In this document: positions 1 to 64,000 of the stretch, piece by piece | Position numbering within the stretch: position 1 is the stretch's first letter | Layout: the number at the start of each line of letters is the position of its first letter | From: Haemophilus sp. C1 | GTDB lineage: Bacteria > Pseudomonadota > Gammaproteobacteria > Enterobacterales > Pasteurellaceae | NCBI RefSeq assembly: GCF_001276515.1 | Contig: NZ_LDVZ01000007.1 | Span: 1-64,000, forward strand | Length of the DNA stretch: 64,000 nucleotides | Reading direction: 5' to 3' | The notes under the pieces: model-generated | The model's database searches: none | The model's input: the letters and a program-made list of their open reading frames with translations, nothing else | What the model was told of the DNA's origin: nothing | Position numbers and translations under genes: made by a program

Positions 1-54
1 AATACCTGCCTGTCACGCAGGGGGTCGCGGGTTCGAGTCCCGTCCATTCCGCCA
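1..54 (+). tRNA. tRNA-Asp (GTC), 3' part
   Basis: The window opens inside this gene. The anticodon GTC is at 12-14, followed by a T-arm containing GGTTCGAGTCC and an encoded CCA end at 52-54. The 5' part lies outside the window. It sits 16 bases before tRNA-Trp, so the two are probably co-transcribed. Confidence 0.95.
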
Positions 55-70
55 ATTTATTCATACCAAT

Positions 71-146
71 AGGGGCGTAGTTCAATTGGTAGAGCACCGG
101 TCTCCAAAACCGGGTGTTGGGAGTTCGAGCCTCTCCGCCCCTGCCA
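71..146 (+). tRNA. tRNA-Trp (CCA), prophage integration site
   Basis: A 76-base cloverleaf with anticodon CCA at 104-106, a T-arm with GTTCGAGCC, and an encoded CCA end. The 3' part, from two bases before the anticodon, is repeated exactly at 32918-32968. The left copy is therefore a hybrid: its 5' half is host DNA and its 3' half was brought in by the phage attP core, which restores a complete tRNA. Confidence 0.96.
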
Positions 147-152
147 TTAAAA
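102..152 (+). repeat. attL core, 51-bp direct repeat
   Basis: Positions 102-152 are identical to 32918-32968. The repeat starts in the tRNA-Trp anticodon loop and runs six bases past the CCA end. The flanking bases differ at both ends (101 is T and 32917 is A; 153 is A and 32969 is T). The integrase stop codon lies 13 bases beyond it, the usual arrangement for a tRNA-targeting tyrosine-recombinase prophage. Confidence 0.93.
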
Positions 153-164
153 AGCATTTCATTT

Positions 165-1220
165 TCAATAATTTACTACATTGTAAAAATTTTCTTGTAA
201 GAAATCATTGTCTTCATGTGGCGTAAATGTGACATTGTTCGCAAACTCTATCATGTGATCTGCATTTAAATGCGCATATTTCTTTACCATTTCTAATGTT
301 TCCCAACCACCCATCTCTTTTAACGTATAAAGCGGCGTGCCTGCCTGAACGTGCCAACTTGCCCATGTATGGCGTAAATCGTGAAAGCGGAAATTATGAA
401 TATTGCTTTTTTCTAATGCTTGATGGAAATCATGCCAATCAATACGCCCAATTTGTTTATCAGTACCACGATGAAAAACAAATTCACTGCGGCGAGTTTG
501 GTATAATTTTTGCAATAAATCCAAAGCAGTGTTATTCAACGGTAATGCTCTTGCTTTACCTGATTTTGCTACATCATTTGAAACAATTGCGATACTACGT
601 TCAAAATCCACCTTATCCCATGTCATTGATAAAATCTCTGTCATACGCGCGCCAGTGAATAAAGCAAAAGAACAAACATTTTTCATCCACGCCAAATTTA
701 AATTTGAAATCAGTGTTGTTGCTTGCTCTTTTGTAATCCAACGAACACGGACTTTTGGCTCAACGAATTTTTTCACATAAGGGATTCTATCAATCCAACC
801 ATTTTTATAAGCCAGTGAAAGCACTCGTAAAATGGACGTGCGATAGCGGTTTTTTGTCGATGGCGACAATGGTTTTTTATGAGTGGTTGAGTATGTCGGC
901 AAATTAGTCATAATATCTTCGCCTGTAATATCACTCAATTTCCAACCGCCAAAAACAGAACGCCAATAAATGGCGTGTCTGCGGTTAGTATCAAAATCCT
1001 TTTTCAGCTTGGCGTCTTCCACAAATAATAACAATGCTTCTTCAAAGAGTTTAGGCGGTTTCTTGTTAAGGTGCGCCATATCCCATAATTCTGCCTTGAT
1101 CTTATCGTGTAATTCTTGAGCCTTTTTCTTTACTTCAGTCCCAGCGCTTCGTCTAATTCGTTCGCCACTCGGTGTTGTAATATCGAGCCAATATGTACTT
1201 CCTCTCTTGTAGATTGACAT
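165..1220 (-). CDS. int: Prophage tyrosine integrase (HP1/P2 type)
   Basis: A 351-residue tyrosine recombinase that should catalyse integration and excision at the tRNA-Trp core. The catalytic set is visible: R192 in TGARMTE, H280 and R283 in HDLRHTW, W306 in GGW, and nucleophile Y316 in KKYAHL. The N-terminal part (about residues 1-150) fits arm- and core-binding domains. The start is supported by GGAGG a few bases upstream of the ATG. The start lies inside the preceding excisionase-like gene, so the two are probably translationally coupled. Int is the last gene of the minus-strand early block, unlike P2, where int lies on the lysogenic transcript. Confidence 0.95.
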   Translation of the reverse strand: MSIYKRGSTYWLDITTPSGERIRRSAGTEVKKKAQELHDKIKAELWDMAHLNKKPPKLFEEALLLFVEDAKLKKDFDTNRRHAIYWRSVFGGWKLSDITGEDIMTNLPTYSTTHKKPLSPSTKNRYRTSILRVLSLAYKNGWIDRIPYVKKFVEPKVRVRWITKEQATTLISNLNLAWMKNVCSFALFTGARMTEILSMTWDKVDFERSIAIVSNDVAKSGKARALPLNNTALDLLQKLYQTRRSEFVFHRGTDKQIGRIDWHDFHQALEKSNIHNFRFHDLRHTWASWHVQAGTPLYTLKEMGGWETLEMVKKYAHLNADHMIEFANNVTFTPHEDNDFLQENFYNVVNY

Positions 1221-1462
1221 TTATTCTTTCCTCCATTTTTTATATCAGTCAATCCAACCAATCGGATGACATTATTTTTTCTTTTTCTACAACGGTCAAG
1301 ATCTTCCCTAAAAACTCGCCAAGCTTTCGAACCTTCCATCTGGAAAAAGCCCCATTTAAAACGATGTGCAAAAACGGTGCTGTAACTTAAATTAAGGAGG
1401 TTGGCAACCTCCTTGATTGTTAAAGTGCGCTCGGATTTTGTTGTGTTTTCTTCTGTAATCAC
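1130..1462 (-). CDS. Excisionase-like HTH protein
   Basis: A 110-residue protein with an N-terminal winged-helix region (about residues 13-60; TIKEVANLLNLSYSTVF, then a W-R-V-F wing) of the excisionase / MerR-like helix-turn-helix type. Its place immediately upstream of int, overlapping it by 91 bases, supports a role in directing excision. The last 30 or so residues are encoded in the overlap and may be a chance extension. It overlaps the end of the MazG-like gene by 4 bases. Another possible role is a small early regulator. Confidence 0.6.
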   Translation of the reverse strand: MITEENTTKSERTLTIKEVANLLNLSYSTVFAHRFKWGFFQMEGSKAWRVFREDLDRCRKRKNNVIRLVGLTDIKNGGKNKCQSTREEVHIGSILQHRVANELDEALGLK

Positions 1463-1980
1463 AAATCCCCCTCTTTCACAAACACACCATCAATCATACG
1501 CCCTTTGCGGTCTTTGATTTCATCCCAAGCTGCTTGCACACAATCTGTTAGCATTAAATTATATTTTCTGCTAATTAATTTAAGTGATACGCAAGGACAC
1601 CCGAATATAGCATCAACTTTTGTCGGCATTTCTAGGTTTTGACCCATTAATTCACTTGCGAGCATACCAAGGCTAACGACTGTTTCCGCGATAATTTCTT
1701 CAACGTCTAATTTAAAAACAGGTTGAAATGAATCTAGATTACTAATTGTTTCTAAAACGCTATCAATATGATTTTGCTTAGCCAAAATCACCATCACCAC
1801 AAAACAATCCCCAATGCTATCCTTAATTACATCTGGTTTATTTTTTGCTACGCCACTGCATAGCTCACCAAATTCTTCCATTAATTTAATGAATTGTTTC
1901 TTCGGTGTAGAACCCTCAATCAAATTGCGATCTTCTGCCCATTGTTCGATGTTTTTTATAAGCTGTTGTAAGTCTGCCAT
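1459..1980 (-). CDS. MazG-like nucleotide pyrophosphohydrolase
   Basis: A 173-residue all-alpha protein. The segment KLMEEFGELCSG (about residues 32-43) followed by KDSIGDCFVVMVIL (about 53-66) is the Mg-binding E-x-x-E ... D pattern of the MazG / dUTPase-like NTP pyrophosphohydrolases. Such phage enzymes hydrolyse (d)NTPs or alarmone precursors during infection; the substrate here is unknown. It belongs to the minus-strand early block and ends overlapping the excisionase-like gene. Confidence 0.7.
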   Translation of the reverse strand: MADLQQLIKNIEQWAEDRNLIEGSTPKKQFIKLMEEFGELCSGVAKNKPDVIKDSIGDCFVVMVILAKQNHIDSVLETISNLDSFQPVFKLDVEEIIAETVVSLGMLASELMGQNLEMPTKVDAIFGCPCVSLKLISRKYNLMLTDCVQAAWDEIKDRKGRMIDGVFVKEGDL

Positions 1981-1991
1981 TTTTATTTCCT

Positions 1992-2369
1992 CTAATTTTT
2001 CAACTGCGCCAAAATATCTTCAACCGTATTTGCAACCAAAACAAAGTTTGCGCCTTTACTTGTTGAATAATCACTTGTTATATTGCTTTCGTAAAAACGC
2101 TCACAAATTTCATCAACTGCTTTTATTCCATCCTCTAAAAGCCACAGGATTGTTCCTGTTTCCAGGATTTCTGAAAAATCATCATCAGAACGGCTAGAAC
2201 CATCGCAAGGAATATCCTCGCATTCTATAAAATAGGAAATTAGATCAGCATTAAGATACATTTCTAAATGCTCATAACCATCGCTTACATGCTCAAGTTT
2301 TGATGTTTTGCTATTTTTTCCCATAATAAAATTTTCTTTCACGAAATTTAATTTTAAAAATTTACTCAT
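1992..2369 (-). CDS. Uncharacterised early phage protein
   Basis: A 125-residue acidic protein I do not recognise. The start at 2369 has a good AGGTGA ribosome-binding site; a second Met at residue 16 is possible. A run of acidic residues in the middle and many helix-forming residues suggest a small soluble protein. It lies 11 bases before the MazG-like gene and 17 bases after gene A, in the same operon. Confidence 0.6.
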   Translation of the reverse strand: MSKFLKLNFVKENFIMGKNSKTSKLEHVSDGYEHLEMYLNADLISYFIECEDIPCDGSSRSDDDFSEILETGTILWLLEDGIKAVDEICERFYESNITSDYSTSKGANFVLVANTVEDILAQLKN

Positions 2370-2386
2370 AGTTCACCTACATTTAA

Positions 2387-4576
2387 TTAATGATTCCTAA
2401 AATCCCCCAAGCTCTCGCCCCAACCAAAGGCTTGAGCCAACGGAATTTTTTCTTCTTTAATGAAAACTTCATCGTTTTCACAACAAATCCACCGATAGTC
2501 ATTAAGCCGTAACCGTCCATGGCGCATTAAAAGGTCAATTTGTGACGGTTTTAATGGCGAACCAATAGGCAACATCAATATACTTGCTTGCTGTTCAATT
2601 TTTGAACGGTTACAGTTATTGACACAAGTCCAAGCGGCGCGATGCGCCTTGTTTGTTTCGGTGGACTCCGAATTAAGTGCGGTGGAACCCAACGCACTTT
2701 TCGCTGATTTAATCACCCAGTTTTTTAACTTGGTGATGATTTTCTTTTCTGTGAATCTGTTTTTTACCCCCACAATTTTCTTACGAATCTCCCCGTATTT
2801 ATTCGGTTCGCATTCCTCATACTCAATACAAATTGGTTGGTCGCAACGTTTTGTCATTGCGCCACCTTGCACTTTTAAATAACTACCAAAGCAACTCACA
2901 TCAGCCACGGTACGACCAATATCCAATACTTCATCGTCCGCAGTTGCTGCCATGGCATCATCAATTTTGCGAAGTTCACGCCACGTCGAAATTGACGGTG
3001 TACCGTAAAACTGGAATTGACGAATGCCCCAAAGATTTGCCCACGCACTGACACGTTGCACGTTTTCAAGTAATGTCAGATTTTCTACTTCATCGGACAT
3101 TTCTTTGCCTTGCTTACCTGCATAGATATTCTTGGCGATGTATTTCGCTACATAGCCAATGGCAGAACCTTTGGTTGGGTCAATTTCTTCTACTTTGAAA
3201 TGGTATTTTTTCGCCCCAAATTCATCGCCATCTAATTCCAACGCTTTCTTGCGGAATAAATGAATAACGTCATCTTTATGTTCAGGTTGTACATACATCA
3301 GCAAGTGCCAATGCGGTGTGCCATCGTGATGTGGTTCAACGCCACGAAAGCCGAAAAAACCGATTCCACGTTTGGCAAACTGTGCGCGCAACTGTGCCCA
3401 CACTTTATTTAAGTAACGTTGCGTATCACGAGGGCTTGCACCTTGCCATTTTTTATTGTTTTTGCCTGTTTCATGCGTTGCGTGAAAAGAGGATGGGGCA
3501 GTCAGCGTAAGAAAGAGTGACACAAATGAATTTTCTATCGCCCATTCATCAATACCACGCAAGCGGTTCATGGTTTCCTGAAAACGGATAGCAGGATTTG
3601 CTACCGATTTTTTCCACATTTCAATCAACGGCATTTGTTCGGTGCTATCGTCTAGATTTTCCAACACCATTTGTTGCAGATATTCGAGGTTATCTGCACG
3701 TTGCGCACGGTAATCATTAAATGCGGTTTGAGAGACATAAGGACTCACTTTTGCCGATACTGCACCACAGCCAATCTCTACATGTTCTTTCAATCGTTTT
3801 TGTGCCGTAGTAAGTTGGCGTTTCCAATGTTTTGTGCAAACTGATTTATTCAGATCAACCTCAATGTCATTCACATCTAAGAAACGGTTATCTTGATAAG
3901 CGAACCAGTGTTTTAACGGAAAACCAATATCCGCACACACTTCGCCCACTAAGCGATAAAGGTCACGAGAAAGTGCGGTGAAATCATCAAGAGATATTTC
4001 CCCACGTTCTTTCCGCTTGGCTTGTTCGGTGACAAAATCGGACTGTAATTTCGTAAACAACATGGATAATTTGTCTGCCATTTCTTTTAGCTGATATTCA
4101 CTTAACAAATAAAACGGAAAGTTAGCCGCCTTTTTGCCTTTGGAAAGTGCGACCACTTGTGAATGCGTATCACGGTCAATCAACCAATCAAGGCTAATGT
4201 GATAATGTTGAAAAACGGCTTTCAGGCGATTGGTGAGGATTTCACGCAAATAGGTATTCGCATACGCCGCCTGTTTATTGCCGAATTTAAACCCAATAGA
4301 GCCATCATCTTTCAAGCCGTTGAACGCACGCAACCACACATGGCGAAAATGCTCACGTTGGCGTTTGCGAGGGAGCGCAGAAAGCAGTTTTTCAACATAA
4401 TCGAACTGGTGCGGCGCAACAGAAAATAATTCCATTTGCGCCGATGTTGCTTGAGCAGTATCGAAAGTGCGGTCAAAATTCACCGCACTTTGCATCATCA
4501 CTGCACGTGCATCTGCCATCGCTTGCTCACGTTTGGCAAGATTGGCATTACACTCAAGTTCCCAGTTCATCATCAA
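2387..4576 (-). CDS. A: Replication initiator, P2 gpA-like HUH endonuclease
   Basis: A 729-residue protein of the P2 gene A family, which nicks the phage origin and stays covalently attached to the 5' end during rolling-circle replication. The HUH metal-binding motif HWHLLMY is at residues 422-428. The paired catalytic tyrosines are Y475 and Y479 in GYVAKYIAK. In P2 the origin lies inside the A gene itself, so ori is probably within this interval, but I could not place the nick site. It heads the replication part of the early block and starts 6 bases after the preceding small gene. Confidence 0.93.
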   Translation of the reverse strand: MMMNWELECNANLAKREQAMADARAVMMQSAVNFDRTFDTAQATSAQMELFSVAPHQFDYVEKLLSALPRKRQREHFRHVWLRAFNGLKDDGSIGFKFGNKQAAYANTYLREILTNRLKAVFQHYHISLDWLIDRDTHSQVVALSKGKKAANFPFYLLSEYQLKEMADKLSMLFTKLQSDFVTEQAKRKERGEISLDDFTALSRDLYRLVGEVCADIGFPLKHWFAYQDNRFLDVNDIEVDLNKSVCTKHWKRQLTTAQKRLKEHVEIGCGAVSAKVSPYVSQTAFNDYRAQRADNLEYLQQMVLENLDDSTEQMPLIEMWKKSVANPAIRFQETMNRLRGIDEWAIENSFVSLFLTLTAPSSFHATHETGKNNKKWQGASPRDTQRYLNKVWAQLRAQFAKRGIGFFGFRGVEPHHDGTPHWHLLMYVQPEHKDDVIHLFRKKALELDGDEFGAKKYHFKVEEIDPTKGSAIGYVAKYIAKNIYAGKQGKEMSDEVENLTLLENVQRVSAWANLWGIRQFQFYGTPSISTWRELRKIDDAMAATADDEVLDIGRTVADVSCFGSYLKVQGGAMTKRCDQPICIEYEECEPNKYGEIRKKIVGVKNRFTEKKIITKLKNWVIKSAKSALGSTALNSESTETNKAHRAAWTCVNNCNRSKIEQQASILMLPIGSPLKPSQIDLLMRHGRLRLNDYRWICCENDEVFIKEEKIPLAQAFGWGESLGDFRNH

Positions 4577-4582
4577 GAATCC

Positions 4583-4891
4583 TTACATTGCCGTATTGGC
4601 TAAATATTCACTGTGATATTCAAAATATTCTTTGATTTTGTTGTTGGTCGAACTCACTGCACTGAGTAATTCTTCCAAGCTCAACATTTCATATTGAGCT
4701 AAGTCATAACGGCGTACTTCTTCGATTGCACCCCAAATTGTGTTGTGTAAATTGCCCACCGTTCTTGTTTTTTGTTTGCCATACCAACTATCTTGATCGC
4801 CAATCACTTCAACCACTTGAAAACGAGTGCCGATGGGTAAAATTTCTAGCGTTGCGCCACAATCTAGGGTGATATAAATATTGTTTTCCAT
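4583..4891 (-). CDS. Uncharacterised early phage protein
   Basis: A 102-residue protein with no motif I recognise. The first half is beta-rich (YITLDCGATLEILPIGTRF...), the second half helical. It lies immediately upstream of gene A and just downstream of a 37-residue membrane ORF, in the same early operon. Position suggests a replication or host-takeover accessory, but that is inference. Confidence 0.6.
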   Translation of the reverse strand: MENNIYITLDCGATLEILPIGTRFQVVEVIGDQDSWYGKQKTRTVGNLHNTIWGAIEEVRRYDLAQYEMLSLEELLSAVSSTNNKIKEYFEYHSEYLANTAM

Positions 4892-4906
4892 TATTCTTCT
4901 TCTCCT

Positions 4907-5020
4907 TTACCAACGGCTATCTAGCACGTTCGTAATAAACTCAATTAATCCCATTACCGTCATAGCCACGCCAAGAGCAGCAAACACCACCACGAAAAAC
5001 ATCACTAAACAACTTGTCAT
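4907..5020 (-). CDS. Small single-span membrane protein (37 aa)
   Basis: A short ORF: MTSCLVMFFVVVFAALGV, more hydrophobic residues, then a soluble tail ending in NVLDSRW. Residues 4-28 would form one membrane span. The start codon overlaps the stop of the upstream gene (ATGA), which suggests translational coupling. The function is unknown. Confidence 0.5.
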   Translation of the reverse strand: MTSCLVMFFVVVFAALGVAMTVMGLIEFITNVLDSRW

Positions 5021-5259
5021 TTTCTTTTTTCTCTCCAGTCCGCCCATTCGGCGTGTTTTTTCATTAATTCTCGTTTCGCTTGAATTGCAATATCGCCCAA
5101 ACGGATATATTCACTAAATGCCGTATTCGCTGATTGTTCATCGCCCTTATCTAAGTGGTAGAAATAAGCAAACAATTGTTCTTGCGCATTATCTAGCTTG
5201 TGATAAACATCTTTTGCACAAAAAGACAAAGCACCACGGCTTAAAATTATTGCTGCCAT
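5017..5259 (-). CDS. Uncharacterised early phage protein
   Basis: An 80-residue, mostly helical protein rich in Ala, Lys and Glu (AQEQLFAYFYHLDKGDEQ and a basic end DWREKRK). No known family is recognised. It lies 3 bases after the preceding gene and overlaps the next one, consistent with an operon. Confidence 0.6.
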   Translation of the reverse strand: MAAIILSRGALSFCAKDVYHKLDNAQEQLFAYFYHLDKGDEQSANTAFSEYIRLGDIAIQAKRELMKKHAEWADWREKRK

Positions 5260-5262
5260 TTG

Positions 5263-5646
5263 TTATTCCCCCATCGTCTTATCAATTTGAGTAAATTCCC
5301 GCTCTGTTACGCCTTGTGAAAACATTCCCGAAAGTAACCGCACTTTACGTAGTGCGCGGGCTATTTTGCGTTGTCCTTGTTCTGTGTAGTGATGGAGCTT
5401 AGTGCCTGTTAAATGCCCTGCACGTAAATCTGAAAAATCTAAATCGGCTAATTCCAACAGCATTTCTCGAAAGCCTTGTTGTAAACCGTCAAACTCTCGT
5501 TCTACACGGAATTGGCTTTTGCTTAACGAGTGCAGCACATCATCAAAACTTCGGATTTCAGGCACCTTTACTTGATTAACACGGCACCATTTTTCAGCGG
5601 CAGATTCCGTTTCATCGTCAAAGCAATAAGGCATTAAGGCCATCAC
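5263..5646 (-). CDS. Uncharacterised early phage protein
   Basis: A 127-residue protein I do not recognise. Residues 40-125 are predicted helical with many charged residues (VEREFDGLQQGFREMLLEL, then a basic GQRKIARALRKVRLL). It may be a nucleic-acid or protein-binding early factor, but nothing decisive is visible. It shares close spacing with its neighbours on the minus strand. Confidence 0.6.
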   Translation of the reverse strand: MMALMPYCFDDETESAAEKWCRVNQVKVPEIRSFDDVLHSLSKSQFRVEREFDGLQQGFREMLLELADLDFSDLRAGHLTGTKLHHYTEQGQRKIARALRKVRLLSGMFSQGVTEREFTQIDKTMGE

Positions 5647-5660
5647 TCACCCCCATTCAT

Positions 5661-5924
5661 TTATTTACGGAACCACCGTGCAAAGCGTTGGAAAATGCTT
5701 TGTTCACGAGCCCACTGTTCTTCTTCAAGTAACGCAATGCGATCACTCAGTGATTCATTCAGCAATACTTGTTGTACATTCACGTTTGCTTGGTGCGAAA
5801 TAGCCCGTTGTAACAGTTGAATGTTGTGAGCCTGTGCTTGTACGGTTTTGTTTAACTGCCACACATTCACACGGCTACGCGGCGTGTTTTTTTCTTTGCT
5901 GTACACATATTTTTTGCTTGTCAT
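5661..5924 (-). CDS. Coiled-coil early phage protein
   Basis: An 87-residue protein with a basic N-terminus and a long heptad-like helix through the middle (QLNKTVQAQAHNIQLLQRA, then ALLEEEQWAREQSIFQRF). It probably oligomerises through a coiled coil. No family is recognised. It lies in the early operon between the Ogr-type gene and the 127-residue gene. Confidence 0.55.
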   Translation of the reverse strand: MTSKKYVYSKEKNTPRSRVNVWQLNKTVQAQAHNIQLLQRAISHQANVNVQQVLLNESLSDRIALLEEEQWAREQSIFQRFARWFRK

Positions 5925-6021
5925 TTGCTCAAACTCCTAAATTTTGGTTGCAAAAATCCTGTCGAATGAATTTCTTCAAACGACGGTGGTTAAAAATTGT
6001 TTGGATTAAAAATAGATAGGG

Positions 6022-6306
6022 TTATTTGTTCCCAGGCCAGTCATTCCAATCTGCAAAAATATCAATTTGCCTTTCGTCAGCATTTTTCTTTTTGCTTTCA
6101 TTAGGAAAATCCGACCAAGTGAGCGATTCCAAATTGAGAGATTTATGTAAATCATAAACTTCATCAAAATTAATGGTTATCTTGCCAAGCATATTCAAAC
6201 AGTTTGGGCAATACACAATCGCTTTCTTTAATGTCGGCGTAATTTGAGTTGATGTTCTCGTACTGGTACTTTTTTTACACTTTGGACATAACACTTCAAC
6301 AGCCAT
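6022..6306 (-). CDS. ogr: Ogr/Delta-type late-gene transcription activator
   Basis: A 94-residue zinc-finger protein: C7-P-x-C10, then RTSTQIT, then C33-P-N-C36, which is the Ogr/Delta pattern of P2-family activators that bind upstream of late promoters and contact RNA polymerase alpha. An AAGG site about 9 bases before the ATG at 6306 supports this start over a longer reading from 6360. The C-terminal tail is longer than in P2 Ogr. Its likely targets are the three TGT-N13-ACA dyads upstream of FI, V and O/P. In P2 ogr lies next to gene D; here it is within the early block. Confidence 0.82.
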   Translation of the reverse strand: MAVEVLCPKCKKSTSTRTSTQITPTLKKAIVYCPNCLNMLGKITINFDEVYDLHKSLNLESLTWSDFPNESKKKNADERQIDIFADWNDWPGNK

Positions 6307-6432
6307 ATCACACACCTTCTTCTGTCCTATACTCTCCACATTCCCCAATATGGATTGCACGGTTATTAAAATTAAAAGATAATCAACACTATAAAGAACG
6401 ACACCATTGAAAATAACGCCACGAGGTATGCC

Positions 6433-6675
6433 ATGCTGACTCGATTTTTACGATTTCTCATATTTATCCTTAACTGGTCTATTGTTGCTGGAATTGTTTG
6501 GCTTAATTTCATCTTATTAAGTAACAATCCCACTCTTACCCTGCTTGATTACACCTTTAACCCACGCCAACTGTGTTTTTTAAATGCGTTGTTAATGGGT
6601 TTATTCACTTACAAAGAACGCCACTGCATAAAACAAGAAATCATTCGTTTCGTTCGTTGGTTTAAAAGTCTTTAA
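6433..6675 (+). CDS. Small membrane protein, antisense within the early block
   Basis: An 80-residue protein with two membrane segments (about residues 8-30 and 45-62) and a basic C-terminus (KQEIIRFVRWFKSL). An AGG site lies a few bases upstream of the ATG. It runs opposite to the surrounding early genes and so was probably added as a separate unit. Such proteins in temperate phages are often exclusion or immunity factors; that is inference. Confidence 0.55.
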   Translation: MLTRFLRFLIFILNWSIVAGIVWLNFILLSNNPTLTLLDYTFNPRQLCFLNALLMGLFTYKERHCIKQEIIRFVRWFKSL

Positions 6676-6762
6676 TTCCCTTCAAACACCTGTTTCAGAC
6701 TTTCGTAAATTGTTTCCCAATCCACATCCGGGAGCAGGTCTTCGGCTTTCACTGCGCCGTGA

Positions 6763-6957
6763 TTAACTAATCGCGCCCATTTCGCGTAGTCCTTTCATCA
6801 CCAACATCCGCACTAATGCGGCTTCGGTTTGTCCCAATTCGGCACATTTTTCCTGCAAGACGGTGCGAATATCGTCGGAAAGCCCTACTTGCACCTGTAC
6901 TAATTTTTTTCTCATCCGCTTCTCAGTGGCATTTTCTTTAATTTCACTCATATACAA
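6763..6957 (-). CDS. Ribbon-helix-helix DNA-binding protein (possibly frameshifted)
   Basis: A 64-residue protein with a CopG/Arc-like ribbon-helix-helix fold: strand VQVQVGLSD, then helices DIRTVLQEKCAELG and TEAALVRMLVMKGLREMG. It is the first gene of the minus-strand early block and diverges from the HTH repressor, the position of cox in P2, so it may be the opposing regulator. Downstream the next frame stays open to 6672 with a protein-like composition (ARLVNHGAVKAEDLLPDVDW). One G fewer near 6784 would fuse the two into about 93 residues. Confidence 0.6.
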   Translation of the reverse strand: MYMSEIKENATEKRMRKKLVQVQVGLSDDIRTVLQEKCAELGQTEAALVRMLVMKGLREMGAIS

Positions 6958-7018
6958 CGCTCCTTAAATTGGTTATCATCAGTAACAATCATTGATCTTT
7001 ATATTTTAGAAATAATAA

Positions 7019-7036
7019 TACCCACATTTGTAGGTA
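7019..7036. promoter_or_regulatory. Candidate repressor operator in the divergent early/lysogeny region
   Basis: An 18-base palindrome, TACCCACA-TT-TGTAGGTA, with one mismatched pair, lies 18 bases upstream of the repressor start in the 97-base gap between the divergent regulators. A second, looser dyad (GTTA-N7-TAAC) lies at about 6972-6986. Position and symmetry suit a CI- or Cox-type operator; which protein binds is not shown. Confidence 0.5.
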
Positions 7037-7054
7037 TTGTAAAGGAAATTATTT

Positions 7055-7528
7055 ATGTTTGGAGATATTTGGAGTATTTCTTACGGCGAACGTTTAAAAG
7101 AGGAACGTTCCAGATTAGGATTTAGTCAAAAAGTATTGGCTGAAAAAGCTGAAATTGCATATAACACTTATTCTAATTATGAATTAGGTAAACGTTCTCC
7201 TGATGCAGATACTTTAATAAAACTATGGTATTTGGGGGTTGATATTTTTTATTTGTTAACTAACCAAAAGTCCGTTGTTGCAGAAAATTATGAGGAAAGG
7301 GCATTATTAAAAAAGTTCAGAAATCTGAATGGGGATGAGAAAAGATCTGTCTTAATGAAGTTAGAACAGATGGGAATTGATACATTTTTTTTTAGCGGTA
7401 AAAGTGCAATGGAGCAACCACGTGTTCAGGTATTTGATTTAAATGAAGGCAATGACAGCATTCATACTAAAGATAATACCATCATAGGACACAATAATAT
7501 TGTCGCAGGGCGAGATGTTAAAAGATAA
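7055..7528 (+). CDS. HTH (XRE/CI-like) repressor without a protease domain
   Basis: A 157-residue protein with an N-terminal XRE helix-turn-helix (about residues 11-66; GERLKEERSRLGFSQKVLAEKA, then NTYSNYELGKRSPD). It is divergent from the early genes and so is the likely lysogenic repressor. There is no LexA-like Ser/Lys peptidase region, so induction would not be by RecA-driven self-cleavage. The last 20 residues form a motif, GHNNIVAGRDV, that recurs at the start of the next gene. AAAGGA precedes the start. Confidence 0.8.
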   Translation: MFGDIWSISYGERLKEERSRLGFSQKVLAEKAEIAYNTYSNYELGKRSPDADTLIKLWYLGVDIFYLLTNQKSVVAENYEERALLKKFRNLNGDEKRSVLMKLEQMGIDTFFFSGKSAMEQPRVQVFDLNEGNDSIHTKDNTIIGHNNIVAGRDVKR

Positions 7529-7862
7529 AGCCATGTCAAACCATATTGTCGGCGATAACAATACGGTTGCTGGGCGAGATGTGAACATCACGAATATCTA
7601 TCATAAAGAAGGTGCCCCTTTTCCGCGCACCAGATTAGTAGCTGAAATTCTTGCTGTGCGTAATTGTTCTGCGCACCTTGAATTTGTGATCAATACACAT
7701 GCCGATAAATGTTATGGGTCACACTATTTTAAAGAAATGAAAGAAACCGAGTTGCAAGCAATGCACGAATTTGCCTGCCACTTGCGTGATTTACTGGCTG
7801 AACAACAACGGCTAAGCTGGGTAAAACGGCTGCTATCGTGGATTAGGTCACGTGGTGTTTAG
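7515..7862 (+). CDS. Uncharacterised protein with N-terminal GDNNTVAGRDVN motif
   Basis: A 115-residue protein if it starts at the ATG at 7515 (AGGG just upstream), or 109 residues from 7533. It opens with NHIVGDNNTVAGRDVNITNIY, closely matching the C-terminus of the repressor, which it overlaps. The rest is helical with a basic tail (LSWVKRLLSWIRSRGV) that could be amphipathic or membrane-associated. The shared motif and overlap suggest that it acts together with the repressor. No known function is recognised. Confidence 0.6.
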   Translation: MLKDKAMSNHIVGDNNTVAGRDVNITNIYHKEGAPFPRTRLVAEILAVRNCSAHLEFVINTHADKCYGSHYFKEMKETELQAMHEFACHLRDLLAEQQRLSWVKRLLSWIRSRGV

Positions 7863-7936
7863 TTTGACGATGAAGCGGTGGTGAACCTCCTCCATAAAAT
7901 AAAAGAGCTTTATTAACAACAACATAAGGAAATATT

Positions 7937-8269
7937 ATGGCATTAATTAACTGTCCTGAATGCAACAATCAAGTAAGTGATCAAGCTTTCAAATGTCCGT
8001 CTTGTGGTAAACAACTAAGAAAACCTAAACGCACCTTTATGGGCAAGGTTTTTAAATGGTTGTTTATTCTGTTCAACTTGTTCATGGTGTATAGCCTTTT
8101 CACTGGTTTGGGCGGGGGCGCAGAAGTGATAAATAGCGCAGCGACCGATGCAGAAAAAGCGGGTGCGGCAATCGGCACTGGCTTGGGGTTAAGCATGATT
8201 CTTGGCTTGTGGGTCATCGGTGATATTATTCTCGGCTTATTTGTTTTATTCACTCGTCCAAAATCTTAA
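7937..8269 (+). CDS. Zinc-ribbon membrane protein
   Basis: A 110-residue protein with an N-terminal zinc ribbon (CPEC at residues 6-9 and CPSC at 19-22), a basic linker (KQLRKPKR), and two hydrophobic spans (about residues 40-57 and 84-105). The middle is Ala/Gly-rich. An AAGGA site precedes the start. It is one of the small accessory proteins downstream of the repressor that are probably expressed in the lysogen. Its function is unknown. Confidence 0.65.
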   Translation: MALINCPECNNQVSDQAFKCPSCGKQLRKPKRTFMGKVFKWLFILFNLFMVYSLFTGLGGGAEVINSAATDAEKAGAAIGTGLGLSMILGLWVIGDIILGLFVLFTRPKS

Positions 8270-8280
8270 TTCTATTGTAT

Positions 8281-8304
8281 GCCTGTTTTATAACGGGCTT
8301 TTTT
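8281..8304 (+). terminator. Rho-independent terminator
   Basis: A stem GCCTG / CGGGC (8281-8285 with 8294-8298, one G-T pair) is followed by a run of six T. It lies between the zinc-ribbon gene and the Excalibur-domain gene, separating transcription units in the accessory block. Confidence 0.6.
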
Positions 8305-8318
8305 ATAGGAAATATTCT

Positions 8319-8558
8319 ATGAAAAAACTTTTCTTAATTTTAACCGCACTTTCCCTTGCCGTATCACCTGCAGTGTTTGCTAAGGCGCACAAAAAATCAA
8401 ATTCTGAATCAGAACAGCAATTTAGTTGTAATGATGGAAAGCGAGTATGTGGAGATATGGAAAGTTGCGATGATGCAATGTTTCATCTTAAGCAATGTGG
8501 TATGAAAAAGCTTGATCGTGACCACGATGGCGTGCCTTGTGAGAGTATTTGTCAATGA
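8319..8558 (+). CDS. Secreted Excalibur-domain protein
   Basis: A 79-residue protein with a signal peptide (MKKLFLILTALSLAVSPAVFA) and a C-terminal Excalibur calcium-binding motif: CDDAMFHLKQCGMKKLDRD, then HDGVPCE (D-x-D-x-D-G-x-x-C-E type) at about residues 49-77. The start at 8319 follows AGGA. The mature protein should be periplasmic or surface-located. An uptake signal (ACCGCACTT) encodes the TAL of the signal peptide. A likely lysogenic-conversion gene; the role is unknown. Confidence 0.75.
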   Translation: MKKLFLILTALSLAVSPAVFAKAHKKSNSESEQQFSCNDGKRVCGDMESCDDAMFHLKQCGMKKLDRDHDGVPCESICQ

Positions 8559-8611
8559 AGATGAAGAAGTGGTGATTTATTTTAATAAAACAAACCTAAG
8601 GAAAATTTATT

Positions 8612-8851
8612 ATGTTATACGAATATAAAATGATTCAAGCTGCGCCACATATTATTGCGCAAAGAAAGAACATTCAAACTGCCGCAGCAGACTATTTACA
8701 AGAACTGGTGAATGAACAGGCTAGATTAGGCTGGGAGTTTTTCAGAATAGATGATTTTTCTACTGAAGAAGCAGCAGGGTGCTTTTCAGGTGGGAAAACA
8801 ACATCTAAAGTTCATAAAGTTATCACTTTTAGACGTGAAAAAAATGATTGA
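8612..8851 (+). CDS. DUF4177-like small protein
   Basis: A 79-residue protein opening with MLYEYKMIQ and continuing through LQELVNEQARLGWEFFRI to HKVITFRRE. This strand-helix-G-W-E-strand pattern fits DUF4177, whose function is unknown. AAGGAAAA precedes the start. Its TGA overlaps the ATG of the next gene, so the two are coupled. Confidence 0.65.
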   Translation: MLYEYKMIQAAPHIIAQRKNIQTAAADYLQELVNEQARLGWEFFRIDDFSTEEAAGCFSGGKTTSKVHKVITFRREKND

Positions 8852-9054
8852 TGGCTTGGCTTAGCATTCAACTTATCTTGCTTTATCAATATCTTGCACC
8901 GCAAAAAATTCGTGATGCCTGTCGGTTTGAACTGAGCTGTTCAAACTATGCGATTTTAGCCTTGCGGAAATATGGTTTTCTTCGTGGCTGGCAGATGGCA
9001 ATCAATCGACTAAAGCGGTGCAAATATCCGAATGGTGGTGAGGATTACCCTTAA
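8851..9054 (+). CDS. YidD-like membrane insertion efficiency factor
   Basis: A 67-residue protein with the YidD signature: an amphipathic N-terminus, then CRFELSCSNYAILALRKYG, a GW...RLKRC segment, and a GGEDYP end. Chromosomal YidD acts near YidC in inner-membrane protein insertion. Here the gene is inside a prophage accessory block and coupled to the DUF4177 gene. I would start at the ATG at 8851 rather than an upstream TTG. Whether it works with host YidC is unknown. Confidence 0.78.
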   Translation: MAWLSIQLILLYQYLAPQKIRDACRFELSCSNYAILALRKYGFLRGWQMAINRLKRCKYPNGGEDYP

Positions 9055-9110
9055 CGTGTATCCACTGTTCGTTTTTCAGTATCACTATAAAATTTGGATA
9101 ACCTAAGAAA

Positions 9111-9179
9111 ATGAAAAAACTTCTCTTAATTCTAACCGCACTTTCCCTTGTTTTCTCACATAGAAATTTTTATCATTAA
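9111..9179 (+). pseudogene. Truncated copy of the Excalibur-protein signal sequence
   Basis: The ORF reads MKKLLLILTALSLVFSH and five more residues, then stops. Its first 14 codons nearly duplicate the signal peptide at 8319, including the embedded uptake signal. It looks like the 5' end of a second secreted-protein gene whose body was lost or replaced. Confidence 0.6.
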
Positions 9180-9242
9180 GAATGGGGTTATATGATGCAA
9201 TTACGTCATATAACATTTTTTAATTAAAAAGTGGAGCGTTAA

Positions 9243-9758
9243 ATGCAGAAATTTTTAGAATTTATATCAGTATATAAAAGAATTTTATTTTTTATTGTTG
9301 GTATCATAGCTATTGAAAGTATTCTTTTCTGTGCAGAATATTTTTATTCTTGGTTTTCCCTTTACATTTGTTTTATGTTATTTGTTGTAGACATAAATAA
9401 AACATTGTCCAAGAAGATTATAACATCACTTTTTTGTTTTGCTTTTCTGGTGTCTTTTTCTTGGTTGATTTATTATATTTATGGTGAAAATCATAAAGAT
9501 ATACATCAATTATTCTATTTAGATAAAGATACAGTATTGTCGTTTTTGGATAAAGATATAGTATTGTCGTTTTTGGATAAAGATATAGTATTGTCGCTTT
9601 TAGATAAATATAAAGTATTACCACTTTTGGATAAAGATACAGCATTGTCGCTTTTGCTCCCTTTTGTTTTTTATTTTATTGATTATTATTGTATGAAATC
9701 TAAGATAAAAGAAATTCAAGAATATGAAGATAAAAGAAATAAAGAAAAGAAACAATAA
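9243..9758 (+). CDS. Membrane protein with tandem 9-residue repeats
   Basis: A 171-residue protein with about three hydrophobic segments in residues 1-85, a repeat region of five units like LDKDIVLSF (about residues 93-137), another hydrophobic stretch (about 138-150), and a charged Lys/Glu tail. The gene is much more AT-rich than its neighbours, suggesting separate acquisition. It is the last plus-strand gene of the accessory block and meets gene D head-on at a shared terminator. No known family. Confidence 0.65.
   Translation: MQKFLEFISVYKRILFFIVGIIAIESILFCAEYFYSWFSLYICFMLFVVDINKTLSKKIITSLFCFAFLVSFSWLIYYIYGENHKDIHQLFYLDKDTVLSFLDKDIVLSFLDKDIVLSLLDKYKVLPLLDKDTALSLLLPFVFYFIDYYCMKSKIKEIQEYEDKRNKEKKQ
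9519..9653 (+). repeat. Five tandem 27-bp repeats inside a gene
   Basis: Five consecutive 27-base units encode LDKDTVLSF, LDKDIVLSF, LDKDIVLSL, LDKYKVLPL and LDKDTALSL. The second and third units are almost identical in DNA; the outer units have diverged. Unit length is a multiple of three, so copy-number change would lengthen or shorten the protein without a frameshift. Confidence 0.85.
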
Positions 9759-9783
9759 AAAATAGAAACTTTAAAATCAGATA

Positions 9784-9811
9784 TGAAAGCGGTCAATAGA
9801 CCGCTTTATTT
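9784..9811. terminator. Bidirectional terminator between the accessory block and gene D
   Basis: A perfect stem AAAGCGGTC / GACCGCTTT (9784-9792 with 9797-9805) is followed by ATTTTTT on the plus strand. It overlaps the stop of gene D and ends transcription arriving from both sides. Confidence 0.8.
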
Positions 9812-10999
9812 TTTCACTTTCTTCACGTCCACCTCATCATCTTCCACTTTCAATTCGCATTCAATTTGGCTCGTGAGTCCGCTGTCTGAAAGATTGTGTG
9901 TCACTTTGGTGATTAGCCAGTTGGTTGCGTCAATTTCTGCTTTAAAGCCTGAAAGCTCAATGGGTGTTTCGGGGATTAAATCAGGTTCGCCAAAGGCAAG
10001 ATTTAGGCTAAATGTTGCCACGCCTCGTTTGAGTTTGTCAAAGGCAGATTTGGCGGCGTTGATGGCGGTTCTTTCGCTTGCATAAGTGTGGCGGAGTGAT
10101 TTTATTTGCGCATTATCACTGGTGATTGGCTCTTGTTACTCAATAGTGTTGTATTTGCGTTTGCTTAATCGTCTGCCTTTCACGGTGCCATTTTTCAGCG
10201 TTCTGCCTTTCGTCATACGCTGTTTTTTCACTATCTTGGTGTTTTCATCCACCGTGATTTCGCCACACTTGCCCGTGTCCGTATCATGCCAATACGCCCG
10301 CACGGCTTTGTAGTTTTCACTTTCTGCGATAGAGAAATTGTAGTTGTCGCCACTTTTGCGAGTGATTTTACGTCGTGGAATCGGCTTGCCTGTGGCGGTT
10401 TTGCCTTGTCCTAGCGGCATAAATAATAGCGTGCCATTTTTAACGGTGCACATTGCCCCGTGTTCTTCTGCTAGTCGGCTTAATAGATTAATGTCGCTTT
10501 CGTTGGTTTGGTCAATGTGTGCGATAAACGTATTTGCCAGTTTTTTCTCGCACTGGCTTTTGAGTTGGTTTTCTTTGGCGATAGTGTCAATAATTTCGCC
10601 CAATGTTTTTTTATCAAATGACCGCTCTTTTTGTTCGGAAAATGAGCCTTTTAAATCTGCCGCTCTTGCTCTGATGGTTAATCGGTCTGCCGACCCTGCA
10701 CCGCCTGAAAATTGCACTTCATCGACGGAATATTGCCCTTTGTCAATCAGTGGCTTGCCTTTCCAACCAAGTGCAAGGCTGATTGTGGCATTGCGTGGCG
10801 GTAAGGCGAGTTTGCCGTCATGGTCGGATAATTCTAAATCGAGTGTATCCGCCTCTAAGCCACGATTATCCGTTAAAGATAAACTAATTAAACGGCTCGA
10901 AATTACTTGTGTGATGTCTTGCTGTTTTTTGTCTTTCGTGGTGATCTGCACTTTAAAAGCGGGCGTGCGGTGATTGTCGTTAAGATTTAAATCAAACAT
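9806..10999 (-). pseudogene. D: P2 gpD-like tail protein, interrupted by a TAA codon
   Basis: The reading frame from 10999 to 9806 is continuous for 397 codons apart from one TAA at 10136-10138 (codon 288). The family length is about 390 residues. Beyond the stop the same frame continues sensibly (QEPITSDNAQIKSLRHTYA... to IELSGFKAEIDATNWLITKV). P2 gpD is a baseplate-hub tail protein. As it stands only the first 287 residues would be made. It overlaps U by one base at its start. Confidence 0.88.
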
Positions 11000-11436
11000 T
11001 AAAGGCTACTCATTAAACTCTCTGCAATGGCGATTAACATGGGGTCATCGGTGCGTTTTAGGCTCATGCTGAAATCAATCGCACGAGGTGCACCATCGTC
11101 AAAAAACTCTGTTCGGGTTTCTTGCATGCTTTCAATCACAAAAAAACCGATAATTTCAAAGGTTGCTCCATCAATAAGCGGAAATGCACCGCCACTGTCT
11201 GCCATTAATTCCAGGGCTTTAATGGAAAATCTGCCGCCAGTAATTTCGGGGATTAATCTGCCACTAATCGTGACAGTTTCGCTTTCTTTTCCTGTGAACT
11301 GTGCTTTGGGCATTTTACCAACAACAGAATTTGTTGGATGTCGCCAATTTGATGTGCGGTCTAAACTTTGAAAAGGCACGGTTTGCCGAGTAAAAACAAA
11401 CATACCCAATGTGGCAAGTGCGAAGTTTTGGAACAT
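10999..11436 (-). CDS. U: P2 gpU-like tail completion protein
   Basis: A 145-residue protein of the P2 gpU / Phage_P2_GpU family (FALATLGMFVFTRQTVPFQSLDR, later DRTSNWRHPTNSVVG). It acts at the tail terminus during tail assembly. The stop overlaps the ATG of D. U and D adjacent in this order match P2. Confidence 0.85.
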   Translation of the reverse strand: MFQNFALATLGMFVFTRQTVPFQSLDRTSNWRHPTNSVVGKMPKAQFTGKESETVTISGRLIPEITGGRFSIKALELMADSGGAFPLIDGATFEIIGFFVIESMQETRTEFFDDGAPRAIDFSMSLKRTDDPMLIAIAESLMSSL

Positions 11437-11452
11437 AAATAATCCTAAAGAA

Positions 11453-11491
11453 AAGTGCGGTCAAAAAATCCCATGATTTCTGACCGCACTT
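11453..11491. terminator. Inverted uptake-signal pair (hairpin)
   Basis: AAGTGCGGTCA at 11453-11463 and TGACCGCACTT at 11481-11491 form an 11-bp stem. Inverted uptake sequences often act as terminators or attenuators in Haemophilus. It lies in the 61-base gap between U and the small membrane ORF. Confidence 0.6.
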
Positions 11492-11497
11492 GATGAA

Positions 11498-11623
11498 TTA
11501 GCGAAAGAGAAATGCAATGCCGAAAATCACAAGCAACCAAAAGGCAATGGAAAGAATAAAGATTCCACGCCATATAATATGCCGTGGCATATTTAATAAA
11601 TAATCAATCAGTTTCTGTTTCAT
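11498..11623 (-). CDS. Small membrane protein between E' and U (41 aa)
   Basis: The ORF reads MKQKLIDYLLNMPRHIIWR followed by one long hydrophobic segment (about residues 20-40) and ends FLFR. It overlaps the end of the E' frame by 20 bases, as packed phage genes do. It was worked out directly from the minus strand. The function is unknown. Confidence 0.5.
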   Translation of the reverse strand: MKQKLIDYLLNMPRHIIWRGIFILSIAFWLLVIFGIAFLFR

Positions 11624-11750
11624 TTCGCTCTCGTGCTTTTTCTCGCCATTGCATTAATTCGGAAAATGTCATTTGCTCAAAGGCTTGTGGTTGCCAGTGG
11701 AAGATGATGGCAATATCTGCCATAGCATCTTCCACTGTTGCGGCAATCAT
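11604..11750 (-). CDS. P2 gpE-family frame (E' extension)
   Basis: A 48-residue frame from an ATG that overlaps the E stop: MADIAIIFHWQPQAF, then MTFSELMQWREKARER. This is the P2 gpE-type signature (F-H-W-x-P and WREKA). In P2 it is expressed as the C-terminal part of a -1 frameshift product (E+E') that chaperones the tape measure. The same frame is open back through a T-TTT-TTA site at 11789-11795 within E, so the fusion is probably the functional form. Confidence 0.8.
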   Translation of the reverse strand: MIAATVEDAMADIAIIFHWQPQAFEQMTFSELMQWREKARERNETETD

Positions 11751-12049
11751 TACTCGGTCGCTTCGGTTTCCACTTCCGAGTTCTTCCCTAAAAAACCGAC
11801 AGCCGCCGCAGCAAGCTCGGTGAAGTCCGCCACTTCCATGGTAACAAAGTCGGATTTGTGTAAAACAGGCGTGGTGACACGTGCAAGTAAAACTTGTAAT
11901 GCGTCCACATCCATTTGCAACACTTCAAACATTTTTAAGCCTTTTAATGCGGGCACAGTCGGTTTATTGACGGTGATTTCCGTGATTTGGTTTTCGCCAC
12001 GAGTAATAGGGGTGGTTAAGGTGATGATTTTGGTGTTTTCTGTTTTCAT
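11750..12049 (-). CDS. E: Tail assembly chaperone gpE
   Basis: A 99-residue protein of the phage tail assembly chaperone type (LTTPITRGENQITEITVNKP, then LKMFEVLQMDV). P2 E and its frameshift extension guide tape-measure folding and tail-tube assembly. The stop at 11750-11752 overlaps the ATG of the E' frame. The slippery heptamer lies about 12 codons before the stop. A terminator lies upstream, between E and FII. Confidence 0.82.
   Translation of the reverse strand: MKTENTKIITLTTPITRGENQITEITVNKPTVPALKGLKMFEVLQMDVDALQVLLARVTTPVLHKSDFVTMEVADFTELAAAAVGFLGKNSEVETEATE
11789..11795 (-). promoter_or_regulatory. -1 ribosomal frameshift site T-TTT-TTA
   Basis: On the minus strand the E frame reads GGT-TTT-TTA, an exact X-XXY-YYZ heptamer. 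A -1 slip continues as TTT-AGG-GAA-GAA-CTC and stays open into the gpE-family frame. From memory P2 uses T-TTT-TTG at the same place, so this is the conserved mechanism. Confidence 0.78.
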
Positions 12050-12101
12050 TTTATGTTTCCTTTAAAATCCCTCTTTTTTTGTAAAGAGGGGAGGGGGATT
12101 T

Positions 12102-12122
12102 AATAAAAGCCCCTTTCGGGGC
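12102..12122 (-). terminator. Terminator after FII
   Basis: On the minus strand GCCCC-GAAA-GGGGC is followed by TTTTATT, a tetraloop hairpin with a U-rich tail. A second dyad lies next to it (12065-12101: AAATCCC with GGGATTT, enclosing CCTCTTT with AAGAGG). E, U and D are downstream, so read-through must be partial or E has its own promoter. Confidence 0.7.
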
Positions 12123-12134
12123 AAGGTGTGTGAA

Positions 12135-12641
12135 TTAAATGCCGATTGCAGAACGATGCTCAGCTAAACGATCAGTGCCACCGACAATGAAAACGGAATT
12201 GATTAGGTCAATTTCCACAAGGTCTTTGCCGTTTTCGATGATTTTGTAGTAGGTTAATGGCACAGTGTAGCTTTGTTCGGTGTCATCGCCCGATTTACTG
12301 GTGCCGTTGTCAATTTCGCTGAAACGACCGCGCATGACTAGTTCGATTGCCGTGACTTCTTCGGTGTCGTCTTGTTGATAGGCACCCGCAAAACGTAATG
12401 CTGTGCCGTCAATTTTTCCGCCAAATTCTTTGATAAGTTCGGTCATATAACCGCCCATCTTGAATTGCGCTTCCAAGCCTTCTACCCCTAAATTCACTTT
12501 TACTGGACCAAACATGCCGCCTGCACGGTATTCTTCCAGTTTCATGGCTAATTTGGGTTAGGTGATTTCGGTGACTTGGCCACGGTAAGAATTACCGTCA
12601 GCCATAAAATTCATTAATTTGAGTTTACGAGGTAATGCCAT
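12135..12641 (-). pseudogene. FII: P2 FII-like tail tube protein, interrupted by a TAA codon
   Basis: The frame from the ATG at 12641 reads MALPRKLKLMNFMADGNSY, then VTEIT, then TAA at 12558-12560 (codon 28), and continues PKLAMKLEEYRAGGM... to codon 168. P2 FII starts MALPRKLK and has Leu where the stop is, so TTA to TAA is the likely change. Translation could restart at the ATG at 12545 but would lack the first 32 residues. The tube protein is the main component of the inner tail tube. Confidence 0.9.
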
Positions 12642-12644
12642 TTT

Positions 12645-13829
12645 TTACGCTCCTACTTTCGCAATGTTGTTCGCCAATTCCACAAGATATTCATCGCTCA
12701 CGCGTTGTTCAAAGCCAAGCTGTTCAAGCGGTGGCACAGCGGCATAATCATAACCAATTAATAATTTGGCGTCTTTTAAAGTGGCAGCAGTGTTTAACTC
12801 GCGCTTCACGTAAGCCTTACCGCCCACAAGATAGCCCTTGTTGGTGTATTCGCGCCATTTAGCGTTGATCGCTTCCACGATTTCTTTTACAAGATTCACG
12901 GAAATGTCTTTATCCATCGCCCAGTCAAAGGATTGTGCAATGGTGTCTTTCAACACTTGTGCCGTGCGAGTGTAGTTTTCGTAGATAAATAATTTATCTG
13001 CCGAACGAGTGCGTAATCCCCAGAACTTAAAGCCATTGTGATTAACACAACAAGTAATGCCTTGTTCGTTGAGATAGTTCACGTCGGTTGCTCTGTCGTT
13101 AATATCGAAAGAAAGCGGCTTAGTGACACCCGTTACGCCAGTTAAACCTTTGTTTGAGATTGAGGTATGCCAGCCGTATTCTTTATCTTGATATGCACGC
13201 ATTGCGGCAGCGCGAACAACGGCATAGTCCACTTCGGTTTGTTTGGTGTTTGGGTTAAATGATAAGAAATCACCGAAAATCAGCATTAGTTCACGTTGTG
13301 AGAAATTGCGACCGTATGTCACTGCTTCTTCTTTGGTTTTTGCTGTGCCGCAAGAGGCATACACAAAGCCATTGAGTTTTTTCGCTACGCTTAACAATTC
13401 AGTGGTTACGTCTTGGCTGTCGTATTTCGGGATACAGAAAATACGAGGTTTGACACCACAAACTGCAGCAGACACGAGGAATGCTTTTAAGCCAGTGTAA
13501 TTGCCTTCGTTATCTACGGTTCCGATCACATTGGCTTTCATGGTGCTTTCATCTTCGTTTTCTTCCACGCGAATGACGACAACTTTACAATTCACAATGT
13601 CCGCAATGCCATCTAGCGCACGAGATAGCGTGCCTTGTTTACCTGCTTTGGCTTGCATTTCAGCCGTGATGCCAGTTAAAAGCGTAGGTTTGTTGAGTGG
13701 GAAAACCGATGCATCTGCATCTGGTGCGGTTGCCACTAAACCGATAACTGCAGTGGATGATGTGGTGAGTGTTCGCAAGGCTTCGGAAATTTCCGTTACC
13801 TTGACCCCATGGAGATATTCATCAGTCAT
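12645..13829 (-). CDS. FI: Tail sheath protein FI
   Basis: A 394-residue contractile sheath protein matching P2 FI in length and sequence type (HGVKVTEISEALRTL at the N-terminus; later LNEQGITCCVNHNGFKFWGLRT and FEQRVSDEYLVELANNIAKVG). It polymerises around the tail tube and contracts on infection. It is followed 3 bases later by the start of FII. It lies 24 bases after a predicted transcription start governed by an Ogr-type dyad. Confidence 0.94.
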   Translation of the reverse strand: MTDEYLHGVKVTEISEALRTLTTSSTAVIGLVATAPDADASVFPLNKPTLLTGITAEMQAKAGKQGTLSRALDGIADIVNCKVVVIRVEENEDESTMKANVIGTVDNEGNYTGLKAFLVSAAVCGVKPRIFCIPKYDSQDVTTELLSVAKKLNGFVYASCGTAKTKEEAVTYGRNFSQRELMLIFGDFLSFNPNTKQTEVDYAVVRAAAMRAYQDKEYGWHTSISNKGLTGVTGVTKPLSFDINDRATDVNYLNEQGITCCVNHNGFKFWGLRTRSADKLFIYENYTRTAQVLKDTIAQSFDWAMDKDISVNLVKEIVEAINAKWREYTNKGYLVGGKAYVKRELNTAATLKDAKLLIGYDYAAVPPLEQLGFEQRVSDEYLVELANNIAKVGA

Positions 13830-13898
13830 AATTTTAGCCCTGTTGTTGAGATAGGGCTATTTTGTAAGGATTTAAAAGCCAGTGGTAGCGACTGGCGT

Positions 13899-13917
13899 TG
13901 TGGTATTTAAACTAACA
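13899..13917 (-). promoter_or_regulatory. Candidate Ogr-binding dyad, late promoter PF
   Basis: TTGT-N13-ACAA: TGT at 13899-13901 and ACA at 13915-13917, centred at 13908. If it lies at -55 as in P2, transcription starts near 13853, about 24 bases before FI. A loose -10 (within TACAAAATAG) is at the right distance. The N13 spacing is shared with the sites at 19322 and 29590. Confidence 0.65.
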
Positions 13918-13946
13918 AAGTTCACGGTGTATTGGAGAAAATAAAC

Positions 13947-13968
13947 AACGGCAGGATTACCCGCCGTT
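13947..13968 (-). terminator. Terminator of the V-G operon
   Basis: AACGGC / GCCGTT with additional inner GG/CC pairing, followed on the minus strand by GTTTATTTT. It lies between the 93-residue gene and the FI promoter, closing the V-to-G transcript. Confidence 0.6.
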
Positions 13969-13984
13969 TTAATTTGAAAAACAA

Positions 13985-14266
13985 TTACTGTATTTTTGAT
14001 AACTTATTAAATCGTGCATCGTGCTGTTTGCCTGAAATCTCACTTTCATAAGCTGTTTTGCAGTGATTGCGGTCAAAGAAAATGCCGTTGATGAAACGAT
14101 ATAACACTCGCCAGCGTTTTTTCGGGTTCTCGGCTAATATTGCCCCCCAATAAGTGCGACTGGAGAGGGTTTCATCTGCGGCGCCGCCTGTGAGGGCGTT
14201 AAACAGTTGGTCTATGGCGATAATCACGTGATAGCCATAGCGTGTTAATTTGCGTTTAATTGCCAT
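13985..14266 (-). CDS. Uncharacterised phage protein after the fibre genes
   Basis: A 93-residue basic protein (MAIKRKLTRYGYHVIIAID, then NPKKRWRVLYRFINGIFFDRNHCKTAYESE). It overlaps the end of the fibre assembly gene by 22 bases and is the last gene before a terminator. The Y-E-S-E and N-H-C-K segments look conserved rather than random, but I do not recognise a family. Confidence 0.6.
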   Translation of the reverse strand: MAIKRKLTRYGYHVIIAIDQLFNALTGGAADETLSSRTYWGAILAENPKKRWRVLYRFINGIFFDRNHCKTAYESEISGKQHDARFNKLSKIQ

Positions 14267-14859
14267 TGCTCAATCTCCTGTTCAAGTGAGGTTAATTCCT
14301 CGGGTGTTTTTAAAGCGAGCAAACGGTCTTCAAATGCCTGACGTTGCCCAATGATGATGCCAATCACCACAGCAAACTGAGCAGATTTCTCAATCACTTT
14401 TTCAATGAGTATTTCGAGCGGCACACCACGATTTTGGGCGATTTGTGAAAGCATCGGTGTCGGTGTGTTGTGGTCGGCTTGCCACGCGAGAGCCTCTTTT
14501 TCTTGACGGTAAAAACTTTCAATTTCCGTCTGTGGATAGCCCGCCAGTAATCCATTTTTAAGTTGGTCGGCTTTGTCCGCTAACTTATTGAGTAATCCTT
14601 CTTTTCGTTGTGCAAAAAGTGCGGTTTGTTTTTCGGCTGAAATTTCCCACGTAAGTGTGTCAAGATTTAACTCGTGTGCCGCACTGGGTTGGGGGTCAAT
14701 TAATACAGGATTGCCTGTTTTATCTACGATGATTTGCTTGCCTTGAGATTGTCCATTAAGTAGCTCAATATATTTATCTTGGCTAATTTCCACCGCACTT
14801 TCGGGTACAAAACCGCCGTCTGCGTCATCAAAAAAGCCATTTTTGTAATAGATTGTCAT
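14245..14859 (-). CDS. G: Tail fibre assembly protein gpG
   Basis: A 204-residue chaperone of the phage tail fibre assembly type: MTIYYKNGFFDDADG at the start, VEISQDKYIELLNGQSQGK, then NLDTLTWEI and a helical C-terminal half. It folds or attaches the fibre made by the gene directly upstream. I start it at 14859, overlapping the fibre stop, because GGGAG lies at the right distance there; an earlier Met adds nine residues. Confidence 0.82.
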   Translation of the reverse strand: MTIYYKNGFFDDADGGFVPESAVEISQDKYIELLNGQSQGKQIIVDKTGNPVLIDPQPSAAHELNLDTLTWEISAEKQTALFAQRKEGLLNKLADKADQLKNGLLAGYPQTEIESFYRQEKEALAWQADHNTPTPMLSQIAQNRGVPLEILIEKVIEKSAQFAVVIGIIIGQRQAFEDRLLALKTPEELTSLEQEIEQWQLNAN

Positions 14860-16874
14860 TATTTCCATCTCCCAATAGTCATCCAATCTGCAGCCCCTAA
14901 ATACCAGCTTGTTACTGTCGCTGTTGTGTTCGTTTTGGATTGCATAAATACCCAGTTATATTCTCCCTTACTGCTTGCCCTTGATTCGTATCGTTCTGTA
15001 ATAAAACATCGATACTCTTTATCTACATATGCAATCGGCAGCACGATATCTGTATGCACAGTAGTACCGCCTCGAGTAAAAACAATTAAACCTGTTTGAA
15101 TCATCGTCCCATCAGGATATTTTCTAATTTCAACGTTACCGATTTTTTGATAGGTAATTACAGCATTAATAATTTGAGAGGTAGCCTGATTAAAATCAGT
15201 AATCTGACTAGCCGTGTGCGTATGATTACGGTCTGCTTTGCCTTGTAATTCTTGTGCTAATCGCCCTGCATCAAGTGCACCAGCATTAGTTACCTCGCCG
15301 TGGGATTTAATCCAAAAGACCACATCATCAAAACTATTAAGGGCTTTGATGCATAATTTGAGGATTAATGATTTGGGGCGAGTTTCATCGCCACCTGTTG
15401 CCATTTGAGAGGTATCTTTTGGGAACACAAAGCCATTATCTCCATCTGCATTGTCATAACCAAGGGTGCTCCACAAATCTGAAGACTGAGCAAATGTTGT
15501 ATAATCAAAATACGAATTATTCCGTCCTTGACTTGAGTGATTAAACCAAGAATCGTAGTCTATCGGTACTCTATGCACATGTCGTTTTAACTCATCCTCT
15601 TGCGTTTGCCCTACAAATAGCCCATTTCCCGCATTACGCAAAAATCTATCTGCTACTTTAGGCACACTAGCAATTGAGCCATATTTACCGACTAAGTGAC
15701 GATATAACTCAGGGTAACGTTGCTCGGTAACTTGTGTGGCAATCTCATCAAAGGCAATCCAGCCAGTGGGAATATTATCCACGGCAAAATAAGCCGTCAT
15801 GCCTACATCGCTACGGGGTAAATCAGGGAGTTTGTTGCTGTTGCCTAACACCTGATACAAATCAGGAAAGGTTTGTTGATTAAAGGTCGAGCCGTCAGCA
15901 CGTAAAAAACCGACGGGATTGGTCACCGCGCGTGGAAATGATACTACTGCACCTAAAGGCAAGCCTTTTTTAGCAGCCTCGCCCACCGCATATTCAGATG
16001 CAAATTTGTTTTTATCTGTTCCATCTGTTTTATGCGATATTGGCAAAATACCTGGCTCTGTTTCTGTTGCTGATTTTGCTGTCCATTTTGTATTAGCAAG
16101 ATCTTCGGCTTCAACTGCTTTGTCATAAGTGGCTTTAACCGCGGCACTGGTTGCGACGGTGTCTGCGCTATTGCTATTTACGGCAGAGGATTTTTTGCTA
16201 TTGGGGATGTAATTAGAGAGATTGCGTGTAAGCGCATCAATAAATGCTTTTAGTAACTTAATCGATTTCGGGGTGGCAGCCATATCTTCGGATTCCGACT
16301 CATATCCCGAATAGAGTTGGGTTATCCCTTGTTGTGTGGTGTTTGCCTTGGCTATTTCGTGGGTGTGTCCGCTTTCATCAAATCCATTTTGCGTTGTGGC
16401 AGTAATGGTTTTTGGTGCCATTTGTTGGCGGGTGACAAAAATCACACTGTTATCAATGGATAATGTTACCGCACTAGAGGATTCTACTTTTAAGATCATC
16501 CGCAATACTTGGACTTTACCACTGCCACTACTTTCTGTTGGTTTAAAACTTTCAGGGCAGTTTGCGTAGGCAATGAGTTTATTTTGTGAGTCAAATACGC
16601 CCATTTCTCTTATGTAAAAACCGCCGACATTTTCAGGGATGGTTAATTCAACGATCACCTGTTTATTATTGCGAGGGTCGAGAGAGACGGCACTGACTGG
16701 TGCAATGTGCGTTTGATGTACGAGAGCTGTTGCGCTCGCCGTTGGTGTGACCGCCTGTCCATTGCCATCACCCACAGCAAATTTGGCGAGTTGCAACGGT
16801 TGCCCTTGGCTTAATGCGTGAGCGATAGCATGTGTTCCGTAGTCGGTTAATATTGCAAAATATTGTGATGCCAT
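14859..16874 (-). CDS. H: Tail fibre protein gpH
   Basis: A 671-residue fibre, the likely host-recognition protein. The N-terminal 150 residues are P2 gpH / tail-collar-fibre-like (FAILTDYGTHAIAHALSQG, then VGGFYIREMGVFD). The middle carries tail-collar repeats (LPLGAVVSFPRAVTNPVGFLR, and a second at NIPTGWIAFDE). The C-terminus (residues 585-671) is gp53-like, with DGTMIQTG and a WMTIGRW end, and probably forms the receptor-binding tip. It lies in the order V-W-J-I-H-G of P2. Confidence 0.9.
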   Translation of the reverse strand: MASQYFAILTDYGTHAIAHALSQGQPLQLAKFAVGDGNGQAVTPTASATALVHQTHIAPVSAVSLDPRNNKQVIVELTIPENVGGFYIREMGVFDSQNKLIAYANCPESFKPTESSGSGKVQVLRMILKVESSSAVTLSIDNSVIFVTRQQMAPKTITATTQNGFDESGHTHEIAKANTTQQGITQLYSGYESESEDMAATPKSIKLLKAFIDALTRNLSNYIPNSKKSSAVNSNSADTVATSAAVKATYDKAVEAEDLANTKWTAKSATETEPGILPISHKTDGTDKNKFASEYAVGEAAKKGLPLGAVVSFPRAVTNPVGFLRADGSTFNQQTFPDLYQVLGNSNKLPDLPRSDVGMTAYFAVDNIPTGWIAFDEIATQVTEQRYPELYRHLVGKYGSIASVPKVADRFLRNAGNGLFVGQTQEDELKRHVHRVPIDYDSWFNHSSQGRNNSYFDYTTFAQSSDLWSTLGYDNADGDNGFVFPKDTSQMATGGDETRPKSLILKLCIKALNSFDDVVFWIKSHGEVTNAGALDAGRLAQELQGKADRNHTHTASQITDFNQATSQIINAVITYQKIGNVEIRKYPDGTMIQTGLIVFTRGGTTVHTDIVLPIAYVDKEYRCFITERYESRASSKGEYNWVFMQSKTNTTATVTSWYLGAADWMTIGRWK

Positions 16875-16882
16875 AAATATTC

Positions 16883-17422
16883 CTATTGTGGATATATAGT
16901 GATGATTTCACCGCATTGTTGACCAATAAAGGTTCTGAGTGCCCCTGTTGGTGAGATTGCGATAGCGAGCTGATTGAGATGTCTTGAGACGGGTTTTACA
17001 TCATTAATAAGCCGCACTAGTTCGTTATAGGTTTGTTCATTCAAGCCACTTTCAGAAACTTCTACGGTTAAGCTAAATGTTCCTGGTGTGCCTTGTGGGT
17101 TGGTTTGAAACCATTCTTTCAGTTCAATGAGATAGCCTATTGGCTTAACCACACGTTTTACTGCACCAATTGTGCCTTTGTGTTTGTGTACAAAATAAGA
17201 TTGTTTAATCGCAATGCGTTTAACTTCTTCTGTCCAGTTTTCATCCCATTTATCCACCGAAAATGCCCAGGCTAAATAAGGCAGTAATTCGGTGGGGCAG
17301 CGTTCAGGGTTGATTAAATCTGCAATAACAATGGGATTTTCTACCGCACTTTTTAGAATTTCTGCCGCACGTTTTTCTAATGGGGTTGAGCCTATCGGCA
17401 GTAAATGATTAGTAATCATCAC
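16883..17422 (-). CDS. I: Baseplate protein gpI
   Basis: A 179-residue P2 gpI-like baseplate wedge protein (LLPIGSTPLEKRAAEILKSA, then LLPYLAWAFSVDKWDENW). It overlaps the end of J by 14 bases. Length matches P2 I (176). It joins V, W and J in the baseplate. Confidence 0.92.
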   Translation of the reverse strand: MMITNHLLPIGSTPLEKRAAEILKSAVENPIVIADLINPERCPTELLPYLAWAFSVDKWDENWTEEVKRIAIKQSYFVHKHKGTIGAVKRVVKPIGYLIELKEWFQTNPQGTPGTFSLTVEVSESGLNEQTYNELVRLINDVKPVSRHLNQLAIAISPTGALRTFIGQQCGEIITIYPQ

Positions 17423-18323
17423 TTGTCACGATCTCCAAATTAATTGCCGTGCAGTAGGCTGATTTTGAACTTGGTAGCACAATATCGGCGGTAGGAGAGA
17501 TAAGTTCTACCCGTTGTACACCTTCTAAGTGTAATGCGGCATAAATACCTGATAGGCTAATGTCTCGCCCTAAACGGTGTTTTTCTTTGGTGTAAGCCGT
17601 CAATTTTTTTAATGCGGCGGCTTTGATGGGTTCGTATTCAGGACCACGATAAAGATGTAATTTGGCTCGGATTTCGTAGGATTGGATTACCGCACTTTGG
17701 ACAATAACGCGGTCGCCAATAGGGCGGATGTCATCATCGTTAAGTTTTGCTCGAACCACATTTAAAAGACTTTCCTCTGCCTCGCCTTGACCATTACGGC
17801 TTAAAATCGTCACGGTAACATTAGCGGGCTGAGGGGAAACCACCGACACATCTGCAACATCAGGGTGTGCAGAGAGCGCGTGGAAGATATAAGCAGAGCG
17901 AGGACCCGCTACAGAAAGCCCCTCAAAGGCTAATTGCGTGCGCAATCTTAATGAGGTGTCATCTTCTAAAATTTCGGGGATTTTAGGCGTAACATTATTA
18001 TTCGCCTCTTGAATGACTTGTCTTTTTACATTGTAATTGGCGGCAATCACATCCAAATCTGAACCGCTTGCATAGGCTAACATTGTGGCTTTTGCCGCGT
18101 TATTGATGCGGTTTCTTTCCATCAACTGTAAGTAAACCACTTCTTGTAATAATTTAGTGATAGGTTCACTTTCTAAACTTAATCGTGCTTGCCAAAATGC
18201 TCTTTCATCTTGTGGGAAAAGCGCGATAAATTCCGCTTTTCTGTCTGCGAGCAAACTTTCAAAATCTAAATCTTCTAGCACTTTCGGTGCATCTAGTTTT
18301 GATAAATCGACTAATTCGCTCAT
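17409..18323 (-). CDS. J: Baseplate protein gpJ
   Basis: A 304-residue P2 gpJ-like baseplate wedge protein of the baseplate J family (LLQEVVYLQLMERNRINNAA, ASGSDLDVIAANYNVKR, DTSLRLRTQLAFEG). It overlaps W by 4 bases and I by 14. Length matches P2 J (302). Confidence 0.93.
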   Translation of the reverse strand: MSELVDLSKLDAPKVLEDLDFESLLADRKAEFIALFPQDERAFWQARLSLESEPITKLLQEVVYLQLMERNRINNAAKATMLAYASGSDLDVIAANYNVKRQVIQEANNNVTPKIPEILEDDTSLRLRTQLAFEGLSVAGPRSAYIFHALSAHPDVADVSVVSPQPANVTVTILSRNGQGEAEESLLNVVRAKLNDDDIRPIGDRVIVQSAVIQSYEIRAKLHLYRGPEYEPIKAAALKKLTAYTKEKHRLGRDISLSGIYAALHLEGVQRVELISPTADIVLPSSKSAYCTAINLEIVTSDDY

Positions 18324-18658
18324 TGTTTATGTCCTAAAAATAGTTTTTCGTTTCGCATTTCTTGGTTGTCTTTACGACTGCGTGCGACATAGCTTGCCAC
18401 AATACCACCTTCAACCAACTCTGGTTTAAATTGTGTGATCTGTACGCGTGGTTCCCAGCGATTAATTGCGGTGACGGCACAAGCTGCGAGTTGTAATAAC
18501 AATGTGTGGCTAATTGGTCGGTCTATTAGCATTGGAATTAAACTGCCATATTCACGCCGCTGAATGCGCGAGCCAACTGGCGTTAGCAAAATATCGGCAA
18601 TGGATTGTTTAATGTGGTCGCTTTCGTTTTTTAATGTTTCGCCAGTGTATCGATTCAT
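18320..18658 (-). CDS. W: Baseplate protein gpW
   Basis: A 112-residue P2 gpW / T4 gp25-like baseplate protein (MNRYTGETL, ILLTPVGSRIQRREYGSLIP). The E-Y-G-S-x-I-P segment is typical of the family. The start at 18658 lies one base after the V stop and gives the family length (P2 W, 115); a longer frame runs into V and is unlikely. Confidence 0.9.
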   Translation of the reverse strand: MNRYTGETLKNESDHIKQSIADILLTPVGSRIQRREYGSLIPMLIDRPISHTLLLQLAACAVTAINRWEPRVQITQFKPELVEGGIVASYVARSRKDNQEMRNEKLFLGHKQ

Positions 18659-18659
18659 G

Positions 18660-19259
18660 CTATGCCTTTGCGTTAGAGGTTCGTTGGCCATCGCCTTGTT
18701 CAACGTGAACATGGTTTTGTAAACTAATCGCTCCACCTTTAATATCACCGCTTGCGGTCACACTGCCTTGTGTGCTGATATTGCCTTTTGTGGTGCTTGT
18801 GCCTGTGGTTGATAAAGAACCGTCAATATTCACATTGCCTTTGATATTGATAGTGGGGCAGTCAATGTCAATTTGATTAGCGGCAGTAATACTGGCGGTT
18901 TTGATGCCTGTGACAACCAATGCGCCACTTGATTGGTTGTAAGTGATTTTGGCTCCGTCAGCAAATTCAATGACGTGTTCATCGGCTGAATGGCTAGGGC
19001 TGTTTTGTGTGTAAAGCCCAACTAATATGCAGGCAGTAGTAAATTCACCGCTAACCGATAACATCACACATTGTTCGCCCTCCGTAGGCGGCGACCATGT
19101 TTTAGTTGTTCCCGCACGAGGTGTGATGAATGGTAAAAACTCTGTCAGAATATCACCGCTCTTTACACGAGCACGTGCGGTGGCGTAATTCACTTCAGCG
19201 ATTACCCCAAAGCGGATAATATTGTCGAGTTTTCGTTGTAATTCAGCAGACATAGGCAT
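18660..19259 (-). CDS. V: Baseplate spike protein gpV
   Basis: A 199-residue P2 gpV-like spike. The N-terminal OB-fold region (about residues 10-95) contains GVIAEVNYATARARVKSGD and WSPPTEGEQCVMLS. The C-terminal part has short repeats (TTGTSTTKGNISTQGS, then ITAANQIDIDCPTINIKGN) that form the beta-helical tip. The trimer pierces the outer membrane. It is the first gene of the V-W-J-I-H-G operon, with an Ogr-type dyad upstream. Confidence 0.92.
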   Translation of the reverse strand: MPMSAELQRKLDNIIRFGVIAEVNYATARARVKSGDILTEFLPFITPRAGTTKTWSPPTEGEQCVMLSVSGEFTTACILVGLYTQNSPSHSADEHVIEFADGAKITYNQSSGALVVTGIKTASITAANQIDIDCPTINIKGNVNIDGSLSTTGTSTTKGNISTQGSVTASGDIKGGAISLQNHVHVEQGDGQRTSNAKA

Positions 19260-19321
19260 TCACAGTTAAAGAAAATGCCTTATTGTTGGCAATATTGTGC
19301 GGTGTGGCGAGTGGGGGCGAG

Positions 19322-19340
19322 TGTGGAATAGTAGGTAACA
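19322..19340 (-). promoter_or_regulatory. Candidate Ogr-binding dyad, late promoter PV
   Basis: TGT-N13-ACA: TGT at 19322-19324 and ACA at 19338-19340, centred at 19331. At -55 it predicts a start near 19276, 17 bases upstream of V. ACAATA (minus strand, 19281-19286) is a possible -10. It lies just beyond the terminator of the inserted two-gene cassette. Confidence 0.65.
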
Positions 19341-19343
19341 AAA

Positions 19344-19365
19344 AAGCAAGTCAGGCTACTTGCTT
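19344..19365 (-). terminator. Terminator of the inserted cassette
   Basis: AAGCAAGT / ACTTGCTT (19344-19351 with 19358-19365) is followed on the minus strand by a T-rich run. It overlaps the stop of the 143-residue gene and separates the cassette from the V promoter. Confidence 0.7.
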
Positions 19366-19795
19366 ATTCTGTTCGATCAATGATTGGATTTGGAGTATCC
19401 CATGCACGAGGGAATGGCTCATGTTGTGGTGAGAACGCTATAATCACAATATGTTCATCTGATATTTTTTGGTAATGAATTACAGGTCCAGATGTTTCTC
19501 CGTTCAAATTCATTTTTAGGTCGCTCATTGGGCAATAGCTAGTGCTATTAGCATAAGGCCCGCAATGATAATGCCAAATATTATTTTCTTGATAAACTTC
19601 GGTATTTGGAATGTCATTGAGATTGTCATCAATCCAAGATGGTTTATTTTTACCTCTTAATCGTTTTCCTTGTTCAATGGATTGCATAAAATCAAAGATG
19701 AGCTTCAATTCTTCATCTGACATCGCTTGAATGTCTTTAAAAAAGGGCGTGTTTAAACGCCCTTCTTTGAATTGTTTCGATAACTCAATCTTCAT
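19364..19795 (-). CDS. Uncharacterised cassette protein (143 aa)
   Basis: I do not recognise this protein. The N-terminal half is helical and basic (MKIELSKQFKEGRLN, then LIFDFMQSIEQGKRLRGKNK). The C-terminal half is beta-rich with an H-Y-H-C-G-P-Y segment and ends with VIIAFSPQHEPFPRAW. The layout recalls small RNase toxins of the RelE/YafO kind, but no catalytic set is clear. It lies 8 bases after the 185-residue gene and ends at its own terminator. Confidence 0.55.
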   Translation of the reverse strand: MKIELSKQFKEGRLNTPFFKDIQAMSDEELKLIFDFMQSIEQGKRLRGKNKPSWIDDNLNDIPNTEVYQENNIWHYHCGPYANSTSYCPMSDLKMNLNGETSGPVIHYQKISDEHIVIIAFSPQHEPFPRAWDTPNPIIDRTE

Positions 19796-19803
19796 TTGTT
19801 ATC

Positions 19804-20361
19804 CTACATCATCACTGCTTTTTTGAAATCATCAAAAGAATGTGACGATTTGTAGGTATACCCTGCATCTTCAGATTTGTGATAAACGCGTGATAAAACC
19901 ACTTCATCTGATTGTTGTTTATATTTTTCTGATTTCATCATATTGCAAAGTGTATGCATTTTATTGCTGAATGATTGTAGTGTTGTTGATAATTCTGGAG
20001 ATTTATTGTTAGCTATAATATTGTGAGCTAAACCATCATATTTGTTAATTTCATTTTCCAGTCTTTGAACATCATTTAAATCAATATAACTTAATGATTC
20101 TGGCGTAATTGACGCAATAACAAAGTCAGTGATAGCAGAAACAGCTTTCACCATATCAATAATCTTTTCTATATCTTGTTGATTGAGCGATTTGTTTTCA
20201 TCCGCTTTAACACTGAAAATATTTACTGTGTGTGTTGAGTGATGAACAGGATGATTCATTGCCAATGGCGCAATAAATAACGCAGACATCGCTGCGACTT
20301 TTAATTGCTTAAAAATTGGCGCAAAACTTTCAAAAATAGGATTTAATGATAGATTTGTCAT
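19804..20361 (-). CDS. Uncharacterised membrane-anchored cassette protein (185 aa)
   Basis: No family is recognised. One hydrophobic segment (about residues 22-36, LKVAAMSALFIAPLAM) follows a short N-terminus and could be a membrane anchor or signal. The rest is hydrophilic and helical, rich in Ser, Asn and Lys. A near-consensus sigma-70 promoter lies upstream. With the next gene it forms a two-gene unit inserted between T and V, suggesting a lysogen-expressed trait such as exclusion or defence. Confidence 0.6.
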   Translation of the reverse strand: MTNLSLNPIFESFAPIFKQLKVAAMSALFIAPLAMNHPVHHSTHTVNIFSVKADENKSLNQQDIEKIIDMVKAVSAITDFVIASITPESLSYIDLNDVQRLENEINKYDGLAHNIIANNKSPELSTTLQSFSNKMHTLCNMMKSEKYKQQSDEVVLSRVYHKSEDAGYTYKSSHSFDDFKKAVMM

Positions 20362-20408
20362 AAGTCACCAAAGAATAAAAGTTTGCGAAGTTTACAATTT
20401 TTTAAAGA

Positions 20409-20437
20409 AATATAAAACTATTTTCTGCAATGTGCAA
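20409..20437 (-). promoter_or_regulatory. Sigma-70 promoter of the inserted cassette
   Basis: On the minus strand: TTGCAC (20432-20437), a 17-base spacer, and TATATT (20409-20414). This is close to consensus with ideal spacing and lies 48 bases before the 185-residue gene. It would give expression independent of the late activator. Confidence 0.7.
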
Positions 20438-20441
20438 CTAA

Positions 20442-20461
20442 AAAAGGGCTTTCGCCCTTTT
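20442..20461. terminator. Terminator after the tape measure gene
   Basis: AAAAGGGC-TTTC-GCCCTTTT, a strong hairpin with A/T flanks, starts two bases beyond the end of T. It isolates T from the inserted cassette. Confidence 0.8.
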
Positions 20462-20462
20462 A

Positions 20463-23329
20463 TTATGCTCTATCCCACATGGAACTCCGCGCTCTTGCTT
20501 GGCGTTGGTTTTCGATGCGTTGTATTTCTTTTGCCACTTGCTGTGCAATGGCTCGTTCGTCCATGCCTTGTGCAGCATTGACAGTAATATTTACGCTCAT
20601 TGGTTGGCTGGTTTGTGCAATCATTGGACGAGCAGAAATGGGCGCACGAGTATCAACTTGCACAGGGGCGGCAGTTCGCTGATACCTAAACCGCCCGCAA
20701 TAAGTGCTTGTTTGCCGTAATTAAGGGCGTTGAGTGTATTGACGCCAAGGCGTGATGTGGCTTCTTTGGTCATCACATATTCGCCACCGTGAACAATGCC
20801 CATTGGTTGATATTTGCCGCCATTGCCAGTGTAACCGCCGTTGGAAAAGCCTGTATTTGCTGCCATCTTAGCTGTTTCGCTGAGTTGCTCTGCATGTTTT
20901 TTGGGTATAAGTGTATTAGCGATACTACTGACACTCGGCATATGATCTATTACCCATTGAATAGCATTTTGTAATAGCTCCAAAGGTTTTAGAGCTAAAT
21001 CAATACCTGCTGCTATCCATTCGCCAAATTTTTTACCTGCACTGGCTGCAGCTTCTAAATCTTCTTTAGTACTTTGTACTGGAGACAATAAATCAGTAAA
21101 CCATTTTACCGCTTTTTCAATCCAGCCAACGACCACACCAAATGCAGTGCCAAGCGGTTGGAATTTTTCAAGGACGGGGGCGAGACCTGATTTTAAGCCC
21201 TCCCAAAAACCGCCGAAAAATGACCGCACTTTATCCCAATATCGATAAATCATCACACCTGCCGCGACAAATGTAGCAGCGAGTAAACCTATTGGAGAAA
21301 GGAGAAAACCTATGATTGACGTTAATCCCATAAAGAGCATTCTAATAGGTGCAAAAGCAATACGAAGTATTGTTTTTAGTCCATTTAGCCAAAATGAGAG
21401 GTGTCTCATCTTTTTAATGAGTTTAACAAAGACACTCGGCATTTTTTTCAATCCGCCATAAAACATGACAGTTCCTGTTTTAGCTGAATTGAGGGTGGTT
21501 TTATAAGAAAATAAATGTTTATTTGCCTTTAAACTTTCAACAGAGACTTTTTTTAATGATTGACTTAATAAATGATTAATGCCTGTAAAACGCCCGACAC
21601 CTAATAAAATGCGTGCAACAGGATAAAACAGAAAACTAAATGCCATACTTAATGCACCTAATGCTGTAATACCTCCTGCAATTAATACACTCCATTTAAC
21701 AATTTGTCGAGTAAGTTCAGGATTCGCTTTTATCCATTCGTTCACTTTTCGCACTATTTCGGTTACCGACTGTATTGCGGTTCGAATATCATCTGAAATA
21801 GTATCATAGATCGCAATGCCTACGGATTCACGCGCAGACTCTAGATTTTTTATATCCCCCATTAAGTTATCCGCCATAACTTGCGCGACTTGCTCTGCAC
21901 GACCTGCGGAATTTTTTAATTTTTCCGTCATTTCTTGAATGCCGTGGATGCCTGCCTGTCCAACTAATTCAACCATAGCTGTCGCAGCTTCTGTACCGAA
22001 AATGTCCTTGTAATAAGCCATTTTGTCGCCAGATCCCATTTTGGCAGTTTTCTTTTCTACATCAACTAAAATGTCGGTAAGCGCACGCATATTGCCACGA
22101 CTATCTTTTGCGGATACGCCTAATTTTTTCAATGCTTTTGCTGCCGCTTTAGGAGGAGCGGAAAGTCTGAGCATGGCAGAACGTAATGATGTCCCTGCTT
22201 GAGTGCCTTTAATCCCTACGTTGCCTAACAACCCTACCATTGCTGACATGGTTTCAAAGTCTTGACCTGTTGCCGTGGCAATTGGACCTAAATATTTCAT
22301 TGTATCGCCTAAGCCTTCTAAGGTTGTGTTGGATCCACTAAATGTTGCAGTAAGCACATCTGCTACACGCCCCATTTCATCGGCAGGGATTTTAAAGCCA
22401 GAAGAAATATCTGATGAAATATCTGAAACTCGCCCCATTTCGATGCCTGCGGCTTTTGTCATTGCTAAAATAGCAGGCATTGATTTTTCGATTTGGTCTG
22501 CATTGAATCCCGCCATCGCCAAATAACCTTGACCTTGTGCGACTTCTCCTGATGTAAAGGATGTTGTTGCACCGAGATGAATCCCTTGTTGGCGCAGCCG
22601 TGCAAGTTGTTCCGCTTGCTTTGGATCAGTTTTATTTAACCCAGTTAAAGCTTGCACCTTAGAAAAATCTTGTTCAAAATCTAATGCAGGTTTAAGCATT
22701 ATACCAGTGAGCGCATTGCCTGCTGTTCCTGCGATCATGGCAGATTGCCCAAATCCCTTTAATTGCTCACTTTTCGTTTTTAAATTATCTACGCTATTTC
22801 GATAAGCTAGGTTTCTTGCTTGTCGCTGTTGCAGTTTTTTCATGGCTGCATTTTGTTTTTCAATGGCGGCCGTGGATTGACTAAGCTGTTGTTTAAGTTT
22901 TTCCTGACTTTCCTTAAATTTTGATGTGTTAAAGCCCCCAAGTTTTAATTCTTGGCGGAGTTTATTTAATTGTTTACGCTGATTTTCTTGCACTTGTGCC
23001 ATTTTATGCGCTGCTTTATGTGCTGCTTTATGTGCTTCTGTGACTTGGCGTTTAAGTGCGGCTGTCGGTGCGGCAGTATTGCGTAGTTGTTCGGCTAATT
23101 TTTTTGCTTTTTCTCGTGCTTCAACTAATTTCTGATTATTTTGCTGCAGTGAGTTTTGCAAATTTTTAAATGAATCAGCGGTTTTATTTTGTTGTTTTAG
23201 TTTATTGAGTTCATTGGTCGCACCTTTTACTTTAGATTGCAAATTATCCATTTGTTTTTGCACACCTTTTAAAGGGGCTGTGAGTTTATCAACTGCACCT
23301 AGAATTACTTTAAGCTCTAAATTTTTCAT
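20463..23329 (-). pseudogene. T: Tape measure protein gpT, frameshifted near the 3' end
   Basis: A tail tape measure of about 955 residues, which sets tail length. Residues 1-190 are coiled coil. A TP901-type core follows (about 195-530; AGFNADQIEKSMPAILAMTKAAG), then hydrophobic segments near 555, 670 and 690. The frame from 23329 leaves the conserved sequence after GISELPP and ends at 20621. The true C-terminus (VQVDTRAPISARP to SSMWDRA) continues in another frame to 20463. One extra C in the CCCC run at 20665-20668 (G on the plus strand) restores it. Confidence 0.88.
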
Positions 23330-23400
23330 TTTTACCCACTTTTTCTTGACATTTTAGGAATGAGGAACAAATAATGAACAAACTTAACAGGGAGAGAACG

Positions 23401-23712
23401 ATGGAAATTTTTGTTTTGCTCATTGGTTTGCCAATTATTGTTGGTTTACTTATTGCATTTGGTACTGCAGTATTAGCCGCATTTAGTTATATTTTTGTTG
23501 GCGCATTATCTTTAGCGATTAATTTCTGGTATATCACGTTAGCAATAATGCTTGTTTTGCTTGCACCTCTTATTTATTTAAATAGTTGGCTATTTTGGCT
23601 TTTGGCTGCAATCGTTATTTTCTTTACTGTTGCTTGGTTTTTTGGTGGAGATACCGAACAAATCAAAGCAGAAATTGAACGTAAACGTATTGCTAAAGAG
23701 CATAAATTGTAA
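23401..23712 (+). CDS. Small membrane protein, plus-strand insertion between S and T
   Basis: A 103-residue protein made almost entirely of hydrophobic segments (about residues 2-35, 42-60 and 65-85) with a charged tail (EIERKRIAKEHKL). I start it at 23401, where AGGGAGAG precedes the ATG; an ATG at 23374 would add nine residues. A TTGACA at 23348-23353 could be a -35. It runs against the late genes, so it is an accessory gene with its own expression. The function is unknown. Confidence 0.65.
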   Translation: MEIFVLLIGLPIIVGLLIAFGTAVLAAFSYIFVGALSLAINFWYITLAIMLVLLAPLIYLNSWLFWLLAAIVIFFTVAWFFGGDTEQIKAEIERKRIAKEHKL

Positions 23713-23722
23713 ATTAATCTAA

Positions 23723-24193
23723 TTAAAATTCTTTACCCGCTATAGCTCTAAGCACAAATCTTTCAATCATTTCAATATCTTCTTCTGTAAAGCCCAGTAA
23801 TTCACGCTGGGCATATAGCACCTTGAAATCTTTATATTTAGATGGGCTAGAATGTAAGCCATATTGATGCACTGCAGCAATCGCAGCATCTCCACCATAA
23901 AAACCGAGTGAAATTCCTTCTTCTTGGTAACGTAATTTCATGTGGGCTGGCGTGACCAATTTTCTAAACATTAATTGGCGTTTAATTCGCCCTTTCTTTT
24001 TGCCAAATTGTTTTCTTGGTTTACGAGGTTCATAAGGTGAACCGTCAGGATTTTGTTGGGCTTTGATTCTTCGGCGTTGATTTCTTGCAAGTTCTCGACC
24101 TATTTGTTGATAAAGTAATCGTCTGCGAGGTTTACTGATATTATTTAATAAGGCAGCCAAAGCGACTTTAATTTTCTGAACATCATCACTCAT
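23723..24193 (-). CDS. S: Tail completion protein gpS
   Basis: A 156-residue protein of the P2 gpS / phage virion morphogenesis family (RRRLLYQQIGRELARNQRRR, QQNPDGSPYEPRKPR, AAVHQYG). It works with R at the tail-head junction. It overlaps R by 4 bases. The match to P2 in length is good. Confidence 0.9.
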   Translation of the reverse strand: MSDDVQKIKVALAALLNNISKPRRRLLYQQIGRELARNQRRRIKAQQNPDGSPYEPRKPRKQFGKKKGRIKRQLMFRKLVTPAHMKLRYQEEGISLGFYGGDAAIAAVHQYGLHSSPSKYKDFKVLYAQRELLGFTEEDIEMIERFVLRAIAGKEF

Positions 24194-24666
24194 ATTTTCT
24201 GTATATCACCCTCAAAAATTAATGATTCCCAGTTTTCCAAATAGACTTTTACTCGGGTTGGTTCGTCCCATACTGGTTCTTTTGCGTAATGGATCTGCAC
24301 GTTATTACCGTCTTTTTTCGACACAACACGTTCAGTGAGTTGGATTTCGAAACTAATATCTGCGGTGTTGTTATTGTTGTAATCCACCTGGAATTTAAAT
24401 GCGTTCTCTCGAATTTGTGGATTTTCTAATATTTCAGGTTGATTTGTGCGGAGATAAGCCATCATTGGCACAATCAAGGTGGCAATATCGCCTGCATAAT
24501 CAGTCACTACAACATTGAGTGTATAACGATATTCAAAACTAAATGATGCGGCACCTGTTGCGACGATTTGCCCACCGTCCACATAAAGTTGTAGATGGTC
24601 GGGATTTTTTACAAAATCGGGATGGCTTTGTTCAAGTATTTTGCGCAGTTGGTTGGGCTTTTTCAT
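24190..24666 (-). CDS. R: Tail completion protein gpR
   Basis: A 158-residue P2 gpR-like protein (MKKPNQLRKILEQ, then LQLYVDGGQIVATGAASFSF and LNVVVTDYAGDIATLIVP). I start it at 24666, overlapping the stop of the upstream zinc-finger gene, because this aligns with the P2 R start; the frame is open 17 codons further back. Confidence 0.9.
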   Translation of the reverse strand: MKKPNQLRKILEQSHPDFVKNPDHLQLYVDGGQIVATGAASFSFEYRYTLNVVVTDYAGDIATLIVPMMAYLRTNQPEILENPQIRENAFKFQVDYNNNNTADISFEIQLTERVVSKKDGNNVQIHYAKEPVWDEPTRVKVYLENWESLIFEGDIQKI

Positions 24667-24878
24667 TTTCGAAAATTCCGTTGTTGCATTTCGAATCTTT
24701 GTTGGCAAGTCAAGCAACGTGTTACACCTTGAATCATTTGTCTGCGTTTTTCTGGGATGGGGGCATCACAATCTTCACAATAAAGGCGGCTTACTGCTTT
24801 AAAAGTGCGGTGTTTTTTCAGGGCGATTTCACGTTGCATTTCTTCAAGCTGTTGTGCTCGGTCGAATTGATCTGTCAT
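24663..24878 (-). CDS. TraR/DksA-type zinc-finger protein
   Basis: A 71-residue protein with the C4 finger C34-x2-C37 ... C55-x2-C58 of the DksA/TraR family (RLYCEDCDAPIPEKRRQ, RCLTCQQ). Short phage members can bind the RNA polymerase secondary channel. It lies between Rz1 and R and overlaps both, as in many P2-like phages. Whether it alters host stringent-type regulation is unknown. Confidence 0.85.
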   Translation of the reverse strand: MTDQFDRAQQLEEMQREIALKKHRTFKAVSRLYCEDCDAPIPEKRRQMIQGVTRCLTCQQRFEMQQRNFRK

Positions 24879-25138
24879 GGCTGTTCCTTTTTATTAAATT
24901 CATCCATGCATTTTTTTAAACTCGAGTTTTCAATGATGCATAAATCAAGGTGGTGCTGTGTCTGTAAATAGGCTTCAGCTAATTCGCCATTGGTGCGAAT
25001 TTGTGGCGAATACGCGCTGCACTCCGTGGTTTGCGGGCAAAGAATCGGTGATTTAATGACTTCCTGCTGAGTTGAGCACGCGTTTAACATCATCAGGCAA
25101 AGGGCGGTCAGCCCAATCTTGGTTTGATTTAAGTACAT
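24875..25138 (-). CDS. Rz1-like spanin lipoprotein
   Basis: An 87-residue lipoprotein with a signal ending LMMLNAC at the lipobox, followed by STQQEV. It overlaps the 3' end of the Rz-like gene in another frame, the usual nested spanin arrangement (P2 lysB/lysC). It should be the outer-membrane subunit that fuses the membranes in the last step of lysis. Confidence 0.82.
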   Translation of the reverse strand: MYLNQTKIGLTALCLMMLNACSTQQEVIKSPILCPQTTECSAYSPQIRTNGELAEAYLQTQHHLDLCIIENSSLKKCMDEFNKKEQP

Positions 25139-25403
25139 TTTTTAAATCCTGTGTTTGTTGATTTTGGTTTGCTTTGAGGTTGTTTACGGCTTGGATAAGC
25201 TGTGCTTGCTGTTCGGCAAAATTTTGAACGCTATGATTTAACTCAATGTAAGAGTTTTGCCATTTTAGTTTTAGCTGTTCTTCTTTGAGCATTTCTTTTC
25301 GCCAATAATTAGCCTCAAATCCCAGAAAAATAATGAGGAGTACAAGCAGTATTGGCCCGATAAGTAAAATGCCTCGTTCTTTGGCGGTTAAGAAATTAAA
25401 CAT
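25053..25403 (-). CDS. Rz-like spanin (inner membrane)
   Basis: A 116-residue protein with an N-terminal membrane span (about residues 13-30, ILLIGPILLVLLIIFLGF) and a coiled-coil periplasmic region (LKLKWQNSYIELNHSVQNF, LIQAVNNLKANQNQQTQDL). It starts 16 bases inside the end of the endolysin gene and contains the start of Rz1. Confidence 0.82.
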   Translation of the reverse strand: MFNFLTAKERGILLIGPILLVLLIIFLGFEANYWRKEMLKEEQLKLKWQNSYIELNHSVQNFAEQQAQLIQAVNNLKANQNQQTQDLKNVLKSNQDWADRPLPDDVKRVLNSAGSH

Positions 25404-25906
25404 AGGTTTTTCTCCTTTTGACGGCGTTCAATTAATCCTTTTAGCGGTTTTCCTGCTGCGTAAATCCAACGCTCAAACTGACTGCACATAGCTTTGTTGT
25501 AGCCTTGGCGTGCCATTTTAAAAAGTGAGCTATTTTTTAATTTGCCACATCCTACGTTAAAGGTGATGGACACTAAGGCATCAAATGCGCCTTGTGGCAT
25601 GGTTTGCCCGTTGGCATATTGATTAACGCATTTTTCTGATTGTTTAATGCCCTTTACGTATAACTCGGCAATTTCTTGTAAGGTGTAAATTTTATTTCGG
25701 TCGATTTTTTCAACGGCATCGGTTATGCCTATGCCGACTGTTAAAACATCAGCAGGGCATTGATAGGGCTGTTTCATGCAACCCTCGGCATTGCCAATCA
25801 GTAACAAGCCTTTTTCTGATGTTCGAATTTCATTCCCATGAGTGGCAATCACCAGTCCAACAACGGCAGATATGGCGCAGATGTATTTGGCAGAACGTTT
25901 AATCAT
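25388..25906 (-). CDS. lys: SAR-type endolysin (GH24 lysozyme)
   Basis: A 172-residue lysozyme. Residues 8-24 (YICAISAVVGLVIATHG) are a weakly hydrophobic, Ala/Gly/Ser-rich signal-anchor-release segment. The catalytic triad fits the E-8-(D/C)-5-T pattern: E41, C50 and T56, so a Cys replaces the usual Asp. It is released from the membrane when the holin collapses the potential. It overlaps the holin by 8 bases and Rz by 16. Confidence 0.88.
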   Translation of the reverse strand: MIKRSAKYICAISAVVGLVIATHGNEIRTSEKGLLLIGNAEGCMKQPYQCPADVLTVGIGITDAVEKIDRNKIYTLQEIAELYVKGIKQSEKCVNQYANGQTMPQGAFDALVSITFNVGCGKLKNSSLFKMARQGYNKAMCSQFERWIYAAGKPLKGLIERRQKEKNLCLIS

Positions 25907-26120
25907 GATGATGGATCCGTTGTTCGAGTTCTTTTTCTTTTAATTCAAAATCTTTTTTCTTGTAATACCAATTCACAAGAAAGGTGGCGACACCAATCAC
26001 AATACCTGTAACCGATGCGACATCAGCCCAATTTACATTTGAGAACATATCGGCAATGCGTCCAATCAAAAAGGCGAATATTCCTGATATGTAAGATGCT
26101 TTTGATGGTGTGTCGTGCAT
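25899..26120 (-). CDS. hol: HP1-type holin
   Basis: A 73-residue holin from the ATG at 26120 (GGAG upstream): MHDTPSKASYISGIFAFLIG, a hydrophobic segment, a second span (VASVTGIVIGVATFLVNWYY) and a charged tail ending RIHHHD. It resembles the HP1 holin family. It lies between X and the endolysin, matching P2 gene order (X-Y-K). Confidence 0.82.
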   Translation of the reverse strand: MHDTPSKASYISGIFAFLIGRIADMFSNVNWADVASVTGIVIGVATFLVNWYYKKKDFELKEKELEQRIHHHD

Positions 26121-26121
26121 A

Positions 26122-26331
26122 TCAGCTCCAAAGTTGAATTGTGTCATTTGCTACACTGATTTTTTCTGTATCGGCATCTGGCAATATGACAGGAGTGCCA
26201 ATGGGAATAATGGGCTTATCCATTAAATGCGGATTGAGTTCGCATGTTATTTCGAGCAAGCCTTCACTTCGTCCAAAATGGCGATAAAGGATGGCATCTA
26301 AATTGTCATTTTGTTGTGCGTAAACTTGCAT
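26122..26331 (-). CDS. X: Tail protein gpX
   Basis: A 69-residue P2 gpX-like protein with a LysM-like fold (VYAQQNDNLDAILYRHFGRSEG, NPHLMDKPIIPIGTPVILPD). The start overlaps the L stop by one base. Length matches P2 X (67). Confidence 0.9.
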   Translation of the reverse strand: MQVYAQQNDNLDAILYRHFGRSEGLLEITCELNPHLMDKPIIPIGTPVILPDADTEKISVANDTIQLWS

Positions 26332-26837
26332 TAGATTAACTCCGCATCGACGCGTTTTCTGCCCAATATGTCGCTAATCGCAAAGCGAGCATCACGGCGT
26401 AATTCATCTATGCTGTCTTTGAGTTGCGCCATTTTCTTTTCGCCATCGTTGGTGCTGTCGTAGCTTGCATAGCGTTCATAGAGATTTGCCAGTGCCAAGC
26501 AACTTACCGCACGTTTATAACGATAAATCAGCACGCTTTCGCCATTGATTGATGGGGCAGTGATCTGTTCTAAACTGTCGCGTTTGCTTTGTGTTTTAAA
26601 CGTGGAGAGTTCCGCATTGACGCTCGCCATTCCTTCAATTAAGGCATCTTGTAAACGTTGTGTGGTAATGGTGCCGTCTGCACGATATTGATTGCGAAAT
26701 TGGGAAAGTGACATATCGGGGAAGAAACCGTCATTACTGATAATGTCATCTGACGTATCGTAATCATTTAACTGTTGCTGCACTTCGCCCATTTCATAAT
26801 CAGGGGCAAGTTTGACTGATATTGCGCCGTCGCTCAT
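26331..26837 (-). CDS. L: Head completion protein gpL
   Basis: A 168-residue P2 gpL-like head completion protein (FPDMSLSQFRNQYRADGTIT, RYKRAVSCLALANLYERYAS). It closes the filled head before tail joining. Length matches P2 L (169). A 124-base gap separates it from M. Confidence 0.9.
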   Translation of the reverse strand: MSDGAISVKLAPDYEMGEVQQQLNDYDTSDDIISNDGFFPDMSLSQFRNQYRADGTITTQRLQDALIEGMASVNAELSTFKTQSKRDSLEQITAPSINGESVLIYRYKRAVSCLALANLYERYASYDSTNDGEKKMAQLKDSIDELRRDARFAISDILGRKRVDAELI

Positions 26838-26961
26838 TGATTTACCCTTATAAAAAAAGTCGGGTGAGGATTAAATTAAGCACGGCCAATAAATCCGTCA
26901 GAATTTGACCGCACTTTTAATCCGCCCGACGGCTGCGTGGTTTGCTCTTTACCAAAACCGA

Positions 26962-27612
26962 TTATTCATCGGCTTTGTTTAATTGCTTACGTAATTTTTT
27001 AATATCGCCTTTCACGCCAATTTTCTGATCTAAACCCAAAGCACGTTCTAAATATGCCAGTGCTTGTTCAGGGTTCTTTTCAACCAATAACAAGCCCAAT
27101 TCACGCAATAATCGCGCACGGCTTTCATCGGGCATATCGCAATCAGCGGTGATGCGTTGAACTTGCTCTAAGTAAGCCACTTCGAACGGTTTATTGGCGG
27201 CTTGTGCGGCTTTGGCTTGGTCGGCAAATTCTTCTGCCAACAAGGTGCCAAGTGTTCGGGTAAATGGCTCGGGTAAGCGTAAATCATGAAATACGGCATA
27301 ATCGGCAATCTGTAAGGCGAGATGATATTCGCCACAGTCAATCGCCCACACGCACCATGTCATTAAGACATTATCTTGTTTGCCACTTCCGACCGATAAC
27401 GCCCCTTCAATCCATGGTAGATAGTCAGGCAAAATTTGCTTTTTAAATGCGCCTTTGCGTTCCGTTGATTGGATGTTTTTCAAATCCTTTCGATGTCTCG
27501 CAAGAATACGGCACATTTTTTCATATTCCGTAAAATCGCTTAGATCTTCGGTTTCTGCCGCATTAGCAATAGCGGCAGAAACTTCCAGAAAATGGCGTTT
27601 GGTTGGGCGCAT
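26962..27612 (-). CDS. M: Terminase small subunit gpM
   Basis: A 216-residue P2 gpM-like terminase endonuclease subunit (LPDYLPWIEGALSVGSGKQD, TWCVWAIDCGEYHLALQIADYA). It cuts at cos together with the large subunit. The C-terminal part has TPR-like helices (NPEQALAYLERALGLDQ). It lies 11 bases after N. Confidence 0.9.
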   Translation of the reverse strand: MRPTKRHFLEVSAAIANAAETEDLSDFTEYEKMCRILARHRKDLKNIQSTERKGAFKKQILPDYLPWIEGALSVGSGKQDNVLMTWCVWAIDCGEYHLALQIADYAVFHDLRLPEPFTRTLGTLLAEEFADQAKAAQAANKPFEVAYLEQVQRITADCDMPDESRARLLRELGLLLVEKNPEQALAYLERALGLDQKIGVKGDIKKLRKQLNKADE

Positions 27613-27623
27613 TATTGATTCCG

Positions 27624-28673
27624 TTATGCGGCCACAGGCGAAATAGGCGCAGGTGCCTCAAGAATGGTGATATTTTTCGCCATGGCGACTGCCTCGTAGT
27701 TTTCCACAACATAGGCTTCGTTTGACGATAAATAATCTTCCACACGATTGCGTTCAGGCACATCTTTTAAGTGACGGCGCACTTTGCCTTCCTGCACGTA
27801 GATTGACAAGTTGTCTAGCGATGTGACTAACACTGTGCCTTTCGGGAAGAATGGAACAGATACGGCTTGTAACCCGCCCACACGTTTTTGGCTAATGACG
27901 GTATCGCCTGCCAAAATTTCACTTGGTTTTTCTTGGTTGATTAATGGGAAATATTTATCGGCTAATAAGTCGCTACCCATAATTGCAACCAGTTTAGTGT
28001 CGTCACGATATTGTGCTGGGATGAAATCTTCTTTTAATGCAAAAACAAGGGCATTAAGGTTTTTATAGGTTTTACCTGCACCGATTTCGATTTTGCCACT
28101 GCTTTTTTCAATTTCTTTTAATACACGGGCTTTGGCTTTATCTTCGATTTGGACTAACCAACCCTTATTCACATCTTGCAATAATGGATGTTCAGTGCGG
28201 TTTGTGGTTGCGGCTGCACTTGTGCCATTCCAACCGATCATGATACGGTCTAATGCAATGCGTTCTGCTTTGAGTTTGCCAATGCGTGCAGCGAAATCAG
28301 GGAATTTTGCCCAACTGTCTAAGGTTGCATAATTTAAATGCGTGTCAAAGTTGGTTTGTTCGCAAGAATAGGTGTTTTCTTGCAAGCTGTGAATGTCTGT
28401 GGTTTCACGTGCTTTAGTGTTAGTGTCGGTGCGGCTTGCCACAGGAGAAAGCACGCCTAAACGCAATGCGGAACCTTTCATTTCTTGCACCATGACGACA
28501 TTGATGCGTTTCAAGAAATCAGAACTTTCAAGCACAGCATTTTCTAATTTTTGTTGAATAGTTGGCTCAACGGTAAACTGACCGCCATTTGCGATAAAAG
28601 CAACATCTTCGCCGTTATCTTGTGCAACACCAGCTACATAAGCATTAAATTTTTGTTTGGTAAATTTATTCAT
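27624..28673 (-). CDS. N: Major capsid protein gpN
   Basis: A 349-residue P2 gpN-like capsid protein, HK97-fold family (FTKQKFNAYVAGVAQDNG, SSDFLKRINVVMVQEMKG, ENTYSCEQTNFDTHLNYATLD). P2 N is 357 residues and is cleaved at the N-terminus by the O protease. It lies between O and M as in P2. Confidence 0.95.
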   Translation of the reverse strand: MNKFTKQKFNAYVAGVAQDNGEDVAFIANGGQFTVEPTIQQKLENAVLESSDFLKRINVVMVQEMKGSALRLGVLSPVASRTDTNTKARETTDIHSLQENTYSCEQTNFDTHLNYATLDSWAKFPDFAARIGKLKAERIALDRIMIGWNGTSAAATTNRTEHPLLQDVNKGWLVQIEDKAKARVLKEIEKSSGKIEIGAGKTYKNLNALVFALKEDFIPAQYRDDTKLVAIMGSDLLADKYFPLINQEKPSEILAGDTVISQKRVGGLQAVSVPFFPKGTVLVTSLDNLSIYVQEGKVRRHLKDVPERNRVEDYLSSNEAYVVENYEAVAMAKNITILEAPAPISPVAA

Positions 28674-28694
28674 TTGGTTTTTTCCTAAGATAAA

Positions 28695-29510
28695 TTAAAA
28701 GAAGCGGCCATCAGTTTCAGGTTGTTCACCGTAAACTAAAGGGCGAGGATTTTCGGGTTCAACCGGCTTTTTGAGTTCTGCAAAGGTTGCTTGGATTTCC
28801 GCATTACCTGCTTTCATTTCTTCGATTTCGGCTTGTTGTTTGGCTAAATCGTCAGAAAGTGCGGTTAATTTTTCCAAGGTTTCTTTGGTTTGTTCCGCTA
28901 AAAGCTCAATGGCTTGTGTTTGATCAGCAAAGCGTTCATCGTCTGATTTTTCTTTTTTCGCAAATAATCCTTTAATTTTTTCAAAGATGCTTTGTGTTTC
29001 TTCCACAAATTCCAATTCAGTTTCAATAGCAGCAGTGAAAAGGTTTTCTGATTTTTCTTTGCGGTTATTAAGTGGATTCGCACTTGCGCCAGCAGAAAAG
29101 ACCAACATTTCGGTGCCAAGGCTTGCTGGATTATCAGTTACAGCTAAACCAACTAAGTAAGCCTCGCCAGTGTCAGCAAAATTCGGATCACACTCAATAG
29201 AGGTGTAGATTTTTTGACGCTCTTTATTCAGTTTGATTAAATCGTCTGTTGGATCGATTTTAGCTAATAACTGCAATTTACCTTCTTCGGTTTCTTCTGT
29301 TTTTAAGGCTAAAACATCCCCATAACATTTAGCGTGAGGTTCATCGCTTTCATACCAACGTAATTTGATATGTTCTAGGTTAATGCGTGCACCGTATTTT
29401 TTTGGATCATAATTTGCCGCCATTTGTTCAATCCAAGTACGATTGATTGAGCGACCGTCAGTAGTTGCACCTTCTGTTGCGACTACAAACCATTTTGAAG
29501 TTTTTGCCAT
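28695..29510 (-). CDS. O: Capsid scaffold and protease gpO
   Basis: A 271-residue P2 gpO-like protein. The N-terminal serine protease shows D18, H47 (INLEHIK) and S104 (IYTSIE), matching the P2 triad positions closely. Residues 190-245 are a scaffold coiled coil (LAEQTKETLEKLTALSDDL). It directs capsid assembly and then cleaves itself and N. It is divergent from P with an Ogr-type site between them. Confidence 0.92.
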   Translation of the reverse strand: MAKTSKWFVVATEGATTDGRSINRTWIEQMAANYDPKKYGARINLEHIKLRWYESDEPHAKCYGDVLALKTEETEEGKLQLLAKIDPTDDLIKLNKERQKIYTSIECDPNFADTGEAYLVGLAVTDNPASLGTEMLVFSAGASANPLNNRKEKSENLFTAAIETELEFVEETQSIFEKIKGLFAKKEKSDDERFADQTQAIELLAEQTKETLEKLTALSDDLAKQQAEIEEMKAGNAEIQATFAELKKPVEPENPRPLVYGEQPETDGRFF

Positions 29511-29589
29511 TGCTTATCCTTTGTTTGGTTTGATTCAATGATTATCGCTATTCTGAAAGGTTTAATTTTGGTGGTCTATGAGTTGCTTT

Positions 29590-29608
29590 TGTTGTATGTC
29601 GATTCACA
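29590..29608. promoter_or_regulatory. Candidate Ogr-binding dyad shared by late promoters PO and PP
   Basis: TTTTGT-N13-ACAGAG: TGT at 29590-29592 and ACA at 29606-29608, centred at 29599. Placed at -55 it predicts starts near 29544 toward O and near 29654 toward P. TATTAT at 29643-29648 is an ideal -10 for P, and TAGCGAT on the minus strand (29544-29550) is a fair one for O. One symmetric site can serve both directions. Confidence 0.7.
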
Positions 29609-29674
29609 GAGCAAGCGGAAAGACTAACATTCGCCCCCTTTCTATTATGCGGTTGTAAATAGAAAGGATTAGGA

Positions 29675-31398
29675 ATGGACGAACAAGTTATTAATCAACC
29701 TTCCCCCGAAGTGACGGCGGAAATCAAACGTAAAGCACAGCAGATGTATTTCAGTGGTTATAAAATCGCTGAAATTTCACGCCAGTTAAATATTCCTGCA
29801 TCAACGATAGCCAGTTGGAAAGACAGAGAAAAGTGGGACGATATTGCGCCTGTCGGTCGGGTGGAATTAGCACTTGAGACAAGATTAAATTTGCTGATTG
29901 CGAAAGAAGAAAAGAGCGGTTCAGATTACAAAGAAATTGATTTGCTTGGTCGCCAAATGGAACGGATGGCGAGAGTGAAAAAATATTCTTTTGGTGATGG
30001 TAACGAAGTAGATTTAAACCCGAAACTGGCGAACCGCAACAAGGGCGACCGGAAGAAAACCGAACCCAATGCCATTGATCAGGAACAAGAAGAATTGCTG
30101 ATTAATGGCTTTCTTGATGGGATGTTTAATTATCAGCGAATTTGGCACAAGGCGAAAGAACACCGAATCAGAAATATTTTAAAAAGCCGACAAATCGGGG
30201 CGACGTATTATTTTGCTCAGGAAGCCTTTGTTGATGCTTTGACTACTGGTAACAATCAGATTTTCTTATCTGCCAGTAAAAAACAAGCCTTACAGTTTCG
30301 TTCGTACATTGTGAACTATGCTAAGCGGACGGCAGATGTAGATTTAAAGGGCGAAACCATTCGCTTACCAAATGGTGCGGAATTGATTTTTTTGGGAACG
30401 AATTCTGCTACAGCTCAATCCTACCACGGCAATTTATATTTTGATGAAATTTTCTGGGTTACTAAATTTGAAGAGATTCGTAAAGTGGCATCTGCTATGG
30501 CGTCTCAAAAAATGTATCGCCAAACTTACTTTTCTACGCCTTCTACAATTGCCCATTCGGCTTATGCTTTTTTTCTGGCAAAGCTTTCAATCGAGATCGC
30601 CCAAAATCAGAAAAAGTTGAAATTGATATTTCTCATGAAAATTTAAAAAACGGGAAATTTTGTGCAGATAGCCAATGGAAACAAATTGTGAGTATTTATG
30701 ATGCGATGGAGGGGGGCTGTACTCTTTTCGACATTAATAATTTGATTGCAGAAAACAGTAAAGCTGAATTTGAACAATTATATCTATGTCAATTCGCTGA
30801 TGATAACACGTCAGCATTTAAATTTGGCGATCTGCAACTTTGCCAGGTGGATAGCTTGGAAGAATGGCATGATTACAAGCCATTTTATCAACGCCCATTC
30901 GGCAATCGTGAAGTGTGGTTAGGTTATGACCCTGCTTTTACTGGCGATCGTGCAGCCTTAGGGATTGTTGCACCGCCGAAAGTGGAAGGGGGCGATTATC
31001 GCGTTTTACATAAACAAACTTTTCACGGTATGGATTACGAAACTCAAGCAAGTCGCATTAAGCAGTTTTGCGATGATTACAACGTGACTCGCATCGTGAT
31101 TGATAAAACGGGGATGGGATCGGGCGTTTATCAGGAAGTGAAAAAATTTTATCCAATGGCGCAGGGCCTAGAGTATAACGCTGATCTTAAAAATGAAATG
31201 GTGTTAAAAACACAAAACTTAATTCAGAAACGTCGCCTTAAATTTGATAGTGGAGACAATGACATCGTGAGTAGTTTTATGACGGTGAAAAAACGCATTA
31301 CTGGCACAGGGAAAATTACTTATGTTTCGGACCGTTCGGAAGATGCAAGCCACGGCGATGTATCAAGCAACAAATCAACAATATTTACCTTTGAATAG
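29675..31398 (+). pseudogene. P: Terminase large subunit gpP, frameshifted
   Basis: A P2 gpP-like packaging ATPase of about 575 residues. It has an N-terminal HTH (KIAEISRQLNIPASTIASW), an ATPase core (ILKSRQIGATYYFAQEA, then YFDEIFW) and a nuclease domain (WLGYDPAFTGDRAALGI). The frame breaks at a run of seven T (30568-30574): frame 1 ends at 30646, and FSGKAFNRDRPKSEK continues in the next frame. One more T restores it. The last 15 or so residues also look unlike the usual family ending, so a second lesion is possible. Confidence 0.87.
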
Positions 31399-31407
31399 GA
31401 TTACCAA

Positions 31408-32418
31408 ATGAGCAAAAAATCAAAAAAATCAACCGCACTTTCTACGGGGAATCAAGCACAGGCGTTCAGCTTTGGAGAGCCTATTCCAGTAATTGACCGT
31501 GCAGAAGTACTGAATTATTTCGAAAGCGTGGTGATGTATGAAAAATATTACAATCCGCCAATTAATTTAAGTTACTTGGCTAAAGCCTTAAATGCCTCAG
31601 CACATCATAATAGTGCGATTACCGTGAAGAAAAATATTTTACTTTCAACATGCAAAACCACCGCACTTTTACCTCGTACCCAATTAGAAAAACTGGTGCA
31701 AGATTACTTGGTCTTTGGCAATGCTTATGTTGAGAAAACTGTAAATTCGTTTGGTAAAGTCGTATCACTCAAATCCCCTCTTGCTAAATATATGCGTATC
31801 GGTGTTGAAACAGGTGTGTTTTATCAGATTGTGAATGGATTTGATGAATATGAATTTAAAAAAGGTTCTGTCTTTAACTTGATTAATCCCGATGTGAATC
31901 AAGAGATTTATGGCGTGCCAGAATATTTGGCAGCGTTACAATCTGCTTTTTTAAATGAAAGTGCCACATTGTTCCGCCGTAAATATTATTTGAATGGCGC
32001 GCATGCTGGGTCAATCATTTATATGACTGACCCAACACAGAACCAAGACGATATTGAAGCAATCAAAACGCAAATCAGACAAACGAAAGGCACTGGCAAC
32101 TTTAAAAATTTATTTGTGTATATTCCAAACGGAAAGAAAGACGGGATGCAAGTTATTCCGTTGTCTGATGCTATTGCTAAAGATGACTTCCTAAACATTA
32201 AGAACGCAAGCCGTGATGATGTGTTAGCCGCACACCGTGTGCCACCTCAATTAATGGGGATTGTACCTAACAATACTGGCGGATTTGGTGACGTTGAAAA
32301 GGCAACGCGAGTGTTTTTTATTAATGAGATAATCCCATTGCAAGAACGATTGAAAGAGATTAATAGTTGGGTAGGGGAAGAAGTGATCACGTTCTCTGAT
32401 TACAAATTGCTAAATTAG
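31408..32418 (+). CDS. Q: Portal protein gpQ
   Basis: A 336-residue P2 gpQ-like portal (FSFGEPIPVIDRAEVLNYFE, YYNPPINLSYLAKALNASAHH, DVLAAHRVPPQLMGI). The dodecameric portal is the DNA entry ring. P2 Q is 344 residues. It lies 9 bases after P and ends before a strong terminator. Confidence 0.94.
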   Translation: MSKKSKKSTALSTGNQAQAFSFGEPIPVIDRAEVLNYFESVVMYEKYYNPPINLSYLAKALNASAHHNSAITVKKNILLSTCKTTALLPRTQLEKLVQDYLVFGNAYVEKTVNSFGKVVSLKSPLAKYMRIGVETGVFYQIVNGFDEYEFKKGSVFNLINPDVNQEIYGVPEYLAALQSAFLNESATLFRRKYYLNGAHAGSIIYMTDPTQNQDDIEAIKTQIRQTKGTGNFKNLFVYIPNGKKDGMQVIPLSDAIAKDDFLNIKNASRDDVLAAHRVPPQLMGIVPNNTGGFGDVEKATRVFFINEIIPLQERLKEINSWVGEEVITFSDYKLLN

Positions 32419-32438
32419 ATCCTTTCAAAAATAAACAG

Positions 32439-32460
32439 CCCGCAGAAATGCGGGTTTTTT
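32439..32460 (+). terminator. Terminator of the P-Q operon
   Basis: CCCGCA-GAAA-TGCGGG (32439-32454) is followed by six T. It lies 20 bases after the portal stop codon. Confidence 0.88.
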
Positions 32461-32917
32461 ATTGCTCAAAGAGCTGTTTTTGTCCTATATAGTATTAGTA
32501 CCGCCCCAGTATATTATATCAAATCAATCAATATGACAAATCTTAAATCCTTATTTCAGCCCGATTTTTCGCCCAATTGTACGCATGAAAAATCGCAGTC
32601 AAACCCTCGCCACGCTCGCACACTAAAGATGTCGATTTCAACGCAATTTTAGATCCTTTACAAAGCCTTTTCAGTAATAGCGCCTTTCGGATCCTTTATT
32701 TCAGATCTTTTAACGCAAACAAACGCAGAAAAGTGAAAAATCAGATCTTTTGGTAAGCAAAAAAAGTTATGTGTCTAGATGTGTCGTTAGTGTGGCGTGG
32801 AGTGCGATTTTTTTTATGGTATATTAAAAGTGTTACAGTTTTGATTGATTGGATAACTGATTGAATTATTTGTTATTTATTTTCTTAATGGCTACCAACT
32901 GTTCACAGTTTGCATAA
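32461..32917. other. Non-coding right end of the prophage (attP arm / cos candidate region)
   Basis: I see no gene here. The stretch holds clustered octamers GATCCTTT (32652-32659, 32690-32697) and GATCTTTT (32704-32711, 32744-32751), the last two within an 11-base repeat TCAGATCTTTT 40 bases apart. Another GATCCTTT overlaps the end of Q (32418-32425). Such repeats beside attR could be integrase arm sites or part of cos, which in P2 lies near this end. Neither is proven. Confidence 0.5.
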
Positions 32918-32968
32918 CTCCAAAACCGGGTGTTGGGAGTTCGAGCCTCTCCGCCCCTGCCATTAAAA
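32918..32968 (+). repeat. attR core, 51-bp direct repeat
   Basis: Identical to 102-152. It is the displaced 3' part of the original tRNA-Trp and can no longer form a tRNA because the 5' half is missing. It marks the right end of the prophage, 128 bases before anmK. Confidence 0.93.
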
Positions 32969-33096
32969 TATTCCTTTCAATTAATCATAAAATATTTTTA
33001 TACTTATACCCTTTGCATATTATTTAATAATTCTTTTTATTTTTCTTTTTGAATTAGATATATAATTATCAAATTTTAAATATAAAAATAATTAGT

Positions 33097-34242
33097 ATGA
33101 AACCTCAATATTATCTTGGCATGATGTCTGGAACTAGTCTAGATGGAGTGGATGTTGCTCTTGTTGATTTTTCTCTAGAGCCTCGACTTATCTTATCTGA
33201 TTTTTTTCCTATGCCAGAAAATTTACGTCAGAAATTAACCAAACTCATTCAAACTGGTGAAACAGCTCTACAAAATTTAGGCGAACTCGATCATGAGCTT
33301 GCTTTACTGTATTGTGATTGTGTAAATACTTTTCTACAAAAATATAATCTTATTCCAAGCCAAATTGAAGCTGTTGGTTGTCATGGACAGACAGTATGGC
33401 ATTCTCCTGCTCCTACTTCTGCATTTCCTTTCACAATGCAACTAGGCGATATGAATTTATTGGCAGCTAAAACAGGAATATCGGTTATTGGTGATTTTCG
33501 TCGTAAAGATATGGCGTTAGGCGGACAGGGGGCTCCTCTTGTACCCGCTTTCCATAAAGCTGTATTCTCAAATGCTAATTTTGCTACAGTTGTTTTAAAT
33601 ATTGGTGGGATTAGTAATGTTTCTATATTGTTTCCTAATCAACCTGTAATTGGCTTTGATACAGGTCCAGGTAATACATTATTAGATCAATGGATAGAAA
33701 AACACCAAGGCCTTCGCTATGACAAAAATGGTGAGTGGGCTTCAAAAGGCAAAGTGAATCAAGTTCTGCTTGATGAATTATTAAATGAACCTTTTTTCTC
33801 TTTACCAGCCCCAAAAAGTACAGGGAGAGAGTTATTTAATCTTGATTGGTTAATTGGCAAAGTAGAGAAAACATCAGAAAAACTTACCGCTCTTTCATCT
33901 AAAATAACATTATCCCCAGAAGATGTGCAAGCGACTCTTGTTGAATTGACGGTAACAAGCATTGTTAATGCACTAAATCAGCTCCAAACAAATTTACCAA
34001 AACGTTTACTTGTATGTGGCGGCGGCGCCAAGAATAGCCTAATTATGCGTGGGTTGCATGATAATTTACTCGATTGGCAGGTTGGTACAACGACAGAGCA
34101 AGGTTTTGATATTGATTATGTAGAAGCCGCTGCTTTTGCTTGGTTGGCTTATTGTCGAATGAACAATTTACCAGCAAACCTGCCTAGTGTAACTGGCGCA
34201 AAAAGTGCGGTTAGTTTGGGGGCTATTTTTCCTAAAGACTAA
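33097..34242 (+). CDS. anmK: Anhydro-N-acetylmuramic acid kinase
   Basis: A 381-residue Anm[19 protein letters not shown] near the N-terminus, then [31 protein letters not shown] and NIGGISNVS, all family hallmarks. It phosphorylates 1,6-anhydro-MurNAc from recycled peptidoglycan, giving MurNAc-6-P. The next gene, murQ, 9 bases downstream, uses that product, so the pair forms a recycling operon. It lies just right of the prophage. Confidence 0.96.
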
Positions 34243-35163
<921 letters not shown>

Positions 35164-35192
35164 GATAAAAAACTAATTTAAATATCAGTTTT

Positions 35193-36035
35193 TTATTTTG
35201 GAACTCCACGTAGTAATCCTACAGGTTCAAAAGGTTCTATAGAAGTTGGCGCAGGCATTTCGCTGAATAATAAAATAAATAGCTTGGGCGGAATAACTTT
35301 TTCATTTCGCCATAAATTTCCCATTCCGACTAATTGAATATCTTCGGGTAAATTACGAAGTCCTGCTTGTAACACCGCAATGGTATTTGGACGAGGATGT
35401 CCTATCGCAATCGCGGTACCATGTTTCCTTGCATAGTGAATTGCTGCTTTAAATTGACGCTGAACGTCTGCGAATTCGTTACTATCATCTAAAAATATAT
35501 GGCGATCTAATGAACGCACGCCTTGTTCTTTTGCTATTTTTCCTGCGACAGATTTTCCTATTGTTCGACTATCTAAAAAGAATAAATGTTTTTCTTGAAG
35601 TGCGGTCATTAAATAAGTCATTAATTGGGGATTGGCCGTAGCTGCACTGCCCATATGATTGTTCATACCGATGGCATCACGCACAATATTTTTAGCAGTA
35701 TTAACGCGATCATTTACTTGTGCTGCAGACATTCCTAAATGTAATCCACCGTCTTCGATTTTAATTGCACTAATTGGTTGCATCGGCATATGGATTAAAA
35801 TATCTCTGCCTTGAGATTTCGCTTCTTGGTTACGTACTCGAGCATAGGGTGCGGCAGGAATAATTGCCACCGATATTTCACGTGGCATTGCAAAAACAGC
35901 CGCATCTTCCTTGGAATGATAGCCTACATCATCAATTACAATCGCAAGTTTGCTTTGAGCAAAAGAAAAAGAGGCATAAAGTGCGGTAGAAAAAATGATA
36001 AAATTTTTTACCGCACTTTTTATCAGAATATTCAT
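35193..36035 (-). CDS. yibQ: Divergent polysaccharide deacetylase family protein YibQ
   Basis: A 280-residue protein with a signal peptide (NFIIFSTALYASFSFAQS) and a divergent polysaccharide-deacetylase fold (LAIVIDDVGYHSKED; DILIHMPMQP; NNHMGSAAT; AIGHPRP). Its start overlaps the envC stop (TGATG), so the two are co-translated, the same pairing seen in other gamma-proteobacteria. A periplasmic role with EnvC in cell-wall processing is inferred. Confidence 0.88.
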   Translation of the reverse strand: MNILIKSAVKNFIIFSTALYASFSFAQSKLAIVIDDVGYHSKEDAAVFAMPREISVAIIPAAPYARVRNQEAKSQGRDILIHMPMQPISAIKIEDGGLHLGMSAAQVNDRVNTAKNIVRDAIGMNNHMGSAATANPQLMTYLMTALQEKHLFFLDSRTIGKSVAGKIAKEQGVRSLDRHIFLDDSNEFADVQRQFKAAIHYARKHGTAIAIGHPRPNTIAVLQAGLRNLPEDIQLVGMGNLWRNEKVIPPKLFILLFSEMPAPTSIEPFEPVGLLRGVPK

Positions 36036-37264
36036 CAACGAACCCACCCTGCAGGATTTACTGGCGTTCCTTTACGGCTAATACCAAAATAAAGCGCGGA
36101 ACGTGATATTTCCCCTGTATTTCCTACTTGAGCAATAACCTGCCCTGCTGAAACAAGCTGACCAACTTTCACTGATACCGCTTGATTGAAGCCATATAAA
36201 CTTAAATCAGTTTCGCCGTGTTTAACAATAACCATATAACCATAACCATTTAAATATCCCGCTAAAATGACGCGTCCAGCTGCAATTGCTTTAACAGGCG
36301 TGCCTGCCGATGCGCCAATTACCATACCTTTCCAACGTACTTCGCCTGCTTGGATAGAACCAAAAGTATGCAAAATTGAACCAGAAACTGGTAAGGAATA
36401 TTGTTTTTTTGCCGCCCCTAAACCGCTTGTACTATTAAGTAATTGGCGTTCTTGCACAGTTGGTTGATAAGGCTTTGATGTTCGTTTTTCTTCAGCTTTT
36501 TGGCGTTGAGCAAGTGCCTCTCTTTCACGTTTTTCTTGTTCGCGCGCGGCTTGTTCTGCTCGTTGAATTTCTTGACGAAGTGCTTGTTCGTTTGCTTTTA
36601 GAGCATTCAATTTATCTTGATCTAGGGCTAAATTTTTATTGAGTTCATTCAGCGTAGATTGATGCTCTTGCTGTGCTTTTTGCAATGCTTGTTGTTGTTT
36701 CTTTTGTGTGGAAAGTTGATTTCGGTGGTTTTTTTGTTGAGCGAGAATCGCTTCTTTTTGCGTTACAATTTGTGCTTGCGTTGCTTTTAAATCTCCAATC
36801 ATTTCAATCCGAACTTGATTTAAATGCTGATAATAAACTTTCATTCGCTCTGCTTTTGTTGGATCTTGAGCAAACATTCGTTCAATCAGCGATGGATTAA
36901 TGCCTGAACGGTAAATTATATCCATTTGTTTAGCTAATCGTATTTTTTGCTCACGTTCCTGTTTTTCTAATTGTTTGAGTTGCTTATCTGCATCGGCAAT
37001 TTGCTTACGAATTTCCTTTAAACTTATTTCGGTTTCAAGCAGTTCTCCCTCAACAGTGTTAATTTTACTCTCGTGTTTTTTTAAATTCGCTTGCAACTTA
37101 GCTTGCTCACGTTTTTGCTTCTCAATTTTAGATTCTTGTTGCTTAATTTGTTTTTGAATTTGGTTGAGATCGGAAGATTGGCTGACAGGCGAAAATATTA
37201 ATAAACCGCAGCTTAAAAGTGCGGTTAACAATAATGATGTTTTTTGATTAACAAAACGCAACAT
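36035..37264 (-). CDS. envC: Murein hydrolase activator EnvC
   Basis: A 409-residue periplasmic protein: signal peptide (LLLTALLSCGLLIFSPVSQS), a long coiled coil (residues 32-265, rich in Lys, Gln and Glu), then a LytM/M23 domain (about 290-409). The zinc ligands of true M23 peptidases are absent: W-K-G-M replaces H-x-G-x-D, and L-Y-F-G replaces H-x-H. This agrees with EnvC acting as a non-enzymatic activator of division amidases. It is translationally coupled to yibQ. Confidence 0.93.
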   Translation of the reverse strand: MLRFVNQKTSLLLTALLSCGLLIFSPVSQSSDLNQIQKQIKQQESKIEKQKREQAKLQANLKKHESKINTVEGELLETEISLKEIRKQIADADKQLKQLEKQEREQKIRLAKQMDIIYRSGINPSLIERMFAQDPTKAERMKVYYQHLNQVRIEMIGDLKATQAQIVTQKEAILAQQKNHRNQLSTQKKQQQALQKAQQEHQSTLNELNKNLALDQDKLNALKANEQALRQEIQRAEQAAREQEKREREALAQRQKAEEKRTSKPYQPTVQERQLLNSTSGLGAAKKQYSLPVSGSILHTFGSIQAGEVRWKGMVIGASAGTPVKAIAAGRVILAGYLNGYGYMVIVKHGETDLSLYGFNQAVSVKVGQLVSAGQVIAQVGNTGEISRSALYFGISRKGTPVNPAGWVR

Positions 37265-37439
37265 AATTCATCCTAAATCTGTAAAACTCGCAAATCTTAT
37301 CATATTTGTGAAAAGGCGAAAAAGTTTGATGGTTATTTTTTGCTAAAGATCAGGAAATCATTCCTTTTAACTTTTAAAGCTAAGGATTTTTTGCTATAAA
37401 ATGTGCATTCTTTTTATTTGAAAACATTAGGAGATTCTT

Positions 37440-38123
37440 ATGGAATTAGTATTTATCCGTCACGGTTTTAGTGAATGGAATGCAAAAAATTTATTCACGG
37501 GTTGGCGTGATGTGAATTTAACTGAACGCGGTGTGGAAGAAGCAAAAGCTGCGGGTAAAAAACTGTTAGACAAAGGTTATGAATTTGACATCGCATTTAC
37601 CTCTGTTTTAACTCGAGCAATCAAAACTTGTAACATCGTGTTAGAAGAATCCCACCAATTATGGATTCCGCAAGTGAAAAACTGGCGTTTAAATGAGCGT
37701 CACTACGGTGCTTTGCAAGGTTTAGATAAAAAAGCTACTGCGGAGCAATACGGTGACGAACAAGTTCATATTTGGCGTCGTTCTTATGATATTTCTCCAC
37801 CAGATTTAGATCCGCAAGATCCAAATTCTGCACACAATGATCGTCGTTACGCAAATATTCCATCTGACGTAGTGCCGAATGCAGAAAACTTAAAAATTAC
37901 TTTAGAGCGTGCACTTCCATTCTGGGAAGATCAAATCGCACCAGCAATGCTTTCTGGCAAACGTGTTTTAGTGGTTGCTCACGGTAACTCACTCCGTGCG
38001 TTGGCAAAACATATTATTGGTATTTCTGATGCTGAAATTATGGATTTTGAAATTCCAACAGGTCAGCCTTTAGTTTTAAAACTAGATGATAAATTAAATT
38101 ACGTAGAACATTACTATCTTTAA
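37440..38123 (+). CDS. gpmA: 2,3-bisphosphoglycerate-dependent phosphoglycerate mutase
   Basis: A 227-residue histidine phosphatase-fold glycolytic enzyme: [20 protein letters not shown] with the phospho-His at H9, [11 protein letters not shown], and [10 protein letters not shown] near the C-terminus. AGGAG precedes the start. It is divergent from envC and ends before a bidirectional terminator shared with rpmE. Confidence 0.97.
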
Positions 38124-38160
38124 TTAAGTTCAACGTATTGTTGTTCTAACTGTATAAAAC

Positions 38161-38187
38161 AAAACCCCGCAAATTAGCGGGGTTTTT
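38161..38187. terminator. Bidirectional terminator between gpmA and rpmE
   Basis: AAAACCCCGC / GCGGGGTTTTT (38161-38170 with 38177-38187), a strong hairpin with A and T tails on either side. The left arm and its upstream bases (ATAAAACAAAACCCCGC or close to it) recur at about 41882 in the relic region. Confidence 0.88.
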
Positions 38188-38200
38188 AAACAAGTCCAAA

Positions 38201-38413
38201 TTATTTTGTGCTTGGAATTTTGAAACGGCTGTTGAAACGCTCAACACGACCACCAGTATCAACAACACGTTGTTTACCAGTATAGAATGGATGGCAGTTA
38301 CCGCACACATCAAGATTGATGTCTTTGCCTAAAGTTGAACGTGTTTTGATCACATTACCGCAAGAACAAGTTGCAGTAATTTCTTTATATTCTGGATGAA
38401 TACCTTGTTTCAT
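38201..38413 (-). CDS. rpmE: Ribosomal protein L31
   Basis: A 70-residue L31 of the zinc-binding type: the CSCGN and [13 protein letters not shown] segments supply four cysteines. [11 protein letters not shown] near the end is typical. Monocistronic, convergent with gpmA. Confidence 0.97.
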
Positions 38414-38589
38414 AGAAAAACCTCAAAATGAAGCCACGCCGCTATAGGAACTTTCTCCCCACACCGCGTGAGTGAATAATACGCCATAATTGGCACCAAA
38501 TAGGTTGCGAATTATACTGAAAAAACACAGATAAACAAGCTCTATTTTCGTGTAAAATCATCAGAATTTTTAACCGCACTTTTCTTTTT

Positions 38590-39726
38590 ATGTTAGCAAA
38601 ATCCTCCATCAATGCGCCATTTGCCAAATCTGTTTTAGCTTGGTATGACAAGTTTGGGCGCAAGCATTTACCTTGGCAGCAAAATAAAACGCTTTATGGT
38701 GTATGGCTTTCTGAAGTGATGTTACAGCAAACACAAGTTGCGACGGTAATCCCTTATTTTGAGCGGTTTATCAAAACATTTCCAAATATCACCGCACTTG
38801 CCAATGCTTCACAAGATGAAGTGTTACATTTATGGACGGGCTTGGGCTATTATGCACGAGCGCGTAATTTACATAAAGCCGCTCAAAAAGTGCGGGATGA
38901 ATTTAATGGAAATTTCCCAACAAATTTTGAGCAAGTTTGGGCATTATCTGGAGTGGGACGTTCGACTGCTGGTGCTATTTTATCTTCTGTTTTAAATCAG
39001 CCTTATCCAATTTTAGATGGTAATGTGAAACGTGTGTTGGCGCGTTATTTTGCTGTTGAGGGATGGAGTGGCGAGAAAAAAGTAGAAAATCGTTTGTGGA
39101 CATTAACGGAGCAAGTTACACCTACGGCGCGTGTGGCAGATTTTAATCAAGCAATGATGGACATTGGTGCAATGGTTTGCACGCGAACTAAGCCCAAATG
39201 CGATCTTTGTCCGTTAAATATAGATTGTTTGGCTTATAAAAATGCAAACTGGGAAAAATTTCCAGCTAAAAAACCTAAAAAAGCGATGCCAGAAAAAACT
39301 ACCTATTTTTTAATTTTGTCGAAAAATGGCAAAGTATGTTTGGAACAGCGAGAAAACTCGGGATTATGGGGCGGATTATTTTGTTTTCCACAATTTGAAG
39401 ATAAAGCCTCGTTGCTTCGTTTTTTAGCCCAAGAAAAAGTCACGCATTATCAAGAATGGTCGAGTTTTCGACATACATTCAGCCATTTTCACTTAGATAT
39501 TCATCCAATTTATGCTGAAATGGAAAGTACTTTATGCGTGGAGCAGGCTAATTTAGACTGGCGAAAAGTGGCGGAAAGTTCAAAAGAATACCAATCAAAC
39601 CTATCAAGTGCGGTCAAATATTGGTATGATCCGCAAAATCCTGAATCGATCGGGCTGGCTCAGCCTGTGAAAAATCTTTTAATACAATTTGTAAGGAATC
39701 ATTATGGCAAGAACAGTATTTTGTGA
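38590..39726 (+). CDS. mutY: A/G-specific adenine glycosylase
   Basis: A 378-residue base-excision repair enzyme removing A opposite 8-oxoG. It has an HhH-GPD core ([34 protein letters not shown]), a 4Fe-4S loop ([19 protein letters not shown]) and a C-terminal MutT-like domain (LCVEQAN region and [15 protein letters not shown]). An uptake signal lies just before the start. The 3' end overlaps yggX by 23 bases. Confidence 0.96.
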
Positions 39727-39976
39727 ATATCTCAAAAAAGAAGCGGAAGGCTTAGATTTTCAACTTTATCCAGGAGAGTTGGGGAAGCGTATTTTTGATT
39801 CAGTAAGTAAACAGGCTTGGGGCGAATGGATTAAGAAACAAACGATGCTTGTGAATGAAAAAAAACTCAATATGATGAATGCGGAACACCGTAAATTGTT
39901 AGAGCAAGAAATGGTAAATTTTTTGTTTGAAGGTAAAGATGTTCATATTGAAGGTTATGTTCCACCATCAAATTAG
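39704..39976 (+). CDS. yggX: Probable Fe(2+)-trafficking protein YggX
   Basis: A 90-residue protein starting [19 protein letters not shown], with C7 at the position implicated in protecting Fe-S clusters from oxidation. AAGGAA lies before the ATG inside the end of mutY. MutY is itself an Fe-S enzyme, and the mutY-yggX-mltC order is conserved in gamma-proteobacteria. Confidence 0.95.
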
Positions 39977-39990
39977 TTATCTATCCTACA

Positions 39991-41064
39991 ATGAAAAAAT
40001 ATTTATTATTGGCATTGTTGCCTTTTTTATATGCTTGTAGTAACTCACCGAATCAAGGTATTAACTATGATGAAGCCTTTGCTAAAGACACGCAAGGGTT
40101 AGATATTCTCACAGGACAATTCTCGCATAATATTGACCGCATTTGGGGCGTAAATGAATTGTTAGTGGCTAGTCGAAAAGATTACGTGAAATATACAGAT
40201 TCTTTTTATACGCGTAGTCATGTGAGTTTTGATGAAGGTAATATCGTTATTGAAACCCAGCAAGATCTAAATCGTTTACATAATGCGATTGTTCATACCT
40301 TATTAATGGGAGCCGATGCAAAAGGCATTGATTTATTTGCATCTGGAGATGTGCCGATTAGCTCTCGCCCATTCCTTTTAGGACAGGTTGTGGATCATCA
40401 AGGGCAACAAATTGCTAATCAAGTTATCGCAAGTAATTTCGCAACTTACTTGATTCAAAATAAATTACAAACTCGTCGATTACAAAACGGGCATACCGTG
40501 CAATTTGTTGCTATTCCAATGATTGCAAATCACGTAGAAGTGCGTGCACAGAAATATTTACCATTGGTTCGTAAAGCAGCACAACGTTATGGCATCGATG
40601 AAAGTTTGATCTTAGGTATTATGCAAACAGAATCAAGTTTTAACCCATATGCGATTAGCTACGCAAATGCCATTGGTTTAATGCAAGTAGTACCTCACAC
40701 CGCTGGTCGAGATGTGTTTACAATGAAAGGCAAAGGTGGACAGCCATCTACGCGCTATTTATATGATCCTGCGAATAATATTGATGCTGGCGTGTCTTAT
40801 TTGTGGATTTTGCAAAATCAATATTTAGATGGAATTACGAATCCAACCTCAAAACGTTTTGCAATGATTTCTGCTTATAATAGTGGTGCTGGTGCTGTAT
40901 TGCGTGTTTTTGATAATGATAAGGATATGGCGATTTACAAAATTAACCAAATGTATCCAGAGCAAGTTTATCGCATTCTAACGACTGCTCACCCATCATC
41001 ACAAGCTCGTAACTATTTGTTGAAAGTGGATAAAGCACAGAAAAAATTCCGTGTAAGACGATAG
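39991..41064 (+). CDS. mltC: Membrane-bound lytic murein transglycosylase C
   Basis: A 357-residue lipoprotein (lipobox LYAC at residues 13-16) with an N-terminal MltC domain and a C-terminal SLT domain (about 190-350): [28 protein letters not shown] carries the catalytic Glu, and [11 protein letters not shown] is also conserved. It cleaves peptidoglycan to give anhydro-muropeptides. It follows yggX by 14 bases. A hairpin (AAAATGTTCG / CGAGCATTTTT, about 41087-41118) ends the operon. Confidence 0.96.
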
Positions 41065-41234
41065 TTGGGTTTTTTCAGATAATTAAAAATGTTCGTTGGA
41101 AAATACCATCGAGCATTTTTTATAATAAGTGCGGTTTATTTTGAAATAATTTTATTATTTCGTTGTTTTAATAAACATATTGATGATTAACTATTCAAAC
41201 ACAACGTTTTTTTGTATTTTTTTAAATTTAGGTG

Positions 41235-41263
41235 TTGACCGAATCCCGAAAAAATAGTTTAAT
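41235..41263 (+). promoter_or_regulatory. Promoter of the tRNA-Phe/tRNA-Asn unit
   Basis: TTGACC (41235-41240), a 17-base spacer, and TTTAAT (41258-41263), 36 bases upstream of tRNA-Phe. GC-rich bases follow the -10, as in stringently controlled stable-RNA promoters. Confidence 0.7.
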
Positions 41264-41299
41264 ACGCTCCGTTGTCAGGCAGTAGCCAATAACGATAAC

Positions 41300-41375
41300 G
41301 CCTCGATAGCTCAGTCGGTAGAGCAGGGGATTGAAAATCCCCGTGTCGGTGGTTCGATTCCGCCTCGAGGCACCA
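41300..41375 (+). tRNA. tRNA-Phe (GAA)
   Basis: A 76-base gene with anticodon GAA in the loop TTGAAAAT, T-arm GGTTCGATTCC, and an encoded CCA. It lies two bases before tRNA-Asn. Confidence 0.97.
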
Positions 41376-41377
41376 TT

Positions 41378-41453
41378 TCCTCCTTAGTTCAGTCGGTAGA
41401 ACGGTGGACTGTTAATCCATATGTCGCAGGTTCGAGTCCCGCAGGAGGAGCCA
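41378..41453 (+). tRNA. tRNA-Asn (GTT)
   Basis: A 76-base gene with anticodon GTT in the loop CTGTTAAT, T-arm GGTTCGAGTCC, and an encoded CCA. It is followed by a terminator and by DNA that carries an integrase fragment, so this tRNA may once have been an attachment site. Confidence 0.97.
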
Positions 41454-41460
41454 AATTCAG

Positions 41461-41492
41461 AAAAGCCGCTAAATAAATTTAGCGGCTTTTTG
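41461..41492 (+). terminator. Terminator after tRNA-Asn
   Basis: AAAAGCCGCTAAAT / ATTTAGCGGCTTTT (41461-41474 with 41477-41490), a 14-bp stem ending in T residues. Confidence 0.85.
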
Positions 41493-41587
41493 CTATCTCT
41501 TATTCTAGCACATAAATCATTTCCCCATTTAAAACGGAAGTTATTAAGCATCAGAATTAATTCTCTTTTTTCCCATCCCTTTGTTTT

Positions 41588-41752
41588 TTATCTTCTTTCT
41601 TTTGTATTTTCATTAATGCTTTGAATCAGTAAAGAAAAACGTTCATATGAACTTTGTGTACCTTTATAAGGATTAGATCTTGTTATAGAAGTGATAATTT
41701 CTTTGATATGTTGTACAGCTTGTAATAATGAAATAAGGCCTTTAGATGGCAT
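41588..41752 (-). CDS. Possible small ORF in the relic region (54 aa)
   Basis: The minus strand encodes MPSKGLISLLQAVQHIKEI followed by a Ser/Asn-rich helical stretch ending NENTKERR. The composition is protein-like, but no family is recognised and no strong ribosome-binding site is visible. It lies between tRNA-Asn and the integrase fragment and may be part of the same lost element. Confidence 0.3.
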   Translation of the reverse strand: MPSKGLISLLQAVQHIKEIITSITRSNPYKGTQSSYERFSLLIQSINENTKERR

Positions 41753-41873
41753 TCAAGGAAAACTCTTTGCTATATCTAATAATCAGGTATTATCTCCTAT
41801 AGTTTGCTGTTTTTGATATTGAATCCTGGAGATCGTATTGTGATGGAATATGAGACGAGAAATGAGATAAATC

Positions 41874-42131
41874 CTATATAGATAAAACAAAACCCCGCGA
41901 TAATTCTGGATAATCGTCTAAGGCTATTTTTGTTCTTTTCCCTGTGAATAGTCTAGTGTATTTGAATCGCCAGCTTTTAGAACCGCTAGGTAAGATTAGC
42001 AGCAATAAACCCTTACCATCAGATAGAGTATATTCTTTCTCTTTTGGTTTGACGTTTTTAATTTCAGTCGGTGATAAAGGTTTTACTATTCTAGCTATTT
42101 TGTAATTACACGGATAAGGTTTTCGTAACCA
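41874..42131 (-). pseudogene. P4-type integrase N-terminal fragment
   Basis: The minus strand reads ARIVKPLSPTEIKNVKPKEK, then EYTLSDGKGLLLLILPSGSK, SWRFKYTRLFTGKRTKIALD and DYPELS before going out of similarity and stopping. This is the arm-binding N-terminal domain of P4-like tyrosine integrases (typically ending LGTYPE-x-SL). The catalytic domain is absent and no start codon is in place. It lies 420 bases from tRNA-Asn, pointing to a former integrated island. Confidence 0.75.
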
Positions 42132-42244
42132 TTATAAGTTTTGGTTACTAAAATTTGCGATTAAAAACTGTCCTTTTTGCTTACGCTCTTCTATTCAGAA
42201 ACATGGCAGACAAAATAATCTTCAACTCTATATTCGATGATATT

Positions 42245-42549
42245 TAGAAAAAGCCACTAAAAATATATGAATGGAAGAAAAAACATCATGCATTTTTAAA
42301 TGAACGTTCAAAGATGTCAAATGAGAAAGGGAAATATCTTTATAAGCATGGAAGTGTAAGAGGTGAGATGGCAAGTATAAAGCGATATTACGAAGATATT
42401 TTTACTTATGAGAAATATACAGAATTACATATTGAAAAAACTACAAATAGGATATAAGGTTCATTTAAGGAGCGTAAGGATAAATTACGCCCTCATAGTG
42501 GTTTAACGAGAAATCATAAGATCTTATTTATACAGGATTTTTTTAATTA
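42245..42549 (+). pseudogene. Transposase C-terminal fragment
   Basis: The plus strand encodes KIYEWKKKHHAFLNERSK, then YKHGSVRGEMASIKRYYED, then EKTTNRI, a TAA, and GSFKERKDKLRPHSGLTRN followed by HKILFIQDFFN. The T-N-R-(I/L)-x-G ... L-R-x-H-x-G-L pattern is the C-terminal end of a DDE transposase. The N-terminal part is missing and an in-frame stop is present, so it is inactive. Confidence 0.65.
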
Positions 42550-43076
42550 AATATTCTTCTTTGTTTCCGTGTTTTGACTACTTGCACTATTAATAATAAG
42601 GCAAGAATTATCACATATACTGCAAAAATAAATACCAACCATTGCACCATTGTCACACCGAATAATGACCATTGACTTTCATTACAAGAGCCAGTCGGGC
42701 TAAACATAAATGGAAACCATTGGTGAAACGGTAAAGTTTCAGGAAAGTTTGGAATAAATTCACATTGTTTCCAAGGGGCTGGATTCATTTGTAAATCAAG
42801 ATGACGGAATGAATCCAATAATCCCTTAATGCCACTGAATAAGCCTAATGCCAAAGCGATTAATCGAATGATTAAAGTGCGAGGTTGAAGTAAACCTATA
42901 ATGCCCGCAATAAATAATCCAATCATAGCTAAACGTTCATACACACAAAGTACACAAGGTTGTAGTCCCATTCCATATTGGAAGTAAAGTGCGGTAGATT
43001 CTAGTGCTAAACTTGAGAATGCCAGCAGAAACCATGCAGAACGTTTTTCAGAAAATTGTTTTAAAAGTGCGAGCAT
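42543..43076 (-). CDS. dsbB: Disulfide bond formation protein B
   Basis: A 177-residue inner-membrane quinone reductase that reoxidises DsbA. Four membrane spans are visible. The first periplasmic pair is C-V-L-C (QPCVLCVYERLAMIG); the second loop holds the other two cysteines (WKQCEF and GSCNESQW). It lies 14 bases after nhaB. The dsbB-nhaB-fadR grouping is conserved with enterobacteria. Confidence 0.95.
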   Translation of the reverse strand: MLALLKQFSEKRSAWFLLAFSSLALESTALYFQYGMGLQPCVLCVYERLAMIGLFIAGIIGLLQPRTLIIRLIALALGLFSGIKGLLDSFRHLDLQMNPAPWKQCEFIPNFPETLPFHQWFPFMFSPTGSCNESQWSLFGVTMVQWLVFIFAVYVIILALLLIVQVVKTRKQRRIFN

Positions 43077-43090
43077 TTTTTCTCCTTAAC

Positions 43091-44635
43091 TTAAATTGGA
43101 AAAATTAAACCTAAGTTTGCTAGCCAAATAGTAGCAGCTGGTAAGATAAATTCAATAGCCAGTAACCCAATGATCGAAAGTACAATCGTGTAAGGTAAAG
43201 CCATATAAACCATTCTTCCGTAAGAAAGACGAATTAATGGTGCTAGTGAAGAGGTCAATAAGAATAAGAATGCTGCTTGCCCATTTGGCGTTGCCACTGA
43301 CGGCAAGTTTGTCCCTGTATTGATTGCAACAGAGAGCAATTCAAATTGGTGCGGTGCAATTACTCCATTAGTCAGTGCAGCTTTGGCTTCATTGATGTAA
43401 ACCGTGGCGACGAATACATTATCAGAAATAGAAGAAAGCAAGCCGTTAAATACATAGAATAAGGCAAGTTGTGTATTTTCTTCCGCAGAAAGAACGAAGT
43501 GAATAATTGGTGAAAAAAGTTTTTGATCGATAATTACCGCAACGACTGAAAAAAATACGACGAGCAACGCAGTGAAAGGTAAGGATTCCTGGAATGCTTT
43601 ACCGATAGTATGTTCGTCAGTCACACCCGTGAATGCAGTGGCAAAAATGATGATACTTAAACCAATTAAGCCTACCGCCGCGAGATGGAAGGCTAATCCA
43701 AGAATTAACCAAATCGCGATTAACGCTTGCACACCTAATTTAATTTTGTCTTGTTTAGACATTTTCTCTGAATTAGTGCGGTCTAAATCTGACAAGATTT
43801 TCCATACATCTTCAGGTAATTTTTCACCATAACCGAATAATTTGAATTTTTCTACTAAGAAACAGGTGAGTAGCCCACAGATAAATACTGGAATGGTCAC
43901 TGGAGACATACGGAAGAAAAATTCAATGAAGTTCCATTTCGCTTGTTCGGCAATGATTAAGTTTTGTGGTTCACCCACCATCGTCATTACACCACCAAGT
44001 GCTGTACCGACGCCAGCGTGCATCATCAAACTACGTAAGAATGAACGGAATTTTTCCAAGGTTTCGTGGTGTTGTGTCGCAATTTTTCTATCATCAGCAA
44101 TATCAACGGCATCAATTAAATTATTACCCGATGCGACTTTATGATAAACACCATAGAATCCCATTGCTACGCTAATAATTACGGCAACAACAGTTAATGC
44201 ATCAAGAAAAGCAGATAAAAAAGCTGCACTAAAGCAGAATGCAAGGGAGAGTGTAATTTTTGAACGAATTTTGACAAGTAATTTCGTGAATACGTAAAGA
44301 AGTAATTGTTTCATAAAGAAAATACCTGCCACCATAAACATCAGTAACAGGATCACTTCAAAGTTTGCCATAATTTCCGTTTTTACGTGTTCTACATTTG
44401 TCATCCCGATAATAATGGCTTCAATAGCTAGTAAGCCACCTGGTTGCAAAGGATAGCATTTTAATGCCATTGCTAGCGTAAAAATAAATTCTGCAACGAG
44501 TAACCAACCCGCAATAAAAGGGCTGACTAAAAAGAAAATAATAGGATTAATAATAAGAAAAACCACAATGGCGAGCTTATACCATTCTGGACTCGCCCCA
44601 AGAAAGTTTTTCATAAAAGCTTGTGTGTTTGTCAT
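43091..44635 (-). CDS. nhaB: Na+/H+ antiporter NhaB
   Basis: A 514-residue antiporter with about 12 membrane segments. The N-terminus ([20 protein letters not shown]) matches NhaB. Later landmarks are [20 protein letters not shown] and [21 protein letters not shown] start it at 44635, where GGAG precedes the ATG; eight more codons are open upstream. It is divergent from fadR. Confidence 0.95.
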
Positions 44636-44759
44636 AGATAACTCCATTATTTTTATCACGTGAACATTGTAATATATCCCCCTTTAAAGGATAATAAAAA
44701 CTGAGTAATTTTTTTATAAAATTGCATTTTTTTTGATTTTTATCTGATTTTTAATTGTA

Positions 44760-45485
44760 ATGCAAAACGATAACGATATTTTAAAAGCCCAAAGTCCAGC
44801 AGCCTTAGCAGAAGAATATATTGTCAAAAGCATTTGGCAAGATGTTTTTCCCGCGGGCAGTAATTTACCATCAGAACGTGATTTAGCCGATAAGATCGGA
44901 GTGACTCGCACCACTTTGCGTGAAGTTTTACAACGTTTAGCTCGTGATGGTTGGCTGACTATTCAGCACGGCAAACCAACAAAAGTAAATAATATCTGGG
45001 ATACGGCAGGGCCGAATATTATTGAAACACTCATCGGTTTAGATATGCAGTCAGCACCTTTGATCATTGACAATATGTTGTCTTTACGCAGTAAAATGTC
45101 TGAATCTTATATTTATGAGGCAGTAAAAAATTCTCCAGAGCAATCTGCCGCACTTTTTGATGAATTAGATCAATTACAAAATACGGCGCAAGATTACACA
45201 GAATTTGATTACAAATTATTTCGTCAATTTACCGTAGTGGCTAACAAACCCTTTTATCGTTTAATTTTTAATAGTTTGAAAGGGGTTTACCAACGAATTG
45301 GTTTTTTATTTTTTAAAGAAGAAAAACACCGAGAACTTACAAAAACATTCTATTTAGAAATGCAACAAATTTGCCTTGCCGGCAATGCTGATGCGGTAGT
45401 GGATTGTATTCGTAAACATAATTTGCGTTCTTCAACTTATTGGAAAGCTATTCTAGAGCGATTGCCGCAGAACCTTTCGGATTAA
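44760..45485 (+). CDS. fadR: Fatty-acid metabolism regulator FadR
   Basis: A 241-residue GntR-family regulator with an N-terminal winged helix (AEEYIVKSIWQDVFPAGSNLPSERDLADKIGVTRTTLREVLQRLARDGWL, given here as one block over residues 17-66) and an acyl-CoA-binding helical domain. It represses fatty-acid degradation and activates unsaturated fatty-acid synthesis in enterobacteria. Divergent from nhaB. Confidence 0.93.
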   Translation: MQNDNDILKAQSPAALAEEYIVKSIWQDVFPAGSNLPSERDLADKIGVTRTTLREVLQRLARDGWLTIQHGKPTKVNNIWDTAGPNIIETLIGLDMQSAPLIIDNMLSLRSKMSESYIYEAVKNSPEQSAALFDELDQLQNTAQDYTEFDYKLFRQFTVVANKPFYRLIFNSLKGVYQRIGFLFFKEEKHRELTKTFYLEMQQICLAGNADAVVDCIRKHNLRSSTYWKAILERLPQNLSD

Positions 45486-45495
45486 TTTCAACATC

Positions 45496-45525
45496 AAAAG
45501 TGCGGTGAATTTTAACCGCACTTTT
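45496..45525. terminator. Inverted uptake-signal terminator after fadR
   Basis: AAAAGTGCGGT (45496-45506) and ACCGCACTTTT (45515-45525) form an 11-bp stem with a T tail. It is made of two opposed uptake signals. Confidence 0.8.
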
Positions 45526-45546
45526 TCATTAATATAGATAAACATT

Positions 45547-46284
45547 ATGCGCATACCAAGAATTTATCATCCTGAATCCCTTAAAAATCAAACTCAATGT
45601 CAGCTTTCAGAAGACGCAGCAAACCATGTAGGACGCGTGTTAAGAATGACAGAAGGCGAACAAATCGAGCTTTTTGATGGTTCTAATCATATTTATCCAG
45701 CCAAGATTATTGAGTCAAATAAAAAAGCGGTAAAGGTAGCGATTTTGGGGCGTGAGTTTGCGGATAAAGAATCCAATTTAAAAATTCATTTGGGACAAGT
45801 GATTTCTCGCGGAGAGCGAATGGAATTTACCATTCAAAAATCGGTAGAATTGGGTGTGAATGTGATTACGCCATTATGGTCAGAACGCTGTGGCGTAAAG
45901 CTTGATGGCGAACGCATGGATAAAAAAATCCAACAATGGCAAAAAATTGCGATTGCTGCTTGTGAACAGTGTGGCCGTAATATTGTGCCAGAGATTCGTC
46001 CACTGATGAAATTGCAAGATTGGTGTGCAGAAAATGACGGCGCGCTAAAATTGAATTTGCATCCACGTGCGCAATATTCTATTAAAACGTTACCGAATAT
46101 TCCCGTTGAAGGCGTTCGCTTATTAATTGGCTCAGAAGGTGGATTATCTGCACAAGAAATTGCACAAACTGAACAGCAAGGATTTACTGAAATTTTATTA
46201 GGAAAGCGTGTTTTGCGTACTGAAACTGCATCGCTTGCGGCGATCAGTGCACTACAAATTTGTTTTGGAGATTTAGGTGAATGA
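45547..46284 (+). CDS. rsmE: 16S rRNA (uracil1498-N3)-methyltransferase
   Basis: A 245-residue SPOUT-class methyltransferase: [12 protein letters not shown] at the start, [19 protein letters not shown], and the SAM knot [14 protein letters not shown] and [16 protein letters not shown]. The stop overlaps yqgE by 4 bases. The rsmE-yqgE-ruvX order resembles E. coli, minus gshB. Confidence 0.96.
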
Positions 46285-46841
46285 TGGAGTTACAAGGGAA
46301 ATTTTTGATCGCGATGCCACACTTAGATGATTATTTTAATCGTACAGTGGTGTTTATGTGCGAGCATAATGAGCAAGGCTCGATGGGGTTAGTGATTAAT
46401 CAGCCCACAGATTTAAGCATTGCGGAACTTTATTCAAAACTCAATTTTATGATGAAAAATGACCGCACTTTTAGCAATGAAATGGTAGTTGCAGGTGGCC
46501 CTATGCATAGCGAAAGAGGTTTTATTCTACATAAGAATACACCTAATGAATTTCAGCATACTTATAAAATTACGGATGATCTTTCAATGACAACCTCTGC
46601 TGATGTGATAGAGACGCTAGGTTCTGAACTTGCACCAGAAAAATATCTTATCGCGCTTGGATGCTCTAGCTGGGAGGCTGGGCAATTAGAAAAAGAAATC
46701 ACTGATAATGCTTGGTTAGTCGCGACTGCGAACGATCAGATTTTATTTGATATGCCTTATGATGAGCGCTATGTTGCGGCGAATCAATTGCTTGGTATTC
46801 ACCCACATAATTTTGTGTTTGCACAAGTGGGGCATAGCTAA
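46281..46841 (+). CDS. yqgE: UPF0301 family protein YqgE
   Basis: A 186-residue conserved protein ([34 protein letters not shown] as one block over residues 9-42; [27 protein letters not shown]). Biochemical function is unknown. It may start at the second ATG (46284). The stop and the ruvX start overlap by one base. Confidence 0.95.
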
Positions 46842-47266
46842 TGGGGATTACTGCACTTGCTTTTGATTTTGGTACCAAAAGTATTGGCTGTGCTGTAGGA
46901 CAAAGTATTACTGGCACAGCACAAGCCTTGCCTGCTTTTAAGGCACAAGATGGTATTCCAAACTGGGATGCAATTGAAAAATGCTTGAAAGAATGGAAAC
47001 CAGATATTGTCGTTGTTGGTTTGCCTTTAAATATGGACGGAACAGAACAAGAGCTGACTTTGCGTGCTCGTAAATTTGCAAATCGTTTACAAGGTCGTTT
47101 TGGTGTTAATGTTCAGTTGCAAGATGAACGTCTAACAACAACGGAGGCACGCAGTGAAATTTTTGACAGAGGCGGTTTTCGTGCCTTAAAAAAAGGCAAG
47201 GTAGATGGGATCTCTGCTTGTTTGATTCTAGAAAGTTGGTTTGAGGTCACAGAATATTCTGAATAA
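46841..47266 (+). CDS. ruvX: Putative pre-16S rRNA nuclease YqgF/RuvX
   Basis: A 141-residue RNase H-fold protein: [16 protein letters not shown] with the first catalytic Asp, [13 protein letters not shown], and DERLTTTEA. YqgF takes part in 16S rRNA 5'-end maturation. It ends the three-gene operon; a hairpin GCCCTTTC / GAAAGGGC follows at 47272-47297. Confidence 0.95.
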
Positions 47267-47271
47267 AAAAA

Positions 47272-47297
47272 AGCCCTTTCAAAAGTTGAAAGGGCAA
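47272..47297 (+). terminator. Terminator after ruvX
   Basis: GCCCTTTC at 47272-47279 pairs with GAAAGGGC at about 47289-47296, with A-rich DNA on both sides. It ends the rsmE-yqgE-ruvX transcript. Confidence 0.75.
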
Positions 47298-47409
47298 AAA
47301 TATTTGGAGTCATACTATGAGTTGTTGAATTAACAAATCAGGTATGTGGCGTATTATAATAATAAAATACAAAAATGCAACATTTTTTTAACAAATAATT
47401 TTTTGTCAT

Positions 47410-48789
47410 TTAATTATGTGGATTTCTTGTATTGCTATTGACTAAATTACGCATTAATAAGGCGTAGTCTAAGTCGATATCTTGTGGTACGTCTAAGAAC
47501 ACAAAATGCCCATCACCTAGTGCTGCATCAACCTCTTCATTTTTACGATTTAGCATTTTTTCAATTTTGAAATTGATATTACCCTGAGGTGTCATCATTT
47601 CCACTTCATCACCAAGCAAGAATTTATTTTTCACCGCCACTTCAGCCATACCTTGCTCGTTACGTTTACCGGTAAATTCACCGACAAATTGTTGGCGTTC
47701 AGAAATAGAGTAGCCGTATTCGTAATTTTGGTATTCATCGTGCGTATGACGACGTAAGAAACCTTCGGTATAACCACGATGAGCAAGGGATTCCAGCGTA
47801 TCCATTAAGCTTTCATCAAATGGTTTGCCCTCTGCCGCATCATCAATAGCTTTGCGGTAAACTTGAGCGGTTCTTGCGCAATAATAGAATGATTTAGTAC
47901 GGCCTTCGATTTTTAAAGAATGCACACCAAGTGCGGTCAATTTTTCCACGTGTTGTACTGCACGCAGATCTTTTGAGTTCATAAAGTAAGTGCCGTGCTC
48001 ATCTTCAAATGCCGTCATTTGCTCGTCTGGCTTTTGTGATTCGGTGTAAAGGAAGACTTTATCTGTTACCGCACCTTCGCCTAAGGTTGGTGCGACATTT
48101 TTCACTTCGATTTGTTGAGCAGGATCGATTTTAGGCACGATGTTGCCCACTTCATCCGTCGTGCCTTCTTCCATTTTGTATTCCCAACGGCAAGCATTAG
48201 TGCAAGTACCTTGGTTTGGGTCGCGTTTGTTGATATAACCAGAAAGTAAGCAGCGGCCAGAATACGCCATACATAATGCACCGTGTACGAAAATTTCGAG
48301 TTCGATATCTGGCACGTGTTGGCGAATTTCAGCAATTTCATCTATTGAAAGTTCGCGAGATAAAATAACACGAGTTAATCCCATTTGTTTCCAGAATTTA
48401 ACCGTTGCCCAGTTTACCGCATTCGCTTGTACAGAAAGATGAATATCAATATCTGGGAAATTTTCACGCACCAACATAATTAAGCCTGGATCAGACATAA
48501 TTAAAGCATCTGGTTTCATATCGATCACAGGTTGTAAATCTTTAATAAAAGTTTTGAGTTTGGAATTATGCGGTGCAATGTTTACCACCACATAGAATTT
48601 TTTGCCAAGGGAATGGGCTTCATCGATCCCGATTTTTAAATTGGCGTGATTAAATTCATTGTTACGTACACGTAAGCTATAACGAGGTTGTCCTGCATAA
48701 ACGGCATCTGCGCCATACGCAAAGGCGTAGCGCATATTTTTGAGAGAGCCGGCAGGGGAAAGTAATTCTGGTTTGAATTGGGTTGTCAT
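47410..48789 (-). CDS. trhP: tRNA 5-hydroxyuridine modification protein TrhP (U32 peptidase family)
   Basis: A 459-residue U32-family protein matching E. coli YegQ/TrhP: LLSPAGSLKNMRYAFAYGADAVY at the start, VHGALCMAYSGRCLLSGYI, NQGTCTNACRWEY with the conserved cysteines, and SLKIEGRTKSFYYCARTAQVYR. TrhP makes ho5U34 in tRNAs together with the TrhO route. Monocistronic, convergent with ruvX. Confidence 0.92.
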   Translation of the reverse strand: MTTQFKPELLSPAGSLKNMRYAFAYGADAVYAGQPRYSLRVRNNEFNHANLKIGIDEAHSLGKKFYVVVNIAPHNSKLKTFIKDLQPVIDMKPDALIMSDPGLIMLVRENFPDIDIHLSVQANAVNWATVKFWKQMGLTRVILSRELSIDEIAEIRQHVPDIELEIFVHGALCMAYSGRCLLSGYINKRDPNQGTCTNACRWEYKMEEGTTDEVGNIVPKIDPAQQIEVKNVAPTLGEGAVTDKVFLYTESQKPDEQMTAFEDEHGTYFMNSKDLRAVQHVEKLTALGVHSLKIEGRTKSFYYCARTAQVYRKAIDDAAEGKPFDESLMDTLESLAHRGYTEGFLRRHTHDEYQNYEYGYSISERQQFVGEFTGKRNEQGMAEVAVKNKFLLGDEVEMMTPQGNINFKIEKMLNRKNEEVDAALGDGHFVFLDVPQDIDLDYALLMRNLVNSNTRNPHN

Positions 48790-49021
48790 AATATTCTCTT
48801 TTGTCTGATTTCAGGTCAGGGATTTGCACTAGGCAAATCGTTAGGTCGGGTATTGTAGAGAAAATATTTAGCTTGTAAAGGAAAGTGCGGTCAAATCCTA
48901 ATTAGAAATTCAGTTTATCTGGTTTTGATATAAAGATTTAACCGCTTGAAATTACCCTATATTAAATAAAATGATGGGTTACAAATTTTGCCCTATGACA
49001 ATAGCTTGTCTTTTATTCTGG

Positions 49022-49702
49022 TTATAAGTTTGGTGCATTACTTTCTTCCTTTAAAGCTTGTGTCGTTGGTTTTATATCATTTGCTTGAGTGATGGCTGTG
49101 ATTACCGCAACACCATCAGCGCCATATTTCCGTAAGGTTTTCACATGATCCAGTTTTATCCCTCCAATCGCTACAAGCGGTTTTGTGATACCTTCATTTC
49201 TCAAGGTTTGAATAAACTCCATTCCTAGCGTCGGGGAAGGATTCTCTTTTGATAGAGTGGGAAAAATTGGGCCAACACCAAAATAATCGATTTCAGATAT
49301 TTCCTCACCGATTTTTGCTTCATCTAAGCGGTTAATCGACCAACCAATAATCAGTGGTTTATTAGTTTTTGCTCGAATCGTTTTCACAGGCGTATCGTTT
49401 TGTCCAACATGAATTCCATCCGCTTCAATTTCCAATGCCAAATCAACATTGTCATCAACAATAAATGGCACATCATATTGGTGGCATAAATCTCGACAGC
49501 TAATTGCTAAGGATCGTTGTTCATCTGGTGAATTTTCGAGTGAGAATTTGCCTTTATCGCGAAATTGAAAACAGGTAATGCCACCGTCTAAAGCTTGTTT
49601 AAGAACAGAAAGCAAGTTATCTGCTGGATTATCATCTAAATGTCGGCAATCTTGTGTGCCAGCTACAAAATAGAGCGGTAAAATTTCTTGAATATTTTTC
49701 AT
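49022..49702 (-). CDS. thiE: Thiamine-phosphate synthase
   Basis: A 226-residue TIM-barrel enzyme joining HMP-PP and thiazole phosphate: GITCFQFRDKG, VPFIVDDNVDLALEIEADGIHVGQND as one block, and VAIGGI near the phosphate site. It is the last gene of the seven-gene thi operon. Precursors come from ThiD and ThiM just upstream. No thiC or thiG is in the window. Confidence 0.95.
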   Translation of the reverse strand: MKNIQEILPLYFVAGTQDCRHLDDNPADNLLSVLKQALDGGITCFQFRDKGKFSLENSPDEQRSLAISCRDLCHQYDVPFIVDDNVDLALEIEADGIHVGQNDTPVKTIRAKTNKPLIIGWSINRLDEAKIGEEISEIDYFGVGPIFPTLSKENPSPTLGMEFIQTLRNEGITKPLVAIGGIKLDHVKTLRKYGADGVAVITAITQANDIKPTTQALKEESNAPNL

Positions 49703-49712
49703 CTTTCAATCC

Positions 49713-50522
49713 TTAAAGGCGACTGTAAGCCCAATGATTTGTTGGCCCATGTCCATGACCAATATTCAATGGGTGAGAAATAGCTGCCGTAATAAAATCT
49801 TTGGCTGTTTGGACCGCACTTTTTAATGGCGCGCCTTTGGCTAATTCTGCTGTTAAGCAGGCTGAAAAAGTACAACCTGTGCCATGAGTATGTGGTGTAT
49901 CGAAACGAATGCTTTCTAAAACAAGATACTCACCATTTTGTAAAAGGATCCAATCTTGGCATTGCTGACTTTGTGAATTGAGCGAATGTCCACCTTTAAT
50001 AATCACATTCTTTGCGCCTTGTTTTTGCAAGTCTAACGCGGCTTGTTGAATGCTAGCTGTATCAGAAATTTTGATGCCTGTTAAAGCCTCTGCTTCGGGA
50101 ATATTAGGTGTAATCACGTCGGCTAGTGGTAATAAATGTTTGATTAATGCGGAAACTGCTTGTTGTTGCAATAAAGGCGCACCACCTTTCGCAATCATTA
50201 CGGGATCAACCACTAATGTGCCAAATGGGCGATGACTTAAAAAATCAGCAACACATTCAATAATATCTGCTGTGCCAAGCATACCAATTTTGGCACTTGC
50301 AATCTGAAAGTCATTTTTTACCGCTTCCAGTTGAGCTTGAATTGTTTTCAGAGGAATAGGATGAATATCAAATACGCCAAGTGTGTTTTGTGCAGTGACC
50401 GCAGTAATCACTGAAGTGCCAAATACGCCTTGCATTTGAAAGGTTTTGAGATCTGCTTGAATGCCAGCTCCGCCACCGCTGTCCGAGCCAGCAATAGTCA
50501 ATGTTTGTGGAATGTTAGACAT
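49713..50522 (-). CDS. thiD: Hydroxymethylpyrimidine (phosphate) kinase
   Basis: A 269-residue ribokinase-fold enzyme making HMP-PP in two steps: [21 protein letters not shown] at the N-terminus and [20 protein letters not shown] with the catalytic region. It overlaps thiM by 8 bases and precedes thiE by 10. Confidence 0.95.
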
Positions 50523-51309
50523 ATTTCACCTCTGCATTTTGTTCTATTACATCAGGCGTCAAGGTAACTAATTCATCAAGTAGTCGAATTTGGAACTGCC
50601 CGACTTGCGTAGTTAAGTTTTTAGCCGCAATCTCTCCTGCAATGGTGTAAGCAGCACAGGCTTCGATTGTTGCTGAAAAATGTTTGCCTCCATCAACAGC
50701 TAAAAATGCTGCGCATACTGCACTTAATAAACAACCCGATGCGGTGACTTTTGGAAATAGCGGCGTACCGTTATGGATTGTGGCAGTTTTCTGGTCATCG
50801 CTGATAATATCGACTTCGCCACTAATTAGCACCGTACATCCATAGCGTTGTGCAACACGTTGAGCAACTTCTTGTAGATTTGTTTTACCTTGTCCCGCAT
50901 CTACGCCTTTTGATTGCCAGTCTTCACCTGCGATAGCTGCAAGTTCACCCGCGTTACCTCGAATTAAGGCAAATTTCACTTCTGCCAATAATTGACGGAT
51001 AGTTTCACGTCGGTAGTTCGTAGCACCTACTCCGACAGGATCGAGTACCACTGGAATACCTATTGAATTAGCCGTTTTACCTGCTAGTAACATAGCATCT
51101 CGTTCTTGCCCGATGACTGTACCGATATTGATGACTAATGCTTGGCTGATTTTTGGTAGTTCAATCATTTCTTCAATATTAGCAGACATCAATGGTGATG
51201 CGCCTAAAGCAAGTAAACCATTGGCACTAAAATTTGCCGCAACAATATTGGTAATATTATGAATCAATGGATTCTGTTCACGGATTTTTGATAAATAAAC
51301 TGATTTCAT
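50515..51309 (-). CDS. thiM: Hydroxyethylthiazole kinase
   Basis: A 264-residue kinase for thiazole salvage: [28 protein letters not shown] as one block over residues 14-41, [14 protein letters not shown], and [15 protein letters not shown]. It lets the cell use thiazole alcohol instead of making it, consistent with Haemophilus lacking full de novo thiamine synthesis. It lies 15 bases after tenA. Confidence 0.95.
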
Positions 51310-51324
51310 TTTACACCTTCATTT

Positions 51325-51975
51325 TTATGCTAAATCCAATCCCATTTGCCAAAATCCAATTTCCATTCGAGTGGCTGTGGTAAAAATCTGTTGGATATTA
51401 GCGAGTTGAGAATCATTAAGTGGCTCACAAAGTGCGGTAAGAAAATCAACAGTTTCTTGTGCGGCTTGTTGATATTCTGGTGCCGAGTATGCGTCAATCC
51501 ACGCTTGATAAGGATTGCTTGGTAGTTTTGGATAATTTTCTGTGATGTAGCGGGCGACTTGTGCGTAACCTAAAGCACAAGGCGTCACGGCGGCATATAG
51601 TTCTGGTAAGCCTCCCGTCATTCCACAATCAAGCAGGTAACGTGTATAGGAAATACATGCTGCACTTTCTGGTGTTTGGAATATTTCCTGTTCAGTGATT
51701 TCCCATTGTCGGCAGTAATCTAAATGTAATTGGATTTCTTGGCAAAGAATGTCGAGCGTTTTACGTGGCATGTCCATTTCAGCAAAATTTCTCGCTTTGA
51801 AGACGCCCAAAGCAAAAGCACGGCTGTAATGGAAAAGATAGATGTAATCTTGTTTTAAATAGTGTTGAAAACAAGCTTTTGGCAAGGTGCCTTTTGCAAG
51901 TTGTTGCACAAATTCATGCTCAACATATTGCTTCCAATAAGGTTGCGCTTGCTGAATGAGTTGGTTGATCATCAT
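51325..51975 (-). CDS. tenA: Aminopyrimidine aminohydrolase TenA
   Basis: A 216-residue all-helical TenA/THI-4 family enzyme: FQHYLKQDYIYLFHYSRAFALG, a central VTPCALGYAQVA with the catalytic Cys, and RMEIGFWQMGL at the end. It converts aminopyrimidine, a thiamine breakdown product, to HMP. It lies between the transport genes and the kinases, matching a salvage pathway. Confidence 0.94.
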   Translation of the reverse strand: MMINQLIQQAQPYWKQYVEHEFVQQLAKGTLPKACFQHYLKQDYIYLFHYSRAFALGVFKARNFAEMDMPRKTLDILCQEIQLHLDYCRQWEITEQEIFQTPESAACISYTRYLLDCGMTGGLPELYAAVTPCALGYAQVARYITENYPKLPSNPYQAWIDAYSAPEYQQAAQETVDFLTALCEPLNDSQLANIQQIFTTATRMEIGFWQMGLDLA

Positions 51976-51981
51976 TTTCCC

Positions 51982-52926
51982 TTACTGTAATTCGACAGCA
52001 TAGTCTTTCAATTCAAGTGCTTTTGGAATCAAGCCTTTTTGATGCATAAATTCCGCCATTTGTTGATAACGTTTGGCATCCAATTGACGAGGTTTAGCTG
52101 CTAATAAAGGTAAGGTATCTTTCCATGCTAATTGATTTAATTCTGTATTGAGTTCTTTTGGTTTATGGTTCACAAAAGCTTGCCATGCTTCATCTGGATG
52201 ACTTTGTAGATAGGTTGTGGCTTGTTCAAGTGCGGTCAAAAAAGCGGAAATTTTTTTAGAGGCAAGATTGTTTTTGTTTGCGACTAAAATCAATTCATCA
52301 TAAACCGGCACATCATATTGTTCTGGGAAAAATGCCACGCCTTCTTGTTTTTCTAAATGGATCTGATTCAGTTCGAAATTACGAAATGCTCCGATGACCG
52401 CATCGACTTGCCCTGTTAAAAGAGAAGGGGAAAGCGACCAATTCACATTCACTAATTTTACGTCTTGGTTGCTGAGTCCGATGGCGTGGAGCATGGTATC
52501 GAGTAATACATCCTCAAAGCCACTGACTGAATAGCCCACTTTTTTCCCTTTCAGGTCGGCAAGTGTTTTGATATTGCTATTTTTGAGTACTACTACGCTA
52601 TTTAATGGACTGGAAATCAGAGAGCCTACACGCACTAAAGGCAATCCTTCTGCGACTTGTTGATAAAGTTGAGGTTGATAATTAATAGCTAAATCCACTT
52701 TTCCTGCAGCAACCAATTTAGGCGGTAATGATGGATCGGCTGGTTCGATAATCTCTACCTCTAAGTTATTTTTTTCAAAAAAGCCTTTTTGTTGCGCCAC
52801 AATGATTGCTGCGTGATCAGGGTTTACATACCAATCAAGCATTAAGCTAATTTTCTCTTTTGCCAAACTGGTAAAACTGGCGCTGAGTCCAATTACAAGA
52901 CTGAAATAACGGATGATTTTCTTCAT
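51982..52926 (-). CDS. thiY: Thiamine-pyrimidine ABC transporter, substrate-binding protein
   Basis: A 314-residue periplasmic protein with a signal peptide (MKKIIRYFSLVIGLSASFTSLA) and an NMT1/THI5-like fold (LMLDWYVNPDHAAIIVAQQKG, KKVGYSVSGFEDV). It should bind a pyrimidine precursor such as formylaminopyrimidine. I start it at 52926, after AGGAG, not at the longer frame from 53004 that runs into the permease gene. Confidence 0.9.
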   Translation of the reverse strand: MKKIIRYFSLVIGLSASFTSLAKEKISLMLDWYVNPDHAAIIVAQQKGFFEKNNLEVEIIEPADPSLPPKLVAAGKVDLAINYQPQLYQQVAEGLPLVRVGSLISSPLNSVVVLKNSNIKTLADLKGKKVGYSVSGFEDVLLDTMLHAIGLSNQDVKLVNVNWSLSPSLLTGQVDAVIGAFRNFELNQIHLEKQEGVAFFPEQYDVPVYDELILVANKNNLASKKISAFLTALEQATTYLQSHPDEAWQAFVNHKPKELNTELNQLAWKDTLPLLAAKPRQLDAKRYQQMAEFMHQKGLIPKALELKDYAVELQ

Positions 52927-52949
52927 TTTTGTCTCCTTTTGTTGAAGTG

Positions 52950-53687
52950 TTAAACGTGCCAAATAAAACGGCGTAGTAGCCAATCGATGCTGAAATATAA
53001 ACAAAGTGAAATTGCCACTAAGATCAGCAAGGCGGCAAACATTAAATCTACCTGCATACGGGCATTAGCGTGGATCATTAAATAGCCAAGCCCTTCTGAT
53101 GAACCTACCCATTCTCCAATTACAGCGCCAATTGGTGCGACTGAAACAGCAATGCGAAAGCCTGATGCAAATGCGGGTAAAGCGGCTGGTAAACGTACTT
53201 TAAGTAATAAACGCCAAGGGGATGGCTTGAATGTTTTGGCGAAATCAATCCAAGCTTTAGGCGTATTGCGTAAGCCATCGTAACAAGCTGCAGTTACAGG
53301 GAAATAGATAATGAGAATAGCCATAACAATTTTTGATGGCATGCCATAACCTAGCCAAAGTACGAGTATTGGGGCGATAGCAAAAACAGGAATTGCTTGA
53401 GAAATCACTAAAACTGGTAACAGTAAGGACGATATTTTAGGCGAAAAAGAGAGTAATAGGGCTGATGACAATCCAAAAAGAAAACCCAGTAGCAGCCCTG
53501 AGCCAATTTCAATTAAGGTGGTTTGCGTATGCTGCCAAAGTAGTTCTAAATGAGAAGTTAATTGCAGCCATACAGCTTGCGGAGAAGGAAATATGTAATG
53601 TGGAAAATCACCTAATACGCTAATAAGTTGCCAGAGACACAGCAATATAATTCCAATAAAGAGCGGTTTAAGAAGGCTAAGTTTCAT
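52950..53687 (-). CDS. thiX: Thiamine-pyrimidine ABC transporter, permease
   Basis: A 245-residue permease with about six membrane segments and the EAA-type loop (FAKTFKPSPWRLLLKVRLPAALPAF as one block over about residues 148-172). It is related to the nitrate/taurine/SsuC group. It overlaps the ATPase gene by 4 bases and precedes thiY. Confidence 0.9.
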   Translation of the reverse strand: MKLSLLKPLFIGIILLCLWQLISVLGDFPHYIFPSPQAVWLQLTSHLELLWQHTQTTLIEIGSGLLLGFLFGLSSALLLSFSPKISSLLLPVLVISQAIPVFAIAPILVLWLGYGMPSKIVMAILIIYFPVTAACYDGLRNTPKAWIDFAKTFKPSPWRLLLKVRLPAALPAFASGFRIAVSVAPIGAVIGEWVGSSEGLGYLMIHANARMQVDLMFAALLILVAISLCLYFSIDWLLRRFIWHV

Positions 53688-54409
53688 CTTTTTCCCTCTA
53701 ATAACTCATTTAATAATTGCTGTTGGAGCATCCACAAATTTTCTTGGCTAAGTTCTCGTGGTGCTTTACCTTCAGGTTTTATGACATCGGATAATGCTGA
53801 TTGATTAGGCTGCGGTGAACGTAATACAAAAATACGTTGGCTTAAGCGTAATGCTTCTTGAGGATCATGGGTAACCAATAATACTGATTTATCTTTTAAT
53901 AGTTCATAGGCTAAGTTTTGTAATTGGTAACGACTAATCGCATCAAGGGCAGAGAATGGTTCATCAAGTAAAATTAAATCAGCGTTTTGCATTAATACTC
54001 GAGCGAGCGCCACTCTTTGTTTTTGCCCTCCGGATAATTGAGCACAGTTTTTATGCAGATGTTCTGACATACCAACTTGTTCAAGAACTGCTTTTGCTTG
54101 AAGAGTTGTTTTTTGGGATTTTTTCCCAAATAGTACGTTTTCTAATTGGACGTTATCAACAATTGAAAGCCAAGGATAAAGGGTATCTTTTTGTGGTAAC
54201 CATGCCACTCGAATATTTGGATGAGAGATGATATTGCCTTGGATTTTTGTTTGTATATCAAGCCCTGCAATTAATCTCAAAAGCGTTGATTTACCTACAC
54301 CAGAGCAGCCAAGTAAACTGACCCATTCATTCGGTAAAAGGGTTAAATCAAGATGTTCAAATAGCACTTGCTCTCCAAAAGCAAGACTAAGATCCTGAAT
54401 ATGCACCAT
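53684..54409 (-). CDS. thiZ: Thiamine-pyrimidine ABC transporter, ATPase
   Basis: A 241-residue ABC ATPase with Walker A (GCSGVGKSTLLRLIAGLD), Q-loop (WLPQKDTLYPWLS), signature LSGGQKQRVALARVL, Walker B (LILLDEPFSALD) and H-loop (LLVTHDPQEAL). It is the first gene of the thi operon, 90 bases downstream of the TPP riboswitch. Confidence 0.92.
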   Translation of the reverse strand: MVHIQDLSLAFGEQVLFEHLDLTLLPNEWVSLLGCSGVGKSTLLRLIAGLDIQTKIQGNIISHPNIRVAWLPQKDTLYPWLSIVDNVQLENVLFGKKSQKTTLQAKAVLEQVGMSEHLHKNCAQLSGGQKQRVALARVLMQNADLILLDEPFSALDAISRYQLQNLAYELLKDKSVLLVTHDPQEALRLSQRIFVLRSPQPNQSALSDVIKPEGKAPRELSQENLWMLQQQLLNELLEGKR

Positions 54410-54499
54410 AGCATTAACCTAAGGATCAACGACTAAAGGTAACGATAGAAAAGGAATGAAAATTGGTATGAAGAATGAGAAAGTATTTTGGCATATTAG

Positions 54500-54580
54500 T
54501 TTCCTACGTCAGTGCTAACTGTTTCAGGTTCACGGGTATCATCTCAGCCACTTTGTGGCACCCCGACTAAAAGTAGGAAA
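54500..54580 (-). promoter_or_regulatory. TPP riboswitch (THI element)
   Basis: On the minus strand the conserved blocks run in order: CTACTTTTAGTCGGGGTGCC, a short P3 hairpin (ACAAAGTGGC), TGAGATGATACCCGTGAACC, then TGAAACAGTTAGCACTGACG and TAGGAAA. These are the standard TPP-binding elements. It controls the whole thiZXY-tenA-thiMDE operon; the expression platform lies between 54410 and 54500 and was not resolved. Confidence 0.96.
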
Positions 54581-54667
54581 AATTCTATACTGCAATGAAA
54601 AATAAAACAAGGCTGAATTTTATTGGCTTTGGTTTATGATTTTTTAGAAAAATTAAATTTATAAAAA

Positions 54668-54701
54668 ATGCCTTTCCGATTTTATACTTCGGAAAGGCAT
54701 T
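54668..54701 (-). terminator. Terminator after efp
   Basis: AATGCCTTTCCGA / TCGGAAAGGCATT (54668-54680 with 54689-54701) is followed on the minus strand by TTTTTAT. It separates efp from the thi leader. Confidence 0.88.
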
Positions 54702-54790
54702 GAAATTGAATGCGGTTTATCCATTTTAGATATTTATACTATTTCTGAATAATACCGTAGAAATTAACCGCACTTTTGTCATCTAAATGA

Positions 54791-55357
54791 TTATTTTACG
54801 CGGGAAACATATTCGCCAGAACGAGTATCTACTTTGATTACTTCACCGATTTGAACGAAAAGAGGCACTTTTACTACTGCGCCAGTGCTTAATGTTGCTG
54901 GTTTACCGCCAGTACCTGCTGTATCGCCTTTAAGACCTGGGTCTGTATCGACGATTTCTAATTCAACAAAGTTTGGTGGAGTAACAGTAATTGGCGCACC
55001 ATTCCATAAAGTCACTATACAATCTGCTTGGTCTAATAACCATTTTTCTGCATCGCCTACGGCTTTTGCATCAGCAGAGTATTGTTCAAATGTTTCTGGG
55101 TGCATGAAGTACCAGAATGCATCGTCTTTGTATGAATAAGTTAAGTTAAGATCCATAACATCAGCAGCTTCAACCGAAGTACCAGATTTGAAGTTTACAT
55201 CTAATACTTTGCCTGAAATTAATTTACGAATACGAGTACGAGTGAATGCCTGACCTTTACCTGGTTTTACAAATTCATTTTCAACGATGACACAAGGCTC
55301 GCCGTCTTGCATAAATTTTAGACCTGGTTTGAAATCACTGGTAGTATATGTAGCCAT
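54791..55357 (-). CDS. efp: Translation elongation factor P
   Basis: A 188-residue [24 protein letters not shown], the loop KPGKGQAF with the lysine that receives beta-lysyl modification (K34-equivalent), and the C-terminal [20 protein letters not shown]. It relieves ribosome stalling at polyproline. The divergent neighbour epmB makes the beta-lysine used for its modification. Confidence 0.97.
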
Positions 55358-55394
55358 ATTTTTAATATCCTAAAAATGAGAGATGGTTTGAAAA

Positions 55395-56411
55395 GTGCGT
55401 ATTCTAACCCAAGAACCCGTCATTAGAGAAGAACAAAATTGGCTCATAATTCTAAAAAATGCCATTTCAGATCCTAAATTGTTGCTAAAAGCCTTAAATT
55501 TACCAGAAGATGATTTTGAGCAATCCATTGCTGCGCGGAAACTTTTTTCGCTCCGTGTGCCACAACCTTTCATTGATAAAATGGAAAAAGGTAATCCGCA
55601 AGATCCGCTTTTTTTGCAAGTGATGTGTTCTGATTTAGAGTTTGTGCAAGCGGAAGGATTTAGCACAGATCCCTTAGAAGAAAAAAATGCCAATGCGGTG
55701 CCAAATATTCTTCATAAATATCAAAACCGCTTGCTCTTTATGGCGAAAGGCGGTTGTGCAGTAAATTGTCGTTATTGTTTTCGCCGACATTTTCCTTACG
55801 ATGAAAACCCAGGAAATAAAAAAAGCTGGCAGCTGGCATTAGATTACATTGCGGCGCATTCTGAAATTGAAGAAGTGATTTTTTCAGGTGGCGATCCTTT
55901 AATGGCGAAAGATCACGAATTGGCTTGGTTAATAAAACATTTGGAAAACATACCGCACTTACAACGTTTGCGTATTCACACCCGTTTGCCTGTTGTGATT
56001 CCGCAACGAATTACCGATGAATTTTGCACTCTATTAGCAGAAACTCGTTTGCAAAAAGTTATGGTGACACACATTAATCATCCGAATGAAATTGATCAAA
56101 TTTTTGCTAATGCGATGCAAAAATTAAAAGCCGTGAATGTCACGCTTTTGAATCAATCTGTTTTGCTAAAAGGCGTGAATGATGATGCGCAAATTCTAAA
56201 AATATTGAGCGATAAACTTTTTCAAACAGGCATTTTGCCTTATTACTTGCATTTTCTGGATAAAGTGCAAGGGGCAAGCCATTTTTTGATTAGCGATATT
56301 GAAGCTATGCAAATCTATAAAACCTTGCAATCTCTGACTTCTGGCTATCTTGTTCCTAAACTTGCACGAGAAATTGCGGGCGAACCAAATAAGACTTTAT
56401 ACGCAGAATAA
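55395..56411 (+). CDS. epmB: EF-P beta-lysylation protein (lysine 2,3-aminomutase)
   Basis: A 338-residue radical-SAM PLP enzyme: CAVNCRYCFRRHFPY carries the CxxxCxxC cluster ligands, then EEVIFSGGDPLMAKDHEL. It converts lysine to (R)-beta-lysine for EF-P. It starts with GTG at 55395. It is divergent from efp with only 37 bases between start codons, so they share a promoter region. The EpmA partner is not in the window. Confidence 0.94.
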   Translation: MRILTQEPVIREEQNWLIILKNAISDPKLLLKALNLPEDDFEQSIAARKLFSLRVPQPFIDKMEKGNPQDPLFLQVMCSDLEFVQAEGFSTDPLEEKNANAVPNILHKYQNRLLFMAKGGCAVNCRYCFRRHFPYDENPGNKKSWQLALDYIAAHSEIEEVIFSGGDPLMAKDHELAWLIKHLENIPHLQRLRIHTRLPVVIPQRITDEFCTLLAETRLQKVMVTHINHPNEIDQIFANAMQKLKAVNVTLLNQSVLLKGVNDDAQILKILSDKLFQTGILPYYLHFLDKVQGASHFLISDIEAMQIYKTLQSLTSGYLVPKLAREIAGEPNKTLYAE

Positions 56412-56503
56412 GATCCGATAAAATACGCCTAATTTTCTCGCCGCACTTTTGGGCTTCTCAATTTTGTGGCTAATTAATAAGAACAAGCATCAGGGGCAAT
56501 CCA

Positions 56504-57835
56504 GTGAATTCTATGGATAAAAATGAACAATCATCTCAAAATGAATTAGATTTAGGGCTTAATCAAGAGCCAATTACACCAAAGAAAACAATTCAGCCAA
56601 GTTCGTTAATTTTAGGTAAAGCAAAAGGGTTATTTGCCAAAAAAAATCACGTGCAAACTAACTTTCAGCAACGTAAAGAACCTACTTTTGGCGATTCATC
56701 AACGCAAGAAAATGATCCTTTAATTCCGAGTGAAAATTTGAAAACAGCACAAGAGCCAGTTCTTCAACCTTCTTTCACAGAAGAAAATATTTCTTCGGTT
56801 GATGAAGAAATCAGTGCTGAAAATAACGCGGATGAACCCGTCGAAAAGGCTGAAAAACCTATTTTAGCCCAACCAGAAAAATGGAAAGTATTACAAGTAT
56901 TACCTGCAAAACATCGCCGTTTGTTTATGGCTATTTTTGTGTTGGTTATTTTATTGATTATTTTCTTTGCATTAAAACCAAGTTCTGACACCGTTGAGTC
57001 TTTCACTCAATCTAACAGTAATGAAATTCCTGTGCAGTTCCAATCGTTAGATCAAAGTCAGCCAGTGGAAACCACGATTTTAGATAATCCTCCTACACAA
57101 AATCAGATGGCGGCAGAGCAAGCTAACCAACCTGAAAATGCGCCAAAAGTAGATGAATCGGCGAATAATATGACGGCTCAAAACCAATCAGTAGAAAATG
57201 CGCCAATGCAACAAAATGTTGTTCAAGCTCCAATTCAAATGCCAAATGAAATGGCTGCGGCATCTGTTATGTCTATGCAAGCAGCTCAAGCGGAACAGCC
57301 TCAAATGCAACCTGCACAAACGCAAGCAGAACAGCCAAAATCAACCGTGACTGTTCAACCGATGAAAAAAACGGTAGAGCCACAAGTTGCGCATAAAGAT
57401 ACCGCGAAAAAAGAAGTGAAAGTGGCGGAGAAAGCACAGGCTCCATCAAAAGCAATGGAACAAAGCGTCGCTAAAACAGCAGGAAAAGCACCGATTGTTG
57501 AAGCCAAACCTGTTCAAGCTAAAAAAGAAAAGAAAGTTCAAATCGTTGATGCAAAACCTGTGAGTAAATCTACAGCCTCTCGCCTTTCTGCAAAAACATT
57601 AACTGTGCCGAAAGGTGTTTCACTGATGCAAGTCTTCCGTGATAATCAACTTAATATTTCCGATGTAAACGCAATGAGCAAAGCGGCAGGGGCGGGCAAT
57701 GTATTAAGTAGCTTTAAATCTGGCGATAAAGTAACGGTATCTGTGAATAATCAAGGGCGAGTAAATGAAATGCGTTTATCCAATGGCGCGCGTTTTGTTC
57801 GTCAATCTGATGGTTCTTATCAATATAAAAAATAA
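56504..57835 (+). CDS. oapA: Opacity-associated protein OapA
   Basis: A 443-residue protein known in Haemophilus for colony opacity and colonisation. It has a cytoplasmic N-terminus with a conserved OapA_N-like block (SSLILGKAKGLFAKK), one membrane span (about residues 143-158, LFMAIFVLVILLIIFF), a long Gln/Ala/Pro/Lys-rich low-complexity region, and a C-terminal LysM-like OapA domain (about 358-443; LTVPKGVSLMQVFRDNQLN). AGGGG 8 bases before the GTG at 56504 supports that start over an ATG three codons later. Confidence 0.93.
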   Translation: MNSMDKNEQSSQNELDLGLNQEPITPKKTIQPSSLILGKAKGLFAKKNHVQTNFQQRKEPTFGDSSTQENDPLIPSENLKTAQEPVLQPSFTEENISSVDEEISAENNADEPVEKAEKPILAQPEKWKVLQVLPAKHRRLFMAIFVLVILLIIFFALKPSSDTVESFTQSNSNEIPVQFQSLDQSQPVETTILDNPPTQNQMAAEQANQPENAPKVDESANNMTAQNQSVENAPMQQNVVQAPIQMPNEMAAASVMSMQAAQAEQPQMQPAQTQAEQPKSTVTVQPMKKTVEPQVAHKDTAKKEVKVAEKAQAPSKAMEQSVAKTAGKAPIVEAKPVQAKKEKKVQIVDAKPVSKSTASRLSAKTLTVPKGVSLMQVFRDNQLNISDVNAMSKAAGAGNVLSSFKSGDKVTVSVNNQGRVNEMRLSNGARFVRQSDGSYQYKK

Positions 57836-57894
57836 TTTTTTTGGCGAGTAATCGCCTTTTTTTCTTTTTAAGTTCTTTTCTCAAGGTAGGATTT

Positions 57895-58299
57895 ATGTTG
57901 AAAAAAACATCTCTTATTTTTACCGCACTTTTGCTGGCTGGCTGTACGCAAAATACGAATGTGACAACCCCCCAAGCGCAAAAAATGCAAGTAGAAAAAG
58001 TGGATAAAGCCTTACAAAAAGGCGAAGCTGACCGATATTTATGTCAAGATGATAAAGTTGTTCGTGTTGTACACGCCACGCATAAAAAATACAAAAAAAA
58101 TTTGCATTATGTCACTGTTACTTTTCAAGGCGTATCAGAAAAACTAACCTTAATGATTTCTGAACGTGGTAAAAATTACGCCAATATTCGTTGGATGTGG
58201 CAAGAGCGTGACGATTTTAGTACTCTAAAAACAAATCTTGGCGAAATTTTAGCGGCGCAATGTGTGTCACAAACAAGTGAACGCTTATCTGGACAATAA
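57895..58299 (+). CDS. oapB: Opacity-associated lipoprotein OapB
   Basis: A 134-residue lipoprotein: [17 protein letters not shown] with the lipobox LAGC, then a compact beta-rich domain ([20 protein letters not shown]). An uptake signal encodes TAL of the signal peptide. It follows oapA by 59 bases; in H. influenzae oapB is needed for OapA-dependent opacity. The start at 57895 (AAGGTAGG upstream) is preferred over the earlier TTG. Confidence 0.92.
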
Positions 58300-58301
58300 T
58301 C

Positions 58302-59012
58302 GTGCAAAGCGAACTTCAACGTGGTTTTGTTTTGCATCGCCGCCCTTACAGTGAAACGAGCTTATTGGTGGATTTATTCACTGAAGAAAGTGGGCGTTTA
58401 ACAGTCATTGCAAAAGGGGCGCGCGCAAAGCGTTCATCTTGGAAATCGGTCTTGCAACCTTTCACACCTTTATTGTTGCGTTGGACGGGAAAAAGCGCAT
58501 TGAAAACCCTTACCAAAGCTGAACCTGCCGCAATTACACTGCCTTTACAACAAATCGCCCTTTATAGTGGATTTTATGTAAATGAATTACTCACTCGTGT
58601 TATTGAGTCTGAAACGCCTAATCCTGCGCTTTTTCAACATTATTTAAAATGCTTAACAGGCTTGGCAACGGAAACCAACGTTGAACCAACGTTGCGTCTT
58701 TTTGAATTTCAACTTTTACAAATTCTTGGTTACGGCGTGGATTTTCTCCATTGTGCAGGGTCTGGCGAGCCAGTGGATTGCACAATGACATATCGTTATC
58801 GTGAGGAAAAAGGTTTCATCGCGTCTTTAGTGAAAGATAATCTCACTTTTTACGGCAGAGATTTGTTAGCCTTTGAAGCCCTCGATTTTTCTGATGATAC
58901 GGTACGTCAAGCAGCAAAACGTTTTACTCGTATTGCGCTGAAACCTTATCTTGGCGATAAACCGTTGAAAAGCCGGGAATTATTCACTCAAAATATTTTA
59001 CTTCTAAAATAA
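58302..59012 (+). CDS. recO: DNA repair protein RecO
   Basis: A 236-residue RecO with an N-terminal OB-fold ([39 protein letters not shown]) and a helical C-terminal domain. It loads RecA together with RecR. It starts with GTG two bases after the oapB stop. Its stop overlaps the rlmD start. Confidence 0.93.
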
Positions 59013-60328
59013 TGGTTCTTCTTTATACCCCAAAGCAAAAAACAAAAAATGTTCAAACCATTACGGCGGATATTCTTGATTTAGATTATCAAGGTTTAGG
59101 CGTGGCGAAAATTAATGGTAAAACTTGGTTTATTGAAAATGCACTTCCACACGAAAAAGTGGAATGTCGTATTTTGGAAGATAAACGCCAATATGGACAC
59201 GCCATTGTAAAAAAATGGCGAGTAAAAAGCCCTGAACGTTTAGCACCAAAATGTACTTATTTTATGCATTGTGGGGGTTGCCAAGGACAGCATATTCCTA
59301 TTGAAATGCAGAGGAAAGCGAAAGAATCCGCATTGTTTAAACGATTAAGCAAATTACAGTCAGAACCTATTTCATTCCAACCTATGATTTGTGGCGATGC
59401 TTGGGCATATCGCCGTCGTGTGCGTTTGAGTTTATGGTTTAACCCAAACACAAAACAAATCGACATGGGCTTTCGTCAGAAAAATACCAATGATTTAGTT
59501 ACCGTTCAATCTTGTGAAGTGGCAGAGCCTGCAATCAATCATTTACTGCCTAAATTAACCGCACTTTTAGAACAATTTTCTGCACCGAAACAGTTGGGGC
59601 ATATTGAACTTGTAGCTGCTGATAATGGCGTTGCAATGTTGTTACGTTACACCAAAAAACTTTCGGAAATTGACCGCACTTTATTGCTTAAATTTGCTGA
59701 ACAAGAAAAGTTAATGCTGTTTTTACAAAGTGATGAAGGCATTGAACAAATCCATGGCGATTCACCTTATTATCAATTTTCTGATGGCATAAAATTACAT
59801 TTTGATATTCGTGATTTTATCCAAGTAAATCGTGCATTAAATGAACGTATGGTAAATACCGCGTTGGATTGGCTTGAATTGAACCAACGGGATTGCGTGT
59901 TAGATTTATTTTGCGGCATGGGAAATTTTACGCTTCCTCTCGCGAAACGCGTGAAAAGTGCGGTAGGAATTGAAGGCGTTTTTGAAATGGTCCAAAAAGC
60001 GGAGCAAAATGCCGCAAGAAACCAAATCAAGAATATTGAATTTTTCCAAGCCGATCTTGACCAATCCTTTGTTGAACAACCTTGGGCACGTCAGTCGTTC
60101 AATAAAATTTTGCTTGATCCTCCACGTAGTGGCGCAGCTTTCGCGTTAAATGCTTTGTGCGAGTTGAAAGCAGAGAAAATTTTATATGTGTCCTGTAATC
60201 CCGCAACATTAGTGCGTGATGCGGAAATTTTACGTAATTTTGGCTACAAGATTGAAAAAAGTGCGGTGATAGATATGTTCCCTCATACGGGGCATTTGGA
60301 ATCGATAACGTTATTCACTACAAAATAA
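59012..60328 (+). CDS. rlmD: 23S rRNA (uracil1939-C5)-methyltransferase
   Basis: A 438-residue enzyme: N-terminal TRAM domain (DLDYQGLGVAKINGKTWFIENALP as one block), 4Fe-4S ligands in CTYFMHCGGCQGQ, and a SAM methyltransferase domain with VLDLFCGMGNFTLPLA, LDPPRSGA and VSCNPATLVRD (catalytic Cys). It overlaps recO by one base. Confidence 0.95.
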   Translation: MVLLYTPKQKTKNVQTITADILDLDYQGLGVAKINGKTWFIENALPHEKVECRILEDKRQYGHAIVKKWRVKSPERLAPKCTYFMHCGGCQGQHIPIEMQRKAKESALFKRLSKLQSEPISFQPMICGDAWAYRRRVRLSLWFNPNTKQIDMGFRQKNTNDLVTVQSCEVAEPAINHLLPKLTALLEQFSAPKQLGHIELVAADNGVAMLLRYTKKLSEIDRTLLLKFAEQEKLMLFLQSDEGIEQIHGDSPYYQFSDGIKLHFDIRDFIQVNRALNERMVNTALDWLELNQRDCVLDLFCGMGNFTLPLAKRVKSAVGIEGVFEMVQKAEQNAARNQIKNIEFFQADLDQSFVEQPWARQSFNKILLDPPRSGAAFALNALCELKAEKILYVSCNPATLVRDAEILRNFGYKIEKSAVIDMFPHTGHLESITLFTTK

Positions 60329-60404
60329 CTCGGTTATTCGGTACAATATCCACCCAAATAAAAGCGACAGGAAGTTGCTTGCTCTTCATCAATAAGGGGG
60401 TGTT

Positions 60405-62636
60405 ATGGTTGCTGTTCGTGGTTCTCATTTGTTAAATCCGCAGGATTTTGTGATTGAACAATGGTGCGCTGGCTTAAAACTGGCAGAACAAACAGAAAAA
60501 AGTTTGATCGATGCGTGGTATTACGCACGTGACTTAATGAGCACCCATCCCGATGAAATGAAGAATGCGACTTTGATGCTCCAGTCTGGCGTGGAAATGG
60601 TAGAAATTTTGCACGAACTTAATATGGATGCGGAAACATTGCTTACTGCAATGTTGTTTCCTGTGGTTGCAAATAAATTAACCGATTGGGAAAGCCTAAA
60701 AGAAAAATTTGGTGCGAAAATCACTAAATTGCTCAAAGGCGTGTTGGAAATGGATAACATCCGTCAACTCAATGCCAGCCATTCCGCTAACGCATTACAA
60801 GTGGATAATGTTCGCCGTATGTTGTTAGCGATGGTGGACGATTTCCGCTGCGTAATCATTAAACTTGCCGAACGTATTACTTTCTTGCGTGATGCAGAGC
60901 ATCGTTGCGCCGAAGAAGATAAAGTCCTTGCCGCCAAAGAATGTTCTTATATTTATGCCCCTCTTGCCAATCGTCTTGGGATTGGTCAGTTGAAATGGGA
61001 GTTAGAAGATTACTGCTTCCGTTATCTCCATCCTGAACAATATCGCGCTATTGCTAAATTATTGCAGGAACGTCGTCTTGATCGTGAACATTACATTGCT
61101 GATTTCGTTAGCGAGTTGAGCGGTTATTTACGTGAAAGTATCGAGCAAGTGGAAGTCTATGGTCGTCCGAAACATATTTACAGCATTTGGCGCAAAATGC
61201 AGAAAAAGCATCTTGAGTTTAGCGGTTTATATGATGTCAGAGCGGTCAGAATTATCGTGCAAAAATTGCAAGATTGTTACACCGCACTTGGGATTGTTCA
61301 TACTCAATTTAAACACTTACCCAAAGAATTTGACGATTATGTGGCGAACCCGAAACCGAACGGTTATCAATCTATTCATACTGTTGTTTTGGGTAAAGGC
61401 GGCAAGCCAATTGAAGTGCAAATTCGAACCCAACAAATGCACGATGATGCAGAGTTGGGGGTGGCTGCACACTGGAAATATAAAGAGGGCAATACAGGCA
61501 GTATGTCTGCCTACGAAGAAAAAATTGCGTGGTTGCGTAAATTGCTAGCTTGGCAAGATGATATTACGGATTCTGGCGAAGTGATGGCTGAGTTACGCAG
61601 TCAAGTATTTGATGATCGTGTCTATGTGTTTACGCCAAAAGGCGAAGTGGTGGATTTGCCAACGGGATCTACACCATTAGATTTTGCTTATGCAATTCAT
61701 AGTGAAATTGGTCATCGCTGCATCGGGGCAAAAGTGGCAGGGCGTATTGTGCCATTTACCTATCAGCTACAAATGGGCGATCAAATCGATATTATTACCC
61801 AGAAAAATCCGAACCCGAGCCGTGACTGGCTAAACCCAAATTTAGGATTTACCCATACGTCAAAATCTCGCGCCAAAATCCAAGCGTGGTTTAAAAAACA
61901 AGATCGCGATAAAAATATTCCAGCGGGTAAAGAATTACTCGATAATGAACTCACGCGTTTAAATTTAAGCATTAAGCAAATAGAGCCTTATGCGTTACCA
62001 CGCTATAACTTGAAAAATTTGGACGATCTTTATGCGGGCATTGGCAGTGGCGATATTCGTTTAAATAACTTAATCAATTTCTTGCAAAGTAAATTGATTA
62101 AAGTGACCGCTGAAGAAGCTGATCAAGAAATTTTACGTCATGTTGCTAACAAAAGTGCGGTGAATTCTCAGCAGAAATCTGAAAAGAACAATGGCTACGT
62201 GATTGTGGAAGGCGTGGGCAATCTTATGCATCATATTGCACGTTGCTGCCAGCCGATACCGGGCGATGCGATTGTTGGCTATATCACAATGGGGCGTGGT
62301 ATTTCTATTCACCGAGCGGATTGCGAACAGTTCTTGGATTTACAAACAGCTCATCCAGAACGCGTGGTGGAATCTATTTGGGGCGAAAATTACGCAAGTG
62401 GTTTCCATATTAATATCCGTATTGTGGCAGGCGATCGCAATGGCTTATTGCGTGATATTACGACGGTTCTAGCAAATGAAAAAATTAGCGTATTAGGGGT
62501 GTCAAGCCGTGCTGATACCAAAAAACAGCTTGCTACCATTGATATGGAAATTGAACTCCATAATGTTGAAAGTTTGAGTAAAATATTGGCTCGATTAGCA
62601 AAATTAGATGACGTTATCGAGGCGAAACGTTTATAA
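60405..62636 (+). CDS. relA: GTP pyrophosphokinase RelA
   Basis: A 743-residue (p)ppGpp synthetase. The N-terminal hydrolase region lacks the H-D motif (LLTAMLFPVVANKLTDW in its place), as expected for monofunctional RelA. It has a synthetase domain (GLYDVRAVRIIVQKLQDCY; NPKPNGYQSIHTVV), a TGS domain (VYVFTPKGEVVDLPTGSTPLDFAY) and a C-terminal ACT domain. It is followed after 14 bases by dgkA. Confidence 0.96.
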   Translation: MVAVRGSHLLNPQDFVIEQWCAGLKLAEQTEKSLIDAWYYARDLMSTHPDEMKNATLMLQSGVEMVEILHELNMDAETLLTAMLFPVVANKLTDWESLKEKFGAKITKLLKGVLEMDNIRQLNASHSANALQVDNVRRMLLAMVDDFRCVIIKLAERITFLRDAEHRCAEEDKVLAAKECSYIYAPLANRLGIGQLKWELEDYCFRYLHPEQYRAIAKLLQERRLDREHYIADFVSELSGYLRESIEQVEVYGRPKHIYSIWRKMQKKHLEFSGLYDVRAVRIIVQKLQDCYTALGIVHTQFKHLPKEFDDYVANPKPNGYQSIHTVVLGKGGKPIEVQIRTQQMHDDAELGVAAHWKYKEGNTGSMSAYEEKIAWLRKLLAWQDDITDSGEVMAELRSQVFDDRVYVFTPKGEVVDLPTGSTPLDFAYAIHSEIGHRCIGAKVAGRIVPFTYQLQMGDQIDIITQKNPNPSRDWLNPNLGFTHTSKSRAKIQAWFKKQDRDKNIPAGKELLDNELTRLNLSIKQIEPYALPRYNLKNLDDLYAGIGSGDIRLNNLINFLQSKLIKVTAEEADQEILRHVANKSAVNSQQKSEKNNGYVIVEGVGNLMHHIARCCQPIPGDAIVGYITMGRGISIHRADCEQFLDLQTAHPERVVESIWGENYASGFHINIRIVAGDRNGLLRDITTVLANEKISVLGVSSRADTKKQLATIDMEIELHNVESLSKILARLAKLDDVIEAKRL

Positions 62637-62650
62637 AAATAGGAAAATTT

Positions 62651-63007
62651 ATGTATAAAACAACGGGGCTAACCCATTTAATCAATTCCACTAAATATTC
62701 ATTACAAGGCTTAAAAAGTGCGTTTAAGAATGAAACGGCCTTTCGCCAAGAGTGTTTTCTTGCCTGCATTTTAATTCCTCTTGCTTTCTTTTTAGGCGAA
62801 ACAAAAATTGAAATTATCTTGATGATTTCTTCTGTTTTGCTTGTGATGGCGTTAGAACTTTTAAACAGTGCGGTGGAAGCTGTAGTTGATCGTATTGGTA
62901 CAGAACGCCACGAACTTTCAGGGCGTGCGAAAGATCAAGGTTCTGCATCGGTATTTATTGCCCTTTGTATTGTCGGTATCGTTTGGGGCGGAATTTTATT
63001 CTTCTAG
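62651..63007 (+). CDS. dgkA: Diacylglycerol kinase
   Basis: A 118-residue inner-membrane kinase with three spans: GLKSAFKNETAFRQECFLA, then MALELLNSAVEAVVDRIG with the signature E-x-x-N-S-A-x-E-x-x-x-D. It recycles diacylglycerol. Inverted uptake signals (63016-63043) follow it. Confidence 0.95.
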   Translation: MYKTTGLTHLINSTKYSLQGLKSAFKNETAFRQECFLACILIPLAFFLGETKIEIILMISSVLLVMALELLNSAVEAVVDRIGTERHELSGRAKDQGSASVFIALCIVGIVWGGILFF

Positions 63008-63015
63008 CCCTTCAA

Positions 63016-63043
63016 AAGTGCGGTAAGTTTTTACCGCATTTTT
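63016..63043. terminator. Inverted uptake-signal terminator after dgkA
   Basis: AAAAGTGCGGTAA and TTACCGCATTTTT face each other with a short loop. One arm has lost the exact uptake core, but the stem is kept. Confidence 0.7.
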
Positions 63044-63089
63044 GATTTATTCAATCACGTCAAAATCATTTATAAAAATAAGGAAAAAT

Positions 63090-64000
<911 letters not shown>

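Follow-up and report, generated by a model that had tools for sequence, protein, structure and literature searches.

The late genes of phage P2 (NC_001895) are annotated with three Ogr activator sites and four late promoters, PP, PO, PV and PF, the divergent PO and PP having one annotated site in common, and the annotated starts lie 55–58 bases from the centres of these sites. The sites read TGT-N12-CCA at PO/PP and PF and TGT-N11-ACA or TGT-N14-ACA at PV; an exact TGT-N12-ACA, given in the sequence-only reading as the P2 Ogr site, occurs in none of the three. In Mannheimia phage PHL101 (NC_008201, Baylorvirus), sites of 19 bases annotated as 'possible activator protein' lie at O/P, V and FI, and each is a TGT-N13-ACA; a fourth annotated 'possible activator' (9623–9637) is not an N13 dyad and has no TGT-N8..18-ACA around it. 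TGT-N13-ACA also precedes O/P in Burkholderia phages KS5, AP3 and FLC5, the KS5 site being readable as N11 too and that of FLC5 as N15. A report on Ralstonia phages RSY1/RSA1 gives the motif TGTTGT-N13-ACAACA (PMC5694545). A report on Stenotrophomonas phage Smp131 gives one site, 4381–4398 in both directions, for PP' and PO', and describes the sites as TGT-N12-ACA; one of the four listed there has a span of 19 bases, which would correspond to N13 (PMC3931495). Sharing of a site by O and P is thus already annotated in P2, and N13 spacing is already present in PHL101 and the Ralstonia phages; in the accessible portions of the literature no report of late operators or of an ogr gene in Haemophilus-type PHL101-like prophages was met.

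The window analysed here is a stretch of 64 kb, with a P2-like prophage of a bacterium probably related to Haemophilus, whose layout, judged from sequence, is the known P2 scheme with a one-base spacing difference that many relatives have. As in P2, three sites and four predicted late promoters precede the same genes, with a dyad spacing of 13 rather than approximately 12. The tape measure gene T lies upstream of V, unlike in P2 and as in PHL101, and the inner 13 bases of the PHL101 sites differ from those of the window. The candidate activator gene is found in an early cluster, whereas P2 ogr follows D. Late operons (PQ, ONML..., VWJIHG and FI-FII...) were named by P2 order. The features are as follows.

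6022–6303, minus strand: probable Ogr-type late activator of 93–94 residues, a zinc ribbon with CX2C-X22-CX2C and RTS, encoded in the leftward cluster of early/replication genes
12645–13829, minus strand: FI, tail sheath gene (Phage_sheath_1, domain match)
13859–13864, minus strand: FI promoter, -10-like hexamer CAAAAT (hexamer alignment), predicted start ~13852
13882–13887, minus strand: FI promoter, weak -35-like hexamer TACCAC (position conserved)
13899–13917, minus strand: TGT-N13-ACA centred on 13908, predicted late operator for the FI (tail sheath) genes (motif, orthology and leave-window-out model)
18660–19259, minus strand: V, baseplate spike gene (Phage_base_V, domain match)
19282–19287, minus strand: V promoter, -10-like hexamer AACAAT (hexamer alignment), predicted start ~19275
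19305–19310, minus strand: V promoter, weak -35-like hexamer TCGCCA (hexamer position)
19322–19340, minus strand: TGT-N13-ACA centred on 19331, predicted late operator for the V operon (motif, orthology and leave-window-out model)
28695–29510, minus strand: O, capsid scaffold/protease gene (Phage_GPO, domain match)
29550–29555, minus strand: O promoter, -10-like hexamer CAGAAT (hexamer alignment), predicted start ~29543
29573–29578, minus strand: O promoter, -35-like hexamer TAGACC (hexamer position)
29590–29608, unstranded: TGT-N13-ACA centred on 29599, predicted late operator common to the divergent O and P (motif, orthology, model and mirrored -10)
29620–29625, plus strand: P promoter, -35-like hexamer AAGACT (hexamer position)
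29643–29648, plus strand: P promoter, -10-like hexamer TATTAT (hexamer alignment), predicted start ~29655
29675–30646, plus strand: first of two ORFs of P, the terminase large subunit gene, whose frame is disrupted in comparison with relatives
31408–32418, plus strand: Q, portal gene

A motif scan of the window confirmed exact matches at the three centres where dyads had been proposed upstream of FI and V and between O and P. Start codons lie 79 (FI), 72 (V), 89 (O) and 76 (P) bases from the dyad centre. The left half of the V operator comes after a terminator-like T-run.

Comparison of upstream regions was made across 39 related prophage loci, giving 39 regions for O, 34 for V and 24 for FI. 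TGT-N13-ACA was present at 37, 33 and 23 of these, respectively (1.8, 1.7 and 0.9 expected), and TGT-N12-ACA at none of the 39, 34 and 24. Among the four misses, one-mismatch sites were observed at O in G096 and at V in G104, and the site was absent from O in G129 and from FI in G104. The dyads are rigid, with constant spacing at the three orthologous positions and 13 variable inner bases, and conform to a consensus TGT(T/G)A...YCACA. A scan of genome contigs for related loci gave two loci only; a class-wide O-gene survey, which detected prophages in 13 of 369 genomes (9 above cut-off), was left out of the analysis. This orthology settles the question of whether the dyads are genuine.

Counts of the bare motif, proposed as a check, left the matter undecided: 11 matches to TGT-N13-ACA and 16 to TGT-N12-ACA were found in 64 kb against 20 expected for each, i.e. 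no enrichment of N13, and eight of the 11 fall within the first 32.5 kb (the prophage side), five of them away from late sites. The bare motif alone is too weak a criterion and is misleading as a refuter; equal frequency of the dyad elsewhere, which was to count against the proposal, would do so for the bare motif and does not once flanks and -10 are included. A model including these was built from 55 non-redundant sites in other prophages, window and window-like sites having been removed, and ranked the three dyads first to third in the window with 51.5, 39.8 and 39.6 bits, followed by the opposite (P) face of the O/P site with 8.7 bits and the best other place with 3.1 bits. High-scoring sites in the sequence examined were nearly all at phage late promoters. 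The model scan of the window gave no further operator for the displaced gene T; an extra site was present at 8753 in another prophage, G059.

A -10-like hexamer is located 44–49 bases from each dyad centre, and at non-redundant sites xAxxAT is found at offset 44 in 23/24 (O), 28/28 (V) and 18/20 (FI). Assuming 7 bases after the -10, starts are predicted ~56 bases from the centre, consistent with the annotated distances in P2 and with the earlier proposal of plausible starts about 55 bases away. Three operators and four late promoters therefore emerge from the conserved dyads, the model ranking and the -10 hexamers, and in all likelihood the dyads are operators of a phage Ogr-type activator, probably encoded at 6022–6303, with three operators driving four late operons.

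The 6022 protein matched phrog_603, the family holding P2 Ogr, over residues 3–92 (50.4 bits, 5.4e-13; P2 Ogr itself scores 101.5 bits), which makes its earlier designation as Ogr-type plausible, although it fell below the Pfam Ogr_Delta (PF04606) cut-off (22.6 versus 26.3 bits, E 1.1e-4). It differs from P2 Ogr in its body and in its second Cys pair; counted by hand, this pair is CX2C and the classical CX2C-X22-CX4C is absent. On this evidence the protein is probably an Ogr relative. Window-type and PHL101-type activator proteins align over their length, and the latter match P2 Ogr via window-type proteins only; direct profile comparison with P2 Ogr was not significant (E 0.016, shifted alignment). 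The unannotated family phrog_5516, which includes the probable PHL101 activator ORF38, annotated as hypothetical only, is probably the usual counterpart of the 6022 protein in relatives.

Binding, activator identity and start points are inferred, as is polymerase recruitment, by analogy with P2. The Ogr-type zinc-ribbon activator, most likely the 6022–6303 product, would bind each dyad as a twofold-symmetric complex and bring host sigma70 RNA polymerase to a promoter whose -35 is poor and whose spacer is 17 bases, the -10 lying 44–49 bases from the dyad centre and transcription beginning ~56 bases away. One face of the FI and V dyads would be used and both faces of the O/P dyad. Given the place of the activator gene in the leftward early cluster, late expression would come after early expression.

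The operators may be real and yet be read by a different zinc-ribbon protein of phage or host origin, such as the DksA/TraR-type protein at 24663–24878 or the Ogr of a resident helper prophage. The sites are conserved in relatives whilst the 6022 protein has four homologues among the matches listed (one 99% identical), and a DksA-like protein is present in all five related records compared. Against the main reading, recognisable activators were not found in G094, which has three good N13 sites, or in the 40 kb each of G072, G073, G087, G129, G109 and G052, which are without FI. We nevertheless regard a different reader as unlikely, given an Ogr-like zinc-ribbon CxxC-RTS protein in 22 of the 23 prophages with FI and enough sequence, its location in the same early cluster in the relatives compared, and the alignments and phrog_603 match described above; P2, moreover, has a DksA-type gene separate from and in addition to ogr.

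At the O/P site alone a second -10-like hexamer is present, mirrored towards P. Among non-redundant sites xAxxAT occurs at mirror offset 44 on the P side in 20/24; other offsets average 0.65, and the idle sides of V and FI give 2/28 and 1/20. An independent P promoter, with the dyad driving O only, would be consistent with the low score of the P face in a model trained on the other faces, with P lying 0.9–2.7 kb from O in six prophages, and with another N13 match 721 bases from P in one of these six, G138. It is rendered quite improbable by the exact mirror position of the P-side -10, by the single P2 site annotated for both promoters, and by five prophages (two near-identical) that have the site, carry 1.2–2.7 kb inserted between it and P, and keep the P-side -10 beside the dyad. 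The suggestion that this dyad could drive both operons is borne out to that extent: it very probably serves both, and three operators would thus drive four late operons.

Sites for CRP or another host regulator were considered in view of the consensus, whose half-sites TGTGA/TCACA presumably resemble those of CRP. CRP has six bases between TGTGA and TCACA, against nine here, and with high-scoring sites nearly all at phage late promoters and an activator candidate present, such sites are very improbable. The frequency of TGT-N13-ACA in the window does not exceed that in shuffles, which speaks for a short motif matched by chance. Conservation at three orthologous positions and wide-margin top model hits refute that reading beyond serious doubt.

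The proposal that N13 reflects a shifted specificity of the 6022 protein was not upheld. N13 prevails in related prophages, where visual comparison places the activator-like proteins in at least three sequence classes, and N13 was found in 7 of the 23 named phages examined (Mannheimia, Burkholderia, Pseudomonas, Aeromonas and Acidovorax). Attribution to the CX2C variant was rejected, since KS5, with ogr near the repressor, pairs a classical CX2C-X22-CX4C Ogr with N13. N13 is thus not tied to the 6022 protein, because prophages with several kinds of activator, and KS5, have it. A wider reading, to which taken as a whole we give even chances, is that the operators of Ogr-type late control have diverged into at least three codes. 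Enterobacterial phages would use TGT-N12-MCA, whereas TGT-N13-ACA would serve the PHL101 type of Pasteurellaceae together with several non-enterobacterial phages. The code of the HP1/K139 lineage would consist of CGG(A/T)(T/A)A half-sites facing inverted copies, often in tandem ten bases apart, with an Ogr homologue near the portal side in which RTD, RTE or KTQ replaces RTS. The Pasteurellaceae activators (phrog_5516 and window-type) would then have diverged almost beyond recognition outside the zinc ribbon while the N13 operator stayed frozen.

These data fix a likely late-gene regulatory map for a group of Pasteurellaceae P2-like prophages and propose a function for the unannotated family phrog_5516. 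The one-base spacing difference belongs to many phages rather than to the 6022 activator, and activators paired with their operators in different lineages make site recognition by Ogr proteins directly testable.

Three exact TGT-N13-ACA dyads (hereafter N13, with TGT-N12-ACA as N12) were located in the P2-like prophage at the places claimed by the sequence-only reading, and Pfam identified the neighbouring genes as those of the tail sheath (FI), baseplate spike (V), scaffold/protease (O) and terminase (P).

13899-13917, FI-operon dyad, exact TGT-N13-ACA
~13852, predicted start, FI promoter
19322-19340, V-operon dyad, exact TGT-N13-ACA
~19275, predicted start, V promoter
19310-19345, T-run of a terminator-like hairpin leading, by eye, into the V operator
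29590-29608, O/P dyad, exact TGT-N13-ACA
~29543, predicted start, O promoter
~29655, predicted start, P promoter

The count of both spacings proposed in that reading was run but proved uninformative: the entire window contains 11 N13 matches vs 20 expected and 16 N12 matches vs 20 expected, both below expectation, so the bare motif alone is no evidence. Conservation was the more telling. The window prophage is also present as IMG/VR record 2671181078, and in alignments of this and related records upstream of O, V and FI (7, 7 and 5 rows including the window) the half-sites were conserved and inner bases varied, with spacing constant at 13. The O protein was used to search 140 genomes from the family to which H. 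aegyptius (the source genome of record L009) belongs, and matched 46 of them at 51 places; the 33 strongest, taken as prophage loci, together with the window and five IMG/VR records formed a 39-locus set. Within 220 bases upstream of each gene, after removal of genes with less than 40% identity or with a match starting only past residue 25, N13 was found at O in 37/39 loci, V in 33/34 and FI in 23/24 (1.8, 1.7 and 0.9 expected from shuffles), and N12 in none (0/39, 0/34, 0/24). Two of the four misses, G096 at O (AGT-N13-ACA) and G104 at V (TGT-N13-ACT), are one mismatch away; the other two are the O region of G129 and the FI region of G104. These counts bear out the claim that the dyads mark late promoters upstream of FI and V and between O and P, and the dyads are best read as P2 late-control-type operators; for the window system we infer activator binding, transcription starts and activator identity.

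As many of these prophages are closely related, non-redundant site sets were used for promoter geometry and for the model (39 loci plus Mannheimia phage PHL101, <85% identity over 201 bases: O 24/38, V 28/34, FI 20/24). A -10-like hexamer occupies +44 to +49 relative to the dyad centre, all members carrying A at +45 and T at +49, and a weaker -35-like position at +21 to +26 leaves a 17-base spacer. The pattern xAxxAT occurs at offset 44 in 23/24 O, 28/28 V and 18/20 FI sites, on the opposite side in 20/24 O/P but 2/28 V and 1/20 FI sites, and at other offsets with a mean below 1. This mirrored pattern is the predicted signature of two promoters on the O/P dyad and one each at V and FI, which fits the earlier suggestion of one dyad serving two operons. 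That arrangement is known from P2, whose record assigns a single activator site (3057-3087) to both pO (start 3127) and pP (start 3016) and lists others for pV and pF, the distance to the annotated start being 55-58 bases in each case; passages on Smp131 likewise place both divergent promoters on a single site (PMC3931495). P lies 0.9-2.7 kb from O in six prophages, five of which carry an N13 site; in all five (G004 and G007 being near-identical) it adjoins O with P-side -35 and -10 hexamers alongside. No second N13 match was present between O and P in four of these, the remaining one, G138, having another 721 bases from P. In G002, G004, G133 and G138, P is separated from the P-side promoter by insertions whose ORFs (Bro-N-like and HicB-like by eye) are directed towards O, so that the P transcript would have a long antisense leader. 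Upstream of V, many prophages show, by eye, a terminator-like hairpin (AAGGGCGAAAGCCCTTTTT) whose T-run leads directly into the left half of the operator, so the predicted end of the upstream operon may coincide with the activator-binding place.

A position weight matrix spanning -12 to +50, built from 55 non-redundant sites (from 93) with window and window-like sites excluded, scored V at 51.5, FI at 39.8 and O at 39.6; the P face of the O/P site ranked next at 8.7, and the best remaining place in the 64 kb reached 3.1. Separation by a dyad-only matrix was weaker (chromosomal 33948, 13.2 vs O site, 12.8). The 33948 match, an N13 inside an anmK-like gene and level with O/P at 13.2 dyad-only bits, is without promoter context. 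Applied to other prophages, whose sites were partly in training, the full matrix recovered the same sites, together with six unlabelled matches >8 bits: the pair of one-mismatch sites named above and single ones in G052, G059, G090 and G104. That at 8753 of the oriented G059 locus (28.1 bits) lies ~1.7 kb before a tape-measure match and suggests an added late transcription unit.

The spacing is also found in named phages. All three 19-base activator sites in the PHL101 record (O/P, V, FI) are N13; published passages give TGTTGT-N13-ACAACA for Ralstonia phages (PMC5694545) and N12 for P2 and Smp131 (PMC3931495). Among 23 named phages (P2, PHL101, HP1, one other, and 19 picked by eye to span diverse hosts out of the 60 entries listed among 350 records), the O/P site was exact N13 in seven (PHL101, AP3, LPM4, KS5, FLC5, F_HA1961, Alfacinha1), exact N12 in four (phi13.2, SEN8, two Yersinia phages) and TGT-N12-CCA in four (P2, phi7.1, SW9, 613R3), the latter eight all being enterobacterial. 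Second exact readings were N10 in phi13.2 and SEN8, N11 in KS5, and N15 in FLC5 and Yersinia 31.17. Neither spacing was found at O/P in HP1, K139, Pmp6, O18P, PY3, M16-3, Kp4847-1 or phiT5282H, the last two (enterobacterial) having one-mismatch N13 readings.

The sequence-only reading had attributed N13 to a shifted specificity of the candidate activator encoded at 6022-6303 (minus strand), a view not sustained by the comparison. This protein matched Pfam Ogr_Delta weakly (22.6 bits, cut-off 26.3), the PaaD zinc ribbon at 27.6 (cut-off 27) and phrog_603, the family of P2 Ogr, at 50.4 bits. Four homologues were among the matches listed, and the full-length query had no match in the remaining related records, which encode diverged CxxC-RTS zinc-ribbon proteins in the same early cluster. 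A profile of the protein and two homologues aligned with P2-type Ogr across the CxxC-RTS stretch (E 5.7e-5) and almost full-length with PHL101-type proteins (E 1.1e-6). A profile of 11 of the diverged proteins matched 22/39 loci, equivalent to 22/23 with FI and enough sequence (G094 being the exception), and 0/16 others (ten with partial sequence, G043 among them, and six that span 40 kb but have no FI match). All three relatives' proteins tested matched phrog_5516 ('unknown function'), whose Mannheimia member is annotated hypothetical. Diverged activator-like proteins beside conserved sites thus point to a constant operator and a varying activator, and since KS5 has a CX2C-X22-CX4C Ogr though its O/P site is N13, spacing is not tied to the cysteine motif. 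As a new proposal, phrog_5516 and window-type proteins would be late activators.

Sixteen of the 18 weaker O matches, examined by their upstream regions with K139 and HP1, we take, without a tree, to be of HP1/K139 lineage. N12 or N13 occurred at O/P in 1/16, as by chance. CGG(A/T)(T/A)A half-sites opposite inverted copies, frequently paired in tandem at a distance of 10 bases, were present in 14/16, K139 and HP1 (without shuffle control), and not in Pmp6 or O18P. In 7/7 intended genomes with distant O genes, the P side of O carries a phrog_603 homologue at a distance of ~3-4 kb; the four proteins read out have RTD, RTE (two) and KTQ at the RTS position. The element is probably a separate late operator code.

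Several window late genes look frame-disrupted, by decay or sequencing error: P (29675-30646, 30688-31398) and D (tail; 10136-10999, 9806-10021) are each two ORFs but single in relatives, and T (20621-23329) ends prematurely with a tail differing from relatives. Between T and V, ORFs 19364-19795 and 19804-20361 have no NCBIfam match (the former also none in Pfam) and no homologues in five related records compared, and are probably late-region cargo genes.

N13 spacing is common to several non-enterobacterial P2-like phages. The late-operator map for Pasteurellaceae prophages and the mirrored promoter evidence are new.
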